Below are positions 1 through 48,108 of a stretch of DNA of 48,108 bases, piece by piece. A model generated the notes under the pieces. It was not told where the DNA came from, did not search any database, and was given only the letters and a program-made list of their open reading frames with translations. Each line of letters opens with the position of its first letter. The stretch's first letter is position 1. The translations under genes and the position numbers were made by a program. Location: the IMG/VR virus record IMGVR_UViG_3300031972_003249, positions 1 to 48,108 of that record; one strand, given 5' to 3'. This DNA is from a virus.

Positions 1-294
1 ATGAAGGTCCGTGTTTACAAACCTGCCAAAAACGCCATGCAGTCCGGTCGTGCGGCGACCAAACACTGGGTGATGGAATTTGAACCGGGTGCAAAGAAGG
101 TTGCTGATCAGCTTATGGGCTGGATCGGATCGACCGATACCCGTGGCCAGGTTCGCATGTATTTCGATAGTCTTGAAGAAGCACAGGCATTTGCCGCCCG
201 TCACAAGCTGATTGCCGATATCGAACAGCCGAAATCGCGCGTCCGCCGGGTGCAGGCCTATGCTGATAACTTCGCGTTCAAACGCGTCGTCTGA
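1..294 (+). CDS. NDUFS4-like ETC complex I accessory subunit
   Basis: The 97-residue product resembles the ETC complex I conserved-region family (the 18-kDa/NDUFS4 accessory subunit of NADH:ubiquinone oxidoreductase). Family members are short and begin with a basic R-x-Y-x-P-A-K-x-A-M-Q-S-G stretch; here it reads VYKPAKNAMQSGRA at residues 5-18. A W-x-G-S-x-D motif (WIGSTD, residues 41-46) and a C-terminal NFAFKR segment also match. It is expected to act at the inner membrane in complex I assembly or stability. The ATG sits at the window edge, so upstream context is missing. The gene is bacterial core DNA and lies outside the prophage. Confidence 0.85.
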   Translation: MKVRVYKPAKNAMQSGRAATKHWVMEFEPGAKKVADQLMGWIGSTDTRGQVRMYFDSLEEAQAFAARHKLIADIEQPKSRVRRVQAYADNFAFKRVV

Positions 295-328
295 TCCTTC
301 GGCCATCAAGACGGCCGATCACCATCAT

Positions 329-354
329 CGGGGCGGTTTCCGCCCCGTTCGTCT
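329..354 (+). terminator. Probable intrinsic terminator after the complex I subunit gene
   Basis: CGGGGCGG (329-336) and CCGCCCCG (340-347) form a perfect 8-bp stem with a TTT loop, followed by TTCGTCT. The uridine tract is short, so it may be weak. Confidence 0.55.
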
Positions 355-445
355 GACAGAAGACGTTAAAGACTGAAACGATATGTCTATCATGCCGGGC
401 AGGCGTCCAATGCTTTGCCCCGGGGCACCAACCGGCCCCCACAGC

Positions 446-522
446 GGTCCCTTAGCTCAACTGGATAGAGCAACAGACTTCTAATCTGTAGGTTGCAGGT
501 TCGAGTCCTGCAGGGATCGCCA
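446..522 (+). tRNA. tRNA-Arg (anticodon TCT)
   Basis: The 77-nt cloverleaf can be drawn by hand. The acceptor stem is GGTCCCT with AGGGATC, the anticodon stem ACAGA/TCTGT encloses loop CTTCTAA with anticodon TCT, the T arm is GCAGG-TTCGAGT-CCTGC, and CCA is encoded at 520-522. The 3' part, from the anticodon stem onward, is the integration site and is repeated at the right prophage boundary. The complete functional copy is therefore kept on the integrase side. Confidence 0.95.
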
Positions 523-529
523 TTTTTCT
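477..529 (+). repeat. attL: left prophage attachment core
   Basis: A 53-bp segment here is identical to 46517-46569. It covers the anticodon loop through the 3' CCA end of tRNA-Arg and seven bases beyond. Together with the adjacent tyrosine integrase this marks the left boundary of the prophage. Excision would leave one copy within an intact tRNA gene. Confidence 0.93.
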
Positions 530-579
530 ATTTTGATTATCAAAGGTTTGGCGGTGTTTGGTGCGAATGCCAATTTTGC

Positions 580-613
580 AGTTAGACACTGGTTTCAGCT
601 AAAGTTAGACACT
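580..613 (+). repeat. Candidate integrase arm-type binding sites, left
   Basis: AGTTAGACACT occurs twice as a direct repeat (580-590 and 603-613) between attL and the integrase stop codon. The same TTAGACAC word recurs near attR at 46423-46430. Paired short repeats flanking att cores are typical arm-type sites for tyrosine integrases. Binding is inferred. Confidence 0.55.
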
Positions 614-1638
614 CAAGCGCCTTGATCAAGTCGGTTCAATTTGTCAATAGCCAATGATGCGGCGCGTTTTCGCTCACTATATTTGCGAACCATTTGTGCG
701 GTTTCGTGGCCGGTAATGGCGCCAATCTCTTCCCATGATAGGCCAAGTTCCCGAAGGCGGGTGGCGGCTGCGTATCGCCCGCCGTGCGCGGTGAAGTCCG
801 CGGGTAGGTCGGCTGCGTCATATGCCTTGCGCATCATTTTCGAAAAAGCCGTCGCGTCGTATGCCTTGCCCTTGGGTGCCGGGATCAGATTCAGGTGATC
901 GTGATCTGGTAGCCAAATATCGAGGGCTTGCTGCAATACATTTGACAATGGGATTTCAACGCGTGCAGCGGTTTTTTGCTGTTTGACGCTGATCCATCCG
1001 TTTTTGATGTGGCCGCGCACCATCGTTCGAACATCTGATGCACGTTGTCCGGTGTATAAAATGAGTTCGAACGCAGTCCGTTCGCGCGTACCCATCGCCC
1101 AATGCGCCCGAAACTGTTCGATTTCATTTTCTTCCCAAGATCGAAAGCCTTCGCCTTCCTTGAGGCGGCGGGGGCGCGAGGCGGGGTTATGCATGAGCCA
1201 GCCCAGATCGATCGCATAATTCAGTATTATGCGAAGCTGAGAGACGATGGCGTTGGCCGTCCGCGGGGTGTTGTGGAACCGGTTGTGGAGCATTGTGACG
1301 AATTTGCGCGGGGTGGATTTAACGTCCATCTTCCCGGCGATGCTGCCTAATGTATCGAGGTGCCGGGAATATTCTTTTTTGGTTCGAGGCTTAAGCTGTT
1401 TGTAAATCGGGCTGGCTTTGTATTTGGCAATCAGGTCATCATATGAACCTGGCGTAACCTTTTTCCCGCCATTGGCGCCGGTTTGAAACTCTTCATGAAT
1501 TCTTTCATACTCTGCCCGCCAAGCGTCGGAGCCGAGATCGCCCTTTATCCGGATTTTCGACCCGTCCCGGCGATAATAGCAATAAGTCTTACCCTTGACT
1601 TCATATGCTTTAACGTACGGCAGACTGATTAGAACCAT
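613..1638 (-). CDS. int: Tyrosine recombinase / phage integrase
   Basis: The 341-residue protein has an N-terminal arm-binding/SAM-like region (about 60-160) and a C-terminal catalytic domain. Visible active-site residues are R199 (TGQRASD), H285 and R288 (TAHGGR), H311 (ITGHE) and nucleophile Y320 (VRKYSERK). It should catalyse site-specific integration into, and with an excisionase excision from, the tRNA-Arg gene. It reads away from the prophage interior towards attL. Its start overlaps the upstream excisionase-like gene by 29 bp, which suggests translational coupling at the distal end of the leftward operon. Confidence 0.95.
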   Translation of the reverse strand: MVLISLPYVKAYEVKGKTYCYYRRDGSKIRIKGDLGSDAWRAEYERIHEEFQTGANGGKKVTPGSYDDLIAKYKASPIYKQLKPRTKKEYSRHLDTLGSIAGKMDVKSTPRKFVTMLHNRFHNTPRTANAIVSQLRIILNYAIDLGWLMHNPASRPRRLKEGEGFRSWEENEIEQFRAHWAMGTRERTAFELILYTGQRASDVRTMVRGHIKNGWISVKQQKTAARVEIPLSNVLQQALDIWLPDHDHLNLIPAPKGKAYDATAFSKMMRKAYDAADLPADFTAHGGRYAAATRLRELGLSWEEIGAITGHETAQMVRKYSERKRAASLAIDKLNRLDQGA

Positions 1639-1894
1639 TTAGAAGGTCGTCCCATGTTTCGGCGGCGATGTTTTCGTTGGTGGCTGCTTGTAAAGTCAGT
1701 CCGGATCTTCGATTGAAATAGGCCTCGACCGCGATGCTATCCCACCCAAATTCTGGGTCTTTTTTGGGGAAGCCGTCAAGCTTCCCTATTTTTCGATGCA
1801 TTGTTTGCGGTGTGCAGCCTAGACGGCAGGCTAACTGCCAGTCTGTCCAGTAGCGAGGGTCAGGCACAAAGCCGGGAAGCTTTTTGGTTGTCAT
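1610..1894 (-). CDS. Excisionase-like small DNA-binding protein
   Basis: The 94-residue product contains a probable winged-helix/MerR-AlpA-like helix-turn-helix (about residues 16-40, WTDWQLACRLGCTPQTMHRK) followed by a basic patch and an F-G-W-D strand. The size, fold and position directly upstream of and overlapping int suit a recombination directionality factor. Its ATG overlaps the stop of the ASCH gene by 4 bp. Assignment is by context and motif. It could instead be a transcriptional regulator. Confidence 0.6.
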   Translation of the reverse strand: MTTKKLPGFVPDPRYWTDWQLACRLGCTPQTMHRKIGKLDGFPKKDPEFGWDSIAVEAYFNRRSGLTLQAATNENIAAETWDDLLNGSNQSAVR

Positions 1895-2265
1895 GCTGCA
1901 TCCTCTATCGGGCGTATCTGGCTGAAATCAATGTCCGGGGTGAAAAAGCCGAGCATGCCCTTGCAAGGCAGGGGATTGATCAGGCGCGGATTGCGAAGCA
2001 CAAAGCCATAGGGGCCGTTGAACCAATCGCTATCCATGTCGGATACGCAGTCGATAATCTCCACGATGCCAACAATAGCGCCGAACGTTTCGTGCGGGTG
2101 ATTGATCAGGAAGCTGCGTTTGTCGGCTGCAGGGCCGTCAAATGACTTGCTGGAATGGATCAGCACGTCGCCGCGATAATTGGTTTCCCATTTCCGGTTT
2201 TCGACATCCTTGTCATCATGGAAAATGTGATGAACCCAAGGCTGGCGGACTGATAGAGCTTTCAT
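1891..2265 (-). CDS. ASCH domain protein
   Basis: The 124-residue product begins MKALSVRQPW and continues with VENRKW and DVLIHSSK, which are hallmarks of the ASCH superfamily (a PUA-like beta barrel thought to bind RNA or modified nucleotides). The start at 2265 is chosen because ATG overlaps the upstream gene's TGA (ATGA). The longer reading from 2334 adds a low-complexity N-terminus unlike the family. A phage role in RNA or nucleotide handling is inferred. The ligand is unknown. Confidence 0.75.
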   Translation of the reverse strand: MKALSVRQPWVHHIFHDDKDVENRKWETNYRGDVLIHSSKSFDGPAADKRSFLINHPHETFGAIVGIVEIIDCVSDMDSDWFNGPYGFVLRNPRLINPLPCKGMLGFFTPDIDFSQIRPIEDAA

Positions 2266-2951
2266 GCCGCCTCGCTGGTCTGAGTTTCGCCGTTGATGAT
2301 TGCTGCGACCTGTGGCGCAGTGAGTTTGAGGCATCGGTTGGCTGCGTTCGCAAGTCGTTGCGCCTCGGTTTTGGTTTGTCTCGGTGCAATCAGTGGGGAG
2401 GCTGTATCAATCCCGCCATCCGCTTTGTACGTATATAGAATCGGCCATGATCCGTCGGAAGACTGACAGTTGGCTGAGAATGCGATTTTGAAATCACTAG
2501 CGTCTTGTAGACGATGGACAAAAAGAAGCTCGTTCGACCAAATCTCGTTTGCGAGCCGTTCAAGTGGTCTGCGGTACCGGGCTTGATTGATGCCGGTTTC
2601 AGGGGTTGCGACCCGTGCGTCGTAGTATTGATTGCTGGCAACCGAGACCAGATAGGTCAGATGACGAACACCGTCGGTCCATTCCTGAGGGGTAGTTGTC
2701 TGAGGTAGTGCCACTTTTGTCGCTAGCTTACAGAAGGTTTCAAGTTGATCAAGAAAGCTAGGTCCTGCTTCGTGGCTGGCAAGGTCGGCTGCGTCCAGCG
2801 CGTCATAAAGTGCTGCAAGCGGATCTATTTTGATCAGGCGTTCGACCGCGCGTATCTTGAAGTCATCGGCGATCGTGGTGCCTTCGAACTCGGCAAGGGT
2901 GCGTTTGGCTTCTTCATATGCAACTGCATTCTGTTCAAAAATATCGGGCAT
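2262..2951 (-). CDS. Hypothetical protein in leftward early operon
   Basis: The 229-residue product is soluble and helix-rich, with an acidic N-terminus (MPDIFEQNAVAYEEAKRTL). I recognise no family. The start at 2951 is preferred over the open frame reaching 3227 because the extra segment is Pro/Arg-rich and covers a large intergenic hairpin and the end of the next gene. The stop overlaps the ASCH start, so the genes are probably co-expressed. Confidence 0.7.
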   Translation of the reverse strand: MPDIFEQNAVAYEEAKRTLAEFEGTTIADDFKIRAVERLIKIDPLAALYDALDAADLASHEAGPSFLDQLETFCKLATKVALPQTTTPQEWTDGVRHLTYLVSVASNQYYDARVATPETGINQARYRRPLERLANEIWSNELLFVHRLQDASDFKIAFSANCQSSDGSWPILYTYKADGGIDTASPLIAPRQTKTEAQRLANAANRCLKLTAPQVAAIINGETQTSEAA

Positions 2952-2984
2952 GGTTCTGTCCTTGTTCCGGGTTTCTCGTCGCGG

Positions 2985-3049
2985 AGAACGGCGGGCGGGG
3001 TGCGGTTGGGGTTGGGTGCCGGTGGGGAAACCGGCATGCCCGCCGTTCT
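2985..3049 (-). repeat. Long perfect intergenic hairpin
   Basis: AGAACGGCGGGC (2985-2996) pairs perfectly with GCCCGCCGTTCT (3038-3049), and an inner CCGG...CCGG stem lies in the loop. It fills the gap between two genes of the leftward operon. There is no T-tract on either strand, so an RNA processing or stability element is more likely than an intrinsic terminator. Confidence 0.5.
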
Positions 3050-3063
3050 GCGGAACGAGGCGG

Positions 3064-3258
3064 CTAGGCCGCGTCGTCCTGATTGGTGGCCCGAAGGCCG
3101 ACCCGTCTGATAAATTCATCGCGGTTGATGGGTGCGCCGGGAAAGCGTTCGAGATAGGTGTCGAGGCTTTCAAATGCCTTGCGCAGCGCGGTTGCGGCTT
3201 CGATTTCGGCGACAAGCAGGATTTCATCGCCGCGCATGTGTGGGTGATTGTTGCTCAT
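3064..3258 (-). CDS. Small hypothetical protein
   Basis: The 64-residue product is acidic and amphipathic (AEIEAATALRKAFESLD...). Its ATG overlaps the stop of the HD hydrolase gene by 4 bp (ATGA), and its composition is protein-like in contrast to the opposite frames. No family recognised. Confidence 0.65.
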   Translation of the reverse strand: MSNNHPHMRGDEILLVAEIEAATALRKAFESLDTYLERFPGAPINRDEFIRRVGLRATNQDDAA

Positions 3259-3863
3259 GCGGCCATGTCCTGAATGAAGATCGGCAAGGTTACCTGAATG
3301 CGGTTGGCAAACAGGTGCTGGGCTTCCTCGGCGGTCATCGGCTGGACTTTGGTGGTCAGCGGACGAATATTCGGGTCGCCGACCTGCTCGGGCAGGTTGT
3401 CGCGGCTTTCGGTTGCCAAGGCGATCTGATCGGCGCGCTTGATTTCCCGGGCGATGTGATCAGGGACCGGCCATTGCAAACCGGCGGCAGTATGGATCGC
3501 CTCGTCGACCATTTCCTCGATGATCTCGCGGCCCATGCGGACTTTATGGAAGTTCTGCAGCTCGTTGCGGACATGGATCGGGAATTGCGCAAAGAAGGCC
3601 TCGTGCTCTGCGTCCTTTTCCGGGGTGCTGGTGTCGCCCGTGATGTATTCCTTCGCGTCGTGGATCAGGGCATAGGGCTCTGCCTCCGCACTGACCAGAT
3701 CGGCGACAATCACGGAATGCTGCGCGACCGGGATTTTGGTATGCCCGGTATAGCGATTGATGTTTGAGAGGGCGTAGCAGACATCCGGCCAGTAAATGTC
3801 CGATGCCTTTGGAGCCAGCAGGTCGATTTTGCGGCCCGACATGGTTAGAACAATGGTGTTCAT
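3255..3863 (-). CDS. HD-domain phosphohydrolase (YfbR-like)
   Basis: The 202-residue protein shows an HD-domain metal site: H49 (VAQHSVIVADLV), H68-D69 (ALIHDAKEYITGD) and a later acidic helix around DEAIHTAAG. Phage proteins of this family resemble YfbR 5'-nucleotidases and may act on (deoxy)nucleotides during phage DNA synthesis. Substrate is inferred from family only. It heads the distal half of the leftward operon, with a 4-bp overlap into the next gene. Confidence 0.8.
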   Translation of the reverse strand: MNTIVLTMSGRKIDLLAPKASDIYWPDVCYALSNINRYTGHTKIPVAQHSVIVADLVSAEAEPYALIHDAKEYITGDTSTPEKDAEHEAFFAQFPIHVRNELQNFHKVRMGREIIEEMVDEAIHTAAGLQWPVPDHIAREIKRADQIALATESRDNLPEQVGDPNIRPLTTKVQPMTAEEAQHLFANRIQVTLPIFIQDMAA

Positions 3864-3879
3864 TTCGGTTCCTTTCGGA

Positions 3880-4203
3880 TTACGCCGCCGGTGGGAAATC
3901 GTCCGGATCGGCGGGCGGGGCGGTCATTTCGCTGGGCGGGGTTTGGAAAATCGCGTGGGTGCGGACCTGGCGACGCGAAATCCAGATTTTGTTGCCGGCC
4001 TGCGGGTGGTTTGATTTTTCCTCGACCTTGATCATCATTTGCCCGGACGGCAGGGCGACGATGACCTCGCCCGCGCCCATCTTGCCGTCGCGGATAAAGA
4101 TCAGGGTCGATCCCGGTGCGGGCATAACGGCCAGATTGGCGATCTGCTGGCGGATCGGGATCACGGTCGGAGATTTCGGGAATTGGGTCACGGATGCGGT
4201 CAT
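3880..4203 (-). CDS. Hypothetical protein
   Basis: The 107-residue product has a beta-rich middle (GSTLIFIRDGKMGAGEVIVAL) and a Pro-rich tail. Its ATG overlaps the upstream gene's TGA by 4 bp. No family recognised. The central part could be a small barrel fold, but that is only an impression. Confidence 0.65.
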   Translation of the reverse strand: MTASVTQFPKSPTVIPIRQQIANLAVMPAPGSTLIFIRDGKMGAGEVIVALPSGQMMIKVEEKSNHPQAGNKIWISRRQVRTHAIFQTPPSEMTAPPADPDDFPPAA

Positions 4204-4424
4204 GCTGCCGTCCTCCGGTTATTATTTGCTGTGATGGCGTCCTTGAGTTTCTGGCGGCTGGCCTGCAGACCGGTTTCGATCTGTTCGGCGGTGTGGTCAT
4301 CGATCTGGATCGACAGGTCGCCAAAGCGAAGGGTGATGATGCCGCTAAAGCCGTTGGCGCCGTGGCTGATGGCCTCGGTGATGACCGGCTTTGCGTCGTG
4401 CTGGGTCATGATCATCAATGACAT
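4200..4424 (-). CDS. Small hypothetical protein
   Basis: The 74-residue product starts at ATG 4424, preceded by a purine-rich GGGAAAGGG. It has a strand-rich core (GIITLRFGDLSIQID) and a helical tail. The longer frame reaching 4541 is rejected because another compact ORF (4426-4536) exactly fills that space in a different frame. Confidence 0.6.
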   Translation of the reverse strand: MSLMIMTQHDAKPVITEAISHGANGFSGIITLRFGDLSIQIDDHTAEQIETGLQASRQKLKDAITANNNRRTAA

Positions 4425-4425
4425 A

Positions 4426-4536
4426 TCAATGACCCTTTCCCGGTTTGTGCCGTGGTTCGGGGTCGTCCCACATCGCACGCAGGAATGCGTCGATATGGTC
4501 TTTCCAGTTTTCAAGGCATTTGTGAAAGCTGCGCAT
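4426..4536 (-). CDS. Very short ORF, 36-residue protein
   Basis: ATG at 4536 opens a 36-codon frame (MRSFHKCLENWKDHIDAFLR...) ending at 4426. It fits between the stop of the membrane protein gene (4538) and the start of the next gene (4424) with almost no gap. The peptide is Trp/His-rich and amphipathic. The tiling with neighbours is the main evidence. Confidence 0.55.
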   Translation of the reverse strand: MRSFHKCLENWKDHIDAFLRAMWDDPEPRHKPGKGH

Positions 4537-4537
4537 G

Positions 4538-4768
4538 TCACTGGCTCCCGTCCGGTCGCCGCACAAGGCGGGTGATGGCGGGGCGTGACGGGCGCGGGCG
4601 GATGATCGCGGTGTTGGGCGACATCATGCTTTGCGCTGCGATGGTCAGAACCAGCAGCGTCATGATCAGCATCCAGCCCGGAAAATGCGGGTGGCCGAAA
4701 TCGGCGATCAGATCGCCGGAGCCCTGATCGAATGTCAGGGTATTAACGGTGGTGTTTGAGAGAGACAT
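4538..4768 (-). CDS. Small membrane protein
   Basis: The 76-residue product has one hydrophobic segment (about residues 32-50, WMLIMTLLVLTIAAQSMM) followed by an Arg/Pro-rich tail, which predicts a single-pass inner-membrane protein with a cytoplasmic basic tail. It lies second in the leftward operon, just after the Cro-like gene. A superinfection-exclusion role would suit the position but is not supported by homology. Confidence 0.6.
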   Translation of the reverse strand: MSLSNTTVNTLTFDQGSGDLIADFGHPHFPGWMLIMTLLVLTIAAQSMMSPNTAIIRPRPSRPAITRLVRRPDGSQ

Positions 4769-4784
4769 GGGCGCGTTCTCCTCC

Positions 4785-5105
4785 TCAAGCCAGCACGCGC
4801 GCTAGAGCTTGCGCGAGTTCTAGAATTTCTGGGGAGGGGAGGTTGCCTTCCGGGCGGTTCTCTATAGGCGTCGCTGGGTTGGCCCGTCGTGCCCAAGTGG
4901 GTTTGCGAGCCTCGATATAGCCTGCGTGAATGTCGCAGGCTGAAACCTGACCATTTGTTGCTTTGCTGATCAGATGAATGATCTTTGGCGAACCGACCAT
5001 TTGCCCGCAGCAAATGCGTGATATTTGTGAATCGGTCGCGCCGATCAAAACAGCAAAATCGCGCTGTTTGATATTATTTGCCTTGAGCCAACTTTTTAGC
5101 TGCAT
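4785..5105 (-). CDS. Cro-like regulator heading the leftward operon
   Basis: The 106-residue protein has an N-terminal helix-turn-helix (QRDFAVLIGATDSQISRI) and resembles the 71-residue Cro-like product at 6039-6254 (M-x-L-x-x-W-L/I start, G-(A/S)-(T/S) turn, matching fourth helix). It has a Pro-rich linker and a helical C-terminus its paralogue lacks. A strong AGGAG precedes the ATG. Its promoter (5134-5161) contains a CACCAAAATGGTG palindrome, so it probably belongs to the same regulatory circuit as the CI-like repressor. Confidence 0.8.
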   Translation of the reverse strand: MQLKSWLKANNIKQRDFAVLIGATDSQISRICCGQMVGSPKIIHLISKATNGQVSACDIHAGYIEARKPTWARRANPATPIENRPEGNLPSPEILELAQALARVLA

Positions 5106-5133
5106 GAGTTTCTCCTTTTCGGAAATTCAACTC

Positions 5134-5207
5134 ACGCTATCACCAAAATGGTGGATGTCAATGCAAAAAATCACCAAAACAGTTAAATTGGTGTATCTGT
5201 TTTGGTG
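5134..5207 (-). promoter_or_regulatory. Leftward early promoter with operator cluster
   Basis: On the minus strand, TTGACA (5161-5156), a 16-bp spacer and TAGCGT (5139-5134) form a sigma-70-like promoter. The spacer holds the palindrome CACCAAAATGGTG (5141-5153). Further half-sites upstream are CACCAAAA (5172-5179), TTGGTG (5188-5193) and TTTTGGTG (5200-5207). The design closely matches the rightward promoter at 6001-6029. Confidence 0.7.
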
Positions 5208-5942
5208 TTAAAGCTTTCTGGCGTACCAGACTATTCGACCGATGATGTTGATTTCATCGACGGTTCGCTCGTATGTGGAGTGGTGGGCGTTGTCTGAAAC
5301 GACCCGCACGGTTGGCGGCTCTGAGTTGGGTATAACCTCAATCCGCTTCACGACGACGCCAAAGCCGTCCCATAAGGCGAATACGCCGGGTGGGCTGGGT
5401 TGTTTGTCGGCAGTGTTGACGATGACGCGGTCGCCACTTCTGAGGGTGGGTTCCATACTGTCGCCTTGAACCTCAATAACCCTGGCATTTCTCGGGGCCA
5501 CTCGTAACTCGGTAATCAGGTATTCTTTTGGGATCAGCCATTCCGCTTTGATTGCGTCTGTTGTGATGTGGTGCCCGTTACCGTTGGGTTTGAAGGCGAT
5601 TAGTGGCTCGGCTCCACCACCCATGCCGGCCCGGATGTCTATTTCGGGTATCTTACTCTCGTCGGTCAAAGCATCGGCGTATTTTTCACGATCCGGGTCC
5701 GGGCCGAGCGGTTGAAGTAGTCTCTCTCGTGAAATCGGTTCGATCTCAATGCGGTCGTAGAGTGCATTTGTTGGAATGTTCAATGCCTCTGCGATTTTCA
5801 TCACCCAATCGATGGTGAGTTTGCGCTGGCCCAACTCCAACCGGCTGATTTGCTGGTTGGTGGTTCCCAGTTTTCTTGCGAGTTCAGATTGCGACATTCC
5901 TGCCGCTTCTCTTGCCTCTTTAATGCGATTTGCGTTTTTCAT
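5208..5942 (-). CDS. CI/LexA-like prophage repressor (XRE + S24 peptidase)
   Basis: The 244-residue protein has an XRE helix-turn-helix (residues 7-60, MSQSELARKLGTTNQQISRLE) and a C-terminal S24 domain. A probable Ala105-Gly106 cleavage bond (IRAGMG) and the catalytic pair Ser162 (GDSMEPTL) and Lys199 (VVVKR) are visible. RecA-stimulated self-cleavage, giving induction on DNA damage, follows from the family. The gene lies between two matching promoter-operator regions and reads leftward from the one at 5961-6029. Confidence 0.93.
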   Translation of the reverse strand: MKNANRIKEAREAAGMSQSELARKLGTTNQQISRLELGQRKLTIDWVMKIAEALNIPTNALYDRIEIEPISRERLLQPLGPDPDREKYADALTDESKIPEIDIRAGMGGGAEPLIAFKPNGNGHHITTDAIKAEWLIPKEYLITELRVAPRNARVIEVQGDSMEPTLRSGDRVIVNTADKQPSPPGVFALWDGFGVVVKRIEVIPNSEPPTVRVVSDNAHHSTYERTVDEINIIGRIVWYARKL

Positions 5943-5960
5943 GGTCTAATTGTCTCTATT

Positions 5961-6029
5961 CTGGTGGGGATGTCTATCGCCATGTTGGTGATTTTTGGTG
6001 TTGACGATACACCAAAATGGAGATAGCGT
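5961..6029 (+). promoter_or_regulatory. Rightward early promoter and central operator
   Basis: TTGACG (6001-6006), a 17-bp spacer and TAGCGT (6024-6029) precede the rightward Cro-like gene. Half-sites TTTTGGTG (5993-6000) and CACCAAAA (6010-6017) form an 8-bp inverted repeat across the -35 box. Additional (C/T)TGGTG words lie at 5961-5966 and 5985-5990, towards the cI start. The predicted transcript start is only a few bases before ATG 6039, so the message may be nearly leaderless. Confidence 0.7.
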
Positions 6030-6038
6030 TCGGTTGTC

Positions 6039-6254
6039 ATGAAATTAACGCTCTGGATACAGCAGCACTGCGGCGGAAGTCGGAAAGAGTTTGCGAAGAT
6101 GATCGGCTCATCGCCGCAGGCAATTTACCGTTATGAGGATGGCGATCGCGTCCCGGCCCCGAAAGTTATGCACAAAATTGTCGAGGTAACAGGGGGTGAT
6201 GTCACCCCTAACGATTTCTTCAATTTGAACGATGATCACTCTGAGGCGGCTTGA
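6039..6254 (+). CDS. Cro-like regulator heading the rightward operon
   Basis: The 71-residue protein is almost entirely a helix-turn-helix (residues 12-50, KEFAKMIGSSPQAIYRYEDG) and resembles YdaS/Cro-type phage repressors. It diverges from the CI-like gene across a 96-bp operator region. It resembles the product of 4785-5105, so the prophage carries one Cro-like gene on each side of cI. No clear Shine-Dalgarno sequence precedes its ATG. Confidence 0.82.
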   Translation: MKLTLWIQQHCGGSRKEFAKMIGSSPQAIYRYEDGDRVPAPKVMHKIVEVTGGDVTPNDFFNLNDDHSEAA

Positions 6255-6414
6255 ACACGCCATTGTCGTCTTTTTCCCATCCGGCACGTCGCAGAATGGC
6301 TTCCGCGTGTTTTCGGTCAGATGGATCGCTGCTTTGTTGCAGGGTTTCAAGGGCTTCGCGGAAATCTTCGGTGGCGCGTTTCAGGGCGTCAATTCTTTCT
6401 GACTTCGTGGTCAT
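6220..6414 (-). CDS. Small hypothetical protein, antisense to the early region
   Basis: The 64-residue product is highly charged and helical (MTTKSERIDALKRATEDFRE...), while the plus-strand frames here are Cys/Arg/Ser-rich and unlike protein. It overlaps the end of the Cro-like gene by 35 bp tail-to-tail. No family recognised. It could modulate early transcription by antisense, which is speculation. Confidence 0.55.
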   Translation of the reverse strand: MTTKSERIDALKRATEDFREALETLQQSSDPSDRKHAEAILRRAGWEKDDNGVFKPPQSDHRSN

Positions 6415-6496
6415 GTTCGTTGCTCCGTTGCTGCCCCTTTCTTATGGGCTTCGCCTGCTTGGGCAGCAACTCCCAAAATGGGAAGGTTTGATAGCC

Positions 6497-6880
6497 ATGC
6501 CATATGTTCGATCCGAAAACAGTTTTGCTGACGCCACCACCAAAGCCATGCATGCCGTTGGTGGCGAGGCTTTGGCCGGTGTTTGCGGCGTTTCATATTC
6601 CCGGCTTCGCCAGTGTGCCAATCCGATGCGCGGCGATGTGATCAATATGCAGGCCGCGGTTGATGCCGATATCGCATCGGCGCGGGCCGGGGCAGGGTGC
6701 CCGCATTTTGAAAGTTACGCGGCCCAGCTTCATCGCGCCGGGGTTTTGGGAGGGTTTGATGCCGAACGCGCCGGTTTGCGCGCCCTGATCCGGTCCATCG
6801 CAGCACTTTTGCGCGAGGCAGCGGACCGCATGAGTGCCGCCCTAGAGCCGCAACCCAGACTTTGCGGGGTGGCGGCATGA
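6497..6880 (+). CDS. Putative early regulator (CII-position protein)
   Basis: The 127-residue product starts at ATG 6497 after GGGAAGG. Residues 23-45 (GEALAGVCGVSYSRLRQCANP) look like a helix-turn-helix, and the rest is helical and Ala-rich. Its position just after the Cro-like gene, at the front of the replication operon, matches lambda cII-type activators. That function is inferred from position and the HTH only. The longer open frame from 6251 has non-protein-like composition. Confidence 0.6.
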   Translation: MPYVRSENSFADATTKAMHAVGGEALAGVCGVSYSRLRQCANPMRGDVINMQAAVDADIASARAGAGCPHFESYAAQLHRAGVLGGFDAERAGLRALIRSIAALLREAADRMSAALEPQPRLCGVAA

Positions 6881-7089
6881 TGGCGCGGGTATCAGGGGCC
6901 GAGAAAAGGGCGATTTTGCAAAGGGCCGTCAATCAGGGCGGCGAATGCATGATTACCCGTCATGCCCGGGTGGCTTATGCCCTGCGCGATGATGGTCTGG
7001 GCGACGTTTCCTTTGATGAAATCGGGTTTATGGATTTTACGATCAATGATGATGGTCGTCATTATCTGGCGGCGTGGGGTGGTCGGTGA
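6877..7089 (+). CDS. Small hypothetical protein
   Basis: The 70-residue product starts at ATG 6877, overlapping the previous stop (ATGA), and ends in TGATG with the next gene. It begins with a basic helix and ends acidic (DEIGFMDFTINDDGRHY). No family recognised. The tight overlaps on both sides support it as a real operon member. Confidence 0.65.
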   Translation: MMARVSGAEKRAILQRAVNQGGECMITRHARVAYALRDDGLGDVSFDEIGFMDFTINDDGRHYLAAWGGR

Positions 7090-7577
7090 TGGCGGGATAT
7101 ATTTCTGATCGTCACCGGTGCGAATATGCCCTTCCGGCTGTTTTGATGCAGCGGGTTGCCCGGATCATTCTTGAGCCGGGAACCAAGGAAGGCCATGCCG
7201 AGTGCCTTGAATGTCTTGAACGCGCCTGCAACGAACCCTTTGCCGACCTGCCGCAGGATCGGGCGCGCAAGCTGCGTCGACGGGTGATGACCCTGCAGGC
7301 GGAGTTGTTGCTTGACTATGAAGATCGCCCGGTGATCACGGTGTTTCTGATGGTCGTGATCTGGCTGCGCGACATGCTGGCAGATGGGACGTTGGTGCTT
7401 ATCGAGGGATCGGACTTTGACCTTGCCGCCACCTGCCTGATCGCCCAGATCGAAAAGCATGATGATCTGGTCGAGGGGGCCTATAAATCTGGCGAAAAGA
7501 ACGCCCGAAGGCTGGCCTCCAAGCTTGAATTGCGCGGCTATTATCAAGGGCGCGCTGCCCGAAAGGCGGCGGCATGA
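7089..7577 (+). CDS. Hypothetical protein
   Basis: The 162-residue product is helix-rich. It includes a Cys/Glu helix (HAECLECLERACNE) and a hydrophobic stretch (VITVFLMVVIWLRDML) that could be a buried helix or a membrane segment. Start ATG 7089 shares TGATG with the previous gene, and the stop overlaps the next ATG. No family recognised. Confidence 0.65.
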   Translation: MAGYISDRHRCEYALPAVLMQRVARIILEPGTKEGHAECLECLERACNEPFADLPQDRARKLRRRVMTLQAELLLDYEDRPVITVFLMVVIWLRDMLADGTLVLIEGSDFDLAATCLIAQIEKHDDLVEGAYKSGEKNARRLASKLELRGYYQGRAARKAAA

Positions 7578-7948
7578 AGGTCATCGAAGCGATTTCCCGT
7601 CATTTGGTCGAGCTTGATCTTTTGTCTCGCCATTTTGGGGCTGGGGGTACCGACCGCTGGCAATATCTAAAGGATGTTTTCTGGGTGTCGAAGTCGGCTG
7701 AGGCTTCACGGGGGCTGCGGTCTTTTGGCTTGTTGACGGGTGTTGGTGTTCTCGAAATCGGCAGTCTTTGGCGTCATGTCAAGACAGGTGGCGAGTACCA
7801 GATTATCGGTGCCTGTCAGATTGAGGCCACAAACACCCCCGGATTTATTTATCGGTCTGTTGAAACTGGCGTCGTGTGGTGCCGCCCTCGGGGTGAGTTT
7901 CTTGATGGTCGTTTTGAGCGTATCCCGATGGCAGGGGGTGAAGTATGA
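7574..7948 (+). CDS. Hypothetical protein, DUF1653-like C-terminus
   Basis: The 124-residue product has a C-terminal half of the form G-E-Y-x-I-I-G ... Y-R-S-V-E-T-G-x-x-W-x-R-P-x-x-x-F, which resembles DUF1653-type small beta domains. The N-terminal half is unrecognised. It overlaps the genes on both sides by 4 bp, so it is translated with the primase. The family match is an impression from the motif. Confidence 0.6.
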   Translation: MKVIEAISRHLVELDLLSRHFGAGGTDRWQYLKDVFWVSKSAEASRGLRSFGLLTGVGVLEIGSLWRHVKTGGEYQIIGACQIEATNTPGFIYRSVETGVVWCRPRGEFLDGRFERIPMAGGEV

Positions 7949-9102
7949 GCCATCGCACCCCCATCCCCCAATCCGTCCTTGATGACATCATTGCCCGCAC
8001 CGATCTGGTTGATCTGGTCGCAAATTCCGGCGTCAAGCTGATCAAGTCGGGGCGTGAATATCAGGGGCTTTGTCCGTTCCATTCAGAACGCACGCCATCC
8101 TTCACGGTGCGGCCCGACAAGGGCTTTACGCACTGTTTCGGCTGTGGCGCCCATGAAACCGCCATCGGTTATCAGATGCGCGTTTATGGCCAGAGTTTTA
8201 TCGAGGCGGTCAAGGTGCTTGCATGGCAGGCCGGTGTTGATCTGACCGATTATGTCGGGCGGGCGGAAAAGCCCAAGGCCGCGCCCAAGCCCAAGATCGC
8301 CAGCCGCGCCGATGAAGGTACGCGTGAAACCGAAACCGAAAAGCGCCGTCGGCGCGGGCAAAGGATGTGGCAACGCGGCGTTCGGATCGAAGGGACCGCC
8401 GCCGAGGTTTATCTGGCGCAACATCGCGGGATTGATCGGGCATTGTTCCTTCACAACCCGGTGCATCGGTTCGTGCCCGATTATGAATTCTGGTATCGTG
8501 CGCGGGATGCCAAAAAGCCCGAGGCGATCTGGAAAGGTCCTGCATTGCTGACCGTCATGCAGTATCGCGATGACCGGTTTGCCGCCTGTCACATCACCTG
8601 CATCGATCTGGATCAGCCAAAGGGGCGGTTGAAGCTGATCGCGCCCGATGATGACCGTGATCTGAATACCAAGCGCGTGATGGGCGATCCATCAACAGCG
8701 GCGATGCGGCTTGGCAAACCGGCCTTTGTGATGGTGGGCGGGGAAGGGTTGGAAACGACCTATTCCGGCATGATGGTTTCCGGGCATTCCGGCTGGTGTT
8801 CTTACTCGCTTGATAACCTTGTCGGGGCGTCCTTGATGGATGCCAAGGGGGATCGTCATCCTTATGACGGGCGGCGTCGTTTGCCCGCCGTTGTGCCCGA
8901 TATGGCCCGTCCGGGCATGATCTGGCCGCGGGAATGCCGCGAGCGGATTTTCCTTGGTGATGGCGATACCAAAGACATGCCGATGCTGCGCGCCAAGCTT
9001 GAGCGCGGTTGTCGCCGTGCGGCCCAAGAGGGCTGCAAGGGTCGTGTGGCCATGTCAAAGCCAGGTACAGATTTCAACTCGATGATCTTGGGGGCGGCGT
9101 GA
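7945..9102 (+). CDS. DnaG-type DNA primase (CHC2 zinc finger + Toprim)
   Basis: The 385-residue protein starts with a CHC2 zinc-binding domain: C43, H46, C64 and C67 (CPFH...CFGC). The C-terminal half has Toprim features: an acidic residue in GGEGLET (about 274-280) and a later D-x-D (GDGDTKD). A basic linker (about 108-140) joins them. It would make RNA primers for phage DNA replication, together with the helicase encoded at 11561-13060. It is shorter than bacterial DnaG and lacks an obvious helicase-binding tail. It overlaps its neighbours on both sides. Confidence 0.85.
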   Translation: MSHRTPIPQSVLDDIIARTDLVDLVANSGVKLIKSGREYQGLCPFHSERTPSFTVRPDKGFTHCFGCGAHETAIGYQMRVYGQSFIEAVKVLAWQAGVDLTDYVGRAEKPKAAPKPKIASRADEGTRETETEKRRRRGQRMWQRGVRIEGTAAEVYLAQHRGIDRALFLHNPVHRFVPDYEFWYRARDAKKPEAIWKGPALLTVMQYRDDRFAACHITCIDLDQPKGRLKLIAPDDDRDLNTKRVMGDPSTAAMRLGKPAFVMVGGEGLETTYSGMMVSGHSGWCSYSLDNLVGASLMDAKGDRHPYDGRRRLPAVVPDMARPGMIWPRECRERIFLGDGDTKDMPMLRAKLERGCRRAAQEGCKGRVAMSKPGTDFNSMILGAA

Positions 9103-9779
9103 TGGTGAAGAAATCCAAAACCAACAAGGGCGCCATGATGCAAGGCGGTCAGTCGGGCAAGGTCGATTGGGAGCGCCCGGACGAAAACCAGTTCTATCCC
9201 ACGCCGCCCGAGGCGACCGAGGCGCTTATGCGCGCCATGCCGCATCTTGCCGGGGGCAAATATTGGGAATGCGCGTGTGGTGATGGCCGGTTGGCGAAGG
9301 TGCTTGAATTTCATGGCTGCAAGGTCATTTGCACGGATCTGATTGATCGCGGATATGGCGAGGGCGGGGTTGATTTCCTTGCGACCACGCGCCCGCGTGC
9401 ATCGAAAATCATTACAAATCCGCCCTTCACGCTGGCGCAGGCCTTTATCGAACATGCCATGCGCCTGCATATGGAAGAGGTCTGGATGTTGCTTAAAACC
9501 AACTATTACCAAACCGCCAACCGGCAGGGGTTCAAGGCGCGTATCCGGCCCAAATACAAGCTGGAGCTGTCATGGCGGATCGATAGCCTTGGCCTTGGCA
9601 ATGGTGCGCTTGATTGCGCTTGGTTCGGGTTCGTCCGCGATTATTCCGGCCCGACCCTTTGGGATACGCTGCCAAAGCCGAAAATGGGCAACCTTGACCT
9701 GTTTTTGCCTGCTCAAGTGACGCCGACAGCGCAATCAAGTCTTGTGATGCCTTCGGGTGTGCAGGGGGTGTTGATTTGA
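9102..9779 (+). CDS. DNA adenine methyltransferase (NPPF motif)
   Basis: The 225-residue product has a SAM-binding motif (ECACGDGRL, 56-64) and the catalytic NPPF motif (106-109) of N6-adenine or N4-cytosine methylases. YPTP near residues 32-35 is also common in phage orphan methyltransferases. There is no restriction partner next to it, so it probably protects phage DNA from host restriction or affects packaging or regulation. Start ATG 9102 shares TGATG with the primase stop. The longer frame upstream is a shadow of the primase. Confidence 0.85.
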   Translation: MVKKSKTNKGAMMQGGQSGKVDWERPDENQFYPTPPEATEALMRAMPHLAGGKYWECACGDGRLAKVLEFHGCKVICTDLIDRGYGEGGVDFLATTRPRASKIITNPPFTLAQAFIEHAMRLHMEEVWMLLKTNYYQTANRQGFKARIRPKYKLELSWRIDSLGLGNGALDCAWFGFVRDYSGPTLWDTLPKPKMGNLDLFLPAQVTPTAQSSLVMPSGVQGVLI

Positions 9780-9800
9780 TGCCGGGTGCAAACATTCAAT

Positions 9801-9841
9801 CCGCAAGCGGCCAGATGCGGGGGCATACAGGCCGCTTGCGG
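9801..9841. terminator. Hairpin between convergent operons
   Basis: CCGCAAGCGGCC (9801-9812) and GGCCGCTTGCGG (9830-9841) form a perfect 12-bp stem between the end of the methyltransferase gene and the end of hicB. It is followed by AAAATATC rather than a T-tract, so it may act as a weak or factor-assisted terminator or a 3'-end stabiliser. Confidence 0.5.
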
Positions 9842-9847
9842 AAAATA

Positions 9848-10234
9848 TCAAAGGGCACGCCTTGCGGCTTCTTCCAGAAAACCGGAAACCGCGCGTTTGC
9901 CGTGTTTGGCTTCGATCTGGTCAATCAGATTGCCGTCAAGGGTCAGGTTCATCCGGCGTTTCTTGCCGGGGACGGCAACCGTGACCGGAATGCGCGAGAT
10001 TTCGGTGCATTCGGGTTCCGGATTGGCCGGCAGGGCTTCGAAGGCGGTCGGGACCGGAATATCGTCGCCGTCTTCATGCATGCCGTCGATGTGAAAGGTC
10101 AAAGCCTCGTTCGCCATTTCGAGCAATTCCTGCATGTCTTTTCCGCCCGTCACGCAGCCGGGGAAATCGGGGAAAACAATCGAATAATCGGTGTCGTCAT
10201 CTTTGAAAATGACACCCCAATAGGTCTGTTTCAT
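9848..10234 (-). CDS. hicB: HicB-type antitoxin
   Basis: The 128-residue protein has an N-terminal degenerate RNase-H-like HicB fold (YSIVFPDFPGCVTGGKDMQELLEMANEAL) and a C-terminal ribbon-helix-helix-like segment (RMNLTLDGNLIDQIEAKHG). It should bind and block HicA and repress its own promoter. It is second in a hicA-hicB operon with a 48-bp gap. The RHH type is consistent with recognition of the 19-bp inverted repeat upstream of hicA. Confidence 0.9.
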   Translation of the reverse strand: MKQTYWGVIFKDDDTDYSIVFPDFPGCVTGGKDMQELLEMANEALTFHIDGMHEDGDDIPVPTAFEALPANPEPECTEISRIPVTVAVPGKKRRMNLTLDGNLIDQIEAKHGKRAVSGFLEEAARRAL

Positions 10235-10282
10235 CGTTCTGTCGCCTTTGCATTATGCGGGGTCATGGATGGGGGAAGCTGC

Positions 10283-10471
10283 TTATCGCAGCTTCACCCC
10301 GGATTGTTTCTCGATACTTCGGAGCGTCCCGATCCTTATGTCCTTTTTCGGATGAAGGACGGTGGTGCGTCCGGGTTTGCTTGGGTGTTTGAACTGATGG
10401 TGACTGCCTTTGACATTCACAAGAAACCATCCGTCAGCCTCAAGCGCCTTGATGATCGATTTACTGTCCAT
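10283..10471 (-). CDS. hicA: HicA-type mRNA interferase toxin
   Basis: The 62-residue dsRBD-fold toxin has the signature GSHHQFKHP (22-30) with the catalytic His, followed by a Lys/Pro-rich strand (VLHPKKDIRIGTL). It should cleave mRNA when freed from HicB. Toxin-before-antitoxin order is usual for hicAB. As part of a prophage early region it may stabilise lysogeny or exclude other phages. Confidence 0.92.
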   Translation of the reverse strand: MDSKSIIKALEADGWFLVNVKGSHHQFKHPSKPGRTTVLHPKKDIRIGTLRSIEKQSGVKLR

Positions 10472-10500
10472 GGCCTCCGCTTCCGTTGTTCATGGGGGTA

Positions 10501-10554
10501 TTATGCGCACATGCTGTATAATCGTCAAGGAAAAAATACAGCAAATGCGCATAA
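10501..10554 (-). promoter_or_regulatory. hicAB promoter/operator: 19-bp imperfect inverted repeat
   Basis: Arms 10501-10519 and 10536-10554 are reverse complements with two mismatches (TTATGCGCA...CTGTAT / ATACAG...TGCGCATAA), separated by 16 bp. They lie 30 bp upstream of the hicA start. The location and symmetry suit HicB autorepression. Confidence 0.65.
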
Positions 10555-10567
10555 AAATAGTGCCGGG

Positions 10568-10596
10568 TTGACTGTCCGGCGAGCTGGGCGTATGGT
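10568..10596 (+). promoter_or_regulatory. Sigma-70-type promoter for the structured leader
   Basis: TTGACT (10568-10573), an exact 17-bp spacer and TATGGT (10591-10596) form a good promoter reading right, divergent from hicAB. Transcription should begin near 10603, about 255 bp before the first open gene. Confidence 0.6.
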
Positions 10597-10602
10597 GCGT
10601 CC

Positions 10603-10858
10603 CATCAACGGGAAAAATCCGTTGTGGGGGCCTTCAAACCTCCTGTTCCAGACGGTCAGCCGTCACGTCAGTTACGGCTATTTTTGTGCCCGAAATTTGG
10701 GTGCATCTTCTCGCTTAGGGCGGGAGGGCGGTGAATATAAGACCCTTCGGGGGAATAAACCCGCCTGCCTCTGGACAGGTTTGAAGCCTCCCGCCACCAG
10801 TGCGGTCCTTCAAAGCCTCATTGGTGGTGTTGTGAAACGCCGACCAGAGGGCTTTGAC
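10603..10858 (+). ncRNA. Structured leader or small RNA candidate
   Basis: This gene-free stretch is rich in pairing segments. GACGG/CCGTC (10651-10655/10660-10664) competes with AGCCGT/ACGGCT (10658-10663/10674-10679); the latter is followed by ATTTTT and looks like an intrinsic terminator. CTTCAAACC (10632-10640) pairs with GGTTTGAAG (10778-10786), and GGCGGGAGG (10719-10727) pairs with CCTCCCGCC (10787-10795). These two 9-bp helices cross, which is a pseudoknot pattern. TCAAAGCC (10810-10817) can pair with GGCTTTGA (10850-10857), partly covering the AGAGGG ribosome site of the next gene. No known RNA class recognised. Confidence 0.5.
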
Positions 10859-11347
10859 ATGACCGATGATGTTTCCGGGCGGAATCCGCCTGAAAATCCC
10901 CAGATCAAAACAGATAATGCCACCGTGCGCGGTCTTTCCCGTGCTGAACGTGCCGCAATCCATCGTCGCGCAACCGATGTTGCGACGATGCTGTTTCCCT
11001 ATGTCCGCGATTACATGGTGCGCAGCGCTTTGGGTTGCTTGCGCACATCCCCCAACGTCAAAATTTCCGCGCTCCCGATGCCGCCTGATGTGGGGTTGAT
11101 GATCGCCCGGTATCGCACGTTCGGCGTCGATGGATTTGATCCGCGCAAACCACATCACCATCGCCGTGTGTGTTCGGTTGGCGCGGCCCTGTCCTTGGTC
11201 GAGGCGGTCACAAAAATTCGCGCGGTTGCGGGTGAATTAGACCCGGAAATGGTGTTGACCGACGAAGGCAACGATTGGGCGCATGATCAGATTACATCCG
11301 CGCTTTCCGACCTTCTATCCATCGAAATTGACGCGGGGTTGCTATGA
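10859..11347 (+). CDS. Hypothetical early protein
   Basis: The 162-residue product starts at ATG 10859, eight bases after AGAGGG. It is helical in its first half (SRAERAAIHRRATDVATML) and has a basic His-rich patch (KPHHHRR). No family recognised. The same frame stays open to 9776, but that part reads antisense through hicAB and the leader and is not protein-like. The stop overlaps the next ATG. Confidence 0.65.
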   Translation: MTDDVSGRNPPENPQIKTDNATVRGLSRAERAAIHRRATDVATMLFPYVRDYMVRSALGCLRTSPNVKISALPMPPDVGLMIARYRTFGVDGFDPRKPHHHRRVCSVGAALSLVEAVTKIRAVAGELDPEMVLTDEGNDWAHDQITSALSDLLSIEIDAGLL

Positions 11348-11559
11348 AAAGCCGCATTGTCGTTAAGCCATGTGATCATCGCGGATGCAAACGCGCCGGA
11401 TCGCACATCATGGTCAATCATGGTCGGTGGTGCAGTGAACACATTCCGCCCGAATTTTACCGCCACAAGCGCATCGCTGCGGGACTTGAAAAAGAATTCG
11501 AACCGATTGGCGAATTGCCCGCCGATCAACGCAAGCCAAAACAGGAGAGGTTGTTCTGA
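11344..11559 (+). CDS. Small Cys-containing protein
   Basis: The 71-residue basic protein has C10-x4-C15 and C30-x2-H33 (CDHRGC ... WCSEH), a possible small zinc site. It overlaps the previous stop by 4 bp and precedes the helicase gene by one base. No family recognised. Its place suggests a replication accessory role. Confidence 0.6.
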   Translation: MKSRIVVKPCDHRGCKRAGSHIMVNHGRWCSEHIPPEFYRHKRIAAGLEKEFEPIGELPADQRKPKQERLF

Positions 11560-11560
11560 T

Positions 11561-13060
11561 ATGTCAGATGGTCAAACGAATGAACCGCAAGAGCGCAATG
11601 CCAGTTATGAGGCGGCGAAGCAGATTATCAATGGCGCGAAGATTGTCGGCATTGATGGTGCGAAGCTTGATCCCGAGGATGTTTTGTATGACGTCGATGC
11701 GATGAACGAGCATTATGCGCTTGTCATGATGGGGGGGAAGCCGCTGATTTTGGAAGAAAACTTCAAGCGCGGTGAATGCCCGGTCGAAGATCGTGTCAAC
11801 CTGATGTCGGTTGATGCCTTTCATGCGTGGTTTGCCAACCAAGAACAGCGGGTTTCCAAGGATAAGTCGGTCTCGTGGTCCAAGCTTTGGTTCAAGGACC
11901 CGCAAAGGCGGCAATATCGAGGGGTTTCCTTTGCACCGGGAAGCACGACGCCGTGGGGTGTTTATAACCTTTGGCGCGGTTTCAGTTTGCCTGCGGATTA
12001 CGATGAATGTGAAAGGAAATGCGACATCTTCCTTGATCACGTGCGCACCAATATCGCGGGCGGGAACGAGGCGCATTTTAGGTTCATCATGGGATGGGCG
12101 GCGCATATGTTCCAGAAGCCGACCGAGCGGGCCGGGGTTGCCGTGGTGTTGCGCGGCGGGCAGGGCAGCGGCAAGACGTTGTTCGGGCAAACCTTGGGGC
12201 GGTTGATCGAAGATCATTATGCCTTGGTCGATGATCCGCGTTATGTGGTCGGGAACTTTAACGCGCACCTGGCATCGACGTTGCTGTTGCAGGCGGATGA
12301 AGGTTTCTGGGCCGGTGACAAGCACGCCGAGGGGCGGTTAAAGGGGCTTGTGACGTCCGATTATCATATGATCGAGCGCAAGGGCGTCGATGCCTTCCGG
12401 GTCAAGAACTATGTCCATTTGCTGGTGACATCAAACAACGATTGGGTGGTTCCGGCGGGGCATGATGAACGCCGGTTTGCGGTGTTTGATGTGGCCAATC
12501 GCAGCCAGCAAAACCGGCAGTATTTTGGCGAAATGATCCAGCAGCTTGAGGATGGCGGGTACGAGGCGTTGCTTGGCTATTTGCTGGCGTTTGATCTTGA
12601 TAGCGTCAACCTTTGGGATATCCCGAAAACGGCGGCGTTGGCCGATCAGAAACTATCCAGCCTGTCGGTCGAGGAAAGCTGGTGGCTTGTATGCCTCAGG
12701 CGCGGGCATGTGACATTCCAGAGTGACGGGGTGCAGCATTGGATGCCGTATCTGCCGAAATCGGATGTTTATGCCAACTATCTGCAATGGGTCACGCAGC
12801 GCGGGCGAAAATTCCCGATGACGGAGGAGCAGTTTGGCAGGCGGTTGTTGCGCATCTGTCCGGGGATAACGGCAGGCAGGCGAAGGTTTGACCATGGGCA
12901 GCGAAAGTATGTCTATCAATTCCCGCCGCTTGATGAAAGCCGACGATTGTTTGCCGAAATGATCCGGACGGACATCGATTGGGATGAAGGCGACCTTGAC
13001 GATGGAGATCAGGGGCAATCTGGCGTGGGGGCTTCTGATTTGTCGCCTGATGACCTTTGA
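11561..13060 (+). CDS. SF3-like replicative helicase (DUF5906 / P4-D5 type)
   Basis: The 499-residue protein has a Walker A motif GGQGSGKT (199-206), Walker B LLLQADE (241-247) and sensor-like SNND and ERRF segments (VTSNNDW, DERRFAVF). This arrangement matches phage P4/NrS-1-type helicases. The N-terminal 180 residues form an associated domain without primase motifs, so priming probably comes from the CHC2/Toprim protein. It is expected to unwind phage DNA at the origin. Start ATG 11561 follows AGGAGAGG. The open frame to 11357 is a shadow of the previous gene. Confidence 0.85.
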   Translation: MSDGQTNEPQERNASYEAAKQIINGAKIVGIDGAKLDPEDVLYDVDAMNEHYALVMMGGKPLILEENFKRGECPVEDRVNLMSVDAFHAWFANQEQRVSKDKSVSWSKLWFKDPQRRQYRGVSFAPGSTTPWGVYNLWRGFSLPADYDECERKCDIFLDHVRTNIAGGNEAHFRFIMGWAAHMFQKPTERAGVAVVLRGGQGSGKTLFGQTLGRLIEDHYALVDDPRYVVGNFNAHLASTLLLQADEGFWAGDKHAEGRLKGLVTSDYHMIERKGVDAFRVKNYVHLLVTSNNDWVVPAGHDERRFAVFDVANRSQQNRQYFGEMIQQLEDGGYEALLGYLLAFDLDSVNLWDIPKTAALADQKLSSLSVEESWWLVCLRRGHVTFQSDGVQHWMPYLPKSDVYANYLQWVTQRGRKFPMTEEQFGRRLLRICPGITAGRRRFDHGQRKYVYQFPPLDESRRLFAEMIRTDIDWDEGDLDDGDQGQSGVGASDLSPDDL

Positions 13061-13352
13061 CGGGCGTGGTCTGTCTGTTTTTTCGTCCCGCCACGTCCTT
13101 ACTTTTTAAGGGCGCGGGGGACGGAAAGACCAAGGGTTTTCTGGGCTGGTCCTATTTGTCCCCAAAGTCCCAAGTCGTGCATATATGTGTGTGGGCGGGC
13201 GTATATACACATAATACATATACATGGGTAATACGGGATATATAGGACAGAAAACATAAACTACTGAAATTAAACAACAAATACACCCCGATTTGTCCCG
13301 AAAGAATTTCAGAAATCAGGACGCCGTTGGGACGGTAAAAGGCAGGCAAGCA
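13061..13352 (+). other. AT-rich gene-free stretch, possible origin or promoter region
   Basis: About 290 bp without a convincing gene. An AT-rich core (about 13180-13290) contains alternating TATA/CATA runs. It is bracketed by near-identical 14-mers ATTTGTCCC(C/G)AAAG at 13154-13167 and 13291-13304. Its place between the helicase and the last early gene suits an origin or a regulated promoter. Neither is proven. Confidence 0.4.
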
Positions 13353-13982
13353 ATGGACCGAGAAAAACTGATGAAGCCAATCGGCATTGAAAGGCTGGTA
13401 AACTGGGCGTTTGCGAAGGAAAAGGTCGCCGTGATGGTTGGTCAGGATCGCGGGATCAATCCGATTTTGGCGCAATTGCAGAATACCACCGTGCGCTATG
13501 GCGAACGGATCGGCGGGGGCGGGGCATTGGCCGGGGGGTATGATATTCATCCCGATGCGATGGCGGTGTTTGATTGCTGGCGCACGGTCATGACCTACAG
13601 CAGCGAAGGGGCAAGCATGATCCGGTCCTACGGCGAAAGCGCGCTTCGGCCCGATTGGGTAGCGGATGGGGTGGTTCGCTTTGTGCCGGAAATTGATCCG
13701 GCAACCGGTGCGCCCAAACCGGCAAGGGATGCCAATCGCAATCTGGTGCGGGCAAGCTGCAAGATTGTCCGGGTCGGTAAATCCGAAGCGATTGTTTCGG
13801 CAGCGCGGGCGGAATATCGCATCTGGTGGGCTGCGTTGCACCTGATGCAGGATTTGATGGCGGAGGTTTCGCAAAGTCAGGGCGGCTTGATGCGCTGGCG
13901 TCTTACCGGCGAAATGCCGCCCAAAGAACCTTGGACCATCGCCGGGTTTGGCAATGGGCTGGGCTTTGAAAAAGTGGCTTGA
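13353..13982 (+). CDS. Hypothetical protein at end of early region
   Basis: The 209-residue product starts at ATG 13353 (MDREKLMKPIG). An in-frame start at 13293 is possible but overlaps the 14-mer repeat. The protein is mixed alpha/beta with Trp-rich helices (AEYRIWWAALHLMQDL). It sits where lambdoid phages carry late-gene antiterminators, just before a strong terminator, but shows no recognisable Q or RusA signature. Confidence 0.65.
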   Translation: MDREKLMKPIGIERLVNWAFAKEKVAVMVGQDRGINPILAQLQNTTVRYGERIGGGGALAGGYDIHPDAMAVFDCWRTVMTYSSEGASMIRSYGESALRPDWVADGVVRFVPEIDPATGAPKPARDANRNLVRASCKIVRVGKSEAIVSAARAEYRIWWAALHLMQDLMAEVSQSQGGLMRWRLTGEMPPKEPWTIAGFGNGLGFEKVA

Positions 13983-14020
13983 CTTACGCACCTGTGTTTG
14001 ACAATCTACCCCCGAACAGA

Positions 14021-14057
14021 AAAACGCCTGCACGGAACATTCCGGCAGGCGTTTTTT
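14021..14057 (+). terminator. Strong intrinsic terminator ending the early region
   Basis: AACGCCTGC (14023-14031) pairs with GCAGGCGTT (14045-14053), and the run continues as TTTT to 14057. An inner CGGAA/TTCCG can also pair in the loop. It lies 40 bp after the last early gene. Confidence 0.85.
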
Positions 14058-14347
14058 CTTGCCTCGATTGCTGTAGTGCGCGCCCTGCCTAGAAATAGGC
14101 GGGGCGTTTGCATTTCAGAATCGAGCGGGGTGATTGCTTGTCTGTGATCGATACCGAAAGGCGTTGTCATGTAACTCGATCTTTTTTCTCCCTCGTTTCC
14201 AGAACTATGACCCGCCGGGCGATGCCTGTGCGGGTCGTTCTTTTTGGGTGCTGTCATGGACGGCGGGGCGCTATGACCGGTTGGGCGTGCCGGTCGCGGG
14301 GCAACGCAGCGAACCGCCGTCCTTGTCAGCATCGAAAACTGATTAGC
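14058..14347. other. Gene-free region with two further terminator-like hairpins
   Basis: No convincing gene seen. CGCCCTGCCTA (14081-14091) pairs with TAGGCGGGGCG (14096-14106) around GAAA, followed by TTTG. GACCCGC (14209-14215) pairs with GCGGGTC (14230-14236), extended by AGAAC/GTTCT, and is followed by TTTTT (14241-14245). The stretch from about 14110 to 14245 could be a small RNA ending at the last hairpin. No promoter was confidently found. Confidence 0.4.
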
Positions 14348-14599
14348 TCAGAATTTTATAACCGATTTAGCGTTCCACGACGCGTAGGTCTGCTGGCTAA
14401 TGGCAGCGACGACAATACCGTCATTTTGATCCATTACTGCACGAAGTGTGTCGCGTAACGAAGTCGCATCACCTTGCCAAGGGATCGCATAGACAGAATC
14501 TAGTAGAGGCTTGGCATTGGCGCTCACGAGGAACTGGTAAAGGCGTGCGTAGTCTTTTCCGGGTGTGTTTAGGTCATACGAGATCAAGAAATAAGCCAC
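14348..14599 (-). CDS. Stand-alone Cas2-fold protein (SinR/VapD-like)
   Basis: The 83-residue product begins MAYFLISYDLNTPGKDY, with the first-strand Asp (Y-D-L) of Cas2-like ferredoxin folds, then DSVYAI and NDGIVVAAI strands. It resembles the short 'SinR family' Cas2-like proteins in prophages and mobile elements. The GTG start at 14599 is chosen because GAGGAG lies seven bases upstream. No CRISPR repeats, Cas1 or other cas gene are in the window, so an adaptation role is unlikely. A toxin-like or nuclease role is an inference. Confidence 0.7.
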   Translation of the reverse strand: MAYFLISYDLNTPGKDYARLYQFLVSANAKPLLDSVYAIPWQGDATSLRDTLRAVMDQNDGIVVAAISQQTYASWNAKSVIKF

Positions 14600-14694
14600 A
14601 TTCAATCTCCTCACTTTGGAAAACAGTGGTTAGTTTGACACTGATCTTTGGATTGGTAACCACCTCATAAGGGTGGGGTGGAGAAGTAATCGTC

Positions 14695-14898
14695 GTGGGA
14701 TTAATCATGCATCTCGTTCTGGTAAATGATGCCGCTTCCGATCCAGACGGGGCAGAGGGCGCTTCATGTTTAAAATGCGGCAACGAAAATGTGGCGACCT
14801 TGATGGCGGTCAGGATTGGTGATCGGGTCCGACCAAGACGGTACCAAATGTATTGCGGGTGCTGCGGAACGCATTGGGCCCGCCGTGTGTACGATTGA
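14695..14898 (+). CDS. Zinc-ribbon protein
   Basis: The 67-residue product has CxxC (CLKCGNEN) and a second C-x-C-C cluster (YCGCCGTHW), a typical zinc-ribbon pair. The listed start is GTG at 14695 after GGAGAA; ATG at 14707 (MHLVLVND) is an alternative. It diverges from the Cas2-fold gene across about 95 bp, so the two may share a control region. Function unknown. Confidence 0.65.
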   Translation: MGLIMHLVLVNDAASDPDGAEGASCLKCGNENVATLMAVRIGDRVRPRRYQMYCGCCGTHWARRVYD

Positions 14899-14930
14899 GT
14901 GGCAGTTGCCGCCGGATAGCAGTTACAAGA

Positions 14931-15038
14931 TTACTTGCACTTGCTTGGTTTGCTCCGCGTATAGGTATTCACCTTGACCGTCTTCGGGCCCGGCTTCTTC
15001 CCTTTGCGGACTTGTCGGGTGACTTTCTTACAAGCCAT
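14931..15038 (-). CDS. Very short basic protein (35 residues)
   Basis: ATG 15038 follows GGAGGTTGTC, a strong ribosome-binding site, and opens a 35-codon frame that is about 40% Lys/Arg (MACKKVTRQVRKGKK...), with Cys at both ends and a PGPKTVKV centre. The clean Shine-Dalgarno sequence and strongly biased composition argue that it is expressed. Nucleic-acid binding is plausible. No family recognised. Confidence 0.6.
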   Translation of the reverse strand: MACKKVTRQVRKGKKPGPKTVKVNTYTRSKPSKCK

Positions 15039-15191
15039 GACAACCTCCATCATCAAACGACTGACTGGGTCAGCCACCCCGCCACGCACCTTGCGCGCCT
15101 CTTCATTTCACGCTCAGTGGTTTCGGGTTTTAATGATAGGCGGCAACCGCCGGTTAATTAGATGGGCCTCAAATTGAAAATGTCTACTAGC

Positions 15192-15287
15192 CTAGCTGCT
15201 TTTTCGAGCGACAGCATTCCACGGGTCCTTCCTGAGACTTTCCCCACGAGCGGGTAAAGCGAACCGCGGTGTTTTAGTGTTTTTCAT
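15192..15287 (-). CDS. Possible very short basic protein (31 residues)
   Basis: ATG 15287 opens a 31-codon frame (MKNTKTPRFALPARGESLRK...) on the strand opposite the late operon, just upstream of the small terminase gene. The peptide is basic and protein-like, but its ribosome-binding site is weak. It may form a leftward mini-operon with the 35-residue gene. Moderate to low confidence. Confidence 0.35.
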   Translation of the reverse strand: MKNTKTPRFALPARGESLRKDPWNAVARKSS

Positions 15288-15339
15288 AGTTTTCAACCCG
15301 TTAGGTTGTTGTTTCTGATTATGTTTTCCGGTGGGTGCG

Positions 15340-15930
15340 ATGGAAAATCCGTGGCCCAAAGATTGGCCGGATGAATGGGATGGCGACGACGGCAAACTTT
15401 GGAGCCGCGAAGAAACCGCCCGCGTTCTGAGCTGGTCGCTTCCCAAATTTGATCGTAGCCGCCATGCAGGCCTTCCGTGCCGTCGCGAAGGCAAGAACGG
15501 TCGTTCTTACGGATATTATTTTCCCGAGGTCTTTGCTTGGGTGACCGGTGCGGAGGCCAAGGAAGAAGCGGAGCGCAAACAGCGCGAAGCCGATCAGGCG
15601 CAAGCCGAAATGGCCTTGCTTGGTGGGAATGCAAAAGACGATCGCGCCGGACTGACCGCAGATCAACGCAAGCGACTTTACGAAACAGAGCTTGTCGAAA
15701 TGAAGGTTCGCCGGGAGCGCGGTGAACTGGTCGATGCGCGAGAGCTTCTGGCCCGAGACGAAAAGCTTCTTGGCGACCTTGGGAAGTTTTTGCAATCGCT
15801 GCCCGAGGCGATCGGTCGAGAACTTGAATTAGACCTTGGGGTTATTGGTGCCCTGCAGGAAAAAATCGACAAGTACCAAGAGGAGTTGGCTCGCCGACTT
15901 ATGAAAAACGATGGACCAGCCCCTTCCTGA
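15340..15930 (+). CDS. Terminase small subunit (Nu1-like)
   Basis: The 196-residue protein has an N-terminal helix-turn-helix region (WSREETARVLSWSLPKFDRSRHAGLPC), a charged coiled-coil middle (EAKEEAERKQREADQAQAEMA) and a helical C-terminus. This matches Nu1-type small subunits that recognise cos DNA and recruit the large subunit. It overlaps the large terminase gene by 20 bp and opens the late operon. ATG 15340 is preferred over the GTG three codons earlier. Confidence 0.8.
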   Translation: MENPWPKDWPDEWDGDDGKLWSREETARVLSWSLPKFDRSRHAGLPCRREGKNGRSYGYYFPEVFAWVTGAEAKEEAERKQREADQAQAEMALLGGNAKDDRAGLTADQRKRLYETELVEMKVRRERGELVDARELLARDEKLLGDLGKFLQSLPEAIGRELELDLGVIGALQEKIDKYQEELARRLMKNDGPAPS

Positions 15931-18058
15931 TTTTGTCGACCCTTGGGAAATACTCGCGAAAGCCGCTGCCAGTTTCCTTCCACCCAAACGCATTTCAGTT
16001 TCAGAAGCTGCAGCTCGCTATCGCCGGGTTATCAGCCCGGTTTACAACGGTCCATGGGATAACTCGGTCGCGCCTTACATGATCGAGCCGATGAATATGA
16101 CGGCCTCGCGCGAGTATGAAGGCGTTGTTTTCTGTGGTCCGGCACAGTCGCTAAAAACCGACAGCTTGATTATCAATCGGTTGGTACATATGGCGACCTG
16201 CGATCCCGTCGATACGATGGTTTTGCAGATGGATCAGGCAACAGCGCGCCGGTTTTCGATCAAGCGTTTGCGTAAACTGATTGATCAGGAAAGCCCGGAA
16301 TTCAAAGAGAGGCTGTCCAAGGCGCCGCATTCGGACAACATCACAGACAAGCGACTGGCTTCAGGCGCTGTCGTGACAATTGCTTGGCCTACGATCACTC
16401 ATTTATCATCTGAGCCGATCCCCTTAATCCTGATGACTGATCGGGATCGAATGTCAGATGACATTGACGGGGAGGGCGAACCTTTCGACTTGGGGCGGCA
16501 GCGTACCAAGACATTTGGTTCGCGGGGAATGACGGTCTGTGAATCGTCTCCGGGCCGCGATTTGACTGATATTCGATACACAACAGAAGGACACGAAGCC
16601 CCGCCTGTTGGTGGCATCCTTGGTCTTTACAATCGCGGGGATCGTCGCCGTTGGTACTGGTCATGTCGTGATTGCGGATGTGGGTTTGAACCGTCTTTCG
16701 ACCTTCTTGAATGGCGCGATACCGACAATATTCAAGAGGCGTCGGCCAATGTTTCGATGCGCTGTCCTCATTGCGGCGGGCTAGTTGAAGAGCGTCATCG
16801 CAAGGAATTTAATGCCAACGGTCAGTGGTTGGCCGATGGGCTTTACATCCGCGATGGCGAAATTCACGGTGTTGCGCGCCAGTCAGAGATTGCTTCGTAC
16901 TGGCTCAAAGGACCGGCTGCGGTATTCCAATCGTGGTCAGGTCTGGTAAATCGATATTTGACAGCGCTTGATGAATACAGCCGGTCAGGTACTGAAACTG
17001 GTCTGCGGACTACGGTAAACACCGATCAGGCTGAGCCTTATATGCCGCGTGCGATCGCAGAAAGAGCGGCGCAGGGGGTGCTAACACTCGAAAACCTCTA
17101 TGCGCGTTGCGAAGAATACCCGTTGGGCACTGTGCCGGATGGAGTTCGCTTCCTGATCGGGTCCGGGGACGTACAAGGCAACCGGTTTGTCATTCAGATC
17201 GAAGGATTTGGCGACCATCTTGAGCGTTGGATTGTTGATCGATTTGATATTGCACTTCCGGATTTGAAGCCGGGTCAACAGGAACGTGCCTTAAACCCCG
17301 CTGCCTATGCCGAAGATTGGCAACTTTTGCGGACAAAGGTGCTTGAAAAAGCTTGGCCGTTGGCCGGAAACGCGACCAAAGCGATGATGTTGAAGCTGTT
17401 TGTCTATGACATCCATGGTCGAGATGGCGTGACCGGGCAGGCCTATGATTTCTACCGTGATCTAAAGCGGCGGCGTGTCCATGATCGAGCCTTGCCGTTG
17501 CGAGGTGTTGGCGGCTTCAAGGTTCCGCGCGTTGCTCTGACCTATCCGGACAGCGAGCGCAAGGATCGGTATGCCGGTGCTCGAGGTGAAATTCCCGTCC
17601 TTCAAGTCGGGGTTGATCAGGTTAAGGATTTCGTGATGGGTGGCTTGCGGCGTGATCAGCCGGGGCCGCAATACATTCATATTCCGAAGGCTATGGCGTT
17701 GGTTGGCCTATCAGAAAATGTCGTCGAGCCTGATCGGGACCAGCTATCCAGATCGCCTTTGGCCGAGTACCTGGCGGAAGTTCGTGGAGACAAGGGTTGG
17801 GTGCGTGAAGTAAAGCGCAACGAGGCCTTTGACTTATCAGCCTATTGCACCGCCGCGGCACTTAGGCTGCGGGCAGATGAAATGCCATGGGACCATCCGG
17901 AACGATTGCCGAATTGGCTTCGTAACGATGGTAATCCGTTAATCATAACCGTAAGTGCCGCCAGCGCCGAAGCTGGTCCGGTGGATATTTCCAGTGGAAC
18001 CGCGACATCTAACGACAAGTCGAAAAAGATTTCGGCGATGGTGTCGCGCCTCGCATAG
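15911..18058 (+). CDS. Terminase large subunit (GpA family)
   Basis: The 715-residue protein has the GpA layout: N-terminal ATPase with a deviant Walker A GPAQSLKT (76-83), a Walker B-like LILMTDRDR, a CxxC...CxxC zinc-ribbon insertion (CRDCGCGF, CPHCGG) and a C-terminal nuclease region. It packages DNA into proheads and cuts cos sites. The length is in the family range. The pairing with a Nu1-like subunit predicts lambda-type cos packaging. Confidence 0.93.
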   Translation: MDQPLPDFVDPWEILAKAAASFLPPKRISVSEAAARYRRVISPVYNGPWDNSVAPYMIEPMNMTASREYEGVVFCGPAQSLKTDSLIINRLVHMATCDPVDTMVLQMDQATARRFSIKRLRKLIDQESPEFKERLSKAPHSDNITDKRLASGAVVTIAWPTITHLSSEPIPLILMTDRDRMSDDIDGEGEPFDLGRQRTKTFGSRGMTVCESSPGRDLTDIRYTTEGHEAPPVGGILGLYNRGDRRRWYWSCRDCGCGFEPSFDLLEWRDTDNIQEASANVSMRCPHCGGLVEERHRKEFNANGQWLADGLYIRDGEIHGVARQSEIASYWLKGPAAVFQSWSGLVNRYLTALDEYSRSGTETGLRTTVNTDQAEPYMPRAIAERAAQGVLTLENLYARCEEYPLGTVPDGVRFLIGSGDVQGNRFVIQIEGFGDHLERWIVDRFDIALPDLKPGQQERALNPAAYAEDWQLLRTKVLEKAWPLAGNATKAMMLKLFVYDIHGRDGVTGQAYDFYRDLKRRRVHDRALPLRGVGGFKVPRVALTYPDSERKDRYAGARGEIPVLQVGVDQVKDFVMGGLRRDQPGPQYIHIPKAMALVGLSENVVEPDRDQLSRSPLAEYLAEVRGDKGWVREVKRNEAFDLSAYCTAAALRLRADEMPWDHPERLPNWLRNDGNPLIITVSAASAEAGPVDISSGTATSNDKSKKISAMVSRLA

Positions 18059-18067
18059 GGGCTTTTA

Positions 18068-18286
18068 ATGGCTATCGATACAGTTGCCCTCAATGCCGAA
18101 AAACAGAAGTTGATTGATGCGCGAACCCGTTTGCTTACGGGTGAAAGCGTTCAATCGTTGTCGTCAAATGGCCGCAGTGTTGGATATCGGGGCATTGATA
18201 TTGCCTCGATTAATGCGCGCATTGCCGAGATCGATAATTTGCTCGGGGTTGGCGGGCGTCATGCGATTGGTGTGAGGGCTCATTGA
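18068..18286 (+). CDS. Head-tail joining protein, gpW-like
   Basis: The 72-residue protein is helical at its N-terminus (LNAEKQKLIDARTRLLTGESVQS) with a G-R-S-V-x-Y hairpin and a second helix, matching the gpW/gp15-like head-completion fold. It sits between terminase and portal as in lambda, and its stop shares TGATG with the portal start. Confidence 0.8.
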   Translation: MAIDTVALNAEKQKLIDARTRLLTGESVQSLSSNGRSVGYRGIDIASINARIAEIDNLLGVGGRHAIGVRAH

Positions 18287-19965
18287 TGAATAAGGCTCTT
18301 GTTCAAAGTGATGGGATTACTCCGTTGCGCGCCAGTGCAACATCCTCACATGACGCTGCCTCCCAGCGTTCGGTTGAAATGTCCGGATACTACCCCTCGC
18401 TGAAATCTGCTGATGCCGCTCTATTGCCTGAGCGTGATCTCATTCAGGGGCGGGCGTGGGATCAGTATCGAAACTCAGGTTGGGCAGTATCTGGTGTCCA
18501 GAAGCTCCGCGAGGGGGTGATTGGTTCAGGATTGCGTCTGTCGGCCAAGCCGAACTATCGTGCGCTAAATCAGTCATTCGAATGGGGCCGCGAAACAGCA
18601 CGCCTTCTTGAGCAGGGTTGGATCAATTGGGCTGGCGATCCGGATTTTCTCTGTGATGTGGAGATGAAGACTGATTTCAACGGGATGTGTGCGATCGCAT
18701 TTAATCATTATGCGATTGATGGCGAGGCTATAGCTGTCCCGTATTGGATGCCAGAACGGGGTGGGCGCTACGCGCTGGCTTTGCGGGTGGTTGATCCTGA
18801 TCGGCTTTGTAATCCGGACGCCCAGCCAGATACACCGAGCCTGCGGGGTGGGGTTGAAAAGAACAAGGATGGCGCACCTGTTGCGTATCATTTCCGAAAC
18901 AGCCATCCGTCCGATCTTTCTACAGCGAATTTCAATGATGCATTCAAGTGGACGCGGGTTCCTGCCTTTGTCGGGGGCACGCGTCGGCGTGGAGTAATTC
19001 ATGCCTTCATGCGTGACAAGGCAGGTGCGACACGAGGCCGCGGCCTGTTCACGCCGATCCTTGAGCGCATGCAAATGGAGCGTCGCTGGTCGAAAACCGA
19101 GCTGCAGTCTGCCCTAATTCACGCGGTATTTGCAGCGTTTGTGAAATCGCCCTTCGATCAGCAGATGGCAAACTCCATGCTCGACCCGAATGCGACTGGA
19201 GAATCTCTTTCGTCGTATCAGGATGCCCGATCTGCCTATCACGACAGCAAAGATTTGTCTTTGGATGGGGCGCGAATTCCGAAGCTGTTTCCGGGTGAAG
19301 AGTTGCAGTTGCTGCGTTCTGAACGCCCAAACAGTGGGTTCTCGGCGTTTCAGGAAACCTGCTTGAGATACTTCGCTGCATCGCTGGGTATTTCCTATGA
19401 ACAGATTTCTATGGACTGGTCGAAGGTCAATTACAGCTCGGCCCGTGCAGCGTTGCTTGAAGTCTGGCGGCATTTCTCAATTTGCCGAGCCGAGTTTGTG
19501 AGGGACTTCGTCCAGCAGGTCTACGTTCTATTGGTCGAGGAGATGATCGATCGCGGTGAGATCGAAGTTCCTAACAATGCACCTGGCTTTAGGGAGGCAG
19601 TTGCTGCTTGGACCCGGGCACGCTGGATCGGTCCGCCGCGTGGATACATTGATCCAGTCAAAGAGGCGACGGCAGCGGATATGCGCATGCAGTCGGCACT
19701 TTCGACCCTTGAGGATGAAGCTGCCGAACAGGGTAAGGATTGGGAAGAGATCATCGAACAGCGTCGTTATGAGCGCCAGACGATGGCCGAGAATGGCGTT
19801 CCACCTCCTGAATGGTCGGTATCCACGACTGAATCTGGGGAAGATGGTCAGGTCACGACAACGACCGTGACTTCAAGTGTCGATCGATACGAGCGGCAAA
19901 TGGCAAAACTCCAAGCAAAGGCTAGGGCGAATGGATTACCAACGTCTTCTGACGCGGCTGCTTAA
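18286..19965 (+). CDS. Portal protein, lambda gpB family
   Basis: The 559-residue product has the early W-x-V-S-G-V-Q-K-L-R-x-G-V-I-G-S-G-L-R-L stretch (residues 65-86) and later WSKVNYSSARAALLEVWR, both characteristic of lambda-type portal proteins. It forms the dodecameric ring through which DNA is packaged and ejected. The last 35 bp overlap the protease gene. Confidence 0.92.
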   Translation: MNKALVQSDGITPLRASATSSHDAASQRSVEMSGYYPSLKSADAALLPERDLIQGRAWDQYRNSGWAVSGVQKLREGVIGSGLRLSAKPNYRALNQSFEWGRETARLLEQGWINWAGDPDFLCDVEMKTDFNGMCAIAFNHYAIDGEAIAVPYWMPERGGRYALALRVVDPDRLCNPDAQPDTPSLRGGVEKNKDGAPVAYHFRNSHPSDLSTANFNDAFKWTRVPAFVGGTRRRGVIHAFMRDKAGATRGRGLFTPILERMQMERRWSKTELQSALIHAVFAAFVKSPFDQQMANSMLDPNATGESLSSYQDARSAYHDSKDLSLDGARIPKLFPGEELQLLRSERPNSGFSAFQETCLRYFAASLGISYEQISMDWSKVNYSSARAALLEVWRHFSICRAEFVRDFVQQVYVLLVEEMIDRGEIEVPNNAPGFREAVAAWTRARWIGPPRGYIDPVKEATAADMRMQSALSTLEDEAAEQGKDWEEIIEQRRYERQTMAENGVPPPEWSVSTTESGEDGQVTTTTVTSSVDRYERQMAKLQAKARANGLPTSSDAAA

Positions 19966-21319
19966 CAAGCCGCATCTGGTGACGCCCGAACGAGCACGAT
20001 TGTTGCTTGGCGCCTTGGCGCCGCGGGCGGGTTTAAACGGTTGGCTGTTCGATTCAGATGTGTCTTCGGTCGAACCAGTCAGCCTTGAGGTGCTGGCATC
20101 CGAATGGGACGGACAGCGTCCGGATCGCAAGATTTACCATGTCGACAATGGTATCGCAGTGTTGCCGGTTACCGGCACGCTGGTCAGCAAGTTGGGGGTA
20201 CTCAACCCTTATTCGGGTATGACAGGCTATGACGGCCTGATCATCAAGCTGTCAGAAGCCTTGTCCGATGACGATGTCAAAGGGATAGCGCTCGATATCG
20301 AAAGCCCCGGTGGTGAAGTGCATTCGGAGCTGTTCGAGTTGGCGGATATGATCGCGTCTGCCGAAAAGCCGATTTGGGCGATTTGCTCAGACTACGCCTA
20401 TTCTGCGGCGTATTGGCTTGCAAGTCAGTGTGATCACGTCTGTCTGCCATCCTGTGGCGGAGTAGGCAGCGTCGGTGCCGTTGTTCTGCACGCGGATCTG
20501 ACCAAGGCTTACGAGGATATGGGTATCAAGGTCACCGTGCTGCGTGCCGGTAGCCGTAAAATGGAAATGAACCCATACGAGGCACTTCCAGAAGAGGCCG
20601 CAAAGGAAATCAAGGCAGATTTAGAGGCTTTGCGAACCGATTTCGCGACGGCGGTTGCGTCTGGTCGCGGACTTGATGTTGGCGCTGTTCTTGCGACTGA
20701 AGCGCGAACTGTTTCCGCCAAAGAGGCAGTTGAAATCGGCTTTGCGGATGAACTCCTTTCACCATCGCAGGCTTTTGCGAAGTTTGTTGACCACATTAAT
20801 TCCGCCAGCGGCCCCGCCGCAGGCATCACTGCGCACAATGGAGGAACCATGAACCAGCGCATTACAGGAAAGCGGGGCAGTCAGGCCTCGCTGGCAAAAA
20901 ATCAGGCCGAGGAAGATAACGAGGTCGAAGATAAAGAAGATGAGGAAGCAGAAACCTCATCGAAAAAAGGTGCAGGCGCAAAAGACGCCGTTCCTGATGA
21001 GGAGGATTCTGCTGACGATGACGACAAAAAGTCGTCGAAATCGGCTGAAGATGAACGCAAGCGCATCGCCGCGATCATTGGCGATGAAGAAGCTAAAGGC
21101 CGGGAACAGCTTGCGCAGCATCTTGCCTTCAACACCTCAATGGGTGTTGCGGACGCCCGCGCGGCGCTTGCTGCAGCACCGAAATCTTCTGGTGGTCTGT
21201 CTGCCTTGATGGCCGGGGCAGGTAACCCCGATATCGGTGCGGATGGTGGTGTCGAAACAGACGAAACCAAGGTCGCAAGCGCGTGGGGCGCATCCCTGCA
21301 GCGCGTTACCGGCTCTTAA
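19931..21319 (+). CDS. S49/ClpP-fold head maturation protease with scaffold tail (lambda C-like)
   Basis: The 462-residue protein has an S49 protease domain (about 65-290) with predicted nucleophile Ser158 (YAYSAAYWLAS) and general base Lys210 (GSRKMEMNPYE), the usual Ser-Lys pair. After about residue 306 it becomes a highly charged, low-complexity segment typical of scaffolding protein. This matches lambda gpC, whose C-terminal part is the scaffold Nu3. Start ATG 19931 overlaps the portal gene. Confidence 0.9.
   Translation: MDYQRLLTRLLNKPHLVTPERARLLLGALAPRAGLNGWLFDSDVSSVEPVSLEVLASEWDGQRPDRKIYHVDNGIAVLPVTGTLVSKLGVLNPYSGMTGYDGLIIKLSEALSDDDVKGIALDIESPGGEVHSELFELADMIASAEKPIWAICSDYAYSAAYWLASQCDHVCLPSCGGVGSVGAVVLHADLTKAYEDMGIKVTVLRAGSRKMEMNPYEALPEEAAKEIKADLEALRTDFATAVASGRGLDVGAVLATEARTVSAKEAVEIGFADELLSPSQAFAKFVDHINSASGPAAGITAHNGGTMNQRITGKRGSQASLAKNQAEEDNEVEDKEDEEAETSSKKGAGAKDAVPDEEDSADDDDKKSSKSAEDERKRIAAIIGDEEAKGREQLAQHLAFNTSMGVADARAALAAAPKSSGGLSALMAGAGNPDIGADGGVETDETKVASAWGASLQRVTGS
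20849..21319 (+). CDS. Nested scaffolding protein (Nu3-like)
   Basis: An in-frame ATG at 20849 inside the protease gene is preceded by a near-perfect GGAGGAACC ribosome-binding site. It would give a 156-residue protein (MNQRITGKRG...) with acidic and Ser/Lys-rich coiled stretches, the composition expected of a capsid scaffold. Nested C/Nu3 genes are established in lambda. Internal initiation here is inferred from the strong signal. Confidence 0.75.
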   Translation: MNQRITGKRGSQASLAKNQAEEDNEVEDKEDEEAETSSKKGAGAKDAVPDEEDSADDDDKKSSKSAEDERKRIAAIIGDEEAKGREQLAQHLAFNTSMGVADARAALAAAPKSSGGLSALMAGAGNPDIGADGGVETDETKVASAWGASLQRVTGS

Positions 21320-21337
21320 ATCAAAGGGTGAAAACCA

Positions 21338-21976
21338 ATGACGTTGCATGTTGCAGGGCCGCGAGTAGCGGCCTTTATTAATTTCGAGGTCAGCCAGCAG
21401 TTTCGCGAGACGGGAATGCTGAAGGCCGGTGATGTCTATCTCCCGGGGACTGTTCTTGGGCGTCAGGCTGTGTCGGACACGATTTCTGCGGTTGCCGGTG
21501 CCAATACCGGGGATGGAACGCTTGACGGCGCGACAATAGTGGCCGGCAAGGATGTCGAGCTTGGCGGTTATGTTCTTACCGCAAAGACGGCAACAAAATT
21601 CTCGGTCGTAACGCCCGGCGGTGATGCACTGAAAGATGCGACAGTGGGCACGGCCTACAATTCGTCTCATATCGGCGAGTTTACGATTGCGGCTGGTGGT
21701 ACCGCATTTGTCGAAGGTGACAGTTTTACTGTGACCGTATCGCAGGGAAACGGCGAATTCACGCCGCTTGATCCGGATGCCGACGACGGGTCACAGGTGG
21801 CGGCTGCCATCCTTTTCAACGATGTCGATGCCAAGTCTGCCGCGAAGAAAGGCGTCCTAATTACGCGCCTTGCGACGGTCAGCCAATCCCGCCTGATCTG
21901 GCCGGAAGGTATCACCGATGGTCAAAAGGCCGCGGCGATTGCTGATCTGGCTTCCAACCATCTTCTGGTGAAGTAA
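21338..21976 (+). CDS. Head decoration protein (gpD-like)
   Basis: The 212-residue product lies between the scaffold and the major capsid gene, the position of lambda gpD. It starts MTLHVAGPRVAAF and ends with a typical KGVLITRLATVSQSRLIWPEGI block. It is about twice the length of gpD because of a beta-rich insert (about 45-140) containing GDGTL and FTVTVSQGNG. The insert may form an exposed capsid surface domain. Confidence 0.8.
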   Translation: MTLHVAGPRVAAFINFEVSQQFRETGMLKAGDVYLPGTVLGRQAVSDTISAVAGANTGDGTLDGATIVAGKDVELGGYVLTAKTATKFSVVTPGGDALKDATVGTAYNSSHIGEFTIAAGGTAFVEGDSFTVTVSQGNGEFTPLDPDADDGSQVAAAILFNDVDAKSAAKKGVLITRLATVSQSRLIWPEGITDGQKAAAIADLASNHLLVK

Positions 21977-21989
21977 GGAACCCATCACA

Positions 21990-23039
21990 ATGCCAGCTCT
22001 TGATATTTTCAGTAACAACCCGGCGTTTTCGATGATGGGCATGATGTCCCTTGTTGAAAAAGCGCCGTATGTCCCTTCTTTCTTGGGCAGTATCCCGGGT
22101 TTGTGGACACCTCGTCCCGTTCGCACGGTAACTATTCCGATTGAAGTCATCGGCAATAAAATCAGCATCATTCAGACTTCGGAACGTGGCACTGCGGCAC
22201 CGCGTGGCAACAATAATCAGAAGCGTGAAGTGATCGATGTACGAACTGTTCGCCTAGCGGATAGTGATCGCATCTACGCCGATGAAATTGCAGGCATTCG
22301 TGCTTACGGTTCGACAACCGAACTGATGCAGGTGCAGGATGAAGTAAGCCGTCGTTATGCTGGCCCGGGTGGGATGCTTTCGCGTCTTGAATTGACCCGT
22401 GAATTCCATCGCATGGGCGCGATTGATGGTCTGATTAAAGATGCCGATGGTGAAACCATCATTGATTGGTATCAGGCATTGGGTTTGACCCGTCCCGATG
22501 TGGTCGAGTTTGACTTCTCGGCGGCTTCTGCTGATGGCGAAGGTGTTATTCGGCAGCAGGCGCGGGCACTCAAACGGCAAATTCTTGACAGTCTTGGTGA
22601 TGTCGTTCTTCCGAATGTCCGGATTGTTGTTCTTTGCGGCGACCAGTTCTTCGATAAACTCGTTGATAACCCTGAAACTCGGGACATATACAAGGCTCGT
22701 CCGGCGGCTGGTAAGCTGCTTGATGAAAATCTGGCTTATGATGCCTTTGACTATGCAGAAATTCGCTGGGTTAACTATCGCGGTTCAGAAGAAAGTGGTG
22801 TGGGTGTTCCAACGGATGAATTCCGTGCGTTCCCGGTGGCGCCAGGTATTTTCGAGGAAGGCCTGTCTCCGGGGGAATTCCTTGATACCATCAATATGCC
22901 GGGCAAGCGCCAGTATCCTCTCGTGATCCCGGACAAAAAGCGCAATATGTTTGTGGATTTGGAAATCTATTCCTATCCGCTTTACATCTGCAAACGACCG
23001 GAGGCACTCCGTCGCGGTCGGATCAAGCCTGCCGGTTAA
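21990..23039 (+). CDS. Major capsid protein (lambda gpE family)
   Basis: The 349-residue protein has the HK97-fold gpE pattern: an early P-F-L-G-x-I-P/G-L region, the R-D/A-G-S rich E-loop area and a C-terminal P-L-Y-I-C-K-R-P segment. The length matches lambda gpE (341). It is followed by a strong terminator that separates the head and tail modules. Confidence 0.9.
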   Translation: MPALDIFSNNPAFSMMGMMSLVEKAPYVPSFLGSIPGLWTPRPVRTVTIPIEVIGNKISIIQTSERGTAAPRGNNNQKREVIDVRTVRLADSDRIYADEIAGIRAYGSTTELMQVQDEVSRRYAGPGGMLSRLELTREFHRMGAIDGLIKDADGETIIDWYQALGLTRPDVVEFDFSAASADGEGVIRQQARALKRQILDSLGDVVLPNVRIVVLCGDQFFDKLVDNPETRDIYKARPAAGKLLDENLAYDAFDYAEIRWVNYRGSEESGVGVPTDEFRAFPVAPGIFEEGLSPGEFLDTINMPGKRQYPLVIPDKKRNMFVDLEIYSYPLYICKRPEALRRGRIKPAG

Positions 23040-23066
23040 TTTCCCTCCGGTTATCGGACTATTGAA

Positions 23067-23099
23067 CGCTCGCCCTTTTTGGGCGGGCGTTTTTCTTTT
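23067..23099 (+). terminator. Intrinsic terminator after the capsid gene
   Basis: GCTCGCCC (23068-23075) pairs with GGGCGGGC (23081-23088) around TTTTT, followed by GTTTTTCTTTT. It probably sets a high capsid-to-tail transcript ratio. Confidence 0.9.
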
Positions 23100-23110
23100 G
23101 GTGATTTCTC

Positions 23111-23434
23111 ATGATTGATTTTGATGCGCTTTTAAATGTGCCAGTGGCTGGCGCTTTCGGTCAGAAAGTAACCATCCGGCATAAAGCCGGGGCAATCTCT
23201 ACAGTCGAAAAATTCGATTTCCGGCAGGGTGCGGCGCCAGAAGATGGGGGCGGCGAGGCCGAGTTTCAGGCTTTCGAGTTTACTGGTGGGTTTCGCAAGG
23301 AAGAGGCGCCCCAGACAAAGCATGGCGATTTTGTTGACGTTGCCGGGGCGACCTACACGGTTGCGGCGATTGATCCCGATGATACGGGGTGGATCACGGT
23401 TGGCCTGATGGCGGGCGAGGTGCGCAATGTCTGA
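23111..23434 (+). CDS. Probable head-tail joining protein
   Basis: The 107-residue beta-rich protein follows the capsid gene, where lambda carries gpFII-type head-completion proteins. It has an F-x-x-V-x-V-A-G-A-T-Y-x-V-A-A-I-D core like small head-tail connectors. Assignment is mostly positional. It overlaps the next gene by 8 bp. Confidence 0.65.
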   Translation: MIDFDALLNVPVAGAFGQKVTIRHKAGAISTVEKFDFRQGAAPEDGGGEAEFQAFEFTGGFRKEEAPQTKHGDFVDVAGATYTVAAIDPDDTGWITVGLMAGEVRNV

Positions 23435-23918
23435 ATACTTATCGCGATGGGCATTGATGCAGGCCGTCAAGGATCGGTTGGAAGTCAAGCCGGATCGGCC
23501 TGAGATCGTTATTGGTCGGATCAGCGAAATTTCTGCTGAAGGCTTGCCCGCAATTTCGATCTATGCGCCGGTCGACAGCATGGAACCGACGGGGTCGTTC
23601 TGGAACTTCAATGCATCGGTCAATCTGAACATTGAAGTGCATTGTCAGGTTGCCGAGGACTGGTGTGCTGCGGCCGAACAAGAGACCCAATCCATCATTA
23701 CCACCCTGTTTGCCGACGGTTCGTTCCGCAAGCTTTGGAAGAAGCCGCCGTCAATATCCATCAAACAATTCATGAGTGACAAAGGCGGGCCGCTGGTCGG
23801 CGAAATTATCACCATGTCGGGCGAATTACTGCGCCCGCGTGTGATTTCAATCGATGCTGGTGAATTGCAGGGCATCGATATCGAGCAAGGAGCGATCGAT
23901 AATGAAAGTGCAGGTTAA
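23427..23918 (+). CDS. Probable tail completion/terminator protein
   Basis: The 163-residue product has a strand-rich middle (NASVNLNIEVHCQVAEDW) and an acidic C-terminus, resembling phage tail completion or gpU-like minor tail proteins in size and order. It lies between the head-tail joiner and the DUF2635 gene. Exact family uncertain. Confidence 0.6.
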   Translation: MSEYLSRWALMQAVKDRLEVKPDRPEIVIGRISEISAEGLPAISIYAPVDSMEPTGSFWNFNASVNLNIEVHCQVAEDWCAAAEQETQSIITTLFADGSFRKLWKKPPSISIKQFMSDKGGPLVGEIITMSGELLRPRVISIDAGELQGIDIEQGAIDNESAG

Positions 23919-24129
23919 TCCGGCCAGCGAGGTCAATGGCCAGCCGTTGCGGGTGATGAACCCGGAAACCGGGAAGTATTTCCCTAACGGTTCGTTCGAT
24001 TTGACCGAGCGGCAACTTCGCAATCCCAAAATCCTCCGTTTGCTGCCGCCTGTTTCGGCGGGTGGCGTTCCGGGCGGTCTTTTCGGTGATCTGGTCCCTG
24101 TTGCCGCCAAGGCCGAGAAAAAAGGGTAA
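23902..24129 (+). CDS. DUF2635 family protein (Mu-like tail region)
   Basis: The 75-residue product starts at ATG 23902 with MKVQVNPASEVNGQPLRV and contains NPETGKYFPNG, matching the short DUF2635 proteins encoded just before the sheath in Mu-like phages. It overlaps the previous gene by 17 bp. Its role is unknown. Confidence 0.75.
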   Translation: MKVQVNPASEVNGQPLRVMNPETGKYFPNGSFDLTERQLRNPKILRLLPPVSAGGVPGGLFGDLVPVAAKAEKKG

Positions 24130-24132
24130 GTC

Positions 24133-25641
24133 ATGGCTATTCCAAATGAGAGCTTTAACGAAATCGCCATTAACGCGCGGGTCGCAGGTAAATACATTGA
24201 AACCAGCGGTTCGCGCGTGAATGGGCTGGTTTCAAACCATGTTGCCTTGCTGATCGGTCAAAGTTTGGCTTCTGGTTCCGCAAATGACGCCGAACTATTG
24301 CTTGTGCCGGGCACTGGCGCCGCTGCTGGCGAGATGTTCGGCAAGGGGGCGAACCTGGCATTGATGGTCGAGGCGTATCGCCAGAACAATACGACCATGA
24401 CGCTTTATGCCATTGCACTTCCTGATCTGGTTGCGGGTGTGAAAGCGTCTGTTGCGATGACATTCACCGGCGCCGCAACCGAAAGCCGTGCTTTGGCTGT
24501 CTATGTTGCGGGTGTGCGGGTGTTTGTGCCGGTGGTTACCGATGATACGCCCGCTGATGTAGCAGCGTCCGTGGCTGCTGCGATTACTGCATTGCCGAAT
24601 CTGCCGGTTACGGCGACGGCGACGGCTGGTGTCGTAACTTTCGAAGCAAAAAATGCGGGTGAAATAGGAAACGATATTCGCATTCAGGTTGCATTGCGCG
24701 GCGTCATGTCCGGTGAAAAGGTTCCTGCAGGTATTTCCATTGCGGTGCCAAACTCCGGGTTTTTGCAAAACGGTTCGGGAAATCCGGATATTGCTGGCGC
24801 ACTCGCGGCGATCGGTTCTCAGAAAGTCAACTATGTTGGCTTCCCTTGGACCGATGGCGGCACGCTAGATGCCATTTCAGAGTGGCTTGAGGGGCAGCAA
24901 AAAGCAGGCGTCGAAAATGATGTCAAAGGCTTCACGGCGCGTCGCGGCACGGTTAGTGAGCTGTTGACTTTTGGAACGTCGCGCAATGACCGCTTTGTCT
25001 CCACCATCGGCACCTATGATGCGCCGGGGCCTGCATGGATGCGTGCCGCCCGATATGCCGGGCAGATGTCGGGCAAGCTTTTCAACCATCCGGCTCGTCC
25101 ACTTGCCGGTGTCGAACTGGTCGGCGAAATGGCGCCACCGGAAAAAAGCCGGTTGGAATACACCGACAAAAACACCCTGATGTTTGCAGGGATCACGGTC
25201 ACTGATGAAGGTCGCGATGGCAAGGTTCGTCTGAACATGCCGATCACGATGTATCAGACCAATGAGTTTGGTGACCTTTCCGAGGCTTATTTGCTGGTCA
25301 ATACGGTTGCGCAGCTTGGGCGGATTCGGGATGAACTTGGTAGCGTCCTTAATGGCATTCGGATGTTGCGTCCGATCCTTGTTGATGACGGAACGCAAGT
25401 TGATGACGGTATTCCGTATGTGACGCCGCGCTCCGTTCGGGCCTCTCTGATTGCCCATTACGATTATATGGTTGGTCTGGGGCTGGTCGAGGATGTTGAT
25501 GGATTTGCCGAGCGGTTGGAAGTGTCCAAATCGCCGACCAACTCCTATCGGCTCAACATCATCTATCGCCCGGACCTTTCCAACCCGCTTTATCTTCTCG
25601 CTGCCAAGATCGAGTTCGAACTCGATTTTCGCGATTTCTGA
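24133..25641 (+). CDS. Contractile tail sheath protein (Mu gpL-like)
   Basis: The 502-residue protein has the Mu/P2-type sheath layout: N-terminal V-A-G-K-Y-I-E-T and N-H-V-A-L-L-I-G-Q segments, a central Ala/Val-rich repeat domain, and a conserved C-terminal R-P-L-A-G-V-E-L, L-V-N-T-V-A-Q-L region. Its presence predicts a myovirus with a contractile tail. Confidence 0.92.
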   Translation: MAIPNESFNEIAINARVAGKYIETSGSRVNGLVSNHVALLIGQSLASGSANDAELLLVPGTGAAAGEMFGKGANLALMVEAYRQNNTTMTLYAIALPDLVAGVKASVAMTFTGAATESRALAVYVAGVRVFVPVVTDDTPADVAASVAAAITALPNLPVTATATAGVVTFEAKNAGEIGNDIRIQVALRGVMSGEKVPAGISIAVPNSGFLQNGSGNPDIAGALAAIGSQKVNYVGFPWTDGGTLDAISEWLEGQQKAGVENDVKGFTARRGTVSELLTFGTSRNDRFVSTIGTYDAPGPAWMRAARYAGQMSGKLFNHPARPLAGVELVGEMAPPEKSRLEYTDKNTLMFAGITVTDEGRDGKVRLNMPITMYQTNEFGDLSEAYLLVNTVAQLGRIRDELGSVLNGIRMLRPILVDDGTQVDDGIPYVTPRSVRASLIAHYDYMVGLGLVEDVDGFAERLEVSKSPTNSYRLNIIYRPDLSNPLYLLAAKIEFELDFRDF

Positions 25642-25656
25642 TCGGGGGATTGATCA

Positions 25657-26016
25657 ATGACGACAGTTGCAGGGGTGCAGTCCCTTGAAGTGGGCGGTGT
25701 TTCATATAACACCGCCGATACTGCCACCTATAATCTGGGCGGCAAGCAGCGCGAAAATATCGAAGGCGGCGGCTCCGGCTCGGTCGGCTGGACCGAAAAG
25801 GGACGTCCCGCCTTTATCGAGGTGAAGGTTTTCCTTCCCGAGGGAGTGGCCGACTCTGTTTTCACCGGTGTGAAGCGCAAAGAAATCAAGCTGCATTGCG
25901 CCGATCGCACGGTTGTTATGAAGTTCGGAACCGAAATGGGTTCCGGTGACAACGATGCGTCGGATAACAGTCTCACAGCCCGTTTTGTCGGGCCAAGTGC
26001 AAGGGTGGTTTCGTGA
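25657..26016 (+). CDS. Tail tube protein (Mu gpM-like)
   Basis: The 119-residue product follows the sheath and has the gpM pattern (AGVQSLEVGGVSY..., KGRPAFIEVKVFLPEGV). It should form the inner tube within the sheath. Its stop shares TGATG with the next gene. Confidence 0.88.
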   Translation: MTTVAGVQSLEVGGVSYNTADTATYNLGGKQRENIEGGGSGSVGWTEKGRPAFIEVKVFLPEGVADSVFTGVKRKEIKLHCADRTVVMKFGTEMGSGDNDASDNSLTARFVGPSARVVS

Positions 26017-26393
26017 TGTTTGATGGTGATTTCAAACCAGAAGATATCGACCTTGATGGTTATGTCGAAGATGGGAAATTCGGTCGCAAAATCCTGCGGC
26101 TTGAGTACCCGGTCGCTGTTAAAGTCGAGGATAGTAGCGGAAAGCGCGAGGAAGCCATCGAGCATATCGAGTTCCGTCGTCCCGTAGGACGTGACCTTGA
26201 TCTTCTTGAAAAGCTTGATGGTGGTAAATCCGTGATGGCTGGTTCTCGCAAATTCATTGCCGGATTGGTCTTTGGTGATGAACGGGTCACCGAAAAAGCC
26301 TTCGAGCAAATGGATGCCGATGACTATTTCCGTTCGATGGCGGTATGTTTCGGTTTTTTCCTAAAGCCTTCCCGGACGACTTCCGATCAGTGA
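26016..26393 (+). CDS. Tail assembly chaperone, zero-frame product (Mu gp41-like)
   Basis: The 125-residue acidic protein (MFDGDFKPEDIDLDGYVEDG...) with an R-R-P-V-G-R-D-L-D-L-L core matches the Mu gp41/P2 gpE tail assembly family. A slippery T-TTT-TTC lies near its end, so some ribosomes should shift into the overlapping frame to make a longer form. ATG 26016 overlaps the tube stop. Confidence 0.85.
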   Translation: MFDGDFKPEDIDLDGYVEDGKFGRKILRLEYPVAVKVEDSSGKREEAIEHIEFRRPVGRDLDLLEKLDGGKSVMAGSRKFIAGLVFGDERVTEKAFEQMDADDYFRSMAVCFGFFLKPSRTTSDQ

Positions 26394-26536
26394 TCAAGCT
26401 GTTTGTCGCGCGTTTCGGCTGGAAGCCAGCCGAAATTCGCGACATGCCGCTTGATGACATTCTCCTTTGTATCGATGCCTATAACGAGGACGCGCAGCGA
26501 CAGCTTGACGCGTTAAACGGTGTGACTGATGGCTAA
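26345..26536 (+). CDS. -1 frame extension of the tail assembly chaperone (gp42/E'-like)
   Basis: This frame is -1 relative to the chaperone gene and continues with FPDDFRSVIKLF...DDILLCIDAYNEDAQRQ, a typical second-part sequence of P2 E+E' and Mu gp41-42. It is probably not translated alone: there is no ribosome-binding site at its ATG. Slippage at 26354-26360 would give a fusion of about 173 residues. It ends 8 bp inside the tape measure gene. Confidence 0.75.
   Translation: MFRFFPKAFPDDFRSVIKLFVARFGWKPAEIRDMPLDDILLCIDAYNEDAQRQLDALNGVTDG
26354..26360 (+). promoter_or_regulatory. Programmed -1 frameshift heptamer
   Basis: TTTTTTC is in register as T TTT TTC relative to the chaperone frame (codons GGT TTT TTC), a canonical X-XXY-YYZ slippery site. 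Slippage of one base joins the chaperone to the overlapping frame. Such frameshifts between sheath/tube and tape-measure genes are widespread in long-tailed phages. Confidence 0.8.
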
Positions 26537-28241
26537 GAATTTCGTCGTTAGCATGATCCTGAATGCGCGCGAAACGGTCTCAGGACCGATGCGCCGGGTT
26601 CAATCCATGCTGACCGGCATTCGTGCCCGGGCTTCTGCGGTGACGCGAAGCCTTGGCTTCCACAAGATCACCGATGGTTTCCGACGCCTTGGTAGCTCGT
26701 TCGCCGGTCTGGGGCGTCATATCTCGGGCGTGGGTGTCGGGCTTCTGGGGTTGGCCGGGATAGGGTTTGGCGGCGGGGTTTTGGCGTGGTTGCATAGTGG
26801 GGCGGGCGAGGCCGATGTGCTTGCCAAGTTTGGCCGCACTGTCGGTATTTCGACCGAACGATTGCAGCAATGGCAGCACGCGGCAAACCAAGCCGCGGGA
26901 ATGTCCAACGAGGAATTGCGCAAAAGCTTCCGTGACCTGGCTAAGAACGTCGGTGACGCCGCCAACGGAATCGGGCGCGCGAAGCCAATCTTTGAGGCGT
27001 TGGGTATCCCGCTGCGCGACAATCATGGCAATGTCCGTGATCTGAACGATCTGTTGCCCGAGCTTCAGTCTGCGTTCCGCAAGATCGAGAACCCGGCGCT
27101 CCGCACGTCAACCGCAATGAAGCTGTTTGGCGAGAGTGGGTCTAAAATGTCGCTGCTTTTACAGCAGCCGCAAGAGGAAATGGACCGGCTGTTCGGCGAT
27201 ATGGAACGCCTCGGTATGATCAGCAATGAAGCCGCTGGCGATACCGAGGCCTATAACGATGCGCTGGACAGTTGGGGTAAGTCATTTACCGGTATTCGTA
27301 ACGGTTTGATGGCCTACTTCATGCCGATGATGACGCCGCTGATCAAGAAAATGACCGAGTTCATGGTGTCTATGCGCCCCGAAGTGGTGGAGCGCCTTGG
27401 TTCCGCGATTTCGGGCGCTGCGAATACCATGATGGGGTGGTTCACGGTTGCGCAGGATGGCACAACCCCAGCCGGGCAGGCTCTTAGATCGTTTATGTCG
27501 ACGATTGAAAACCTTATTTCCTATGGCGGCAAGATCATTGATTTCCTTGGCGGTTGGCAAAACGCTGCGTTGGCGCTGGGGGGCATTCTTGCGGGGCCGT
27601 TTATTGCGTCGCTTTTGTCTGTTGGTACGGCGTTTGCTCAGTTGGGTTGGGTGCTGGCGTCAAACCCGATCGTTCTGGCGGCGGGGCTTATCGCCGGGGC
27701 TGTCTATACGATCTATGACAATTGGGATGGGATCGTCGGTTATTTCACGGGCAAGATTGATGCTGTCAGGTCGGCATTCAAAACCGGGTTCATCGACGGT
27801 GTGATGGCCTATATGGCTGAATTTAACCCGTTCGCGATCCTGTATGACGGCTTTACCGGGCTGGTCAAGTATCTGACCGACTTCGACCTTGCGGCCATCA
27901 TCTCGGAAAAGGTGCAGGCAATGATGTCTGTACTGCCTGATTGGGTGGTTGAAAAGCTCGGGGTGGGCAAGGCCGAACCGGTGCAATCTGCACCAACGCC
28001 AGTGCAGTCCGCCGATCCGCCCGCCGTATCCATGGAACAGTCGGCGCGACAGGTGGAGCAAGCCAAGGCGCAGGCCTATCAGGGAGCGAGGGCGCCCGAT
28101 CCGGTCGAGGGCAAGATCGTCGTCGAAATCGTGGGCGATGGTGCTGCCAATGCCCGCGTTCGGCAGTCAAAGTCGACTGGTATTGGTCTTGAAACCAGCC
28201 TGCGGACGGGGCCAAGTCTTGCGGGCATGGGGGCAGGGTAA
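26529..28241 (+). CDS. Tape measure protein
   Basis: The 570-residue protein has a basic N-terminal helix (MRRVQSMLTGIRARASAV), Gly-rich hydrophobic segments (SGVGVGLLGLAGIGFGGGVLAW, and another near 345-395) and long helices. This is the typical tape-measure layout. It sets tail length and contributes to DNA ejection. At 570 residues a short tail is predicted. It follows the frameshift chaperone as expected. Confidence 0.88.
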   Translation: MAKNFVVSMILNARETVSGPMRRVQSMLTGIRARASAVTRSLGFHKITDGFRRLGSSFAGLGRHISGVGVGLLGLAGIGFGGGVLAWLHSGAGEADVLAKFGRTVGISTERLQQWQHAANQAAGMSNEELRKSFRDLAKNVGDAANGIGRAKPIFEALGIPLRDNHGNVRDLNDLLPELQSAFRKIENPALRTSTAMKLFGESGSKMSLLLQQPQEEMDRLFGDMERLGMISNEAAGDTEAYNDALDSWGKSFTGIRNGLMAYFMPMMTPLIKKMTEFMVSMRPEVVERLGSAISGAANTMMGWFTVAQDGTTPAGQALRSFMSTIENLISYGGKIIDFLGGWQNAALALGGILAGPFIASLLSVGTAFAQLGWVLASNPIVLAAGLIAGAVYTIYDNWDGIVGYFTGKIDAVRSAFKTGFIDGVMAYMAEFNPFAILYDGFTGLVKYLTDFDLAAIISEKVQAMMSVLPDWVVEKLGVGKAEPVQSAPTPVQSADPPAVSMEQSARQVEQAKAQAYQGARAPDPVEGKIVVEIVGDGAANARVRQSKSTGIGLETSLRTGPSLAGMGAG

Positions 28242-28252
28242 TACCAGCATTC

Positions 28253-28304
28253 CCGCGCCGATGGTGTTTTTCTTTCATTTTGCACCATCGGCGCGGTTTA
28301 TTTT
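28253..28304 (+). terminator. Strong intrinsic terminator after the tape measure gene
   Basis: A perfect 14-bp stem (28253-28266 with 28283-28296, CCGCGCCGATGGTG / CACCATCGGCGCGG) is followed by TTTATTTT. It splits the tail module at the point where the repressor-BRO cassette is inserted. Confidence 0.88.
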
Positions 28305-28370
28305 GGAGGTCTGGGAATGGAGCATTCCATCCGAATTGATATGGTCGACCGTGTGACGCCGGTGGTTGCG

Positions 28371-28568
28371 TTACTTGAACAGTTTCCCGAAAGCCTTGTC
28401 CATCTCTCGCATTTCCCGTGCGAGGTTGCCTTCAATCTTGATGTCCTCCCGGCAGGAAGGGCAACGGATCGAACGCTTGTTGCTGAGTTCTCCGAGGGTT
28501 TTCTTGAAGCTCTTGCTGCAAGCGGGACAGTCGATGTCGATCTTCTGATCGCGAAGGGGATTTTGCAT
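28371..28568 (-). CDS. Zinc-ribbon small protein
   Basis: The 65-residue product has two CxxC knuckles (CPACSKSF and CPSCRED) spaced about 20 residues apart, with a charged helix after them. It is encoded against the tail genes, downstream of the cassette repressor, and may be co-transcribed with it. Function unknown. DNA or RNA binding is plausible. Confidence 0.7.
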   Translation of the reverse strand: MQNPLRDQKIDIDCPACSKSFKKTLGELSNKRSIRCPSCREDIKIEGNLAREMREMDKAFGKLFK

Positions 28569-28669
28569 AAGGATTTCTCACGCTGTGGTTGTGGTGGCGA
28601 TAGCGTGAGGGATGGTGAGGGGCCTGTCAATAAGTGATGGGTAAGGGTGTCCGCATTGTGGACACCCTC

Positions 28670-28894
28670 TCACTGCTTCTTGAGCCGAACGCCAGGGCCT
28701 TTCCCGTCGTCTTCTAGGAATGATATTCCGGCATTTTGATATGCGAATTGTAGGGCGGAAACTGTTGATTGGTTGGTTACTCCGCCGCGTTCGAAGCGGC
28801 GAATAGTATTGGGGCTAACTCCCGAGTTGTGGGCAGTTAGATCAAGGGTCCAATCGAGCGCAGCTCGTGCCATTCGTGACTGTTCAGGTTCCAT
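28670..28894 (-). CDS. HTH repressor of BRO cassette 1
   Basis: The 74-residue XRE-like protein starts at ATG 28894 (MEPEQSRMARAALDWTLDL) and has a helix-turn-helix (LTAHNSGVSPNTIRRFERGG) and the ending GISFLEDDGKGPGVRL typical of a large small-repressor family. It resembles the product of 43594-43839. The 17-bp palindrome TTGCGTAATTTACGCAA ends two bases before its start codon, so autorepression is likely. It diverges from the small protein and BRO genes. Confidence 0.82.
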   Translation of the reverse strand: MEPEQSRMARAALDWTLDLTAHNSGVSPNTIRRFERGGVTNQSTVSALQFAYQNAGISFLEDDGKGPGVRLKKQ

Positions 28895-28895
28895 G

Positions 28896-28965
28896 TTGCG
28901 TAATTTACGCAATTTTGCAGTTGACGGCAAAGCATAATATCAGTCATATTGCGCAAATTACGCAA
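28896..28965. promoter_or_regulatory. Divergent control region of BRO cassette 1: two 17-bp operators
   Basis: TTGCGTAATTTACGCAA (28896-28912) is a perfect palindrome, and TTGCGCAAATTACGCAA (28949-28965) differs by one symmetric position. A promoter TTGACG (28921-28926)-17 bp-TCATAT (28944-28949) reads right, with the second operator against its -10. Binding by the cassette repressor is inferred. Confidence 0.7.
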
Positions 28966-28978
28966 TATGGAGGGCGTT

Positions 28979-29275
28979 ATGTCAGTTAAATTCGATCCGC
29001 CGAAAGGCATCACGGAACTGGATGAGGTTTTTGATGGTCTCAAAACGGTCGGTGACCGCGATGAGGATAATGTCCTGTCGATCTGGCGGGAACATCAATT
29101 GCGGGTGATCCCGGCTGTTACGTCCGGTGAACTGGAAAAGAAATTCGATATTCTTGAAGATTGGGTTGGGCCCGGTAACAAGGGGCTGACCGAGGTTGAT
29201 TGCTTGCAGGTCTATGCGTGGGTTCGTTCGATCCGCAAAGACGCGGTTGCGATGCTGGAAGGGAAAAAGTCATGA
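28979..29275 (+). CDS. Cassette-conserved small protein, copy 1
   Basis: The 98-residue product starts MSVKFDPPKGITELD after GGAGGG and is highly similar over its whole length to the product of 43931-44227. It has no recognised family. Its stop overlaps the BRO gene start (ATGA), so the pair is translated together. Conservation of the pair in both cassettes suggests a joint function with the BRO protein. Confidence 0.75.
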   Translation: MSVKFDPPKGITELDEVFDGLKTVGDRDEDNVLSIWREHQLRVIPAVTSGELEKKFDILEDWVGPGNKGLTEVDCLQVYAWVRSIRKDAVAMLEGKKS

Positions 29276-30159
29276 CCCTGCCGGTATCATTTGATTTTGA
29301 AGGCCAGTCGGTCCGCACTGTCGATATTGATGGTGCAATCTGGTTTGTGTTGGTCGATGTCTGCACCGTGCTGGAAATCGGGAATCCGTCGCAGGCCGCT
29401 TCGCGGTTAGATGAGGATGAAAAGTCGACCCTCACTAATAATGAGGGTCGGGCAGGGAACGGGGCACAGTCTTTCACCATCATCAACGAAAGCGGTCTTT
29501 ATTCCCTGATCCTGACCAGCCGCAAGGAAGCGGCCAAACGGTTCAAGAAATGGGTGACTGCCGAAGTGCTGCCGGCGCTTCGCAAGCATGGCCATTATGA
29601 AATGCCGGGGATTGTCCCGGTTTCCAGTCGCAAGAATTTGCCGCCATCGGCAATCCCGCGATCGGAACGCCATTATGACCTGGCGCTCGTGCGCGAGGCG
29701 CGGGCGACTTTTGGCGAGGCCGGGGCGCGGTATGTCTGGGCCAATTCGCCAACGCTGCCCGATATGGCATCTATGACCGATCAGGAACGGCTTGACGATC
29801 TGGCGCGGATGCGGGCCGAGGATTGCTTGCGGTATTTGCTGCGCCATTCGATGGGGCGCGGTGTGCCGGTGTCGGAAATGATTGTTTTTGCGCAATACCG
29901 CGATGACGTGAAAATCGCGCTGGAAGAACGGGGGATCAAGGTGTCGCCAAGTCGCTATCGCGGCAAGGTGATACTGGCGTCCGATCATCCGTTTTTGAAC
30001 AAGGTTTTCGCGCCCACCGATTGGGCGGGAATTTATCAACGGGTTTTGAAAGACCTTCCGGGGTCGCATGTGACGCGCCATTCCCTGACTTTTGCCGATG
30101 AAGAAAGTCCGGGTGTGGTGGTGCCGCTTGTGATCGTCAACAATATCGGAGGGTTTTGA
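29272..30159 (+). CDS. BRO-N domain antirepressor-like protein, copy 1
   Basis: The 295-residue protein has an N-terminal BRO domain (FDFEGQSVRTVDIDGAIWFVLVDV ... NESGLYSLILTSRKEAAKRFKKWVTAEVLP; about 1-105), a Pro-rich linker and a conserved C-terminal domain. BRO-N proteins in phages often act as antirepressors or DNA-binding regulators. It is near-identical to copy 2 in the C-terminal two thirds but differs at about 42-68. The target is unknown. Confidence 0.85.
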   Translation: MTLPVSFDFEGQSVRTVDIDGAIWFVLVDVCTVLEIGNPSQAASRLDEDEKSTLTNNEGRAGNGAQSFTIINESGLYSLILTSRKEAAKRFKKWVTAEVLPALRKHGHYEMPGIVPVSSRKNLPPSAIPRSERHYDLALVREARATFGEAGARYVWANSPTLPDMASMTDQERLDDLARMRAEDCLRYLLRHSMGRGVPVSEMIVFAQYRDDVKIALEERGIKVSPSRYRGKVILASDHPFLNKVFAPTDWAGIYQRVLKDLPGSHVTRHSLTFADEESPGVVVPLVIVNNIGGF

Positions 30160-30168
30160 GGATGATGT

Positions 30169-31020
30169 ATGCTTTCAATGTCTTATACCGACAATGTCGA
30201 TCAGATCATTGCCAACCTGACCCGCCTTGAAAAAGAACAGGTCCCGTTTGCCTTGTCCAAGGCGATCAACCGCGTGACGTTCGAAGCGCGGGACGAGGTT
30301 CTTGCGAAGATGGATCGCAGGTTTACCATCCGCGAGAAATCGTTAAAAGCCAAGGGCGGCGGGCGTCGGGCCTTGTTCGTGAATGCCAGCAATAAAAAGC
30401 AATCTTCCATCCGGGCCGAAATCGGTACACCTTTCTGGTTCATGGAAGATCAGGAAGAGGGTGGTAGCCGTACTGGTAAATCCGGGCAGGGTGCTTGGAT
30501 TCCGGGATTGGGGGCGCGCACACGCAAATCCAAAGAAGGCAAGGTTGCGTCGCGATTTAAAAAGGCCAAAGTGCGCAAAATGATTGCGTCGACCGGTTCC
30601 TATCCGAAGGGGCGACGTTCTAAGAAGAATCCGAAAGCCTTCGCAAAGCAACAGCCGTTCATAGCAACGATGAAAAGTGGCAAGCGTGGGGTGTTTATTC
30701 GCCAGAAGCGAAACAGTCGGTTGCCGATATCATTGTTGTGGACGGTAACCAAATCGTTCCGCGTTGCGCCTCGTTGGCGGTTCCGCGAAATGATCGAAGG
30801 GCTTAGCGAGAAAAAGCTGGCGGCGTATTTCATTGCGGACATGCAGGAAGCATTGCGTACGTCCCGAAAGGGGCGAAAGCAAAGCCAGTATCTTGAGCAT
30901 CTGATCCGAAGCGAAAAGACGCCGCCAATGCCAAGTTTCGCGGGGCTTGGTGCAGGGTCGCTTTCGGGAAATACGCTTGATCAGTTAAGCCAGGTATCGC
31001 GCGGTTTACCGGGGATTTGA
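30169..31020 (+). CDS. Minor tail protein Z-like
   Basis: The 283-residue basic protein begins with a helical VPFALSKAINRVTFEARDEVL segment typical of phage minor tail protein Z family members. It has a very basic middle (about 100-180). The start at 30169 has GAGG seven bases upstream; an in-frame ATG at 30178 is possible. It resumes the tail module after the BRO cassette. Confidence 0.65.
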   Translation: MLSMSYTDNVDQIIANLTRLEKEQVPFALSKAINRVTFEARDEVLAKMDRRFTIREKSLKAKGGGRRALFVNASNKKQSSIRAEIGTPFWFMEDQEEGGSRTGKSGQGAWIPGLGARTRKSKEGKVASRFKKAKVRKMIASTGSYPKGRRSKKNPKAFAKQQPFIATMKSGKRGVFIRQKRNSRLPISLLWTVTKSFRVAPRWRFREMIEGLSEKKLAAYFIADMQEALRTSRKGRKQSQYLEHLIRSEKTPPMPSFAGLGAGSLSGNTLDQLSQVSRGLPGI

Positions 31021-31024
31021 AGTT

Positions 31025-32251
31025 ATGCCTTTTGAAGATGAAGTGCGTGATGGGCTCTGGCGCGGTGTGTCCATGATGGTCCGTTCGGTCCGTCTTTCTT
31101 CGGGGCGGCGTGGGCCGACGGTGGAGCGCCCGAATCGGGATGATGCAGATACGCAGGACCTTGGGCGTAAAGTTCGGAGATTTAATGTCGACTGCTTTGT
31201 TCTGACCATCGATGGTTTTGACGCGCGCGACCAATTGATTGCTGCGCTCGGAAAAGAAGGTCCGGGAACTTTCGTGGATCCGTTTGGCGGTCTGACTTCC
31301 GAGCGATGGGTAAGGGTCGCTGATTTTGACGTATCCAACAGTTTCGCGGCTGAAGGTATTGCTAATTTCTCTATCGTCTTTGAGGAAGTTGGCGAGAATG
31401 CGGAGCCGGGATTTACACCGGGCCGTGTTTCCAATGTCTATCAGCTTGGTGTGCAATCCTCTGCGCTGTCATTTGCAGCGAGTGCCGCCTTCGTCAACCG
31501 CTATATCACGGATGGCATGCCGGGATTTGTCCGCGAAGCCGGGGCGGAGGTTATCGGATCGCTGACCGATCAGGTTGGTGGTCAGCTTTTTACCGCTATC
31601 GGTGTCGATGCGTCGATGCAGGATGCAATCGACGGGATCGGTGCGGTTGGCCTTACGGCGATGACCGGTGGGGGTGTTGATATTGCAAGCGGAATATCGT
31701 CCGGCTTTGCGTTGCTTTCGTCCTCAGTTCCGAACGCGGCGGATGGGGTGAACGGTTTTCTTTCCCTATCGGCATTCGAGGTCGCAGGGGTGGATGTTCC
31801 GGTGTCGACCGCAACCCGACAGGTAGAGGCGGTCAATCGCACGGCGCTTGGTGCGCTGATCCGTCGAACGGCGATTTCGGCAGCGGCGGAGCTTCTGCCG
31901 AACTACACGTTCGTTTCATATGATCAGGCGGCTGAAATAACCGGCCAGTTTCTTGATGTCATCGACCGGGAAATGGATCGCGCGGGCGGGAATGTCGCCG
32001 GTGAAAGTGACGCCGGTGTGTTTTCCGCGTTGGCCTCGGTCCGAACGTCTGTGGTCGATTACACGCGCGAGGCTGGGGCGGGCAAGGCAAAGACAATAAC
32101 CGACATGCCTTGGCTGACCGAGCCATCGGTCGTTACGGCACATCGCCTGTATGGTGATGCGCGCCGTGCGTCTGAAATCGTTACGCGCAACGGTATTGCG
32201 CATCCGAACATGGTCCCGTCTTGGGCGCCGATTGAGGTTCTTGATGGTTGA
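31025..32251 (+). CDS. Mu gpN-like DNA circularisation/tail protein
   Basis: The 408-residue product has the gpN N-terminal domain (GRKVRRFNVDCFVLTIDGFDARDQLIAAL ... PGTFVDPFGG ... WVRVADFDVSNSF). In Mu, gpN is a baseplate or tail component that also appears to help circularise infecting DNA. It sits between the tail genes and gpP as in Mu. It overlaps the next gene by 8 bp. Confidence 0.85.
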   Translation: MPFEDEVRDGLWRGVSMMVRSVRLSSGRRGPTVERPNRDDADTQDLGRKVRRFNVDCFVLTIDGFDARDQLIAALGKEGPGTFVDPFGGLTSERWVRVADFDVSNSFAAEGIANFSIVFEEVGENAEPGFTPGRVSNVYQLGVQSSALSFAASAAFVNRYITDGMPGFVREAGAEVIGSLTDQVGGQLFTAIGVDASMQDAIDGIGAVGLTAMTGGGVDIASGISSGFALLSSSVPNAADGVNGFLSLSAFEVAGVDVPVSTATRQVEAVNRTALGALIRRTAISAAAELLPNYTFVSYDQAAEITGQFLDVIDREMDRAGGNVAGESDAGVFSALASVRTSVVDYTREAGAGKAKTITDMPWLTEPSVVTAHRLYGDARRASEIVTRNGIAHPNMVPSWAPIEVLDG

Positions 32252-33338
32252 TGCACCTGAAATCGAGCTGGATGGCAAGATTTACGACGACTGGCAAAAA
32301 TGCTCGTTCAATTTTTCGATCAGCGATATTGCCAATTCCTTTGCATTGACTACACCGGATTTCACACCGGACCACGGCGAAGATTTGGCCGTAAAGGCCC
32401 GGTTTGGTGATCACGAATTGCTGACTGGCTGGCTTGAGGAAATCGACAATTCGACCGTGCCTGATCAAGAAGGGACCCGGCTGAGCGGGCGATCAAAGGC
32501 GGGTGATCTGGTCGATTGTTCGGCGATCGTACCGGGTGGGGAATATCATAACCTTTCGCTGCTTGAGGCTTGTGCCGATCTTTGCAAGCCATTTGGTATC
32601 GCGGTGTCGGCGCTTGTTGATGTTGGCGATCGGTTTGATCGGATCAAGATCGAACAAGGCGAGGAAGTCAGTCAGGTGATTGACCGGATATGCCGCGAGC
32701 GTGGCCTGATGGCTTGGTCGGTGGGGTCTGGCGATATCGTTCTTGGTCGTCCGGGTTTCGCGCGGGCTCAAACGGATCTTCGGTACCGATATACGGGGTC
32801 CGGTCAGCTTCGAAGCGATAACAACATTATCGAGTTGTCGGCCAAACTGACCAAAGCCAACCGGCATTCGAAGCTGATCATGCGGTCGCAGGGGCAAACC
32901 AGTGATGATGATTTTGGTATTGCCGCCGCCCAGTCCGAGGCCGCGGCGGTCGATGACGCGGTTCGTCGGTATCGGCCCAAGGTCCTGACAAGCGATGGGG
33001 CCGGGTCGTCCGATCAGCTTCGTCAGCGTGTTAATTGGGAAATGGCACGCCGGATCGGTAAATCAACCGCCATCACGTATCAATGCGAAGGTTGGCAACA
33101 GGTTCCGGGCGGGGACATCTGGCGCCCAGGTTTGCTGGTTGCCGTCGAAGATCAGAAAAACAAAATCGCCGAGGAAATGCTGATCGTTTCGGTGGGGCTG
33201 ACGCTTGATGAAGACAAGGGCGGTTATCGCACATCCCTGTCGGTTGAGCCGCCCGCTGCTTGGGTGCCAAAGCCGAACTTTGAAAAGGTTGACGGGGATG
33301 CGCAATATGCGGCACTTCGCCGCGCGGTAAGGGGTTAA
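32244..33338 (+). CDS. Baseplate hub protein (Mu gpP / gpD-like)
   Basis: The 364-residue product has the gp27-like hub pattern (LDGKIYDDWQKCSFNFSIS, GDLVDCSAIV, ICRERGLMAWSVGSGDIVLGRPG). It should form the trimeric hub linking tail tube and spike. ATG 32244 lies within the end of the gpN gene. The upstream in-frame extension is a shadow. Confidence 0.85.
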   Translation: MVDAPEIELDGKIYDDWQKCSFNFSISDIANSFALTTPDFTPDHGEDLAVKARFGDHELLTGWLEEIDNSTVPDQEGTRLSGRSKAGDLVDCSAIVPGGEYHNLSLLEACADLCKPFGIAVSALVDVGDRFDRIKIEQGEEVSQVIDRICRERGLMAWSVGSGDIVLGRPGFARAQTDLRYRYTGSGQLRSDNNIIELSAKLTKANRHSKLIMRSQGQTSDDDFGIAAAQSEAAAVDDAVRRYRPKVLTSDGAGSSDQLRQRVNWEMARRIGKSTAITYQCEGWQQVPGGDIWRPGLLVAVEDQKNKIAEEMLIVSVGLTLDEDKGGYRTSLSVEPPAAWVPKPNFEKVDGDAQYAALRRAVRG

Positions 33339-33342
33339 TTGC

Positions 33343-33975
33343 ATGTCTGATGGCCTGTTTCAGCGGCTTTCGCGTCGCGTGGAAAACATGCTCTTTCGGG
33401 CGGTTATTCGGTATGCCAAGCAGACCAGCCGGGGCGGGGCGATCATTGCACAGGTCGCGGGGCGATCCGGTGACACGCTTGATGATGTGGTTGTTTTCGA
33501 GGGTTATGGGTTTAGCCATCGGCCCCTGCCTGCTGATGCGAATGGGCAGGGTGCGGAAACGATCGTATTGCAGCTAGAGCGCAATATGGCTGTCGCCCTG
33601 CCGCCAATGGATCGTCGTCACCGGTCGAAGTCTGGTGTCGTCGAGCCGGGTGAGGTCGGTCTTTATGATGATCAGGGGCAGCGCATAACCCTTAAAAGAG
33701 GTCGTAAAATCATAATTGATGGGGCTGATTTCCTTGATGTGTTGATCGCGACAAAGGTGCTGGTTGATTGCCCGGATGTTGAATTCACCGGAAATGTGAA
33801 AATTGGTGGCAACCTAGAAGTTGCCGGATCAACCGTCGTTGGTGGCGACATCACCGATCAGGCCGCATCCGGTAATGCGCGAACCGTCGCGGGTATGCGC
33901 GAGGTTTATAACGATCACAACCATCCTGAAAACGACAATAACGGTCCAACCGACCCGCCTAATCAGGGGATGTAA
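33343..33975 (+). CDS. Baseplate spike protein (Mu gp45-like, gpV)
   Basis: The 210-residue protein has an OB-fold N-terminal part (HRPLPADANGQGAETIVL), a beta-helical repeat stretch (VEFTGNVKIGGNLEVAGSTVVGG) and a C-terminal H-N-H motif (YNDHNHPEN) that binds iron at the spike tip in P2/Mu relatives. It forms the membrane-piercing needle. Confidence 0.9.
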   Translation: MSDGLFQRLSRRVENMLFRAVIRYAKQTSRGGAIIAQVAGRSGDTLDDVVVFEGYGFSHRPLPADANGQGAETIVLQLERNMAVALPPMDRRHRSKSGVVEPGEVGLYDDQGQRITLKRGRKIIIDGADFLDVLIATKVLVDCPDVEFTGNVKIGGNLEVAGSTVVGGDITDQAASGNARTVAGMREVYNDHNHPENDNNGPTDPPNQGM

Positions 33976-33977
33976 CT

Positions 33978-34469
33978 ATGTCCAATCTGCATACCGACAT
34001 GGCGATCCGTTATGACACGGATCGGCGCCGGTTCGACCTGGCTTTGTTAACAGGTGAAACGCCGACCATTCAAACCGATCACGGTTTGGAAACCGCCGTC
34101 AACGCGGCCCTCTTTACCGATGGTCGCGCCCGCGAAGATGATGTTTTGCCAGACGGGACAGATCGTCGTGGTTTCTGGGGCGAGGCTTGGCCGTCCGTCG
34201 GTGGCTTCAAATTAGGGTCGCGCCTGTGGCTTCTGGATCGCGAAATCATCACCAGTCAGACGGTTGCGCGTGTTCGGGAATATGGCACTGAGGCATTGCA
34301 GTTTTTAACGAAAATCGGTGTCGCGCAGTCCGCCGTGTTTGATGCCGTTCGGGATCGTAATGCGGGCCGGTGGGTGATCTCTGGCCATGCGGTAATCAAG
34401 CGGCCCACGGGGCAGATTTTTGAGCGGCGCTATGCTGATATTTGGCAGTGGATGGATCGCAATTCATGA
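33978..34469 (+). CDS. Baseplate wedge protein (Mu gp46-like)
   Basis: The 163-residue product has the gp46/gpW25-like pattern: an early LLTGETPTIQTDHGLETAVNAALFTDGRA segment (quoted in part: ETAVNAALFTDGRA) and GGFKLGSRLWLLDRE. It belongs to the wedge region and overlaps the next gene (ATGA). Confidence 0.85.
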   Translation: MSNLHTDMAIRYDTDRRRFDLALLTGETPTIQTDHGLETAVNAALFTDGRAREDDVLPDGTDRRGFWGEAWPSVGGFKLGSRLWLLDREIITSQTVARVREYGTEALQFLTKIGVAQSAVFDAVRDRNAGRWVISGHAVIKRPTGQIFERRYADIWQWMDRNS

Positions 34470-35560
34470 ACAAGTTGACCGGTTTCACAGTCCCGACCTT
34501 TGAGGCCCTTCGCGGGCAATCCGGGTCACATTACGAGGCGCGTCTGGGGCAGGGCGTCACGCTCGGACAGGGGCCGGTTGCCGTCATGCCATACATCGAT
34601 GGCATGCTGGCGAACGGCGCTTATGGCTACCTTGATCATATTGCATCTCAGACGATGGTTCTCTGGGCGACGGGTGAAAATCTGGATGGTCACGGTTTTA
34701 CATTTGACGTGAAACGTATTCAGGCATCTCGCGCGACGGGCAATGTCATCTTTAGTGGAGTTGCCGGGGCGGGTATTGATGCCAATCAGGTGCTTCGGGA
34801 TTCGGCTGGTGTCGAGTTCAAGGTGATTGATGGTGTGGTTCTGGATGAAGCCGGTCAGGCTGTTGCGAATGTGAAAGCTTCCGTTCCGGGTGCTAACGGA
34901 AACCTTCTTGAAGGGGCTTCCCTTACCCTCGTTAACCCGGTTGATGGTGTTGATCCGGTTGCGACCGTTGCTGCTGGTGGTTTTGCGGGAGGGGCGGATA
35001 AGGAAAAGGACGGGCGCCCGGGTGTTATCGAGCACTATCGGGAAAGAATTCTAAAAGAAATTTCCATGCCGCCGCATGGCGGTGCCGGTGGCGATTATGA
35101 AAAATGGGCCAAGGAAGTTCCCGGCGTTACCCGTGTTTGGGTTGCGCGCCGCGAAATGGGCATGGGGACGGTCACTGTTCGCTTCATGATGGATGTTCTG
35201 CGGGCGTCCGATGGTGGTATTCCAACGGCGGCTGATGTTGCGCTGGTTCAATCCTATATTGATGCGCGCCGTCCAACCACTGCCGATGTTTATGTTGTGG
35301 CGCCTATTCCGAAGTCGCTGGCGATTACTATCATGGGGCTTGATCCGGATACGCCTGCGGTTCGCAGTTCAATAACCGCCGAGCTTCTTGACATGATCTT
35401 CCGTCGTGGTCAGCCCGGGGTGACTTTAAGTCGAAGCTGGATCACTGAAGCAATTGCGATTTCTGCAGGTGAGGGGCGGCACAAGGTTACTGCTCCTGCC
35501 GACGATGTGGCACATGCGATCGGCGAAATCCCGGTCCTTGGGGTGGTCAGTTATGATTGA
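34466..35560 (+). CDS. Baseplate J protein (Mu gp47-like)
   Basis: The 364-residue product contains the baseplate J signature (ILKEISMPPHGGAGGDYEKWA ... VTRVWVARREMGMGTVTV) preceded by Gly-rich strands. It forms the baseplate wedge that transmits contraction. ATG 34466 overlaps the gp46 stop. Confidence 0.88.
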   Translation: MNKLTGFTVPTFEALRGQSGSHYEARLGQGVTLGQGPVAVMPYIDGMLANGAYGYLDHIASQTMVLWATGENLDGHGFTFDVKRIQASRATGNVIFSGVAGAGIDANQVLRDSAGVEFKVIDGVVLDEAGQAVANVKASVPGANGNLLEGASLTLVNPVDGVDPVATVAAGGFAGGADKEKDGRPGVIEHYRERILKEISMPPHGGAGGDYEKWAKEVPGVTRVWVARREMGMGTVTVRFMMDVLRASDGGIPTAADVALVQSYIDARRPTTADVYVVAPIPKSLAITIMGLDPDTPAVRSSITAELLDMIFRRGQPGVTLSRSWITEAIAISAGEGRHKVTAPADDVAHAIGEIPVLGVVSYD

Positions 35561-36206
35561 TGACAGGCTTGAGGCTTATGCCGATATTGTCGCATCGGCC
35601 ATGCCCCCGGGTGCAGCTTGGCAGGGGTTTCGCGATTACGATGGGGTTGGCCGGGATTTCCTGCGTGCCAAGTGTTCGACATGGGTTGAAGTTGATCTGG
35701 CTGCTGACCGCTTGGTCATTGAAAGCCAGCCTGCGCGCGCCATCGAAATGCTGGCCGATCACGAAACTCAGGTCGGCCTGCCCGATTGTTGCTTCCAAAC
35801 ATCTGGCCTGCCGATCGAGGATCGCCGTGCTGCGGTTCTGACACGCTATCGGGCGCGTGGTGGTCAAAGCCCGGGCTACTTCATCGGGCTTGCCGAAACT
35901 CTCGGATATCAGACGGCAATTGTCGAATATCGTCCGTTCATGGTTGGCATAAGCCAGGTGGGCGGTGCCAATACATCGGGAAACAAAGACAGCGTGCGCT
36001 ATGACATGCTGGGCGCGACTGCTGATATGCGGGCGTGGTGGCGTATGCGCGTGCTGGGGCCGCGGGTGACGTGGTTCCGGGTCGGTGTCTCGACATTGGG
36101 TCAGGACCCGCTTGCGCGAATATCGCGCGCAGAAGATTTGGAATGTCTCTTGGGTCGGTACATGCCGGCCCATTCTTTTTTGACCATGTCTTATGAAGGT
36201 GAGTGA
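35553..36206 (+). CDS. Tail protein (Mu gp48-like, DUF2313)
   Basis: The 217-residue product starts at ATG 35553 within the end of the J gene. It has the gp48/YmfQ pattern (LPPGAAW-like MPPGAAWQGF, LPDCCF, RRAAVLTRYRARGGQSPGYF) and C-terminal CLLGRYMPAHS. In Mu-like phages it joins the baseplate to the fibres. Confidence 0.85.
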   Translation: MIDDRLEAYADIVASAMPPGAAWQGFRDYDGVGRDFLRAKCSTWVEVDLAADRLVIESQPARAIEMLADHETQVGLPDCCFQTSGLPIEDRRAAVLTRYRARGGQSPGYFIGLAETLGYQTAIVEYRPFMVGISQVGGANTSGNKDSVRYDMLGATADMRAWWRMRVLGPRVTWFRVGVSTLGQDPLARISRAEDLECLLGRYMPAHSFLTMSYEGE

Positions 36207-36805
36207 TGCAGTATCAGCCGCCAGTTAATGGCAATCTTGCCGATCCCAATCGTCCTTACGTCAACCCGGACCCGTCAAACAGTATAGAGGGTTCTGTTCC
36301 GCCTGCGGAGGCGATTGAGCATCCGATGCGCGAGATTGTTGAGGTGATTACCTATTTCCTCGGCACCGACGCAAACCCGCTACCGGCGACCGAGGCTGAT
36401 CTTCAGCAATTGCGCAAGGCGATCCAGCAGGCGGTTACGGATGGCACAAGCGATGCCTTGCGTCGCACTGTCTCAGCGACCCTTGGTGCTGGCTTCTGGA
36501 CTATCCGCGTTCCGGCAACTCTTGCTGCAGGTGAAGTGTCGTTCAATCCGGCCCTTGGTAACCGCTTCACCCTGACCGCGACCGAGGCCCTGACCATCAC
36601 GGCACCCGACCCGATGCCTGCCGGTGGTTCGGCGCGGTTGGAACTGACGATGGATGCTGTTGGAAATCACGGGATTGCTTGGGGGCCGGAATTCCGCATC
36701 AACAACGGTGCGATCAACAGCGAGCCGAACGCGGTCAACCTGATCCATATGGAATTCAGTGGTGCCGTGATTGACGTGCATATCACCCAGCGGGCGGAGG
36801 CGTAA
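36206..36805 (+). CDS. Tail fibre/collar protein
   Basis: The 199-residue product begins with a Pro/Asn-rich segment (MQYQPPVNGNLADPNRPYV) and ends with beta strands of the form F-T-L-T-A-T-E-A-L-T-I-T-A-P. This resembles short tail-fibre or baseplate-distal proteins. ATG 36206 shares TGATG with the previous gene. Host receptor contact is inferred from position. Confidence 0.65.
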   Translation: MQYQPPVNGNLADPNRPYVNPDPSNSIEGSVPPAEAIEHPMREIVEVITYFLGTDANPLPATEADLQQLRKAIQQAVTDGTSDALRRTVSATLGAGFWTIRVPATLAAGEVSFNPALGNRFTLTATEALTITAPDPMPAGGSARLELTMDAVGNHGIAWGPEFRINNGAINSEPNAVNLIHMEFSGAVIDVHITQRAEA

Positions 36806-36808
36806 TCA

Positions 36809-39121
36809 ATGTCGATCCTTTTTGACAATCCGCCCCCGGCAATCGGCTGTGGCGACCCCGGTGATCCGATTGATTTTGCATGTCTGTTTAATGGTTCATC
36901 GGCGACACCTGCCTATTTGCGTCGCGCGCCCGGCACCGCATCGCCGATCTATAAAATCGCAATTTCGGTGTGGGCCAAAACTGTTTTTTTCGGCGGTTCT
37001 GTCGGGCCGTTTCTCACCGCAGGGCTTTCCTCTGCTGCTTCACAATGGGTCATGTCAAACAACATCGGTCGGGGTGATGGCGGCGTCACCAATACAGCAT
37101 CAATTGCACCATCGCATCGTGACCCGGCAGGTTGGGGCCACTACCTGATCAAGGCGAACGTAACGCCTGGAACCGCACTTGCTGACCGTGCAGCTTTCAC
37201 GGCGAACGGGGTCACATTCACTCTCGCGTCGAACCTGATGGATGATGGCGTAGCATTGCGGCTTCTTGACCCGCAGTACTGGCAGGCTATCGGCGCAAAT
37301 TTGAATTCAAGCGGTTCCCTGATTGATGGGAACCAAAGCGTCTATGTCTCAGAGTTTATCGCGATTACGGGTGATGCTGTCGATGCCGTATCCGCTTACG
37401 ATTTCGGCTACTTCAATTCTGATGGGGATTGGGTGCCTAAAGCCTTTTACGGCAAGGGGCTTGGTGCGGCTGTTTATGGAGCCAACGGTTGCCACCTCGA
37501 TTTCGGTGATGCACTGGACCTTGGCAAAGATGTGTCCGGCAATGGCAACCATTTCACAGCCGTTGGCCTGACGGTCGATAATCAGTTCACGGATACCCCG
37601 ACGAACAATTTCGCCGTTGGCAACCCGCTGGATGCGCCCACGCCAGCCGGGAGGATTTTGTCGGAAGGTAACACAGCGTGGCAGCCCGCGCATAATCCGG
37701 GTGAAGGGCATATTGCCGCATCCATGCTAATCCCGGCTGGAAAATATTACTGGGAGGTTCTGGTCGAGATTGGCGCACCATTCTCACCCAGCACCATTGT
37801 TCCAGCTATCGGTTTCGCACATCGTTCTGTGGCTGTTAACGAAGCTAATGGGGCTGCCAATGGGCTTTTCCACTATCATTCTAATGGCAATCTTGTTGCC
37901 AATCCATGGGGCACCGACAGTGGGTATCCGTCGTGGACTGTTGATGATGTTGTCTCGGTTGCGATTGACCGGGAAACCGGGGATTGCTGGTTTGCCAAAA
38001 ACGGGGTCTGGATTTCCGGTGATCCGGTGGCTGGTACCGATCCGGCCTTTACCATCCCGGCAGACTGGCTTGACGGATTGCGGGCGTCTGTGCAGGACAG
38101 TGCGGCAAGCGGTGCAATCAAGGCAAAGGTCAATTTCGGTCAGTTCGCCTTTGACTATCCGGTGCCGGATGGCTTTCGGACGTTATCCACATCGGGTATG
38201 CCGTGCCCGGATATTATGAACCCGGATGATTATGTCACGACCCGCGAACGGGCTGGCGGTGCAGATATCACAGACCTGCCTTGGAACCCGACCATCGGCA
38301 AAACCTTCCATATGGCAAAGCGCCTTGATGGTGTTTCGAACTTCCGGGTTTCCTGCACTGTCTTGGGCGACAATCTTGCGATCAATTGCAATGTTGGCGG
38401 TGCCGAGGTCGCAAGCAGCCTTTCCTTCACGGCGGGCGGCATTTCGGTTGGTGCGGATGCGGAATATCAGGGGCAGGTTTTGCACCAATTCTGGCGGGCC
38501 AGCCCCAAGGCCGGTGCGGATTTTGTGGTAGTCGAACACGTCAACGGGACACCCACCGTCTTTGCGCAGGCCACTGGCGGGCTTTTCGACTATGCCGAGG
38601 TTTATCCGCTATCGGGTGGCAACATCCGGGTATTCCACAAGGATATGGCCGCAGGTGCGTATCTGATCCTCAATGACAAGGGGACCACCACCGATGCGGG
38701 CTGGCTCACCCGCACGGCCAACACGGGTACGCTTGGCGCGCAAATGGCATCCGGTCGATACCTGATCCGCATGCATCGCATAGTGCCGCAATTCTGTGCT
38801 GTGACCAGCGGCAAGGGCACTGGTGTTGTCGATGGCATGTTCGTTCCAATGGATTTCGAACCGCGCATCTTCGTCGGCAAGGACGCATCGGACGGACTTT
38901 ATAACTGGGCGATGTATTGCTCCGATATTTCATCGGGCAACCCGGTTTCCGATGCCTTGCGGTTCAACCTTGATACCGCCGTCGTTTCCGCTGTTCCCGT
39001 CGATATGAACAGCAGCGGCGGGAAGGCGCGAAACGCCGACAATTTCATCAACAAGCTGAACGCCACATACCGGTGCATTGCGTGGGCCAAAACGCCCGGC
39101 AAGTTCGCACGTGCGCGATAA
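36809..39121 (+). CDS. Large tail fibre with SPRY-like domain
   Basis: The 770-residue beta-rich protein contains a SPRY/concanavalin-like domain (about 290-465: YYWEVLVEIG, SVAIDRETGDCWFAKNGVW, NFGQFAFDYPVPDGF) used by phage fibres to bind surface ligands. The C-terminal 250 residues (DASDGLYNWAMYC ... YRCIAWAKTPGKFARAR) resemble a recurrent fibre-end domain (DUF7483-like). It is the best candidate for host receptor binding. Confidence 0.8.
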   Translation: MSILFDNPPPAIGCGDPGDPIDFACLFNGSSATPAYLRRAPGTASPIYKIAISVWAKTVFFGGSVGPFLTAGLSSAASQWVMSNNIGRGDGGVTNTASIAPSHRDPAGWGHYLIKANVTPGTALADRAAFTANGVTFTLASNLMDDGVALRLLDPQYWQAIGANLNSSGSLIDGNQSVYVSEFIAITGDAVDAVSAYDFGYFNSDGDWVPKAFYGKGLGAAVYGANGCHLDFGDALDLGKDVSGNGNHFTAVGLTVDNQFTDTPTNNFAVGNPLDAPTPAGRILSEGNTAWQPAHNPGEGHIAASMLIPAGKYYWEVLVEIGAPFSPSTIVPAIGFAHRSVAVNEANGAANGLFHYHSNGNLVANPWGTDSGYPSWTVDDVVSVAIDRETGDCWFAKNGVWISGDPVAGTDPAFTIPADWLDGLRASVQDSAASGAIKAKVNFGQFAFDYPVPDGFRTLSTSGMPCPDIMNPDDYVTTRERAGGADITDLPWNPTIGKTFHMAKRLDGVSNFRVSCTVLGDNLAINCNVGGAEVASSLSFTAGGISVGADAEYQGQVLHQFWRASPKAGADFVVVEHVNGTPTVFAQATGGLFDYAEVYPLSGGNIRVFHKDMAAGAYLILNDKGTTTDAGWLTRTANTGTLGAQMASGRYLIRMHRIVPQFCAVTSGKGTGVVDGMFVPMDFEPRIFVGKDASDGLYNWAMYCSDISSGNPVSDALRFNLDTAVVSAVPVDMNSSGGKARNADNFINKLNATYRCIAWAKTPGKFARAR

Positions 39122-39135
39122 TCAGGAGACAGACC

Positions 39136-39819
39136 ATGACTGCGCTTTATGCGATTTGTGACGATCAGTGGGCTTTGGTCAAAACGGCCAGCAGCCCGAT
39201 GGGCCTCAAGGCAGAAACCGGCAAAACCTACAGCAATGCCGCCTTGGCATCGGTCGAGGATTTGCGGGACAACTTCGTTCTGGTGATTGATCAGGGCACC
39301 AAGCCCGATCAGGAATGGCAGACGGTGATCGGCAACCCGACCGTTGTGATTGATGGTGATCCAGAAGCCCCGGAAACGATGACCGCCACACTGCAATATT
39401 CCACCCAGCCGATCAGCCTTGAAGCGGCGAAGGCGAAGCTGAAAGAGCGGGCCAAGAAGTGCAAATTTGAACGCATGGATGCTGGTGTCGAGTTCGAGCT
39501 TGGCGGGACGACATACGTTGCCCAGACAGACAGCGAAAGCCGGGCTTTGCTGATGGCCGTTTACTTCAATGCTCTTGCGGGTGGCCTGCCTGACGGACGC
39601 AATTGGCGGTTCCGCGACAATTCCTATCCCCATCTAACCAGCGCGGAAATCATCGCGTTGGGCGAAGCTGTCAACGTGATGGTCGCCGCCTGTTTCGACC
39701 AGCAGGCTGCACATGATGCGGCGATTGATGCGCTGCCCGATCTGGATGCCTGCAAGGCATATAATTGTGCGACCGGGTATCCGGCGGAGCCTGATATTAC
39801 TGTCGTTCCTGAAATCTAG
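39136..39819 (+). CDS. Tail fibre-associated protein, DUF4376-like C-terminus
   Basis: The 227-residue product has an N-terminal small domain and a C-terminal region (KFERMDAGVEFELGGTTYVAQTDSESR) that resembles DUF4376, often found in fibre assembly proteins. It follows the fibre gene and precedes a terminator, as fibre chaperones do. Start ATG 39136 follows AGGAGA. Confidence 0.7.
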   Translation: MTALYAICDDQWALVKTASSPMGLKAETGKTYSNAALASVEDLRDNFVLVIDQGTKPDQEWQTVIGNPTVVIDGDPEAPETMTATLQYSTQPISLEAAKAKLKERAKKCKFERMDAGVEFELGGTTYVAQTDSESRALLMAVYFNALAGGLPDGRNWRFRDNSYPHLTSAEIIALGEAVNVMVAACFDQQAAHDAAIDALPDLDACKAYNCATGYPAEPDITVVPEI

Positions 39820-39844
39820 TTGCCTCAATCACGCCCGTTTCAGT

Positions 39845-39869
39845 CAGTCGCCAATCGGCGGCTTTTTTT
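39845..39869 (+). terminator. Intrinsic terminator ending the tail module
   Basis: AGTCGCC and GGCGGCT form a 7-bp stem (one G-T pair) around AATC, followed by seven T residues to 39869. Confidence 0.85.
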
Positions 39870-39895
39870 ATGCCTGAATGGTAGGGGGTGCCGGC

Positions 39896-40225
39896 ATGGA
39901 CAAGCCGCCGCACGAGTTTGAGCCGCAATGGCTCGTGGCGTTAAAGCTTTGGTGGCCAGTAGCGGGGCTGACGATCTACGCCCGCATTCTTTGGCACCGG
40001 AACCTTGTTGCAAAAGGGTTTCGACGTTTTTGGGGGCGAGAGCTTTTGTGGGAGCTGGTCACCGCGGGGTTCTGTTTCGCCATTTCAATGGGGATCGCCG
40101 ATTACTTCGATCTCAGCATAACCGGCGCTTGTGCGGTCGGCACCTTCATCGGGTGGCTCGGTCCAAAGGGGCTGCAAGCCTTTCTGTTGGGCGCAATCAA
40201 ATCAGGAAATTCGAAAGGGGTCTGA
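39896..40225 (+). CDS. Holin (lambda/LydA-like family)
   Basis: The 109-residue protein has an N-terminal DKPPHEFEPQWL segment and three likely membrane segments (about 16-32, 53-70 and 76-98), matching class I phage holins. It should form lethal membrane lesions that release the lysis enzyme or trigger it. The start at 39896 follows AGGGGGT. It heads the lysis cluster. Confidence 0.75.
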   Translation: MDKPPHEFEPQWLVALKLWWPVAGLTIYARILWHRNLVAKGFRRFWGRELLWELVTAGFCFAISMGIADYFDLSITGACAVGTFIGWLGPKGLQAFLLGAIKSGNSKGV

Positions 40226-40226
40226 C

Positions 40227-40466
40227 ATGGATCAGATTGCATATGTGGCGCCGTCCATCGCGGCGGCGTCGGTTGTTCAACTCGTTCTGGCGCTGATTGC
40301 GTTTGTCATCGTGCGCTGGGTTCTCAAATGGCTCGACCGGATCATCGATTTTGATTTCAAAGGGTGGATTTCCAATGCGAATGACAATGCTGTGTCTAAT
40401 TATCTTGGTTACCGGATTCTGGCCGTCTGCATCTTGGTCGGGCTTATTGTTTCCGGATCGCTTTGA
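40227..40466 (+). CDS. Second small membrane protein of lysis cluster
   Basis: The 78-residue product has two hydrophobic helices (about 14-34 and 60-76) separated by a charged loop (KWLDRIIDFDFKGW). It may be an antiholin or a second holin. It overlaps the transglycosylase gene by 92 bp in another frame. Confidence 0.65.
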   Translation: MDQIAYVAPSIAAASVVQLVLALIAFVIVRWVLKWLDRIIDFDFKGWISNANDNAVSNYLGYRILAVCILVGLIVSGSL

Positions 40467-40947
40467 TCATGAATTCCGCCAGCACGCGGGGCGTTACCTG
40501 CCCGGGCTTGATTGGCGTCTCCTGAAAGCCCAGTGCTATCAGGAAAGTCTTTTGCGCCCGGATGCGGTTTCGCCCGTGGGTGCGCAGGGGCTTTGTCAAT
40601 TCATGCCCGGGACGTGGCGACAGGTTTCCGGGCAGATCGATCTGCCGCCCAATGCATCGGCCTTCATGCCGCAGCTCTCGATCCGGGCTGCGGCGTTTTA
40701 TATGGCGGGGCTTCGCGGTCAGTGGTCGGCAAAGCGGCCTGAATGGGATCGGCATAGCCTGGCGCTGGCCAGTTACAATGCCGGTCTGGGGCATCTTCTT
40801 TCGGCGCAGCGGGCATGTGGCGGTCCGTCGCTTTATCCGGAAATCATCGCATGTCTGCCCGATATCACCGGGCGGCATTCGCGTGAAACCATCACCTATG
40901 TTGACCGCATTTGGGGCTGGTACCGGCAAATGATCGGGGGTGGGTGA
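40375..40947 (+). CDS. Secreted lytic transglycosylase (SLT-type endolysin)
   Basis: The 190-residue product starts at ATG 40375 after AGGGTGG with a hydrophobic signal or SAR-type segment (MTMLCLIILVTGFW). The catalytic domain has Glu57 in CYQESLLRPDAVSPVGA and the QGLCQFMPGTW motif of family 1 lysozyme-like transglycosylases, plus ASYNAGLGH. It cleaves peptidoglycan during lysis. Export by Sec would make holin control partly independent of a pore. Confidence 0.88.
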   Translation: MRMTMLCLIILVTGFWPSASWSGLLFPDRFDHEFRQHAGRYLPGLDWRLLKAQCYQESLLRPDAVSPVGAQGLCQFMPGTWRQVSGQIDLPPNASAFMPQLSIRAAAFYMAGLRGQWSAKRPEWDRHSLALASYNAGLGHLLSAQRACGGPSLYPEIIACLPDITGRHSRETITYVDRIWGWYRQMIGGG

Positions 40948-41411
40948 TGCGAAATATCTTCAAGCTTGTGGCGGGTGCCTTCACCGGCGGCGGCATGATG
41001 TGGTGGTTCGTCGTGGGCGGGGTGGGATTGCTGTTTGCTGCGGTCAGTGTGCAGACCATTCGCCTTGATGGTGCGCAGGCGCGGATCGAGGCGGAGCAAA
41101 TGCGGTCGGTGCGATGGCGTGATGCCAGTATCGAAAACATGGAAACGATCAATCGGTTGCGGTTGGCCGGTGCCCGGATTGAGCGGGCATTGGCCGACGA
41201 ACGTGTCCGGCGATCCGGGGCGGAAGCCCGGTATCGCACTTTGATGGAGGGGGTGAATGATGCGCCGAATGATGGTTGTGTCGGGCCTGCTGTGGGTGGG
41301 CTTTTTGACAGGTTGCGGGACGACGCCAGAGCCGATCCGGACAACGGAATATATCTCGGCAACGGTACCGGGGGCCTTAACCGCCTGCAAGCCCGTTCCG
41401 GCGATCCCTGA
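40947..41411 (+). CDS. i-spanin-like protein (Rz)
   Basis: The 154-residue product has a single N-terminal membrane segment (about 18-36) followed by a charged coiled coil (RIEAEQMRSVRWRDASIENME ...), as in Rz inner-membrane spanins. It overlaps the endolysin stop, and the o-spanin gene starts within it in another frame. It would bridge to the outer-membrane partner to fuse membranes. Confidence 0.8.
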   Translation: MRNIFKLVAGAFTGGGMMWWFVVGGVGLLFAAVSVQTIRLDGAQARIEAEQMRSVRWRDASIENMETINRLRLAGARIERALADERVRRSGAEARYRTLMEGVNDAPNDGCVGPAVGGLFDRLRDDARADPDNGIYLGNGTGGLNRLQARSGDP

Positions 41412-41538
41412 TCCGCCGGTTACCGATAAAAAGGTTGGCCGGTATATCGTCGATCTGATCGATGCGCATGATGATTGCTATGGCAAAAACCGCAAGATCG
41501 GCGCGTTGTTCGGCCCGGATATACATTCCGGCCCGTAA
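41257..41538 (+). CDS. o-spanin lipoprotein (Rz1-like), embedded
   Basis: The 93-residue product has a lipoprotein signal ending L-T-G-C20, then a Pro-rich mature part (PVPAIPDPPV), typical of Rz1. It starts inside the i-spanin gene in a different frame after GGAGGGGG and extends past its end. The embedded or overlapping arrangement is usual for spanins. Confidence 0.85.
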   Translation: MMRRMMVVSGLLWVGFLTGCGTTPEPIRTTEYISATVPGALTACKPVPAIPDPPVTDKKVGRYIVDLIDAHDDCYGKNRKIGALFGPDIHSGP

Positions 41539-41562
41539 ATCGTGAATATGTTCCTATTTTAA

Positions 41563-41599
41563 GAACATATATTGAACATATTGGGCGGTCTCCTATATC
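41563..41599 (+). promoter_or_regulatory. LexA (SOS) box overlapping a promoter
   Basis: GAAC-N7-GAAC (41563-41577) is the exact alphaproteobacterial LexA consensus (reverse complement GTTC-N7-GTTC). It contains a -35-like TTGAAC (41572-41577) followed after 16 bp by TATATC (41594-41599). An additional GTTC lies at 41550-41553. The genes downstream include an SOS-associated SRAP protein. Confidence 0.78.
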
Positions 41600-41628
41600 C
41601 TGTGCATCCAGAATGGAGGCCCTTGGAT

Positions 41629-42015
41629 ATGAGCGATCGCCCTTTTTTGTCTTGGGTTGAACAGTTTCAACAGTTTGCGACTGATTTCGAAATCTATCTG
41701 GCCGAGTTTCCCGAGAATGGCTGGTATCGGCGGTATCTGGATGATTACCGCCGCCTGTTTGATGCGATCTTGGCAGGTGAAAATTTCCATCCGCAGCGCC
41801 AGCCATATCAGTCATTCCATGCGGCTGTCTTGCTGATGCTTGATGGTCGCAAGAAGCTGACGCCGCTGCAGCGGCGGTTGAAAAAGGGGTTGCTGGTCCG
41901 TTGGCAAAGATTACATAATTCCGCAGGGATACGTGGCCGCGAAGGATTGGACAAAGGTGGCCCGAGCTTTTGGAGCGGATGCAAGGCATGTGCGGGCGTT
42001 ACTCACACGAAATGA
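41629..42015 (+). CDS. Hypothetical protein of the LexA-boxed operon
   Basis: The 128-residue product starts at ATG 41629 after GGAGG. It is rich in aromatic and charged residues (FLSWVEQFQQFATDFEIYLAE) with a basic C-terminus. No family recognised. It overlaps the SRAP gene by 28 bp and is the first gene under the putative SOS promoter, so it is likely induced by DNA damage. Confidence 0.65.
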   Translation: MSDRPFLSWVEQFQQFATDFEIYLAEFPENGWYRRYLDDYRRLFDAILAGENFHPQRQPYQSFHAAVLLMLDGRKKLTPLQRRLKKGLLVRWQRLHNSAGIRGREGLDKGGPSFWSGCKACAGVTHTK

Positions 42016-42728
42016 CTTGGGCCGAGATATACGCGCATTCGGGTTTGCTGTTCCCGTCTCCTGAAAAGGACCCGGAACCGAACTATAACACCGCTCCGAC
42101 CCATTATTGCCCGGTGGTGCTTTCCGATGGTTCGAATATATGGGGTGAATATGCCTTTTGGGGTTTTATCCCGCCGTGGTTTGACAAGGACCTGTCTGAT
42201 AAAAAGTTCAATACCATCAATGCCCGGATCGAGGATGTGACGCAAAAGGCGACATATCGCGGATCGATCCAGCGTCATCGCTGTCTTGTCCCGGCGACCT
42301 GCTTTTACGAATGGCAAACGGCGGGACGCGCGGAGGGCGAAAAGGGTAAAAAGCAGGCTTATGCGATCGGTGTTGCTGGCAAGGATGACGGGGTTTCGTC
42401 CTTCATGATGGCCGGTGTCTGGTCTCATTGGGTCGGCACGCTCAAGGCCGAGCGGTTTGAAGCCTATACCTTTGCTTTGCTGACCCGCGAAGCTGGACCC
42501 AAGATGGGTGAAATCCACCATCGCGAACCTGCGATCCTGATCGATGATGAAATCGGTACCTGGCTTAGTGCCCCGCTTGATGAAGCCCTTTCAAAACTGA
42601 CGGTTCCATTGCCGTCGCAGCTTTTGCGGTTTCACAAGGTTTCAGACCGTGTTGGTTCCGTCCGGAACAATGACGCGGATCTGATGCGACCGGTTGATGA
42701 CCGTCCGCAACAAGGAAGCCTGTTCTAG
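41988..42728 (+). CDS. SRAP-family protein (HMCES/YedK-like)
   Basis: The 246-residue protein begins MCGRYS with Cys2, which becomes N-terminal after Met removal and links to abasic sites in single-stranded DNA. Other conserved motifs are NARIED, HRCLVPATCFYEW and HHREPAIL (catalytic His). SRAP proteins protect abasic sites during replication and are SOS-associated. The upstream LexA box agrees. Start at 41988 is chosen to expose Cys2. Confidence 0.92.
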   Translation: MCGRYSHEMTWAEIYAHSGLLFPSPEKDPEPNYNTAPTHYCPVVLSDGSNIWGEYAFWGFIPPWFDKDLSDKKFNTINARIEDVTQKATYRGSIQRHRCLVPATCFYEWQTAGRAEGEKGKKQAYAIGVAGKDDGVSSFMMAGVWSHWVGTLKAERFEAYTFALLTREAGPKMGEIHHREPAILIDDEIGTWLSAPLDEALSKLTVPLPSQLLRFHKVSDRVGSVRNNDADLMRPVDDRPQQGSLF

Positions 42729-42857
42729 GCTTCCTATTCCCAATCACGCCCAATAGATACCCTCGTTACGTGCGGGGGTCGGGTATTTCTGTTATTTAGT
42801 ATTGTTGAATATGTAGGGGTTCCTCGCTACCATTATGCCTTTAAGTGGGAGGAGCGG

Positions 42858-43049
42858 GTGCCATATTTCAACTCAACGGCAATTAGCCGAGCCGAGTACG
42901 ATGAGCCGACGCAGGTGCTGCAATTGTGGTTTGTCGATAGTGGTGGGCCGTATAGCTACTACCGGGTCCCGAAATGGATATTTGACGGGCTGTGTCAGGC
43001 TCGTTCAAAAGGTGGGTACTACAACCGGTATATTCGCGATAAATTCTGA
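42858..43049 (+). CDS. KTSC domain protein
   Basis: The 63-residue product fits the KTSC domain, a small fold named after lysyl-tRNA synthetase C-terminal-like sequences: STAISRAEYDEPTQVLQLWF, Y-S-Y-Y-R-V-P, ARSKGGYYNRYIRDKF. The GTG start follows GGGAGGAGC. Nucleic-acid binding has been suggested for the family. Its role in the phage is unknown. Confidence 0.8.
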   Translation: MPYFNSTAISRAEYDEPTQVLQLWFVDSGGPYSYYRVPKWIFDGLCQARSKGGYYNRYIRDKF

Positions 43050-43205
43050 CCTGTGGTTGCTCTAAGGCACCTTGAAAAACAAAGGCCACGCAAGGGCTTG
43101 TAATCGCCTCTATCAACGTGGCCTGCCGTGGGTACGGTCTTAACGCCCGATGCTTGCGCAGCGCGGGTACGTGTTTCATGTAACAACTTGTCTTGTTAAA
43201 GTCAA
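43050..43205. other. Intergenic hairpin region between convergent genes
   Basis: AGGCCACG (43083-43090) pairs with CGTGGCCT (43117-43124) around a 26-base loop, with no T-tract. Nothing else gene-like is seen between the KTSC gene and the end of the PemK-like gene. Confidence 0.4.
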
Positions 43206-43604
43206 CTAGAGCCCAAAACTAAACGCGCAGGCTTCTCTGATTTTCTTTAGAAGATCAGCATCTAATTCATTGTTATTGTATATTCTTTTGCCATCCAGAG
43301 CTTTCCCGGTTCTGATCATATCCAGTCGGCTGAAGCTGGCGACTGTGATCATGTCGCACTTTGCCCACATCTCTGTTGCAGTCCATCTTCCGCCAAGCGG
43401 ATCGATTTCAATCTTCACGTGGCATGCGGTTTGTAGATTGGGAGGGGTGGTACTCAAAGGAACTACTGTGCACAGTCCCGGTCCCTGGCGCTTTCGCGGT
43501 GAGATCACGACGACAGGGCGACGTTTTATCATTTCAGGGGCTTCATAGCCCCGATAGTCACAAGTAAGAAACCTGCCGGGTCGCGGATGAAATCTAATTG
43601 GCAT
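43206..43604 (-). CDS. PemK/MazF-like toxin-family protein
   Basis: The 132-residue protein has a MazF/PemK-like beta fold: early DYRGYEAPEMIKRRPVVVIS, a VVPLSTTPP strand and a helical end. MazF relatives are mRNA interferases. Its ATG lies 11 bp inside the end of the cassette-2 repressor gene, so the repressor probably acts as its partner or autoregulator. The usual MazE/PemI antitoxin is not seen. Confidence 0.75.
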   Translation of the reverse strand: MPIRFHPRPGRFLTCDYRGYEAPEMIKRRPVVVISPRKRQGPGLCTVVPLSTTPPNLQTACHVKIEIDPLGGRWTATEMWAKCDMITVASFSRLDMIRTGKALDGKRIYNNNELDADLLKKIREACAFSFGL

Positions 43605-43839
43605 CGGGCACTCGTTTACGGAGCCGCACGCCCGGGCCTTCGCCGTTCTCGGCGATGAAGATTACTCCGGCATTTTCCAAAGCGCGGGTTATTTTATCGA
43701 GCGTTGTGGCGTAACCGCTGGTGCTGCTGTTTTCGAATCTGGTGATAGTCATTGCGGAAACCCCGGCGATTTTTGCTAGGTCTCTGACGCCCAGTCCGAG
43801 TGCGGTTCGCGCCATCTTGCATTGCACTGGTGTTATCAC
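43594..43839 (-). CDS. HTH repressor of BRO cassette 2
   Basis: The 81-residue XRE-like protein (V/M-I-T-P-V-Q-C-K-M-A-R-T-A-L-G) has an HTH (LAKIAGVSAMTITRFENSS) and the ending VIFIAENGEGPGVRLRKR, and resembles the cassette-1 repressor. The GTG at 43839 is preferred because an ATG at 43860 lies inside the operator repeats; that alternative remains open. It is followed by the PemK-like gene. Confidence 0.75.
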   Translation of the reverse strand: MITPVQCKMARTALGLGVRDLAKIAGVSAMTITRFENSSTSGYATTLDKITRALENAGVIFIAENGEGPGVRLRKRVPDAN

Positions 43840-43847
43840 TGTAATCA

Positions 43848-43895
43848 AACCTGTTGACATGGTAAACATTCGGACTTAACCTGTTCACAGAGTAA
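43848..43895. promoter_or_regulatory. Control region of BRO cassette 2: 18-bp direct repeats
   Basis: AACCTGTTGACATGGTAA (43848-43865) and AACCTGTTCACAGAGTAA (43878-43895) match at 15 of 18 positions and are 30 bp apart, so they could lie on one face of the DNA. They differ from the TTGCGTAA-type palindromes of cassette 1, which implies a different binding specificity. Confidence 0.6.
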
Positions 43896-43930
43896 TCAAG
43901 TTTGATGTTCTGGACAACAGGTGAATTGCA

Positions 43931-44227
43931 ATGTCAGTTAAATTCGAACCGCCGAAAGGCATTACGGAATTGGATGATGTTTTTGATGTTCTCAAGTTGG
44001 TCGGTGACCGGGATGAGGATAGTCATCTCTCGGCTTGGCGCGAGGATCAGTTGCGGGTGATCCCGGCTGTGACGTCCGGCGAGCTGGAAAAGAAATTCGA
44101 CATACTGGAAAGCTGGGTCAGTCCCGGTTGTAATGGGTTGCATGAGCTGGATTGCTTGCAGGTCCTTGCGTGGGTTCGTTCCATCCGCAAAGACGCGGTC
44201 ACAATGCTGGAAGGGGCAAAGTCATGA
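43931..44227 (+). CDS. Cassette-conserved small protein, copy 2
   Basis: The 98-residue product is a close copy of that at 28979-29275 (same MSVKFxPPKGITELD start, same WVRSIRKDAV end) with scattered substitutions. It overlaps the BRO gene start by 4 bp. No family recognised. Retention in both cassettes supports a shared function with the BRO protein. Confidence 0.75.
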   Translation: MSVKFEPPKGITELDDVFDVLKLVGDRDEDSHLSAWREDQLRVIPAVTSGELEKKFDILESWVSPGCNGLHELDCLQVLAWVRSIRKDAVTMLEGAKS

Positions 44228-45105
44228 CCCTGCCGGTATCATTCGATTTTGAAGGTCAGTCGGTTCGTACCTTTGATAGGGACGGGGTGATCTGGTTTGT
44301 GTTGGTTGATGTTTGCAAGGTTTTGGAGATTGCCAATTCAAGAGATGCTTCGGCGCGGTTGGATGATGATGAAAAAGATACCGTCGTTATTACCGACGGT
44401 ATTCCGGGAAATCCTACAAAGACAATCATCAACGAAAGCGGCCTCTATTCACTGATACTGACCAGCCGCAAGGAAGCGGCCAAACGGTTCAAGAAATGGG
44501 TGACTGCGGAGGTGCTGCCGTCGCTTCGCAAGCATGGTCATTATGAAATGCCCGGTTCGTTGCCGGTCACCAGTCGCCGGAATTTGCCGCCCTCGGCAGT
44601 CCCGCGATCTGAACGGCACTATGATCTGGCGCTCGTGCGCGAGGCGCGGGCGACTTACGGCGAAGCCGGGGCGCGATATGTTTGGGCCAATTCGCCAACC
44701 TTGCCCGATATGTCCTGTATGAGTGAACAGGATCGGCTTGATGATCTAGCCCGGATGCGGGCCGAGGATTGTTTGCGGTATTTGTTGCGCCATTCAATGG
44801 GGCGCGGGGTGCCGGTATCGGAGATGATCGTTTTTGCGCAATACCGCGATGACGTGAAAATCGCGCTTGAGGAGCGGGGGATCAAGGTTTCCCCGAGCCG
44901 CTATCGGGGTAAGGTAGTGCTGGCGTCCGATCATCCGTTTCTCAATCGGGTTTATGCCGCGACCGATTGGGCGGGAATTTATCAGCGGATTTTGAAAGAC
45001 CTTCCGGGGTCACATGTGACGCGCCATTCCCTGACGTTCGGTGATGAAGAAAGTCCGGGCGTGGTGGTGCCACTCGTGATCGTTAACAATATCGGCGGGT
45101 TTTAA
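44224..45105 (+). CDS. BRO-N domain antirepressor-like protein, copy 2
   Basis: The 293-residue protein matches copy 1 closely except at about residues 38-67, where ANSRDASARLDDDEKDTVVI replaces the copy-1 sequence. The rest of the BRO domain (NESGLYSLILTSRKEAAKRF) and the C-terminal domain (about 120-293) are strongly conserved. The pattern suggests one scaffold with two specificities. Confidence 0.85.
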   Translation: MTLPVSFDFEGQSVRTFDRDGVIWFVLVDVCKVLEIANSRDASARLDDDEKDTVVITDGIPGNPTKTIINESGLYSLILTSRKEAAKRFKKWVTAEVLPSLRKHGHYEMPGSLPVTSRRNLPPSAVPRSERHYDLALVREARATYGEAGARYVWANSPTLPDMSCMSEQDRLDDLARMRAEDCLRYLLRHSMGRGVPVSEMIVFAQYRDDVKIALEERGIKVSPSRYRGKVVLASDHPFLNRVYAATDWAGIYQRILKDLPGSHVTRHSLTFGDEESPGVVVPLVIVNNIGGF

Positions 45106-45165
45106 CAGGCGATCATTATCAAGGCCCGATCTGGACAGTTTCGGCGGTAACGTTCTTGGAAAAGA

Positions 45166-45195
45166 AAAAGGGGCGGTCTAAGCTCCACCCCTTTT
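45166..45195. terminator. Bidirectional intrinsic terminator
   Basis: AAAAGGGG (45166-45173) pairs with CCCCTTTT (45188-45195), giving A and T tracts on both strands. It separates the rightward BRO operon from the leftward protease operon. Confidence 0.8.
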
Positions 45196-45215
45196 GAATT
45201 CCGTATTAACCACGA

Positions 45216-45395
45216 TTACTCGGGCCGGTAGAACGTGCCGATAGCAACTTCGATAGGCACAATGTATGGGACCGGTTTAACGTCGCTGAACTTATCCGCG
45301 AGCTTTTCAGCTTCGAGCAGTTTACCTCTCAGCGTGGTTTGATTCTCAGCAGGCGTTTTCTCAAGTCTATCACGAACTGCTTCTGCAAGTGACAT
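45216..45395 (-). CDS. Small protein encoded after the SDH-type protease (59 residues)
   Basis: ATG 45395 opens a 59-residue frame (MSLAEAVRDRLEKTPAENQT...) ending in ...YIVPIEVAIGTFYRPE. It has a charged helical N-terminal half and a short hydrophobic end. It begins 12 bases after the stop of the protease gene on the same strand. No family recognised. It may be a partner, substrate or regulator of the protease. Confidence 0.65.
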   Translation of the reverse strand: MSLAEAVRDRLEKTPAENQTTLRGKLLEAEKLADKFSDVKPVPYIVPIEVAIGTFYRPE

Positions 45396-45407
45396 CGCTT
45401 AACTCCC

Positions 45408-46277
45408 TTATGCCTGTATTAAGTGGTGGTGTAGATAAAAAGGTATTCTCTGTCTGTCAACAAATCCTGTAAGTGGATCATTATAATCACGAATTGCTGA
45501 CCGCATTTCTAAGTCATCCGTATAGTCGTCGATTTCGATTCTCAGTTCTTTTAGTTTTACGACGTCTAAGTTGCGTCCATGTGAACGCCATCTTTTGTGA
45601 TTGGCCAAGTCGCTAGCGATCTGCTTCGCGCGTACGTTTTTTTCTTCGATTGTGACCGGCGTGCCAGGATTTGTTGTCCTATGCTGTGTCCAATCCCTGA
45701 ACTTATAGTTAACAAGCCAGTCCGTTAGCAGATCGATAGACAAGTCTCTTGCTTGCTCGTAAAGGGCCAGTTTTGCCAAATCGAGTGACTTGAGCAGGAC
45801 AACGTCAGCTGGTTGTAGGTTGCCCTTCTGGACTAGCTCATGAACCTTGTCGTAGTAACCCATTGCAGGGACGTATTCTCCAGTTCCAGAAGCGGGAACT
45901 TGCGGATCAATTGGGCCAAGGCTCGACGCATAATCCATATAGATCTTATCGCCTGACATGCAAAAGATCGTTCCAGCAGACATCGCCATATCAGGAATGA
46001 CAAAGTAGACATTATCGTAATGGTTGCGGAGAACGTTAACCATCTTCTCTGTGGTTTCTGCTGATCCGCCACCTGTGCGAAGTACGATAGATACAGTGCC
46101 GTCAGTTCGTTCTGATCTATCTCTTACTTCTTCGACAAAATCTCTGAATATCCGGAAATACTCCGGAAAAATACCACCGTGATAGAAGATCACATCTGAC
46201 GAAAGATGCTGCTCAAGAACGAGTGCCTTCTCATTGACAAGGTCAAAGATTGACCTTTCAAACATATCTGGTGTCAT
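45408..46277 (-). CDS. SDH-type (ClpP-fold) serine protease
   Basis: The 289-residue protein has a ClpP/SppA-like core: VSIVLRTGGGSAET (about 62-75), the nucleophile Ser100 in DMAMSAGTIF, and SSLGPIDPQV (118-127). This pattern is that of the serine dehydrogenase proteinase (SDH_sah) family. There is no signal peptide or membrane segment, so it is predicted to be cytoplasmic. Its AT-richer codons and its place next to attR suggest cargo rather than virion function. Substrate unknown. Confidence 0.82.
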   Translation of the reverse strand: MTPDMFERSIFDLVNEKALVLEQHLSSDVIFYHGGIFPEYFRIFRDFVEEVRDRSERTDGTVSIVLRTGGGSAETTEKMVNVLRNHYDNVYFVIPDMAMSAGTIFCMSGDKIYMDYASSLGPIDPQVPASGTGEYVPAMGYYDKVHELVQKGNLQPADVVLLKSLDLAKLALYEQARDLSIDLLTDWLVNYKFRDWTQHRTTNPGTPVTIEEKNVRAKQIASDLANHKRWRSHGRNLDVVKLKELRIEIDDYTDDLEMRSAIRDYNDPLTGFVDRQRIPFYLHHHLIQA

Positions 46278-46422
46278 TCGCCTTCCCCGTGAGGCTGCTT
46301 ATTTATTATTCGCGTATATGGTGTCATCGTTGGTGCGAGCGATCAAGTGAAAATGGATGACCTTATTGTGAGAAATTTGACGTCGATTGCAGCCTGATCT
46401 GAGGCGTTTCATTTGAAAAAAA

Positions 46423-46487
46423 TTAGACACCGGTTCCGTAACTCATTGGAATTACACAGCGTGAACAAAGCAGGAAAATTGTCTAAC
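46423..46487. repeat. Candidate integrase arm-type sites, right
   Basis: TTAGACAC (46423-46430) continues as CGGTT and matches 582-594 near attL in all but one position. An inverted TTGTCTAAC (46479-46487) adds a second site. These resemble the TTAGACAC repeats near attL, as expected for the arms of an integrase complex. Confidence 0.5.
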
Positions 46488-46516
46488 GGTCTATGATTTC
46501 AAAGAAAAACGCACAC

Positions 46517-46569
46517 ACTTCTAATCTGTAGGTTGCAGGTTCGAGTCCTGCAGGGATCGCCATTTTTCT
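46517..46569 (+). repeat. attR: right prophage attachment core
   Basis: Exact 53-bp copy of 477-529: the 3' part of tRNA-Arg without its 5' half. It marks the right end of the prophage. Confidence 0.93.
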
Positions 46570-46614
46570 TTATGTTTTTCAGTATGTTGCGAGTTTCCTC
46601 GTCTTTGTGGATTG

Positions 46615-46820
46615 GGGTCGCTAGTCACTTTGGCTGCTGCGCCGGCCTCATGGCCGGTGATCGCGCCGATTTCGATCCATTCATGGTTCCATTTCGCGCA
46701 GGCGCGTTATCGCGGGATGCTCCCGTCATGGGGGAATCTTTGATGAGGTTGGTGGTGCGATGGCGGCCCGCATGAATTTGCACAAAGGCCGCTGCGTCAA
46801 ACGGCTAGCCCTTGGGGGCT
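46615..46820 (-). pseudogene. Decayed tyrosine integrase C-terminus
   Basis: The minus strand still encodes pieces of an integrase like that at 613-1638. P-K-G, a stop, then P-F-D-A-A-A-F (46816 leftward) matches PKGKAYDATAF. TRLREMEP and, in another frame, W-I-E-I-G-A-I-T-G-H-E (46647-46673) match TRLRELGL and WEEIGAITGHE. Stops and frameshifts show it is dead. It directly follows attR, in the place where a tandem element's integrase would be. Confidence 0.85.
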
Positions 46821-46838
46821 GTGGGCAATGCGGTGTCT

Positions 46839-47510
46839 TTATCTGTTCAACAGTATACTGGCATATGCCTGACGTTCGCTACGCAGCTCTTCATTCGCAG
46901 CAATCAAGCTGTTTGCAATATTCTCAATTGCTTCCAGGGTTTCGGCGGGGGAAGTAGTAGTGGTGTATTTTTGTTCACCAAGCGGCTTTGTTTTCTCGAC
47001 GATTTCCTTTGCGGCATCTCGCAGCGATCTAGGAAAATCGGTATTGGCCGCGATGGTCTGTGCTTGATTGCTGTGAGAGACAGCCCCTTTGACGTCAACT
47101 CTGATGTTGTTCCAGTTGTTCTCGACTTTGCCGCTTTCGGCGTAAGGAGTTGCTAAGAGTGTCTTGCGGGCTTTTCCAATATGTTCCTGTGCGTCTTTGA
47201 TGGTTCTGTCAGTAACGCGCAAAAGCCTGTCCACAGGGTCGAGTTCGCGATTAACGGCGTCCTCGCGATTTGCCTGAATATGTTCGCGGGTCGACAAAAT
47301 AACAAATATACCGCCCATGAGCCCCAATCCGCCCGCCAAAACCGTCTCCCATTGAAATTTGACCCACATGGAGCAGAACATATTGCCAATTGGTCTACAT
47401 GATTGATCGATAATCAGTCCAGCGGCGGAGAAAGCGGCGCTCGCAATGAAGGCGGCGGGTAAAGGCCACCACTTTTTGAGTTTTTGAGTGTACAATTTCA
47501 CTATGGTCAA
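46839..47510 (-). CDS. Two-segment membrane protein with coiled-coil tail
   Basis: The 223-residue product has two hydrophobic segments (about 14-34 and 55-73) near the N-terminus, then a long hydrophilic helical domain (LLRVTDRTIKDAQEHIGKARKTL ...). TTG at 47510 overlaps the higA stop; a GTG a few codons later is possible. No family recognised. It may be part of the host flank or a remnant of the earlier element. Confidence 0.6.
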   Translation of the reverse strand: MTIVKLYTQKLKKWWPLPAAFIASAAFSAAGLIIDQSCRPIGNMFCSMWVKFQWETVLAGGLGLMGGIFVILSTREHIQANREDAVNRELDPVDRLLRVTDRTIKDAQEHIGKARKTLLATPYAESGKVENNWNNIRVDVKGAVSHSNQAQTIAANTDFPRSLRDAAKEIVEKTKPLGEQKYTTTTSPAETLEAIENIANSLIAANEELRSERQAYASILLNR

Positions 47511-47830
47511 CTCGCCGCCCGCTCCGGCGGATACACAGTTTGCGGTTGCCAGTCGGCTTCGGCCTGTTCGCCGTCCCAGGCATCAACCGATGCCTGAAGG
47601 TTCACCCAGAACAGTGTGGTGGTGCCAAGCGTTTTGGCGATGCGCGCGGCCAGCGGGGCGTCAATACGGGCATGGCCGTTGATGATGCGGCTCAGGTGTT
47701 TTTCGCTGATTTCGACATCGTCGGCGAAATGCTTTTGCAGGATTTTGCGCGGGACAAGGTAATGTTCGCGCAGGATCACGCCCGGATGGGTCGGGCGGCG
47801 ATTGCGGCGAAGCGGTCGGGGTGCGTTCAT
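47507..47830 (-). CDS. higA: HigA-type antitoxin
   Basis: The 107-residue protein has the HigA start HPGVILREHYL and an XRE helix-turn-helix (EISEKHLSRIINGHARI, about 40-56). It should neutralise HigB and repress the operon. It overlaps higB by one base and is followed at once by the membrane protein gene. Confidence 0.9.
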   Translation of the reverse strand: MNAPRPLRRNRRPTHPGVILREHYLVPRKILQKHFADDVEISEKHLSRIINGHARIDAPLAARIAKTLGTTTLFWVNLQASVDAWDGEQAEADWQPQTVYPPERAAS

Positions 47831-48108
47831 CAGTGATAATCCTCCAGATCAAGGATCACGATATCCTTGCCGTCCCATGTAAAGGTGATGCGCCAGTTTC
47901 CCGAAACACTCATGGCATATTGCCCGGCACGATTGCCGATCAGCGGATGAAATTTCCGAACCCCCATGCAGTCGGCGAGATCGGCGATGCCATCAAGATG
48001 ATCAAGGATCAGCAGGGCGTTTTTCTGGAAACGTTTGTCAACATAGCGCGACTGTCCGTTTTCAAACAGTTCGCGCATGCCCCTGTGCTTGATATCCCTG
48101 ATCGGCAA
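47830..48108 (-). CDS. higB: HigB-type toxin, reading from window edge
   Basis: The 92-residue RelE-fold product has RDIKHRGMRELFENG at its start, KFHPLIGNRAGQYAMSVSGN and WRITFTW, and ends DLEDYH, the usual HigB pattern. It is a ribosome-dependent mRNA interferase. The reading starts at a TTG on the window edge, so the true start may lie just outside. Confidence 0.88.
   Translation of the reverse strand: MPIRDIKHRGMRELFENGQSRYVDKRFQKNALLILDHLDGIADLADCMGVRKFHPLIGNRAGQYAMSVSGNWRITFTWDGKDIVILDLEDYH

Follow-up and report, generated by a model that had tools for sequence, protein, structure and literature searches.

What the P22 antirepressor region does has been a matter of debate for decades, and Ant is dispensable for growth, lysogeny, and induction (PMC3121763). 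The P22 immI region sits inside the structural gene block (PMC8022706). It is established that antirepressors can act on non-cognate repressors (PMC3121763); those of the Gifsy and Fels prophages are small proteins, mostly LexA-controlled, with FsoA under a phage repressor (Lemire 2011; PMC3121763). In the TF-smORF modules, a transcription factor activates a small gene whose protein product inactivates CI (Silpe 2023; PMC10432266). We analyzed a 48,108-nucleotide stretch of DNA (the window, taken as a whole), a prophage of a marine bacterium with cassettes at 28670–30159 (A) and 43594–45105 (B). In each, a divergent repressor adjoins an operon ending in a predicted antirepressor. Cassette A lies in the late structural region and outside the main immunity region; only the latter applies to cassette B. 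We consider it probable (roughly 0.68) that each cassette is a secondary-immunity (anti-immunity) module working like P22 immI.

The original prediction described two cassettes with a common gene order and close protein similarity, and this was borne out: both encode a divergent HTH repressor, a 98-aa protein, and a BRO protein in the same order, with identities between A and B of 40% for the repressors, 83% for the small proteins, and 86% for the BRO proteins.

28670–28894, minus strand: RepA, type-1 repressor of cassette A, HTH_3/XRE family, 74 aa from an ATG start (Pfam HTH_3 4.8e-05)
28979–29275, plus strand: small protein A, 98 aa, encoded first in the BRO operon
29272–30159, plus strand: BRO A, predicted antirepressor with a Bro-N and a C-terminal domain (Pfam Bro-N 4.2e-24; PHROG anti-repressor Ant 1e-43)
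43594–43839, minus strand: RepB, type-2 HTH repressor of cassette B, GTG start favored
43931–44227, plus strand: small protein B, 98 aa
44224–45105, plus strand: BRO B, predicted antirepressor (Pfam Bro-N 2.5e-22; PHROG anti-repressor Ant 3.3e-42)
5208–5942, minus strand: CI/LexA-like prophage repressor with an S24 peptidase domain, presumably targeted by the BRO proteins

The GTG start of RepB is favored over one at 43869, from which the gene would include the first operator. In both cassettes an ATGA overlap joins the small gene to the BRO gene, the stop of small protein A overlapping the start of BRO A. Homologues of RepA occupy the equivalent place in all related cassettes, and homologues of small protein A are found in most of them, in one case with a P22-Ant effector; profile searches assigned small protein A to no Pfam or PHROG family. 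Mnt is a repressor of the ribbon-helix-helix type. Homology to Mnt and Arc was not found, as the repressors are HTH_3/XRE proteins and the small protein had no meaningful family match among the models searched. Both BRO proteins belong to the Bro-N family (PF02498), scoring 85.4 and 79.8 bits versus a Pfam gathering cut-off of 25.6.

The operators of the two cassettes were expected to differ, and they are unrelated: 17-bp palindromes in cassette A versus direct repeats in cassette B.

28896–28912, unstranded: type-1 operator O1, TTGCGTAATTTACGCAA, predicted 17-bp palindrome
28921–28950, plus strand: promoter-like element of the small-BRO operon (TTGACG, 18 nt, CATATT) between O1 and O2, consensus match only
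28949–28965, unstranded: type-1 operator O2, TTGCGCAAATTACGCAA, predicted 17-bp palindrome
43848–43859, plus strand: predicted type-2 operator repeat, AACCTGTTGACA
43878–43889, plus strand: predicted type-2 operator repeat, AACCTGTTCACA
about 43910–43923, minus strand: third type-2 repeat, inverted, CACCTGTTGTCCAG on this strand

By chance, 0.08 matches to the two palindromes would be expected in the window, and the relative L071 has the type-1 site of cassette A with its 53-bp spacing also kept. The direct repeat of cassette B, originally given as 18 bp, exists with a core of 12 bp, and the third, inverted copy had been missed; the only exact copies of AACCTGTTSACA in the window are those at 43848–43859 and 43878–43889. 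The promoter-like pattern itself was found twice versus 1.6 times expected by chance; its TTGAC element recurs at the equivalent place in related cassettes, and paired predicted operators 46–53 bp apart (types 1 and 3–6) flank it in unrelated sequences. The proposal of matched changes in repressor and operator was upheld in the window and in its relatives: the two vary together as one block, with six types among 14 related cassettes. Since A and B carry different repressor types, RepA is not expected to control cassette B, nor RepB cassette A. The LexA box, searched as the exact pattern GTTCN7GTTC (a degenerate site is still possible), is absent from the cassette promoters, with the nearest at 2953 and 41563, and LexA control of the Gifsy type was rejected on this basis.

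It had also been suggested that the cassette can move as a unit and that the first copy interrupts a tail module after a terminator; both suggestions agree with the surrounding DNA. Comparison with relatives supports gain, loss, or relocation of the cassette. Cassette A lies between the tape-measure gene, which is followed by a hairpin, and the tail genes after 30169; cassettes in unrelated phage backbones are likewise within the structural gene block. Cassette B is placed after the lysis region.

28242–30828, unstranded: DNA unlike the empty-site relatives, comprising cassette A, the hairpins, a small neighboring ORF, and roughly 660 nt at the start of the following tail gene (approximate right edge)
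28253–28296, plus strand: terminator-like hairpin in the interval between the tape-measure gene and cassette A (fold of about -34 kcal/mol)
28644–28668, unstranded: second hairpin, past the 3' end of repA (fold)

The first site (A) is empty in three relatives (L284, L285, and L286), and positions A and B are occupied in differing combinations: one relative bacterium has cassettes at both, and L003 (at B) and L069 (at A) have a left flank in common. The hairpin at 28253–28296 is kept in L073 and missing from the empty site. Transposon-like ends were rejected, as inspection by eye of the flanks of 14 cassettes revealed no common terminal repeat. The shared part of these flanks is the repressor 3' end, which makes homologous exchange at conserved coding ends a more plausible explanation. 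An assembly artefact was rejected as well: on either side of cassette A, the contigs L085 and L070 agree with the window at about 100%, and in L066/L067 the context of cassette B is the same. Both copies are therefore real.

The effector slot accepts antirepressors of two predicted kinds, as judged from the encoded domains, because related repressors precede either Bro-N or P22_AR_N proteins. In a Thalassospira genome, a matching type-3 repressor, operator, and small protein precede a P22_AR_N (P22 Ant) protein (E = 1.1e-37). The same repressor family is paired with a P22_AR_N domain in L212, L230, and L234, and P22_AR_N effectors were found in the relatives L298 and L212, versus Bro-N in both window copies, which include no P22 Ant-type antirepressor. 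A P22-Ant-type protein lacking a BRO domain also sits under type-3 and type-2-like repressors.

The anatomy, operator types, modular exchange, empty sites, and antirepressor family membership all come from sequence comparison; repression, antirepression, target, and timing we infer as follows. In the lysogen, a short HTH repressor would act on paired operators around the divergent promoter, keeping the small-BRO operon off as the repressor itself is made. If the repressor is absent or has been overcome, for instance when the phage enters a cell that lacks it, BRO would be made and would inactivate prophage repressors, either the phage's own CI or those of other prophages. The repressor and its operators would be exchanged as a single block and give the cassette its specificity, and the antirepressor would be an interchangeable effector in which the segment contacting DNA or the target varies independently. 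The best reading is thus of a function like that of mnt/arc/ant, built from unrelated repressor and small proteins. Several points count against it: neither the repressor nor the small protein showed homology to Mnt or Arc with the models searched, no LexA-like site that might relieve repression was found at the cassettes, the phage's own CI has an S24 peptidase domain and therefore may not need an antirepressor, and Bro-N resembles DNA-binding domains, which would allow BRO to work on DNA instead of on a repressor.

The two BRO proteins diverge most in one segment.

29377–29475, plus strand: variable segment of BRO A, residues 36–68, second HTH helix plus beta-hairpin
44329–44421, plus strand: variable segment of BRO B, residues 36–66

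Nucleotide identity between BRO A and BRO B is 83% before the segment, 58% within it, 93% after it, and 86% at the C-terminus. The original prediction confined the difference to 25–30 residues; it is indeed concentrated in about 33 (residues 36–68), but "only" was slightly strong, as about 9% of the C-terminal residues also differ. Four contigs (L085, L070, L004, and L011) break inside BRO, which fits an assembler halting at a near-identical second copy. The second HTH helix and beta-hairpin vary across the Bro-N family, and modeling is consistent with surface exposure of the segment. It is conceivable, though unlikely, that BRO is a DNA-binding transcription regulator whose variable segment reads different DNA sites in the genome of the phage or of its competitors. 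The variable residues fall in the second HTH helix and beta-hairpin, the closest folds among solved structures are the Dachshund/Ski DNA-binding motif and, weakly, Mbp1, among others, and the Bro-N network has been termed "domain-swapping DNA-interactive" (PMC10111431). A sequence search found no solved Bro-N structure. However, the fold search gave only weak matches (best E 1.2e-3, TM about 0.57), and both the PHROG annotation and the replacement of BRO by P22-Ant-type proteins favor antirepression. DNA binding and antirepression can coexist, because Ant-type domains share the Bro-N network.

The original prediction saw two parallel switches, with co-evolution of repressor, operator, and BRO segment and each BRO acting on the repressor of its own cassette. 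The copies in the window and those in the Thalassospira MCCC 1A01428 prophage (L004/L011, L003) agree with this to the extent that each pair differs mainly at the repressor-operator block and the BRO segment, being nearly identical elsewhere. Yet repressor and segment distances were uncorrelated among 13 non-duplicate cassettes (Mantel r = -0.15, p = 0.93), and just 2 of 11 pairs with the same repressor type had a segment class in common (p = 0.67). L075 and L314 have identical repressors and different BRO segments, L314 and L107 have near-identical segments and different repressors, and P22-Ant-type effectors occur under the same repressor type. The matching of segment to repressor and operator therefore failed, the linkage with operator type in other copies whose lack had been named beforehand as refuting it was not found, and we regard co-evolved switches as very improbable. 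Least probable of all is that the repressor side serves chiefly for addiction or as cargo, with RepB the antitoxin of an overlapping PemK-like toxin and the BRO operon secondary: repB and the toxin gene overlap by 11 bp, likewise in L066/L067, and RepB weakly matches HTH antitoxins, but RepA and most related repressors have no adjoining toxin, the L074 repressor is 87% identical with no PemK match in its flank, and other cassettes hold HIRAN or TerB-like genes or extra repressors at that position.

43206–43604, minus strand: PemK/MazF-like toxin gene, 11-bp overlap with the end of repB, probably co-transcribed (Pfam PemK_toxin 4e-11)

An unexpected arrangement occurs in the MCCC 1A01428 prophage (L003), in which three closely packed repressors of different types, its own type 6, then a type-1-like, then a type-5 repressor, precede one antirepressor. 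The operators of this array fit the first repressor only; the third matches operators in the cassettes of other phages, and no operators matching the type-1-like and type-5 repressors were found in the retrieved part of the prophage. The type-1-like member departs from type 1 at two positions of its recognition helix. Other MCCC 1A01428 prophages were rejected as targets of the extra repressors, as a search of that genome gave strong matches only to the four repressors of this prophage. Tentatively, and at less than even odds, temperate phages may collect repressors of the antirepressor cassettes of competitors and express them in the lysogen, blocking an incoming antirepressor and induction of the resident. 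If so, this would be a stackable, sequence-specific immunity to foreign antirepressors, of which the MCCC 1A01428 array would be the first example; the fit of its third member to other phages' operators leads to the prediction that resident prophages disarm the antirepressors of newcomers. The cassette family shows which parts face pressure to change: the repressor-operator block and the predicted contact segment of the antirepressor are exchanged independently, and the rest is homogenized between the two copies within a phage. That relatives swap switch parts freely, together with the three stacked repressors, suggests that phages may collect repressors against each other's weapons.

Like P22 immI, the cassettes have a divergent repressor, a small first gene, and an antirepressor second, within a variable region of the late structural block and secondary to the main immunity region, and some cassettes of the window's repressor family have a P22_AR_N antirepressor. 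They differ from immI in the XRE/HTH_3 rather than Mnt-like repressor, the small protein without a family, the Bro-N effector, and the presence of two cassettes per phage, with three stacked repressors in one relative. As in Gifsy and Fels, the antirepressor gene lies outside the main immunity region, and the predicted targets of its product are prophage repressors, non-cognate ones among them; here, in contrast, it encodes a Bro-N protein of ~295 aa under a dedicated local repressor, with no LexA-like site at the cassettes. The TF-smORF modules similarly combine a divergent DNA-binding protein and a small gene feeding the main phage switch, with specificity set by the DNA-recognition helix, whereas the regulator in the window resembles a repressor, and a Bro-N gene closes the operon. 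Finally, the BRO proteins are clear members of the Bro-N network (PF02498) of phages, satellites, and insect viruses, in which domain swapping and variable segments are general, but here the Bro-N domain is joined to a C-terminal domain that matches PHROG families only weakly, and it is part of a defined repressor/small protein/BRO cassette.

The window was a complete IMG/VR virus record (48108 bases) whose nearest host-assigned relatives were Thalassospira contigs. Structural and tail genes, among them those for the tape-measure protein and the baseplate hub, formed one block in it, and it also contained the features listed below.

446-522, tRNA-Arg
613-1638, integrase
5208-5942, S24-peptidase CI-like repressor
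6039, Cro-like gene
28371-28568 (-), 65-aa ORF with paired CxxC motifs and weak zinc-ribbon family matches, between the tape-measure gene and cassette A; overlaps a + strand ORF at 28317-28637
28896-28912 and 28949-28965, two 17-bp palindromes, predicted operators of cassette A (0.08 expected by chance)
43206-43604, PemK/MazF-like toxin gene; its overlap with the repB end is 11 bp, an arrangement also seen in L066/L067
43848 and 43878, AACCTGTTSACA, predicted operators of cassette B and its sole exact copies in the window
near 43910, inverted copy of AACCTGTTSACA, third predicted repeat of cassette B
45408-46277 (-), SDH-type ClpP-like serine proteinase adjoining cassette B, and likewise the L066/L067 cassette
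47507-48108 (-), HTH protein and HigB-like toxin closing the record on the right, probably a toxin-antitoxin pair; the HTH protein also occupies the right end of L300

Cassettes A (28670-30159) and B (43594-45105), each with a divergent helix-turn-helix (HTH) repressor, a small protein and a BRO protein, were both present as described in the original prediction, and their anatomy and antirepressor family membership are clear. The small gene and the BRO gene overlapped by ATGA in both. The repressors, RepA and RepB, were 40% identical, the small proteins 83% and the BRO proteins 86%, with the BRO differences mostly within residues 36-68 (the segment), and the predicted operators differed as proposed, being palindromes in A and AACCTGTTSACA repeats in B.

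A search of viral and genomic contigs yielded 14 well-resolved cassettes, several of them metagenome-derived and one a near-duplicate of B. Comparison of these cassettes distinguished six repressor-operator types, with all operators predicted from sequence.

Predicted operators of the repressor-operator types and the cassettes carrying them
Type 1, TTGCGTAATTTACGCAA: cassette A, L071
Type 2, AACCTGTTSACA: cassette B, L066, L074
Type 3, GTACCANNTGAT...TTGACCA: L004, L073, L075, L314
Type 4, TTGTGNANTTTGCACAA and variants: L069, L072, L006
Type 5, AAATAGGCATTATGCCTAT: L107/L077
Type 6, TTCAACGANNATNGTTNA: L003

The paired predicted operators flanked a TTGAC element and were spaced by 53 bp in types 1 and 4, 52 bp in type 5 and 46 bp in type 6. 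Pairwise scans revealed that repressor and predicted operator were replaced together, as a block running from the conserved repressor 3' end to the start of the small gene, and the BRO side retained high identity across such swaps (A versus L073, L074 versus L107, and L314 versus L107). The sequences show matched repressor-operator types and modular exchange.

The proposed link of the BRO segment to repressor and operator was not supported. Distances between repressor HTH regions and between segments were uncorrelated across the 13 non-duplicate cassettes (Mantel r=-0.15, p=0.93; partial on BRO flanks, -0.12, p=0.87). A segment class was common to 2/11 same-type pairs (p=0.67); these classes were assigned by eye, and the Mantel test is independent of them. 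L075 and L314 had identical repressors and different segments, and L314 and L107 had near-identical segments and different repressors. In L298, from a Thalassospira genome, a P22_AR_N gene (E=1.1e-37) took the place of BRO after a type-3 repressor, operator and small protein (L298:6662-8136). The L230 repressor, with CTGTTGAC repeats and a recognition helix identical in sequence to that of RepB (AGVSAMTITRFEN), likewise lay opposite a P22-Ant-type gene. These two cases indicate that the effector is not fixed by repressor type.

Nucleotide identity between A and L073 was 94% before the segment, 53% within it, 94% after it and 91% at the C-terminus. In AlphaFold2 models (pLDDT 77 in both; pTM 0.44 for the full length and 0.63 for the N-domain), the segment was predicted to fall in the second HTH helix (39-45) and in a beta-hairpin (51-71) whose tip was modelled with low confidence; PDB fold matches were weak (granulovirus Orf22 domain, Ski, Dachshund and Mbp1). 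The segment positions also varied most among 66 Bro-N domains (mean entropy 2.44 bits at 36-45 and 52-68, versus 0.53-0.62 bits at 46-51 and 69-109), so segment variability is a family property.

Position A, after the tape-measure gene, was filled in the window, L073/L064, L004 and L069, and position B in the window, L066/L067 and L003. The L066 record had a single cassette, at B, and a second BRO was sought in the L073 record and not found. Compared with L073, L064 (2373-2636) had a short in-frame deletion in its small-protein gene, and its repressor and BRO were otherwise unchanged. Position A was empty in L284, L285 and L286, where the tape-measure gene (96-99.6% identical to that of the window) was followed by 14 nt and the next tail gene; a search of L284 and L285 found no BRO. 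The cassette was inserted at an otherwise empty site. Divergence from these relatives ran from the tape-measure stop to ~660 nt inside the next tail gene, so the exchanged DNA exceeded the cassette on the right. A left flank of ~680 bp common to L003 (position B) and L069 (position A), at 73% identity, supports transfer of a cassette and its neighbour between the two positions. The L066 BRO contained a tract (residues ~138-272) of 73-91% nucleotide identity to BRO B in cassettes otherwise 98-100% identical; this was an exchange of its own, within the C-terminal domain of BRO.

L003 and L004 both belong to the genome of Thalassospira sp. MCCC 1A01428, whose prophage very probably also carries two cassettes, judging from contig ends, because L011, with which the L003 contig starts, carries a BRO gene end that fits the half missing from the position-A copy. 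Over the last 321 nt, the two BRO genes agreed at 313 positions in this phage and at 281 in the window, and those of the two phages agreed with each other at 235 and 224. Same-phage copies were alike apart from the repressor-operator block and the BRO segment. The copy pattern of the original prediction recurs in this second phage, with differing types in one phage's two cassettes seen in these two phages only; both parts vary from copy to copy, which does not demonstrate that they match each other.

In L003 (8921-9601), an operon of three HTH repressor genes, each of a different type, lay opposite one small-BRO operon; the first stop overlapped the second start, and the third gene began a few nucleotides on. 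R1 was the local type 6 repressor, R2 was 70% identical to RepA (type 1) with two recognition-helix positions changed, and R3 was 82% identical to the L107 type-5 repressor with the same recognition-helix sequence (VNRNTITKFEAGGD). Type 6 operators alone, fitting R1 only, were predicted in the 20.9-kb locus, and a search there for type-1 and type-5 sites found none. Among 188 distinct repressors, the only other tandem was in L212, also opposite an antirepressor; the L281 pair, looser (343-bp gap) and with a weak second match, was left out. The resulting frequencies (2 in ~22 antirepressor cassettes versus 0 in 163 other repressors; p about 0.014, post hoc) are only suggestive of a tie between arrays and antirepressor cassettes.

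Cargo beside the repressor was PemK-like in B and elsewhere comprised HIRAN, TerB-like or extra repressor genes; if co-read with the repressor, it would be expressed in the lysogen. Six accessory genes lay beyond the repressor (L071:8720-9340, L314:4666-5319, L072:8556-9338, L075:8536-9318, L107:1387-2169 and L298:5810-6592), two encoding HIRAN-domain proteins and four related 260-aa proteins, some with weak TerB matches. In cassette A, just 9 nt separate BRO from the next annotated tail ORF, and a hairpin follows the tape-measure gene, so the cassette promoter may also feed the tail genes. By analogy with the immI region of P22 (PMC8022706) and other antirepressor work (PMC3121763), a lysogen would make the repressor and so silence BRO, and a genome entering a repressor-free cell would make BRO, which would inactivate CI-type repressors.
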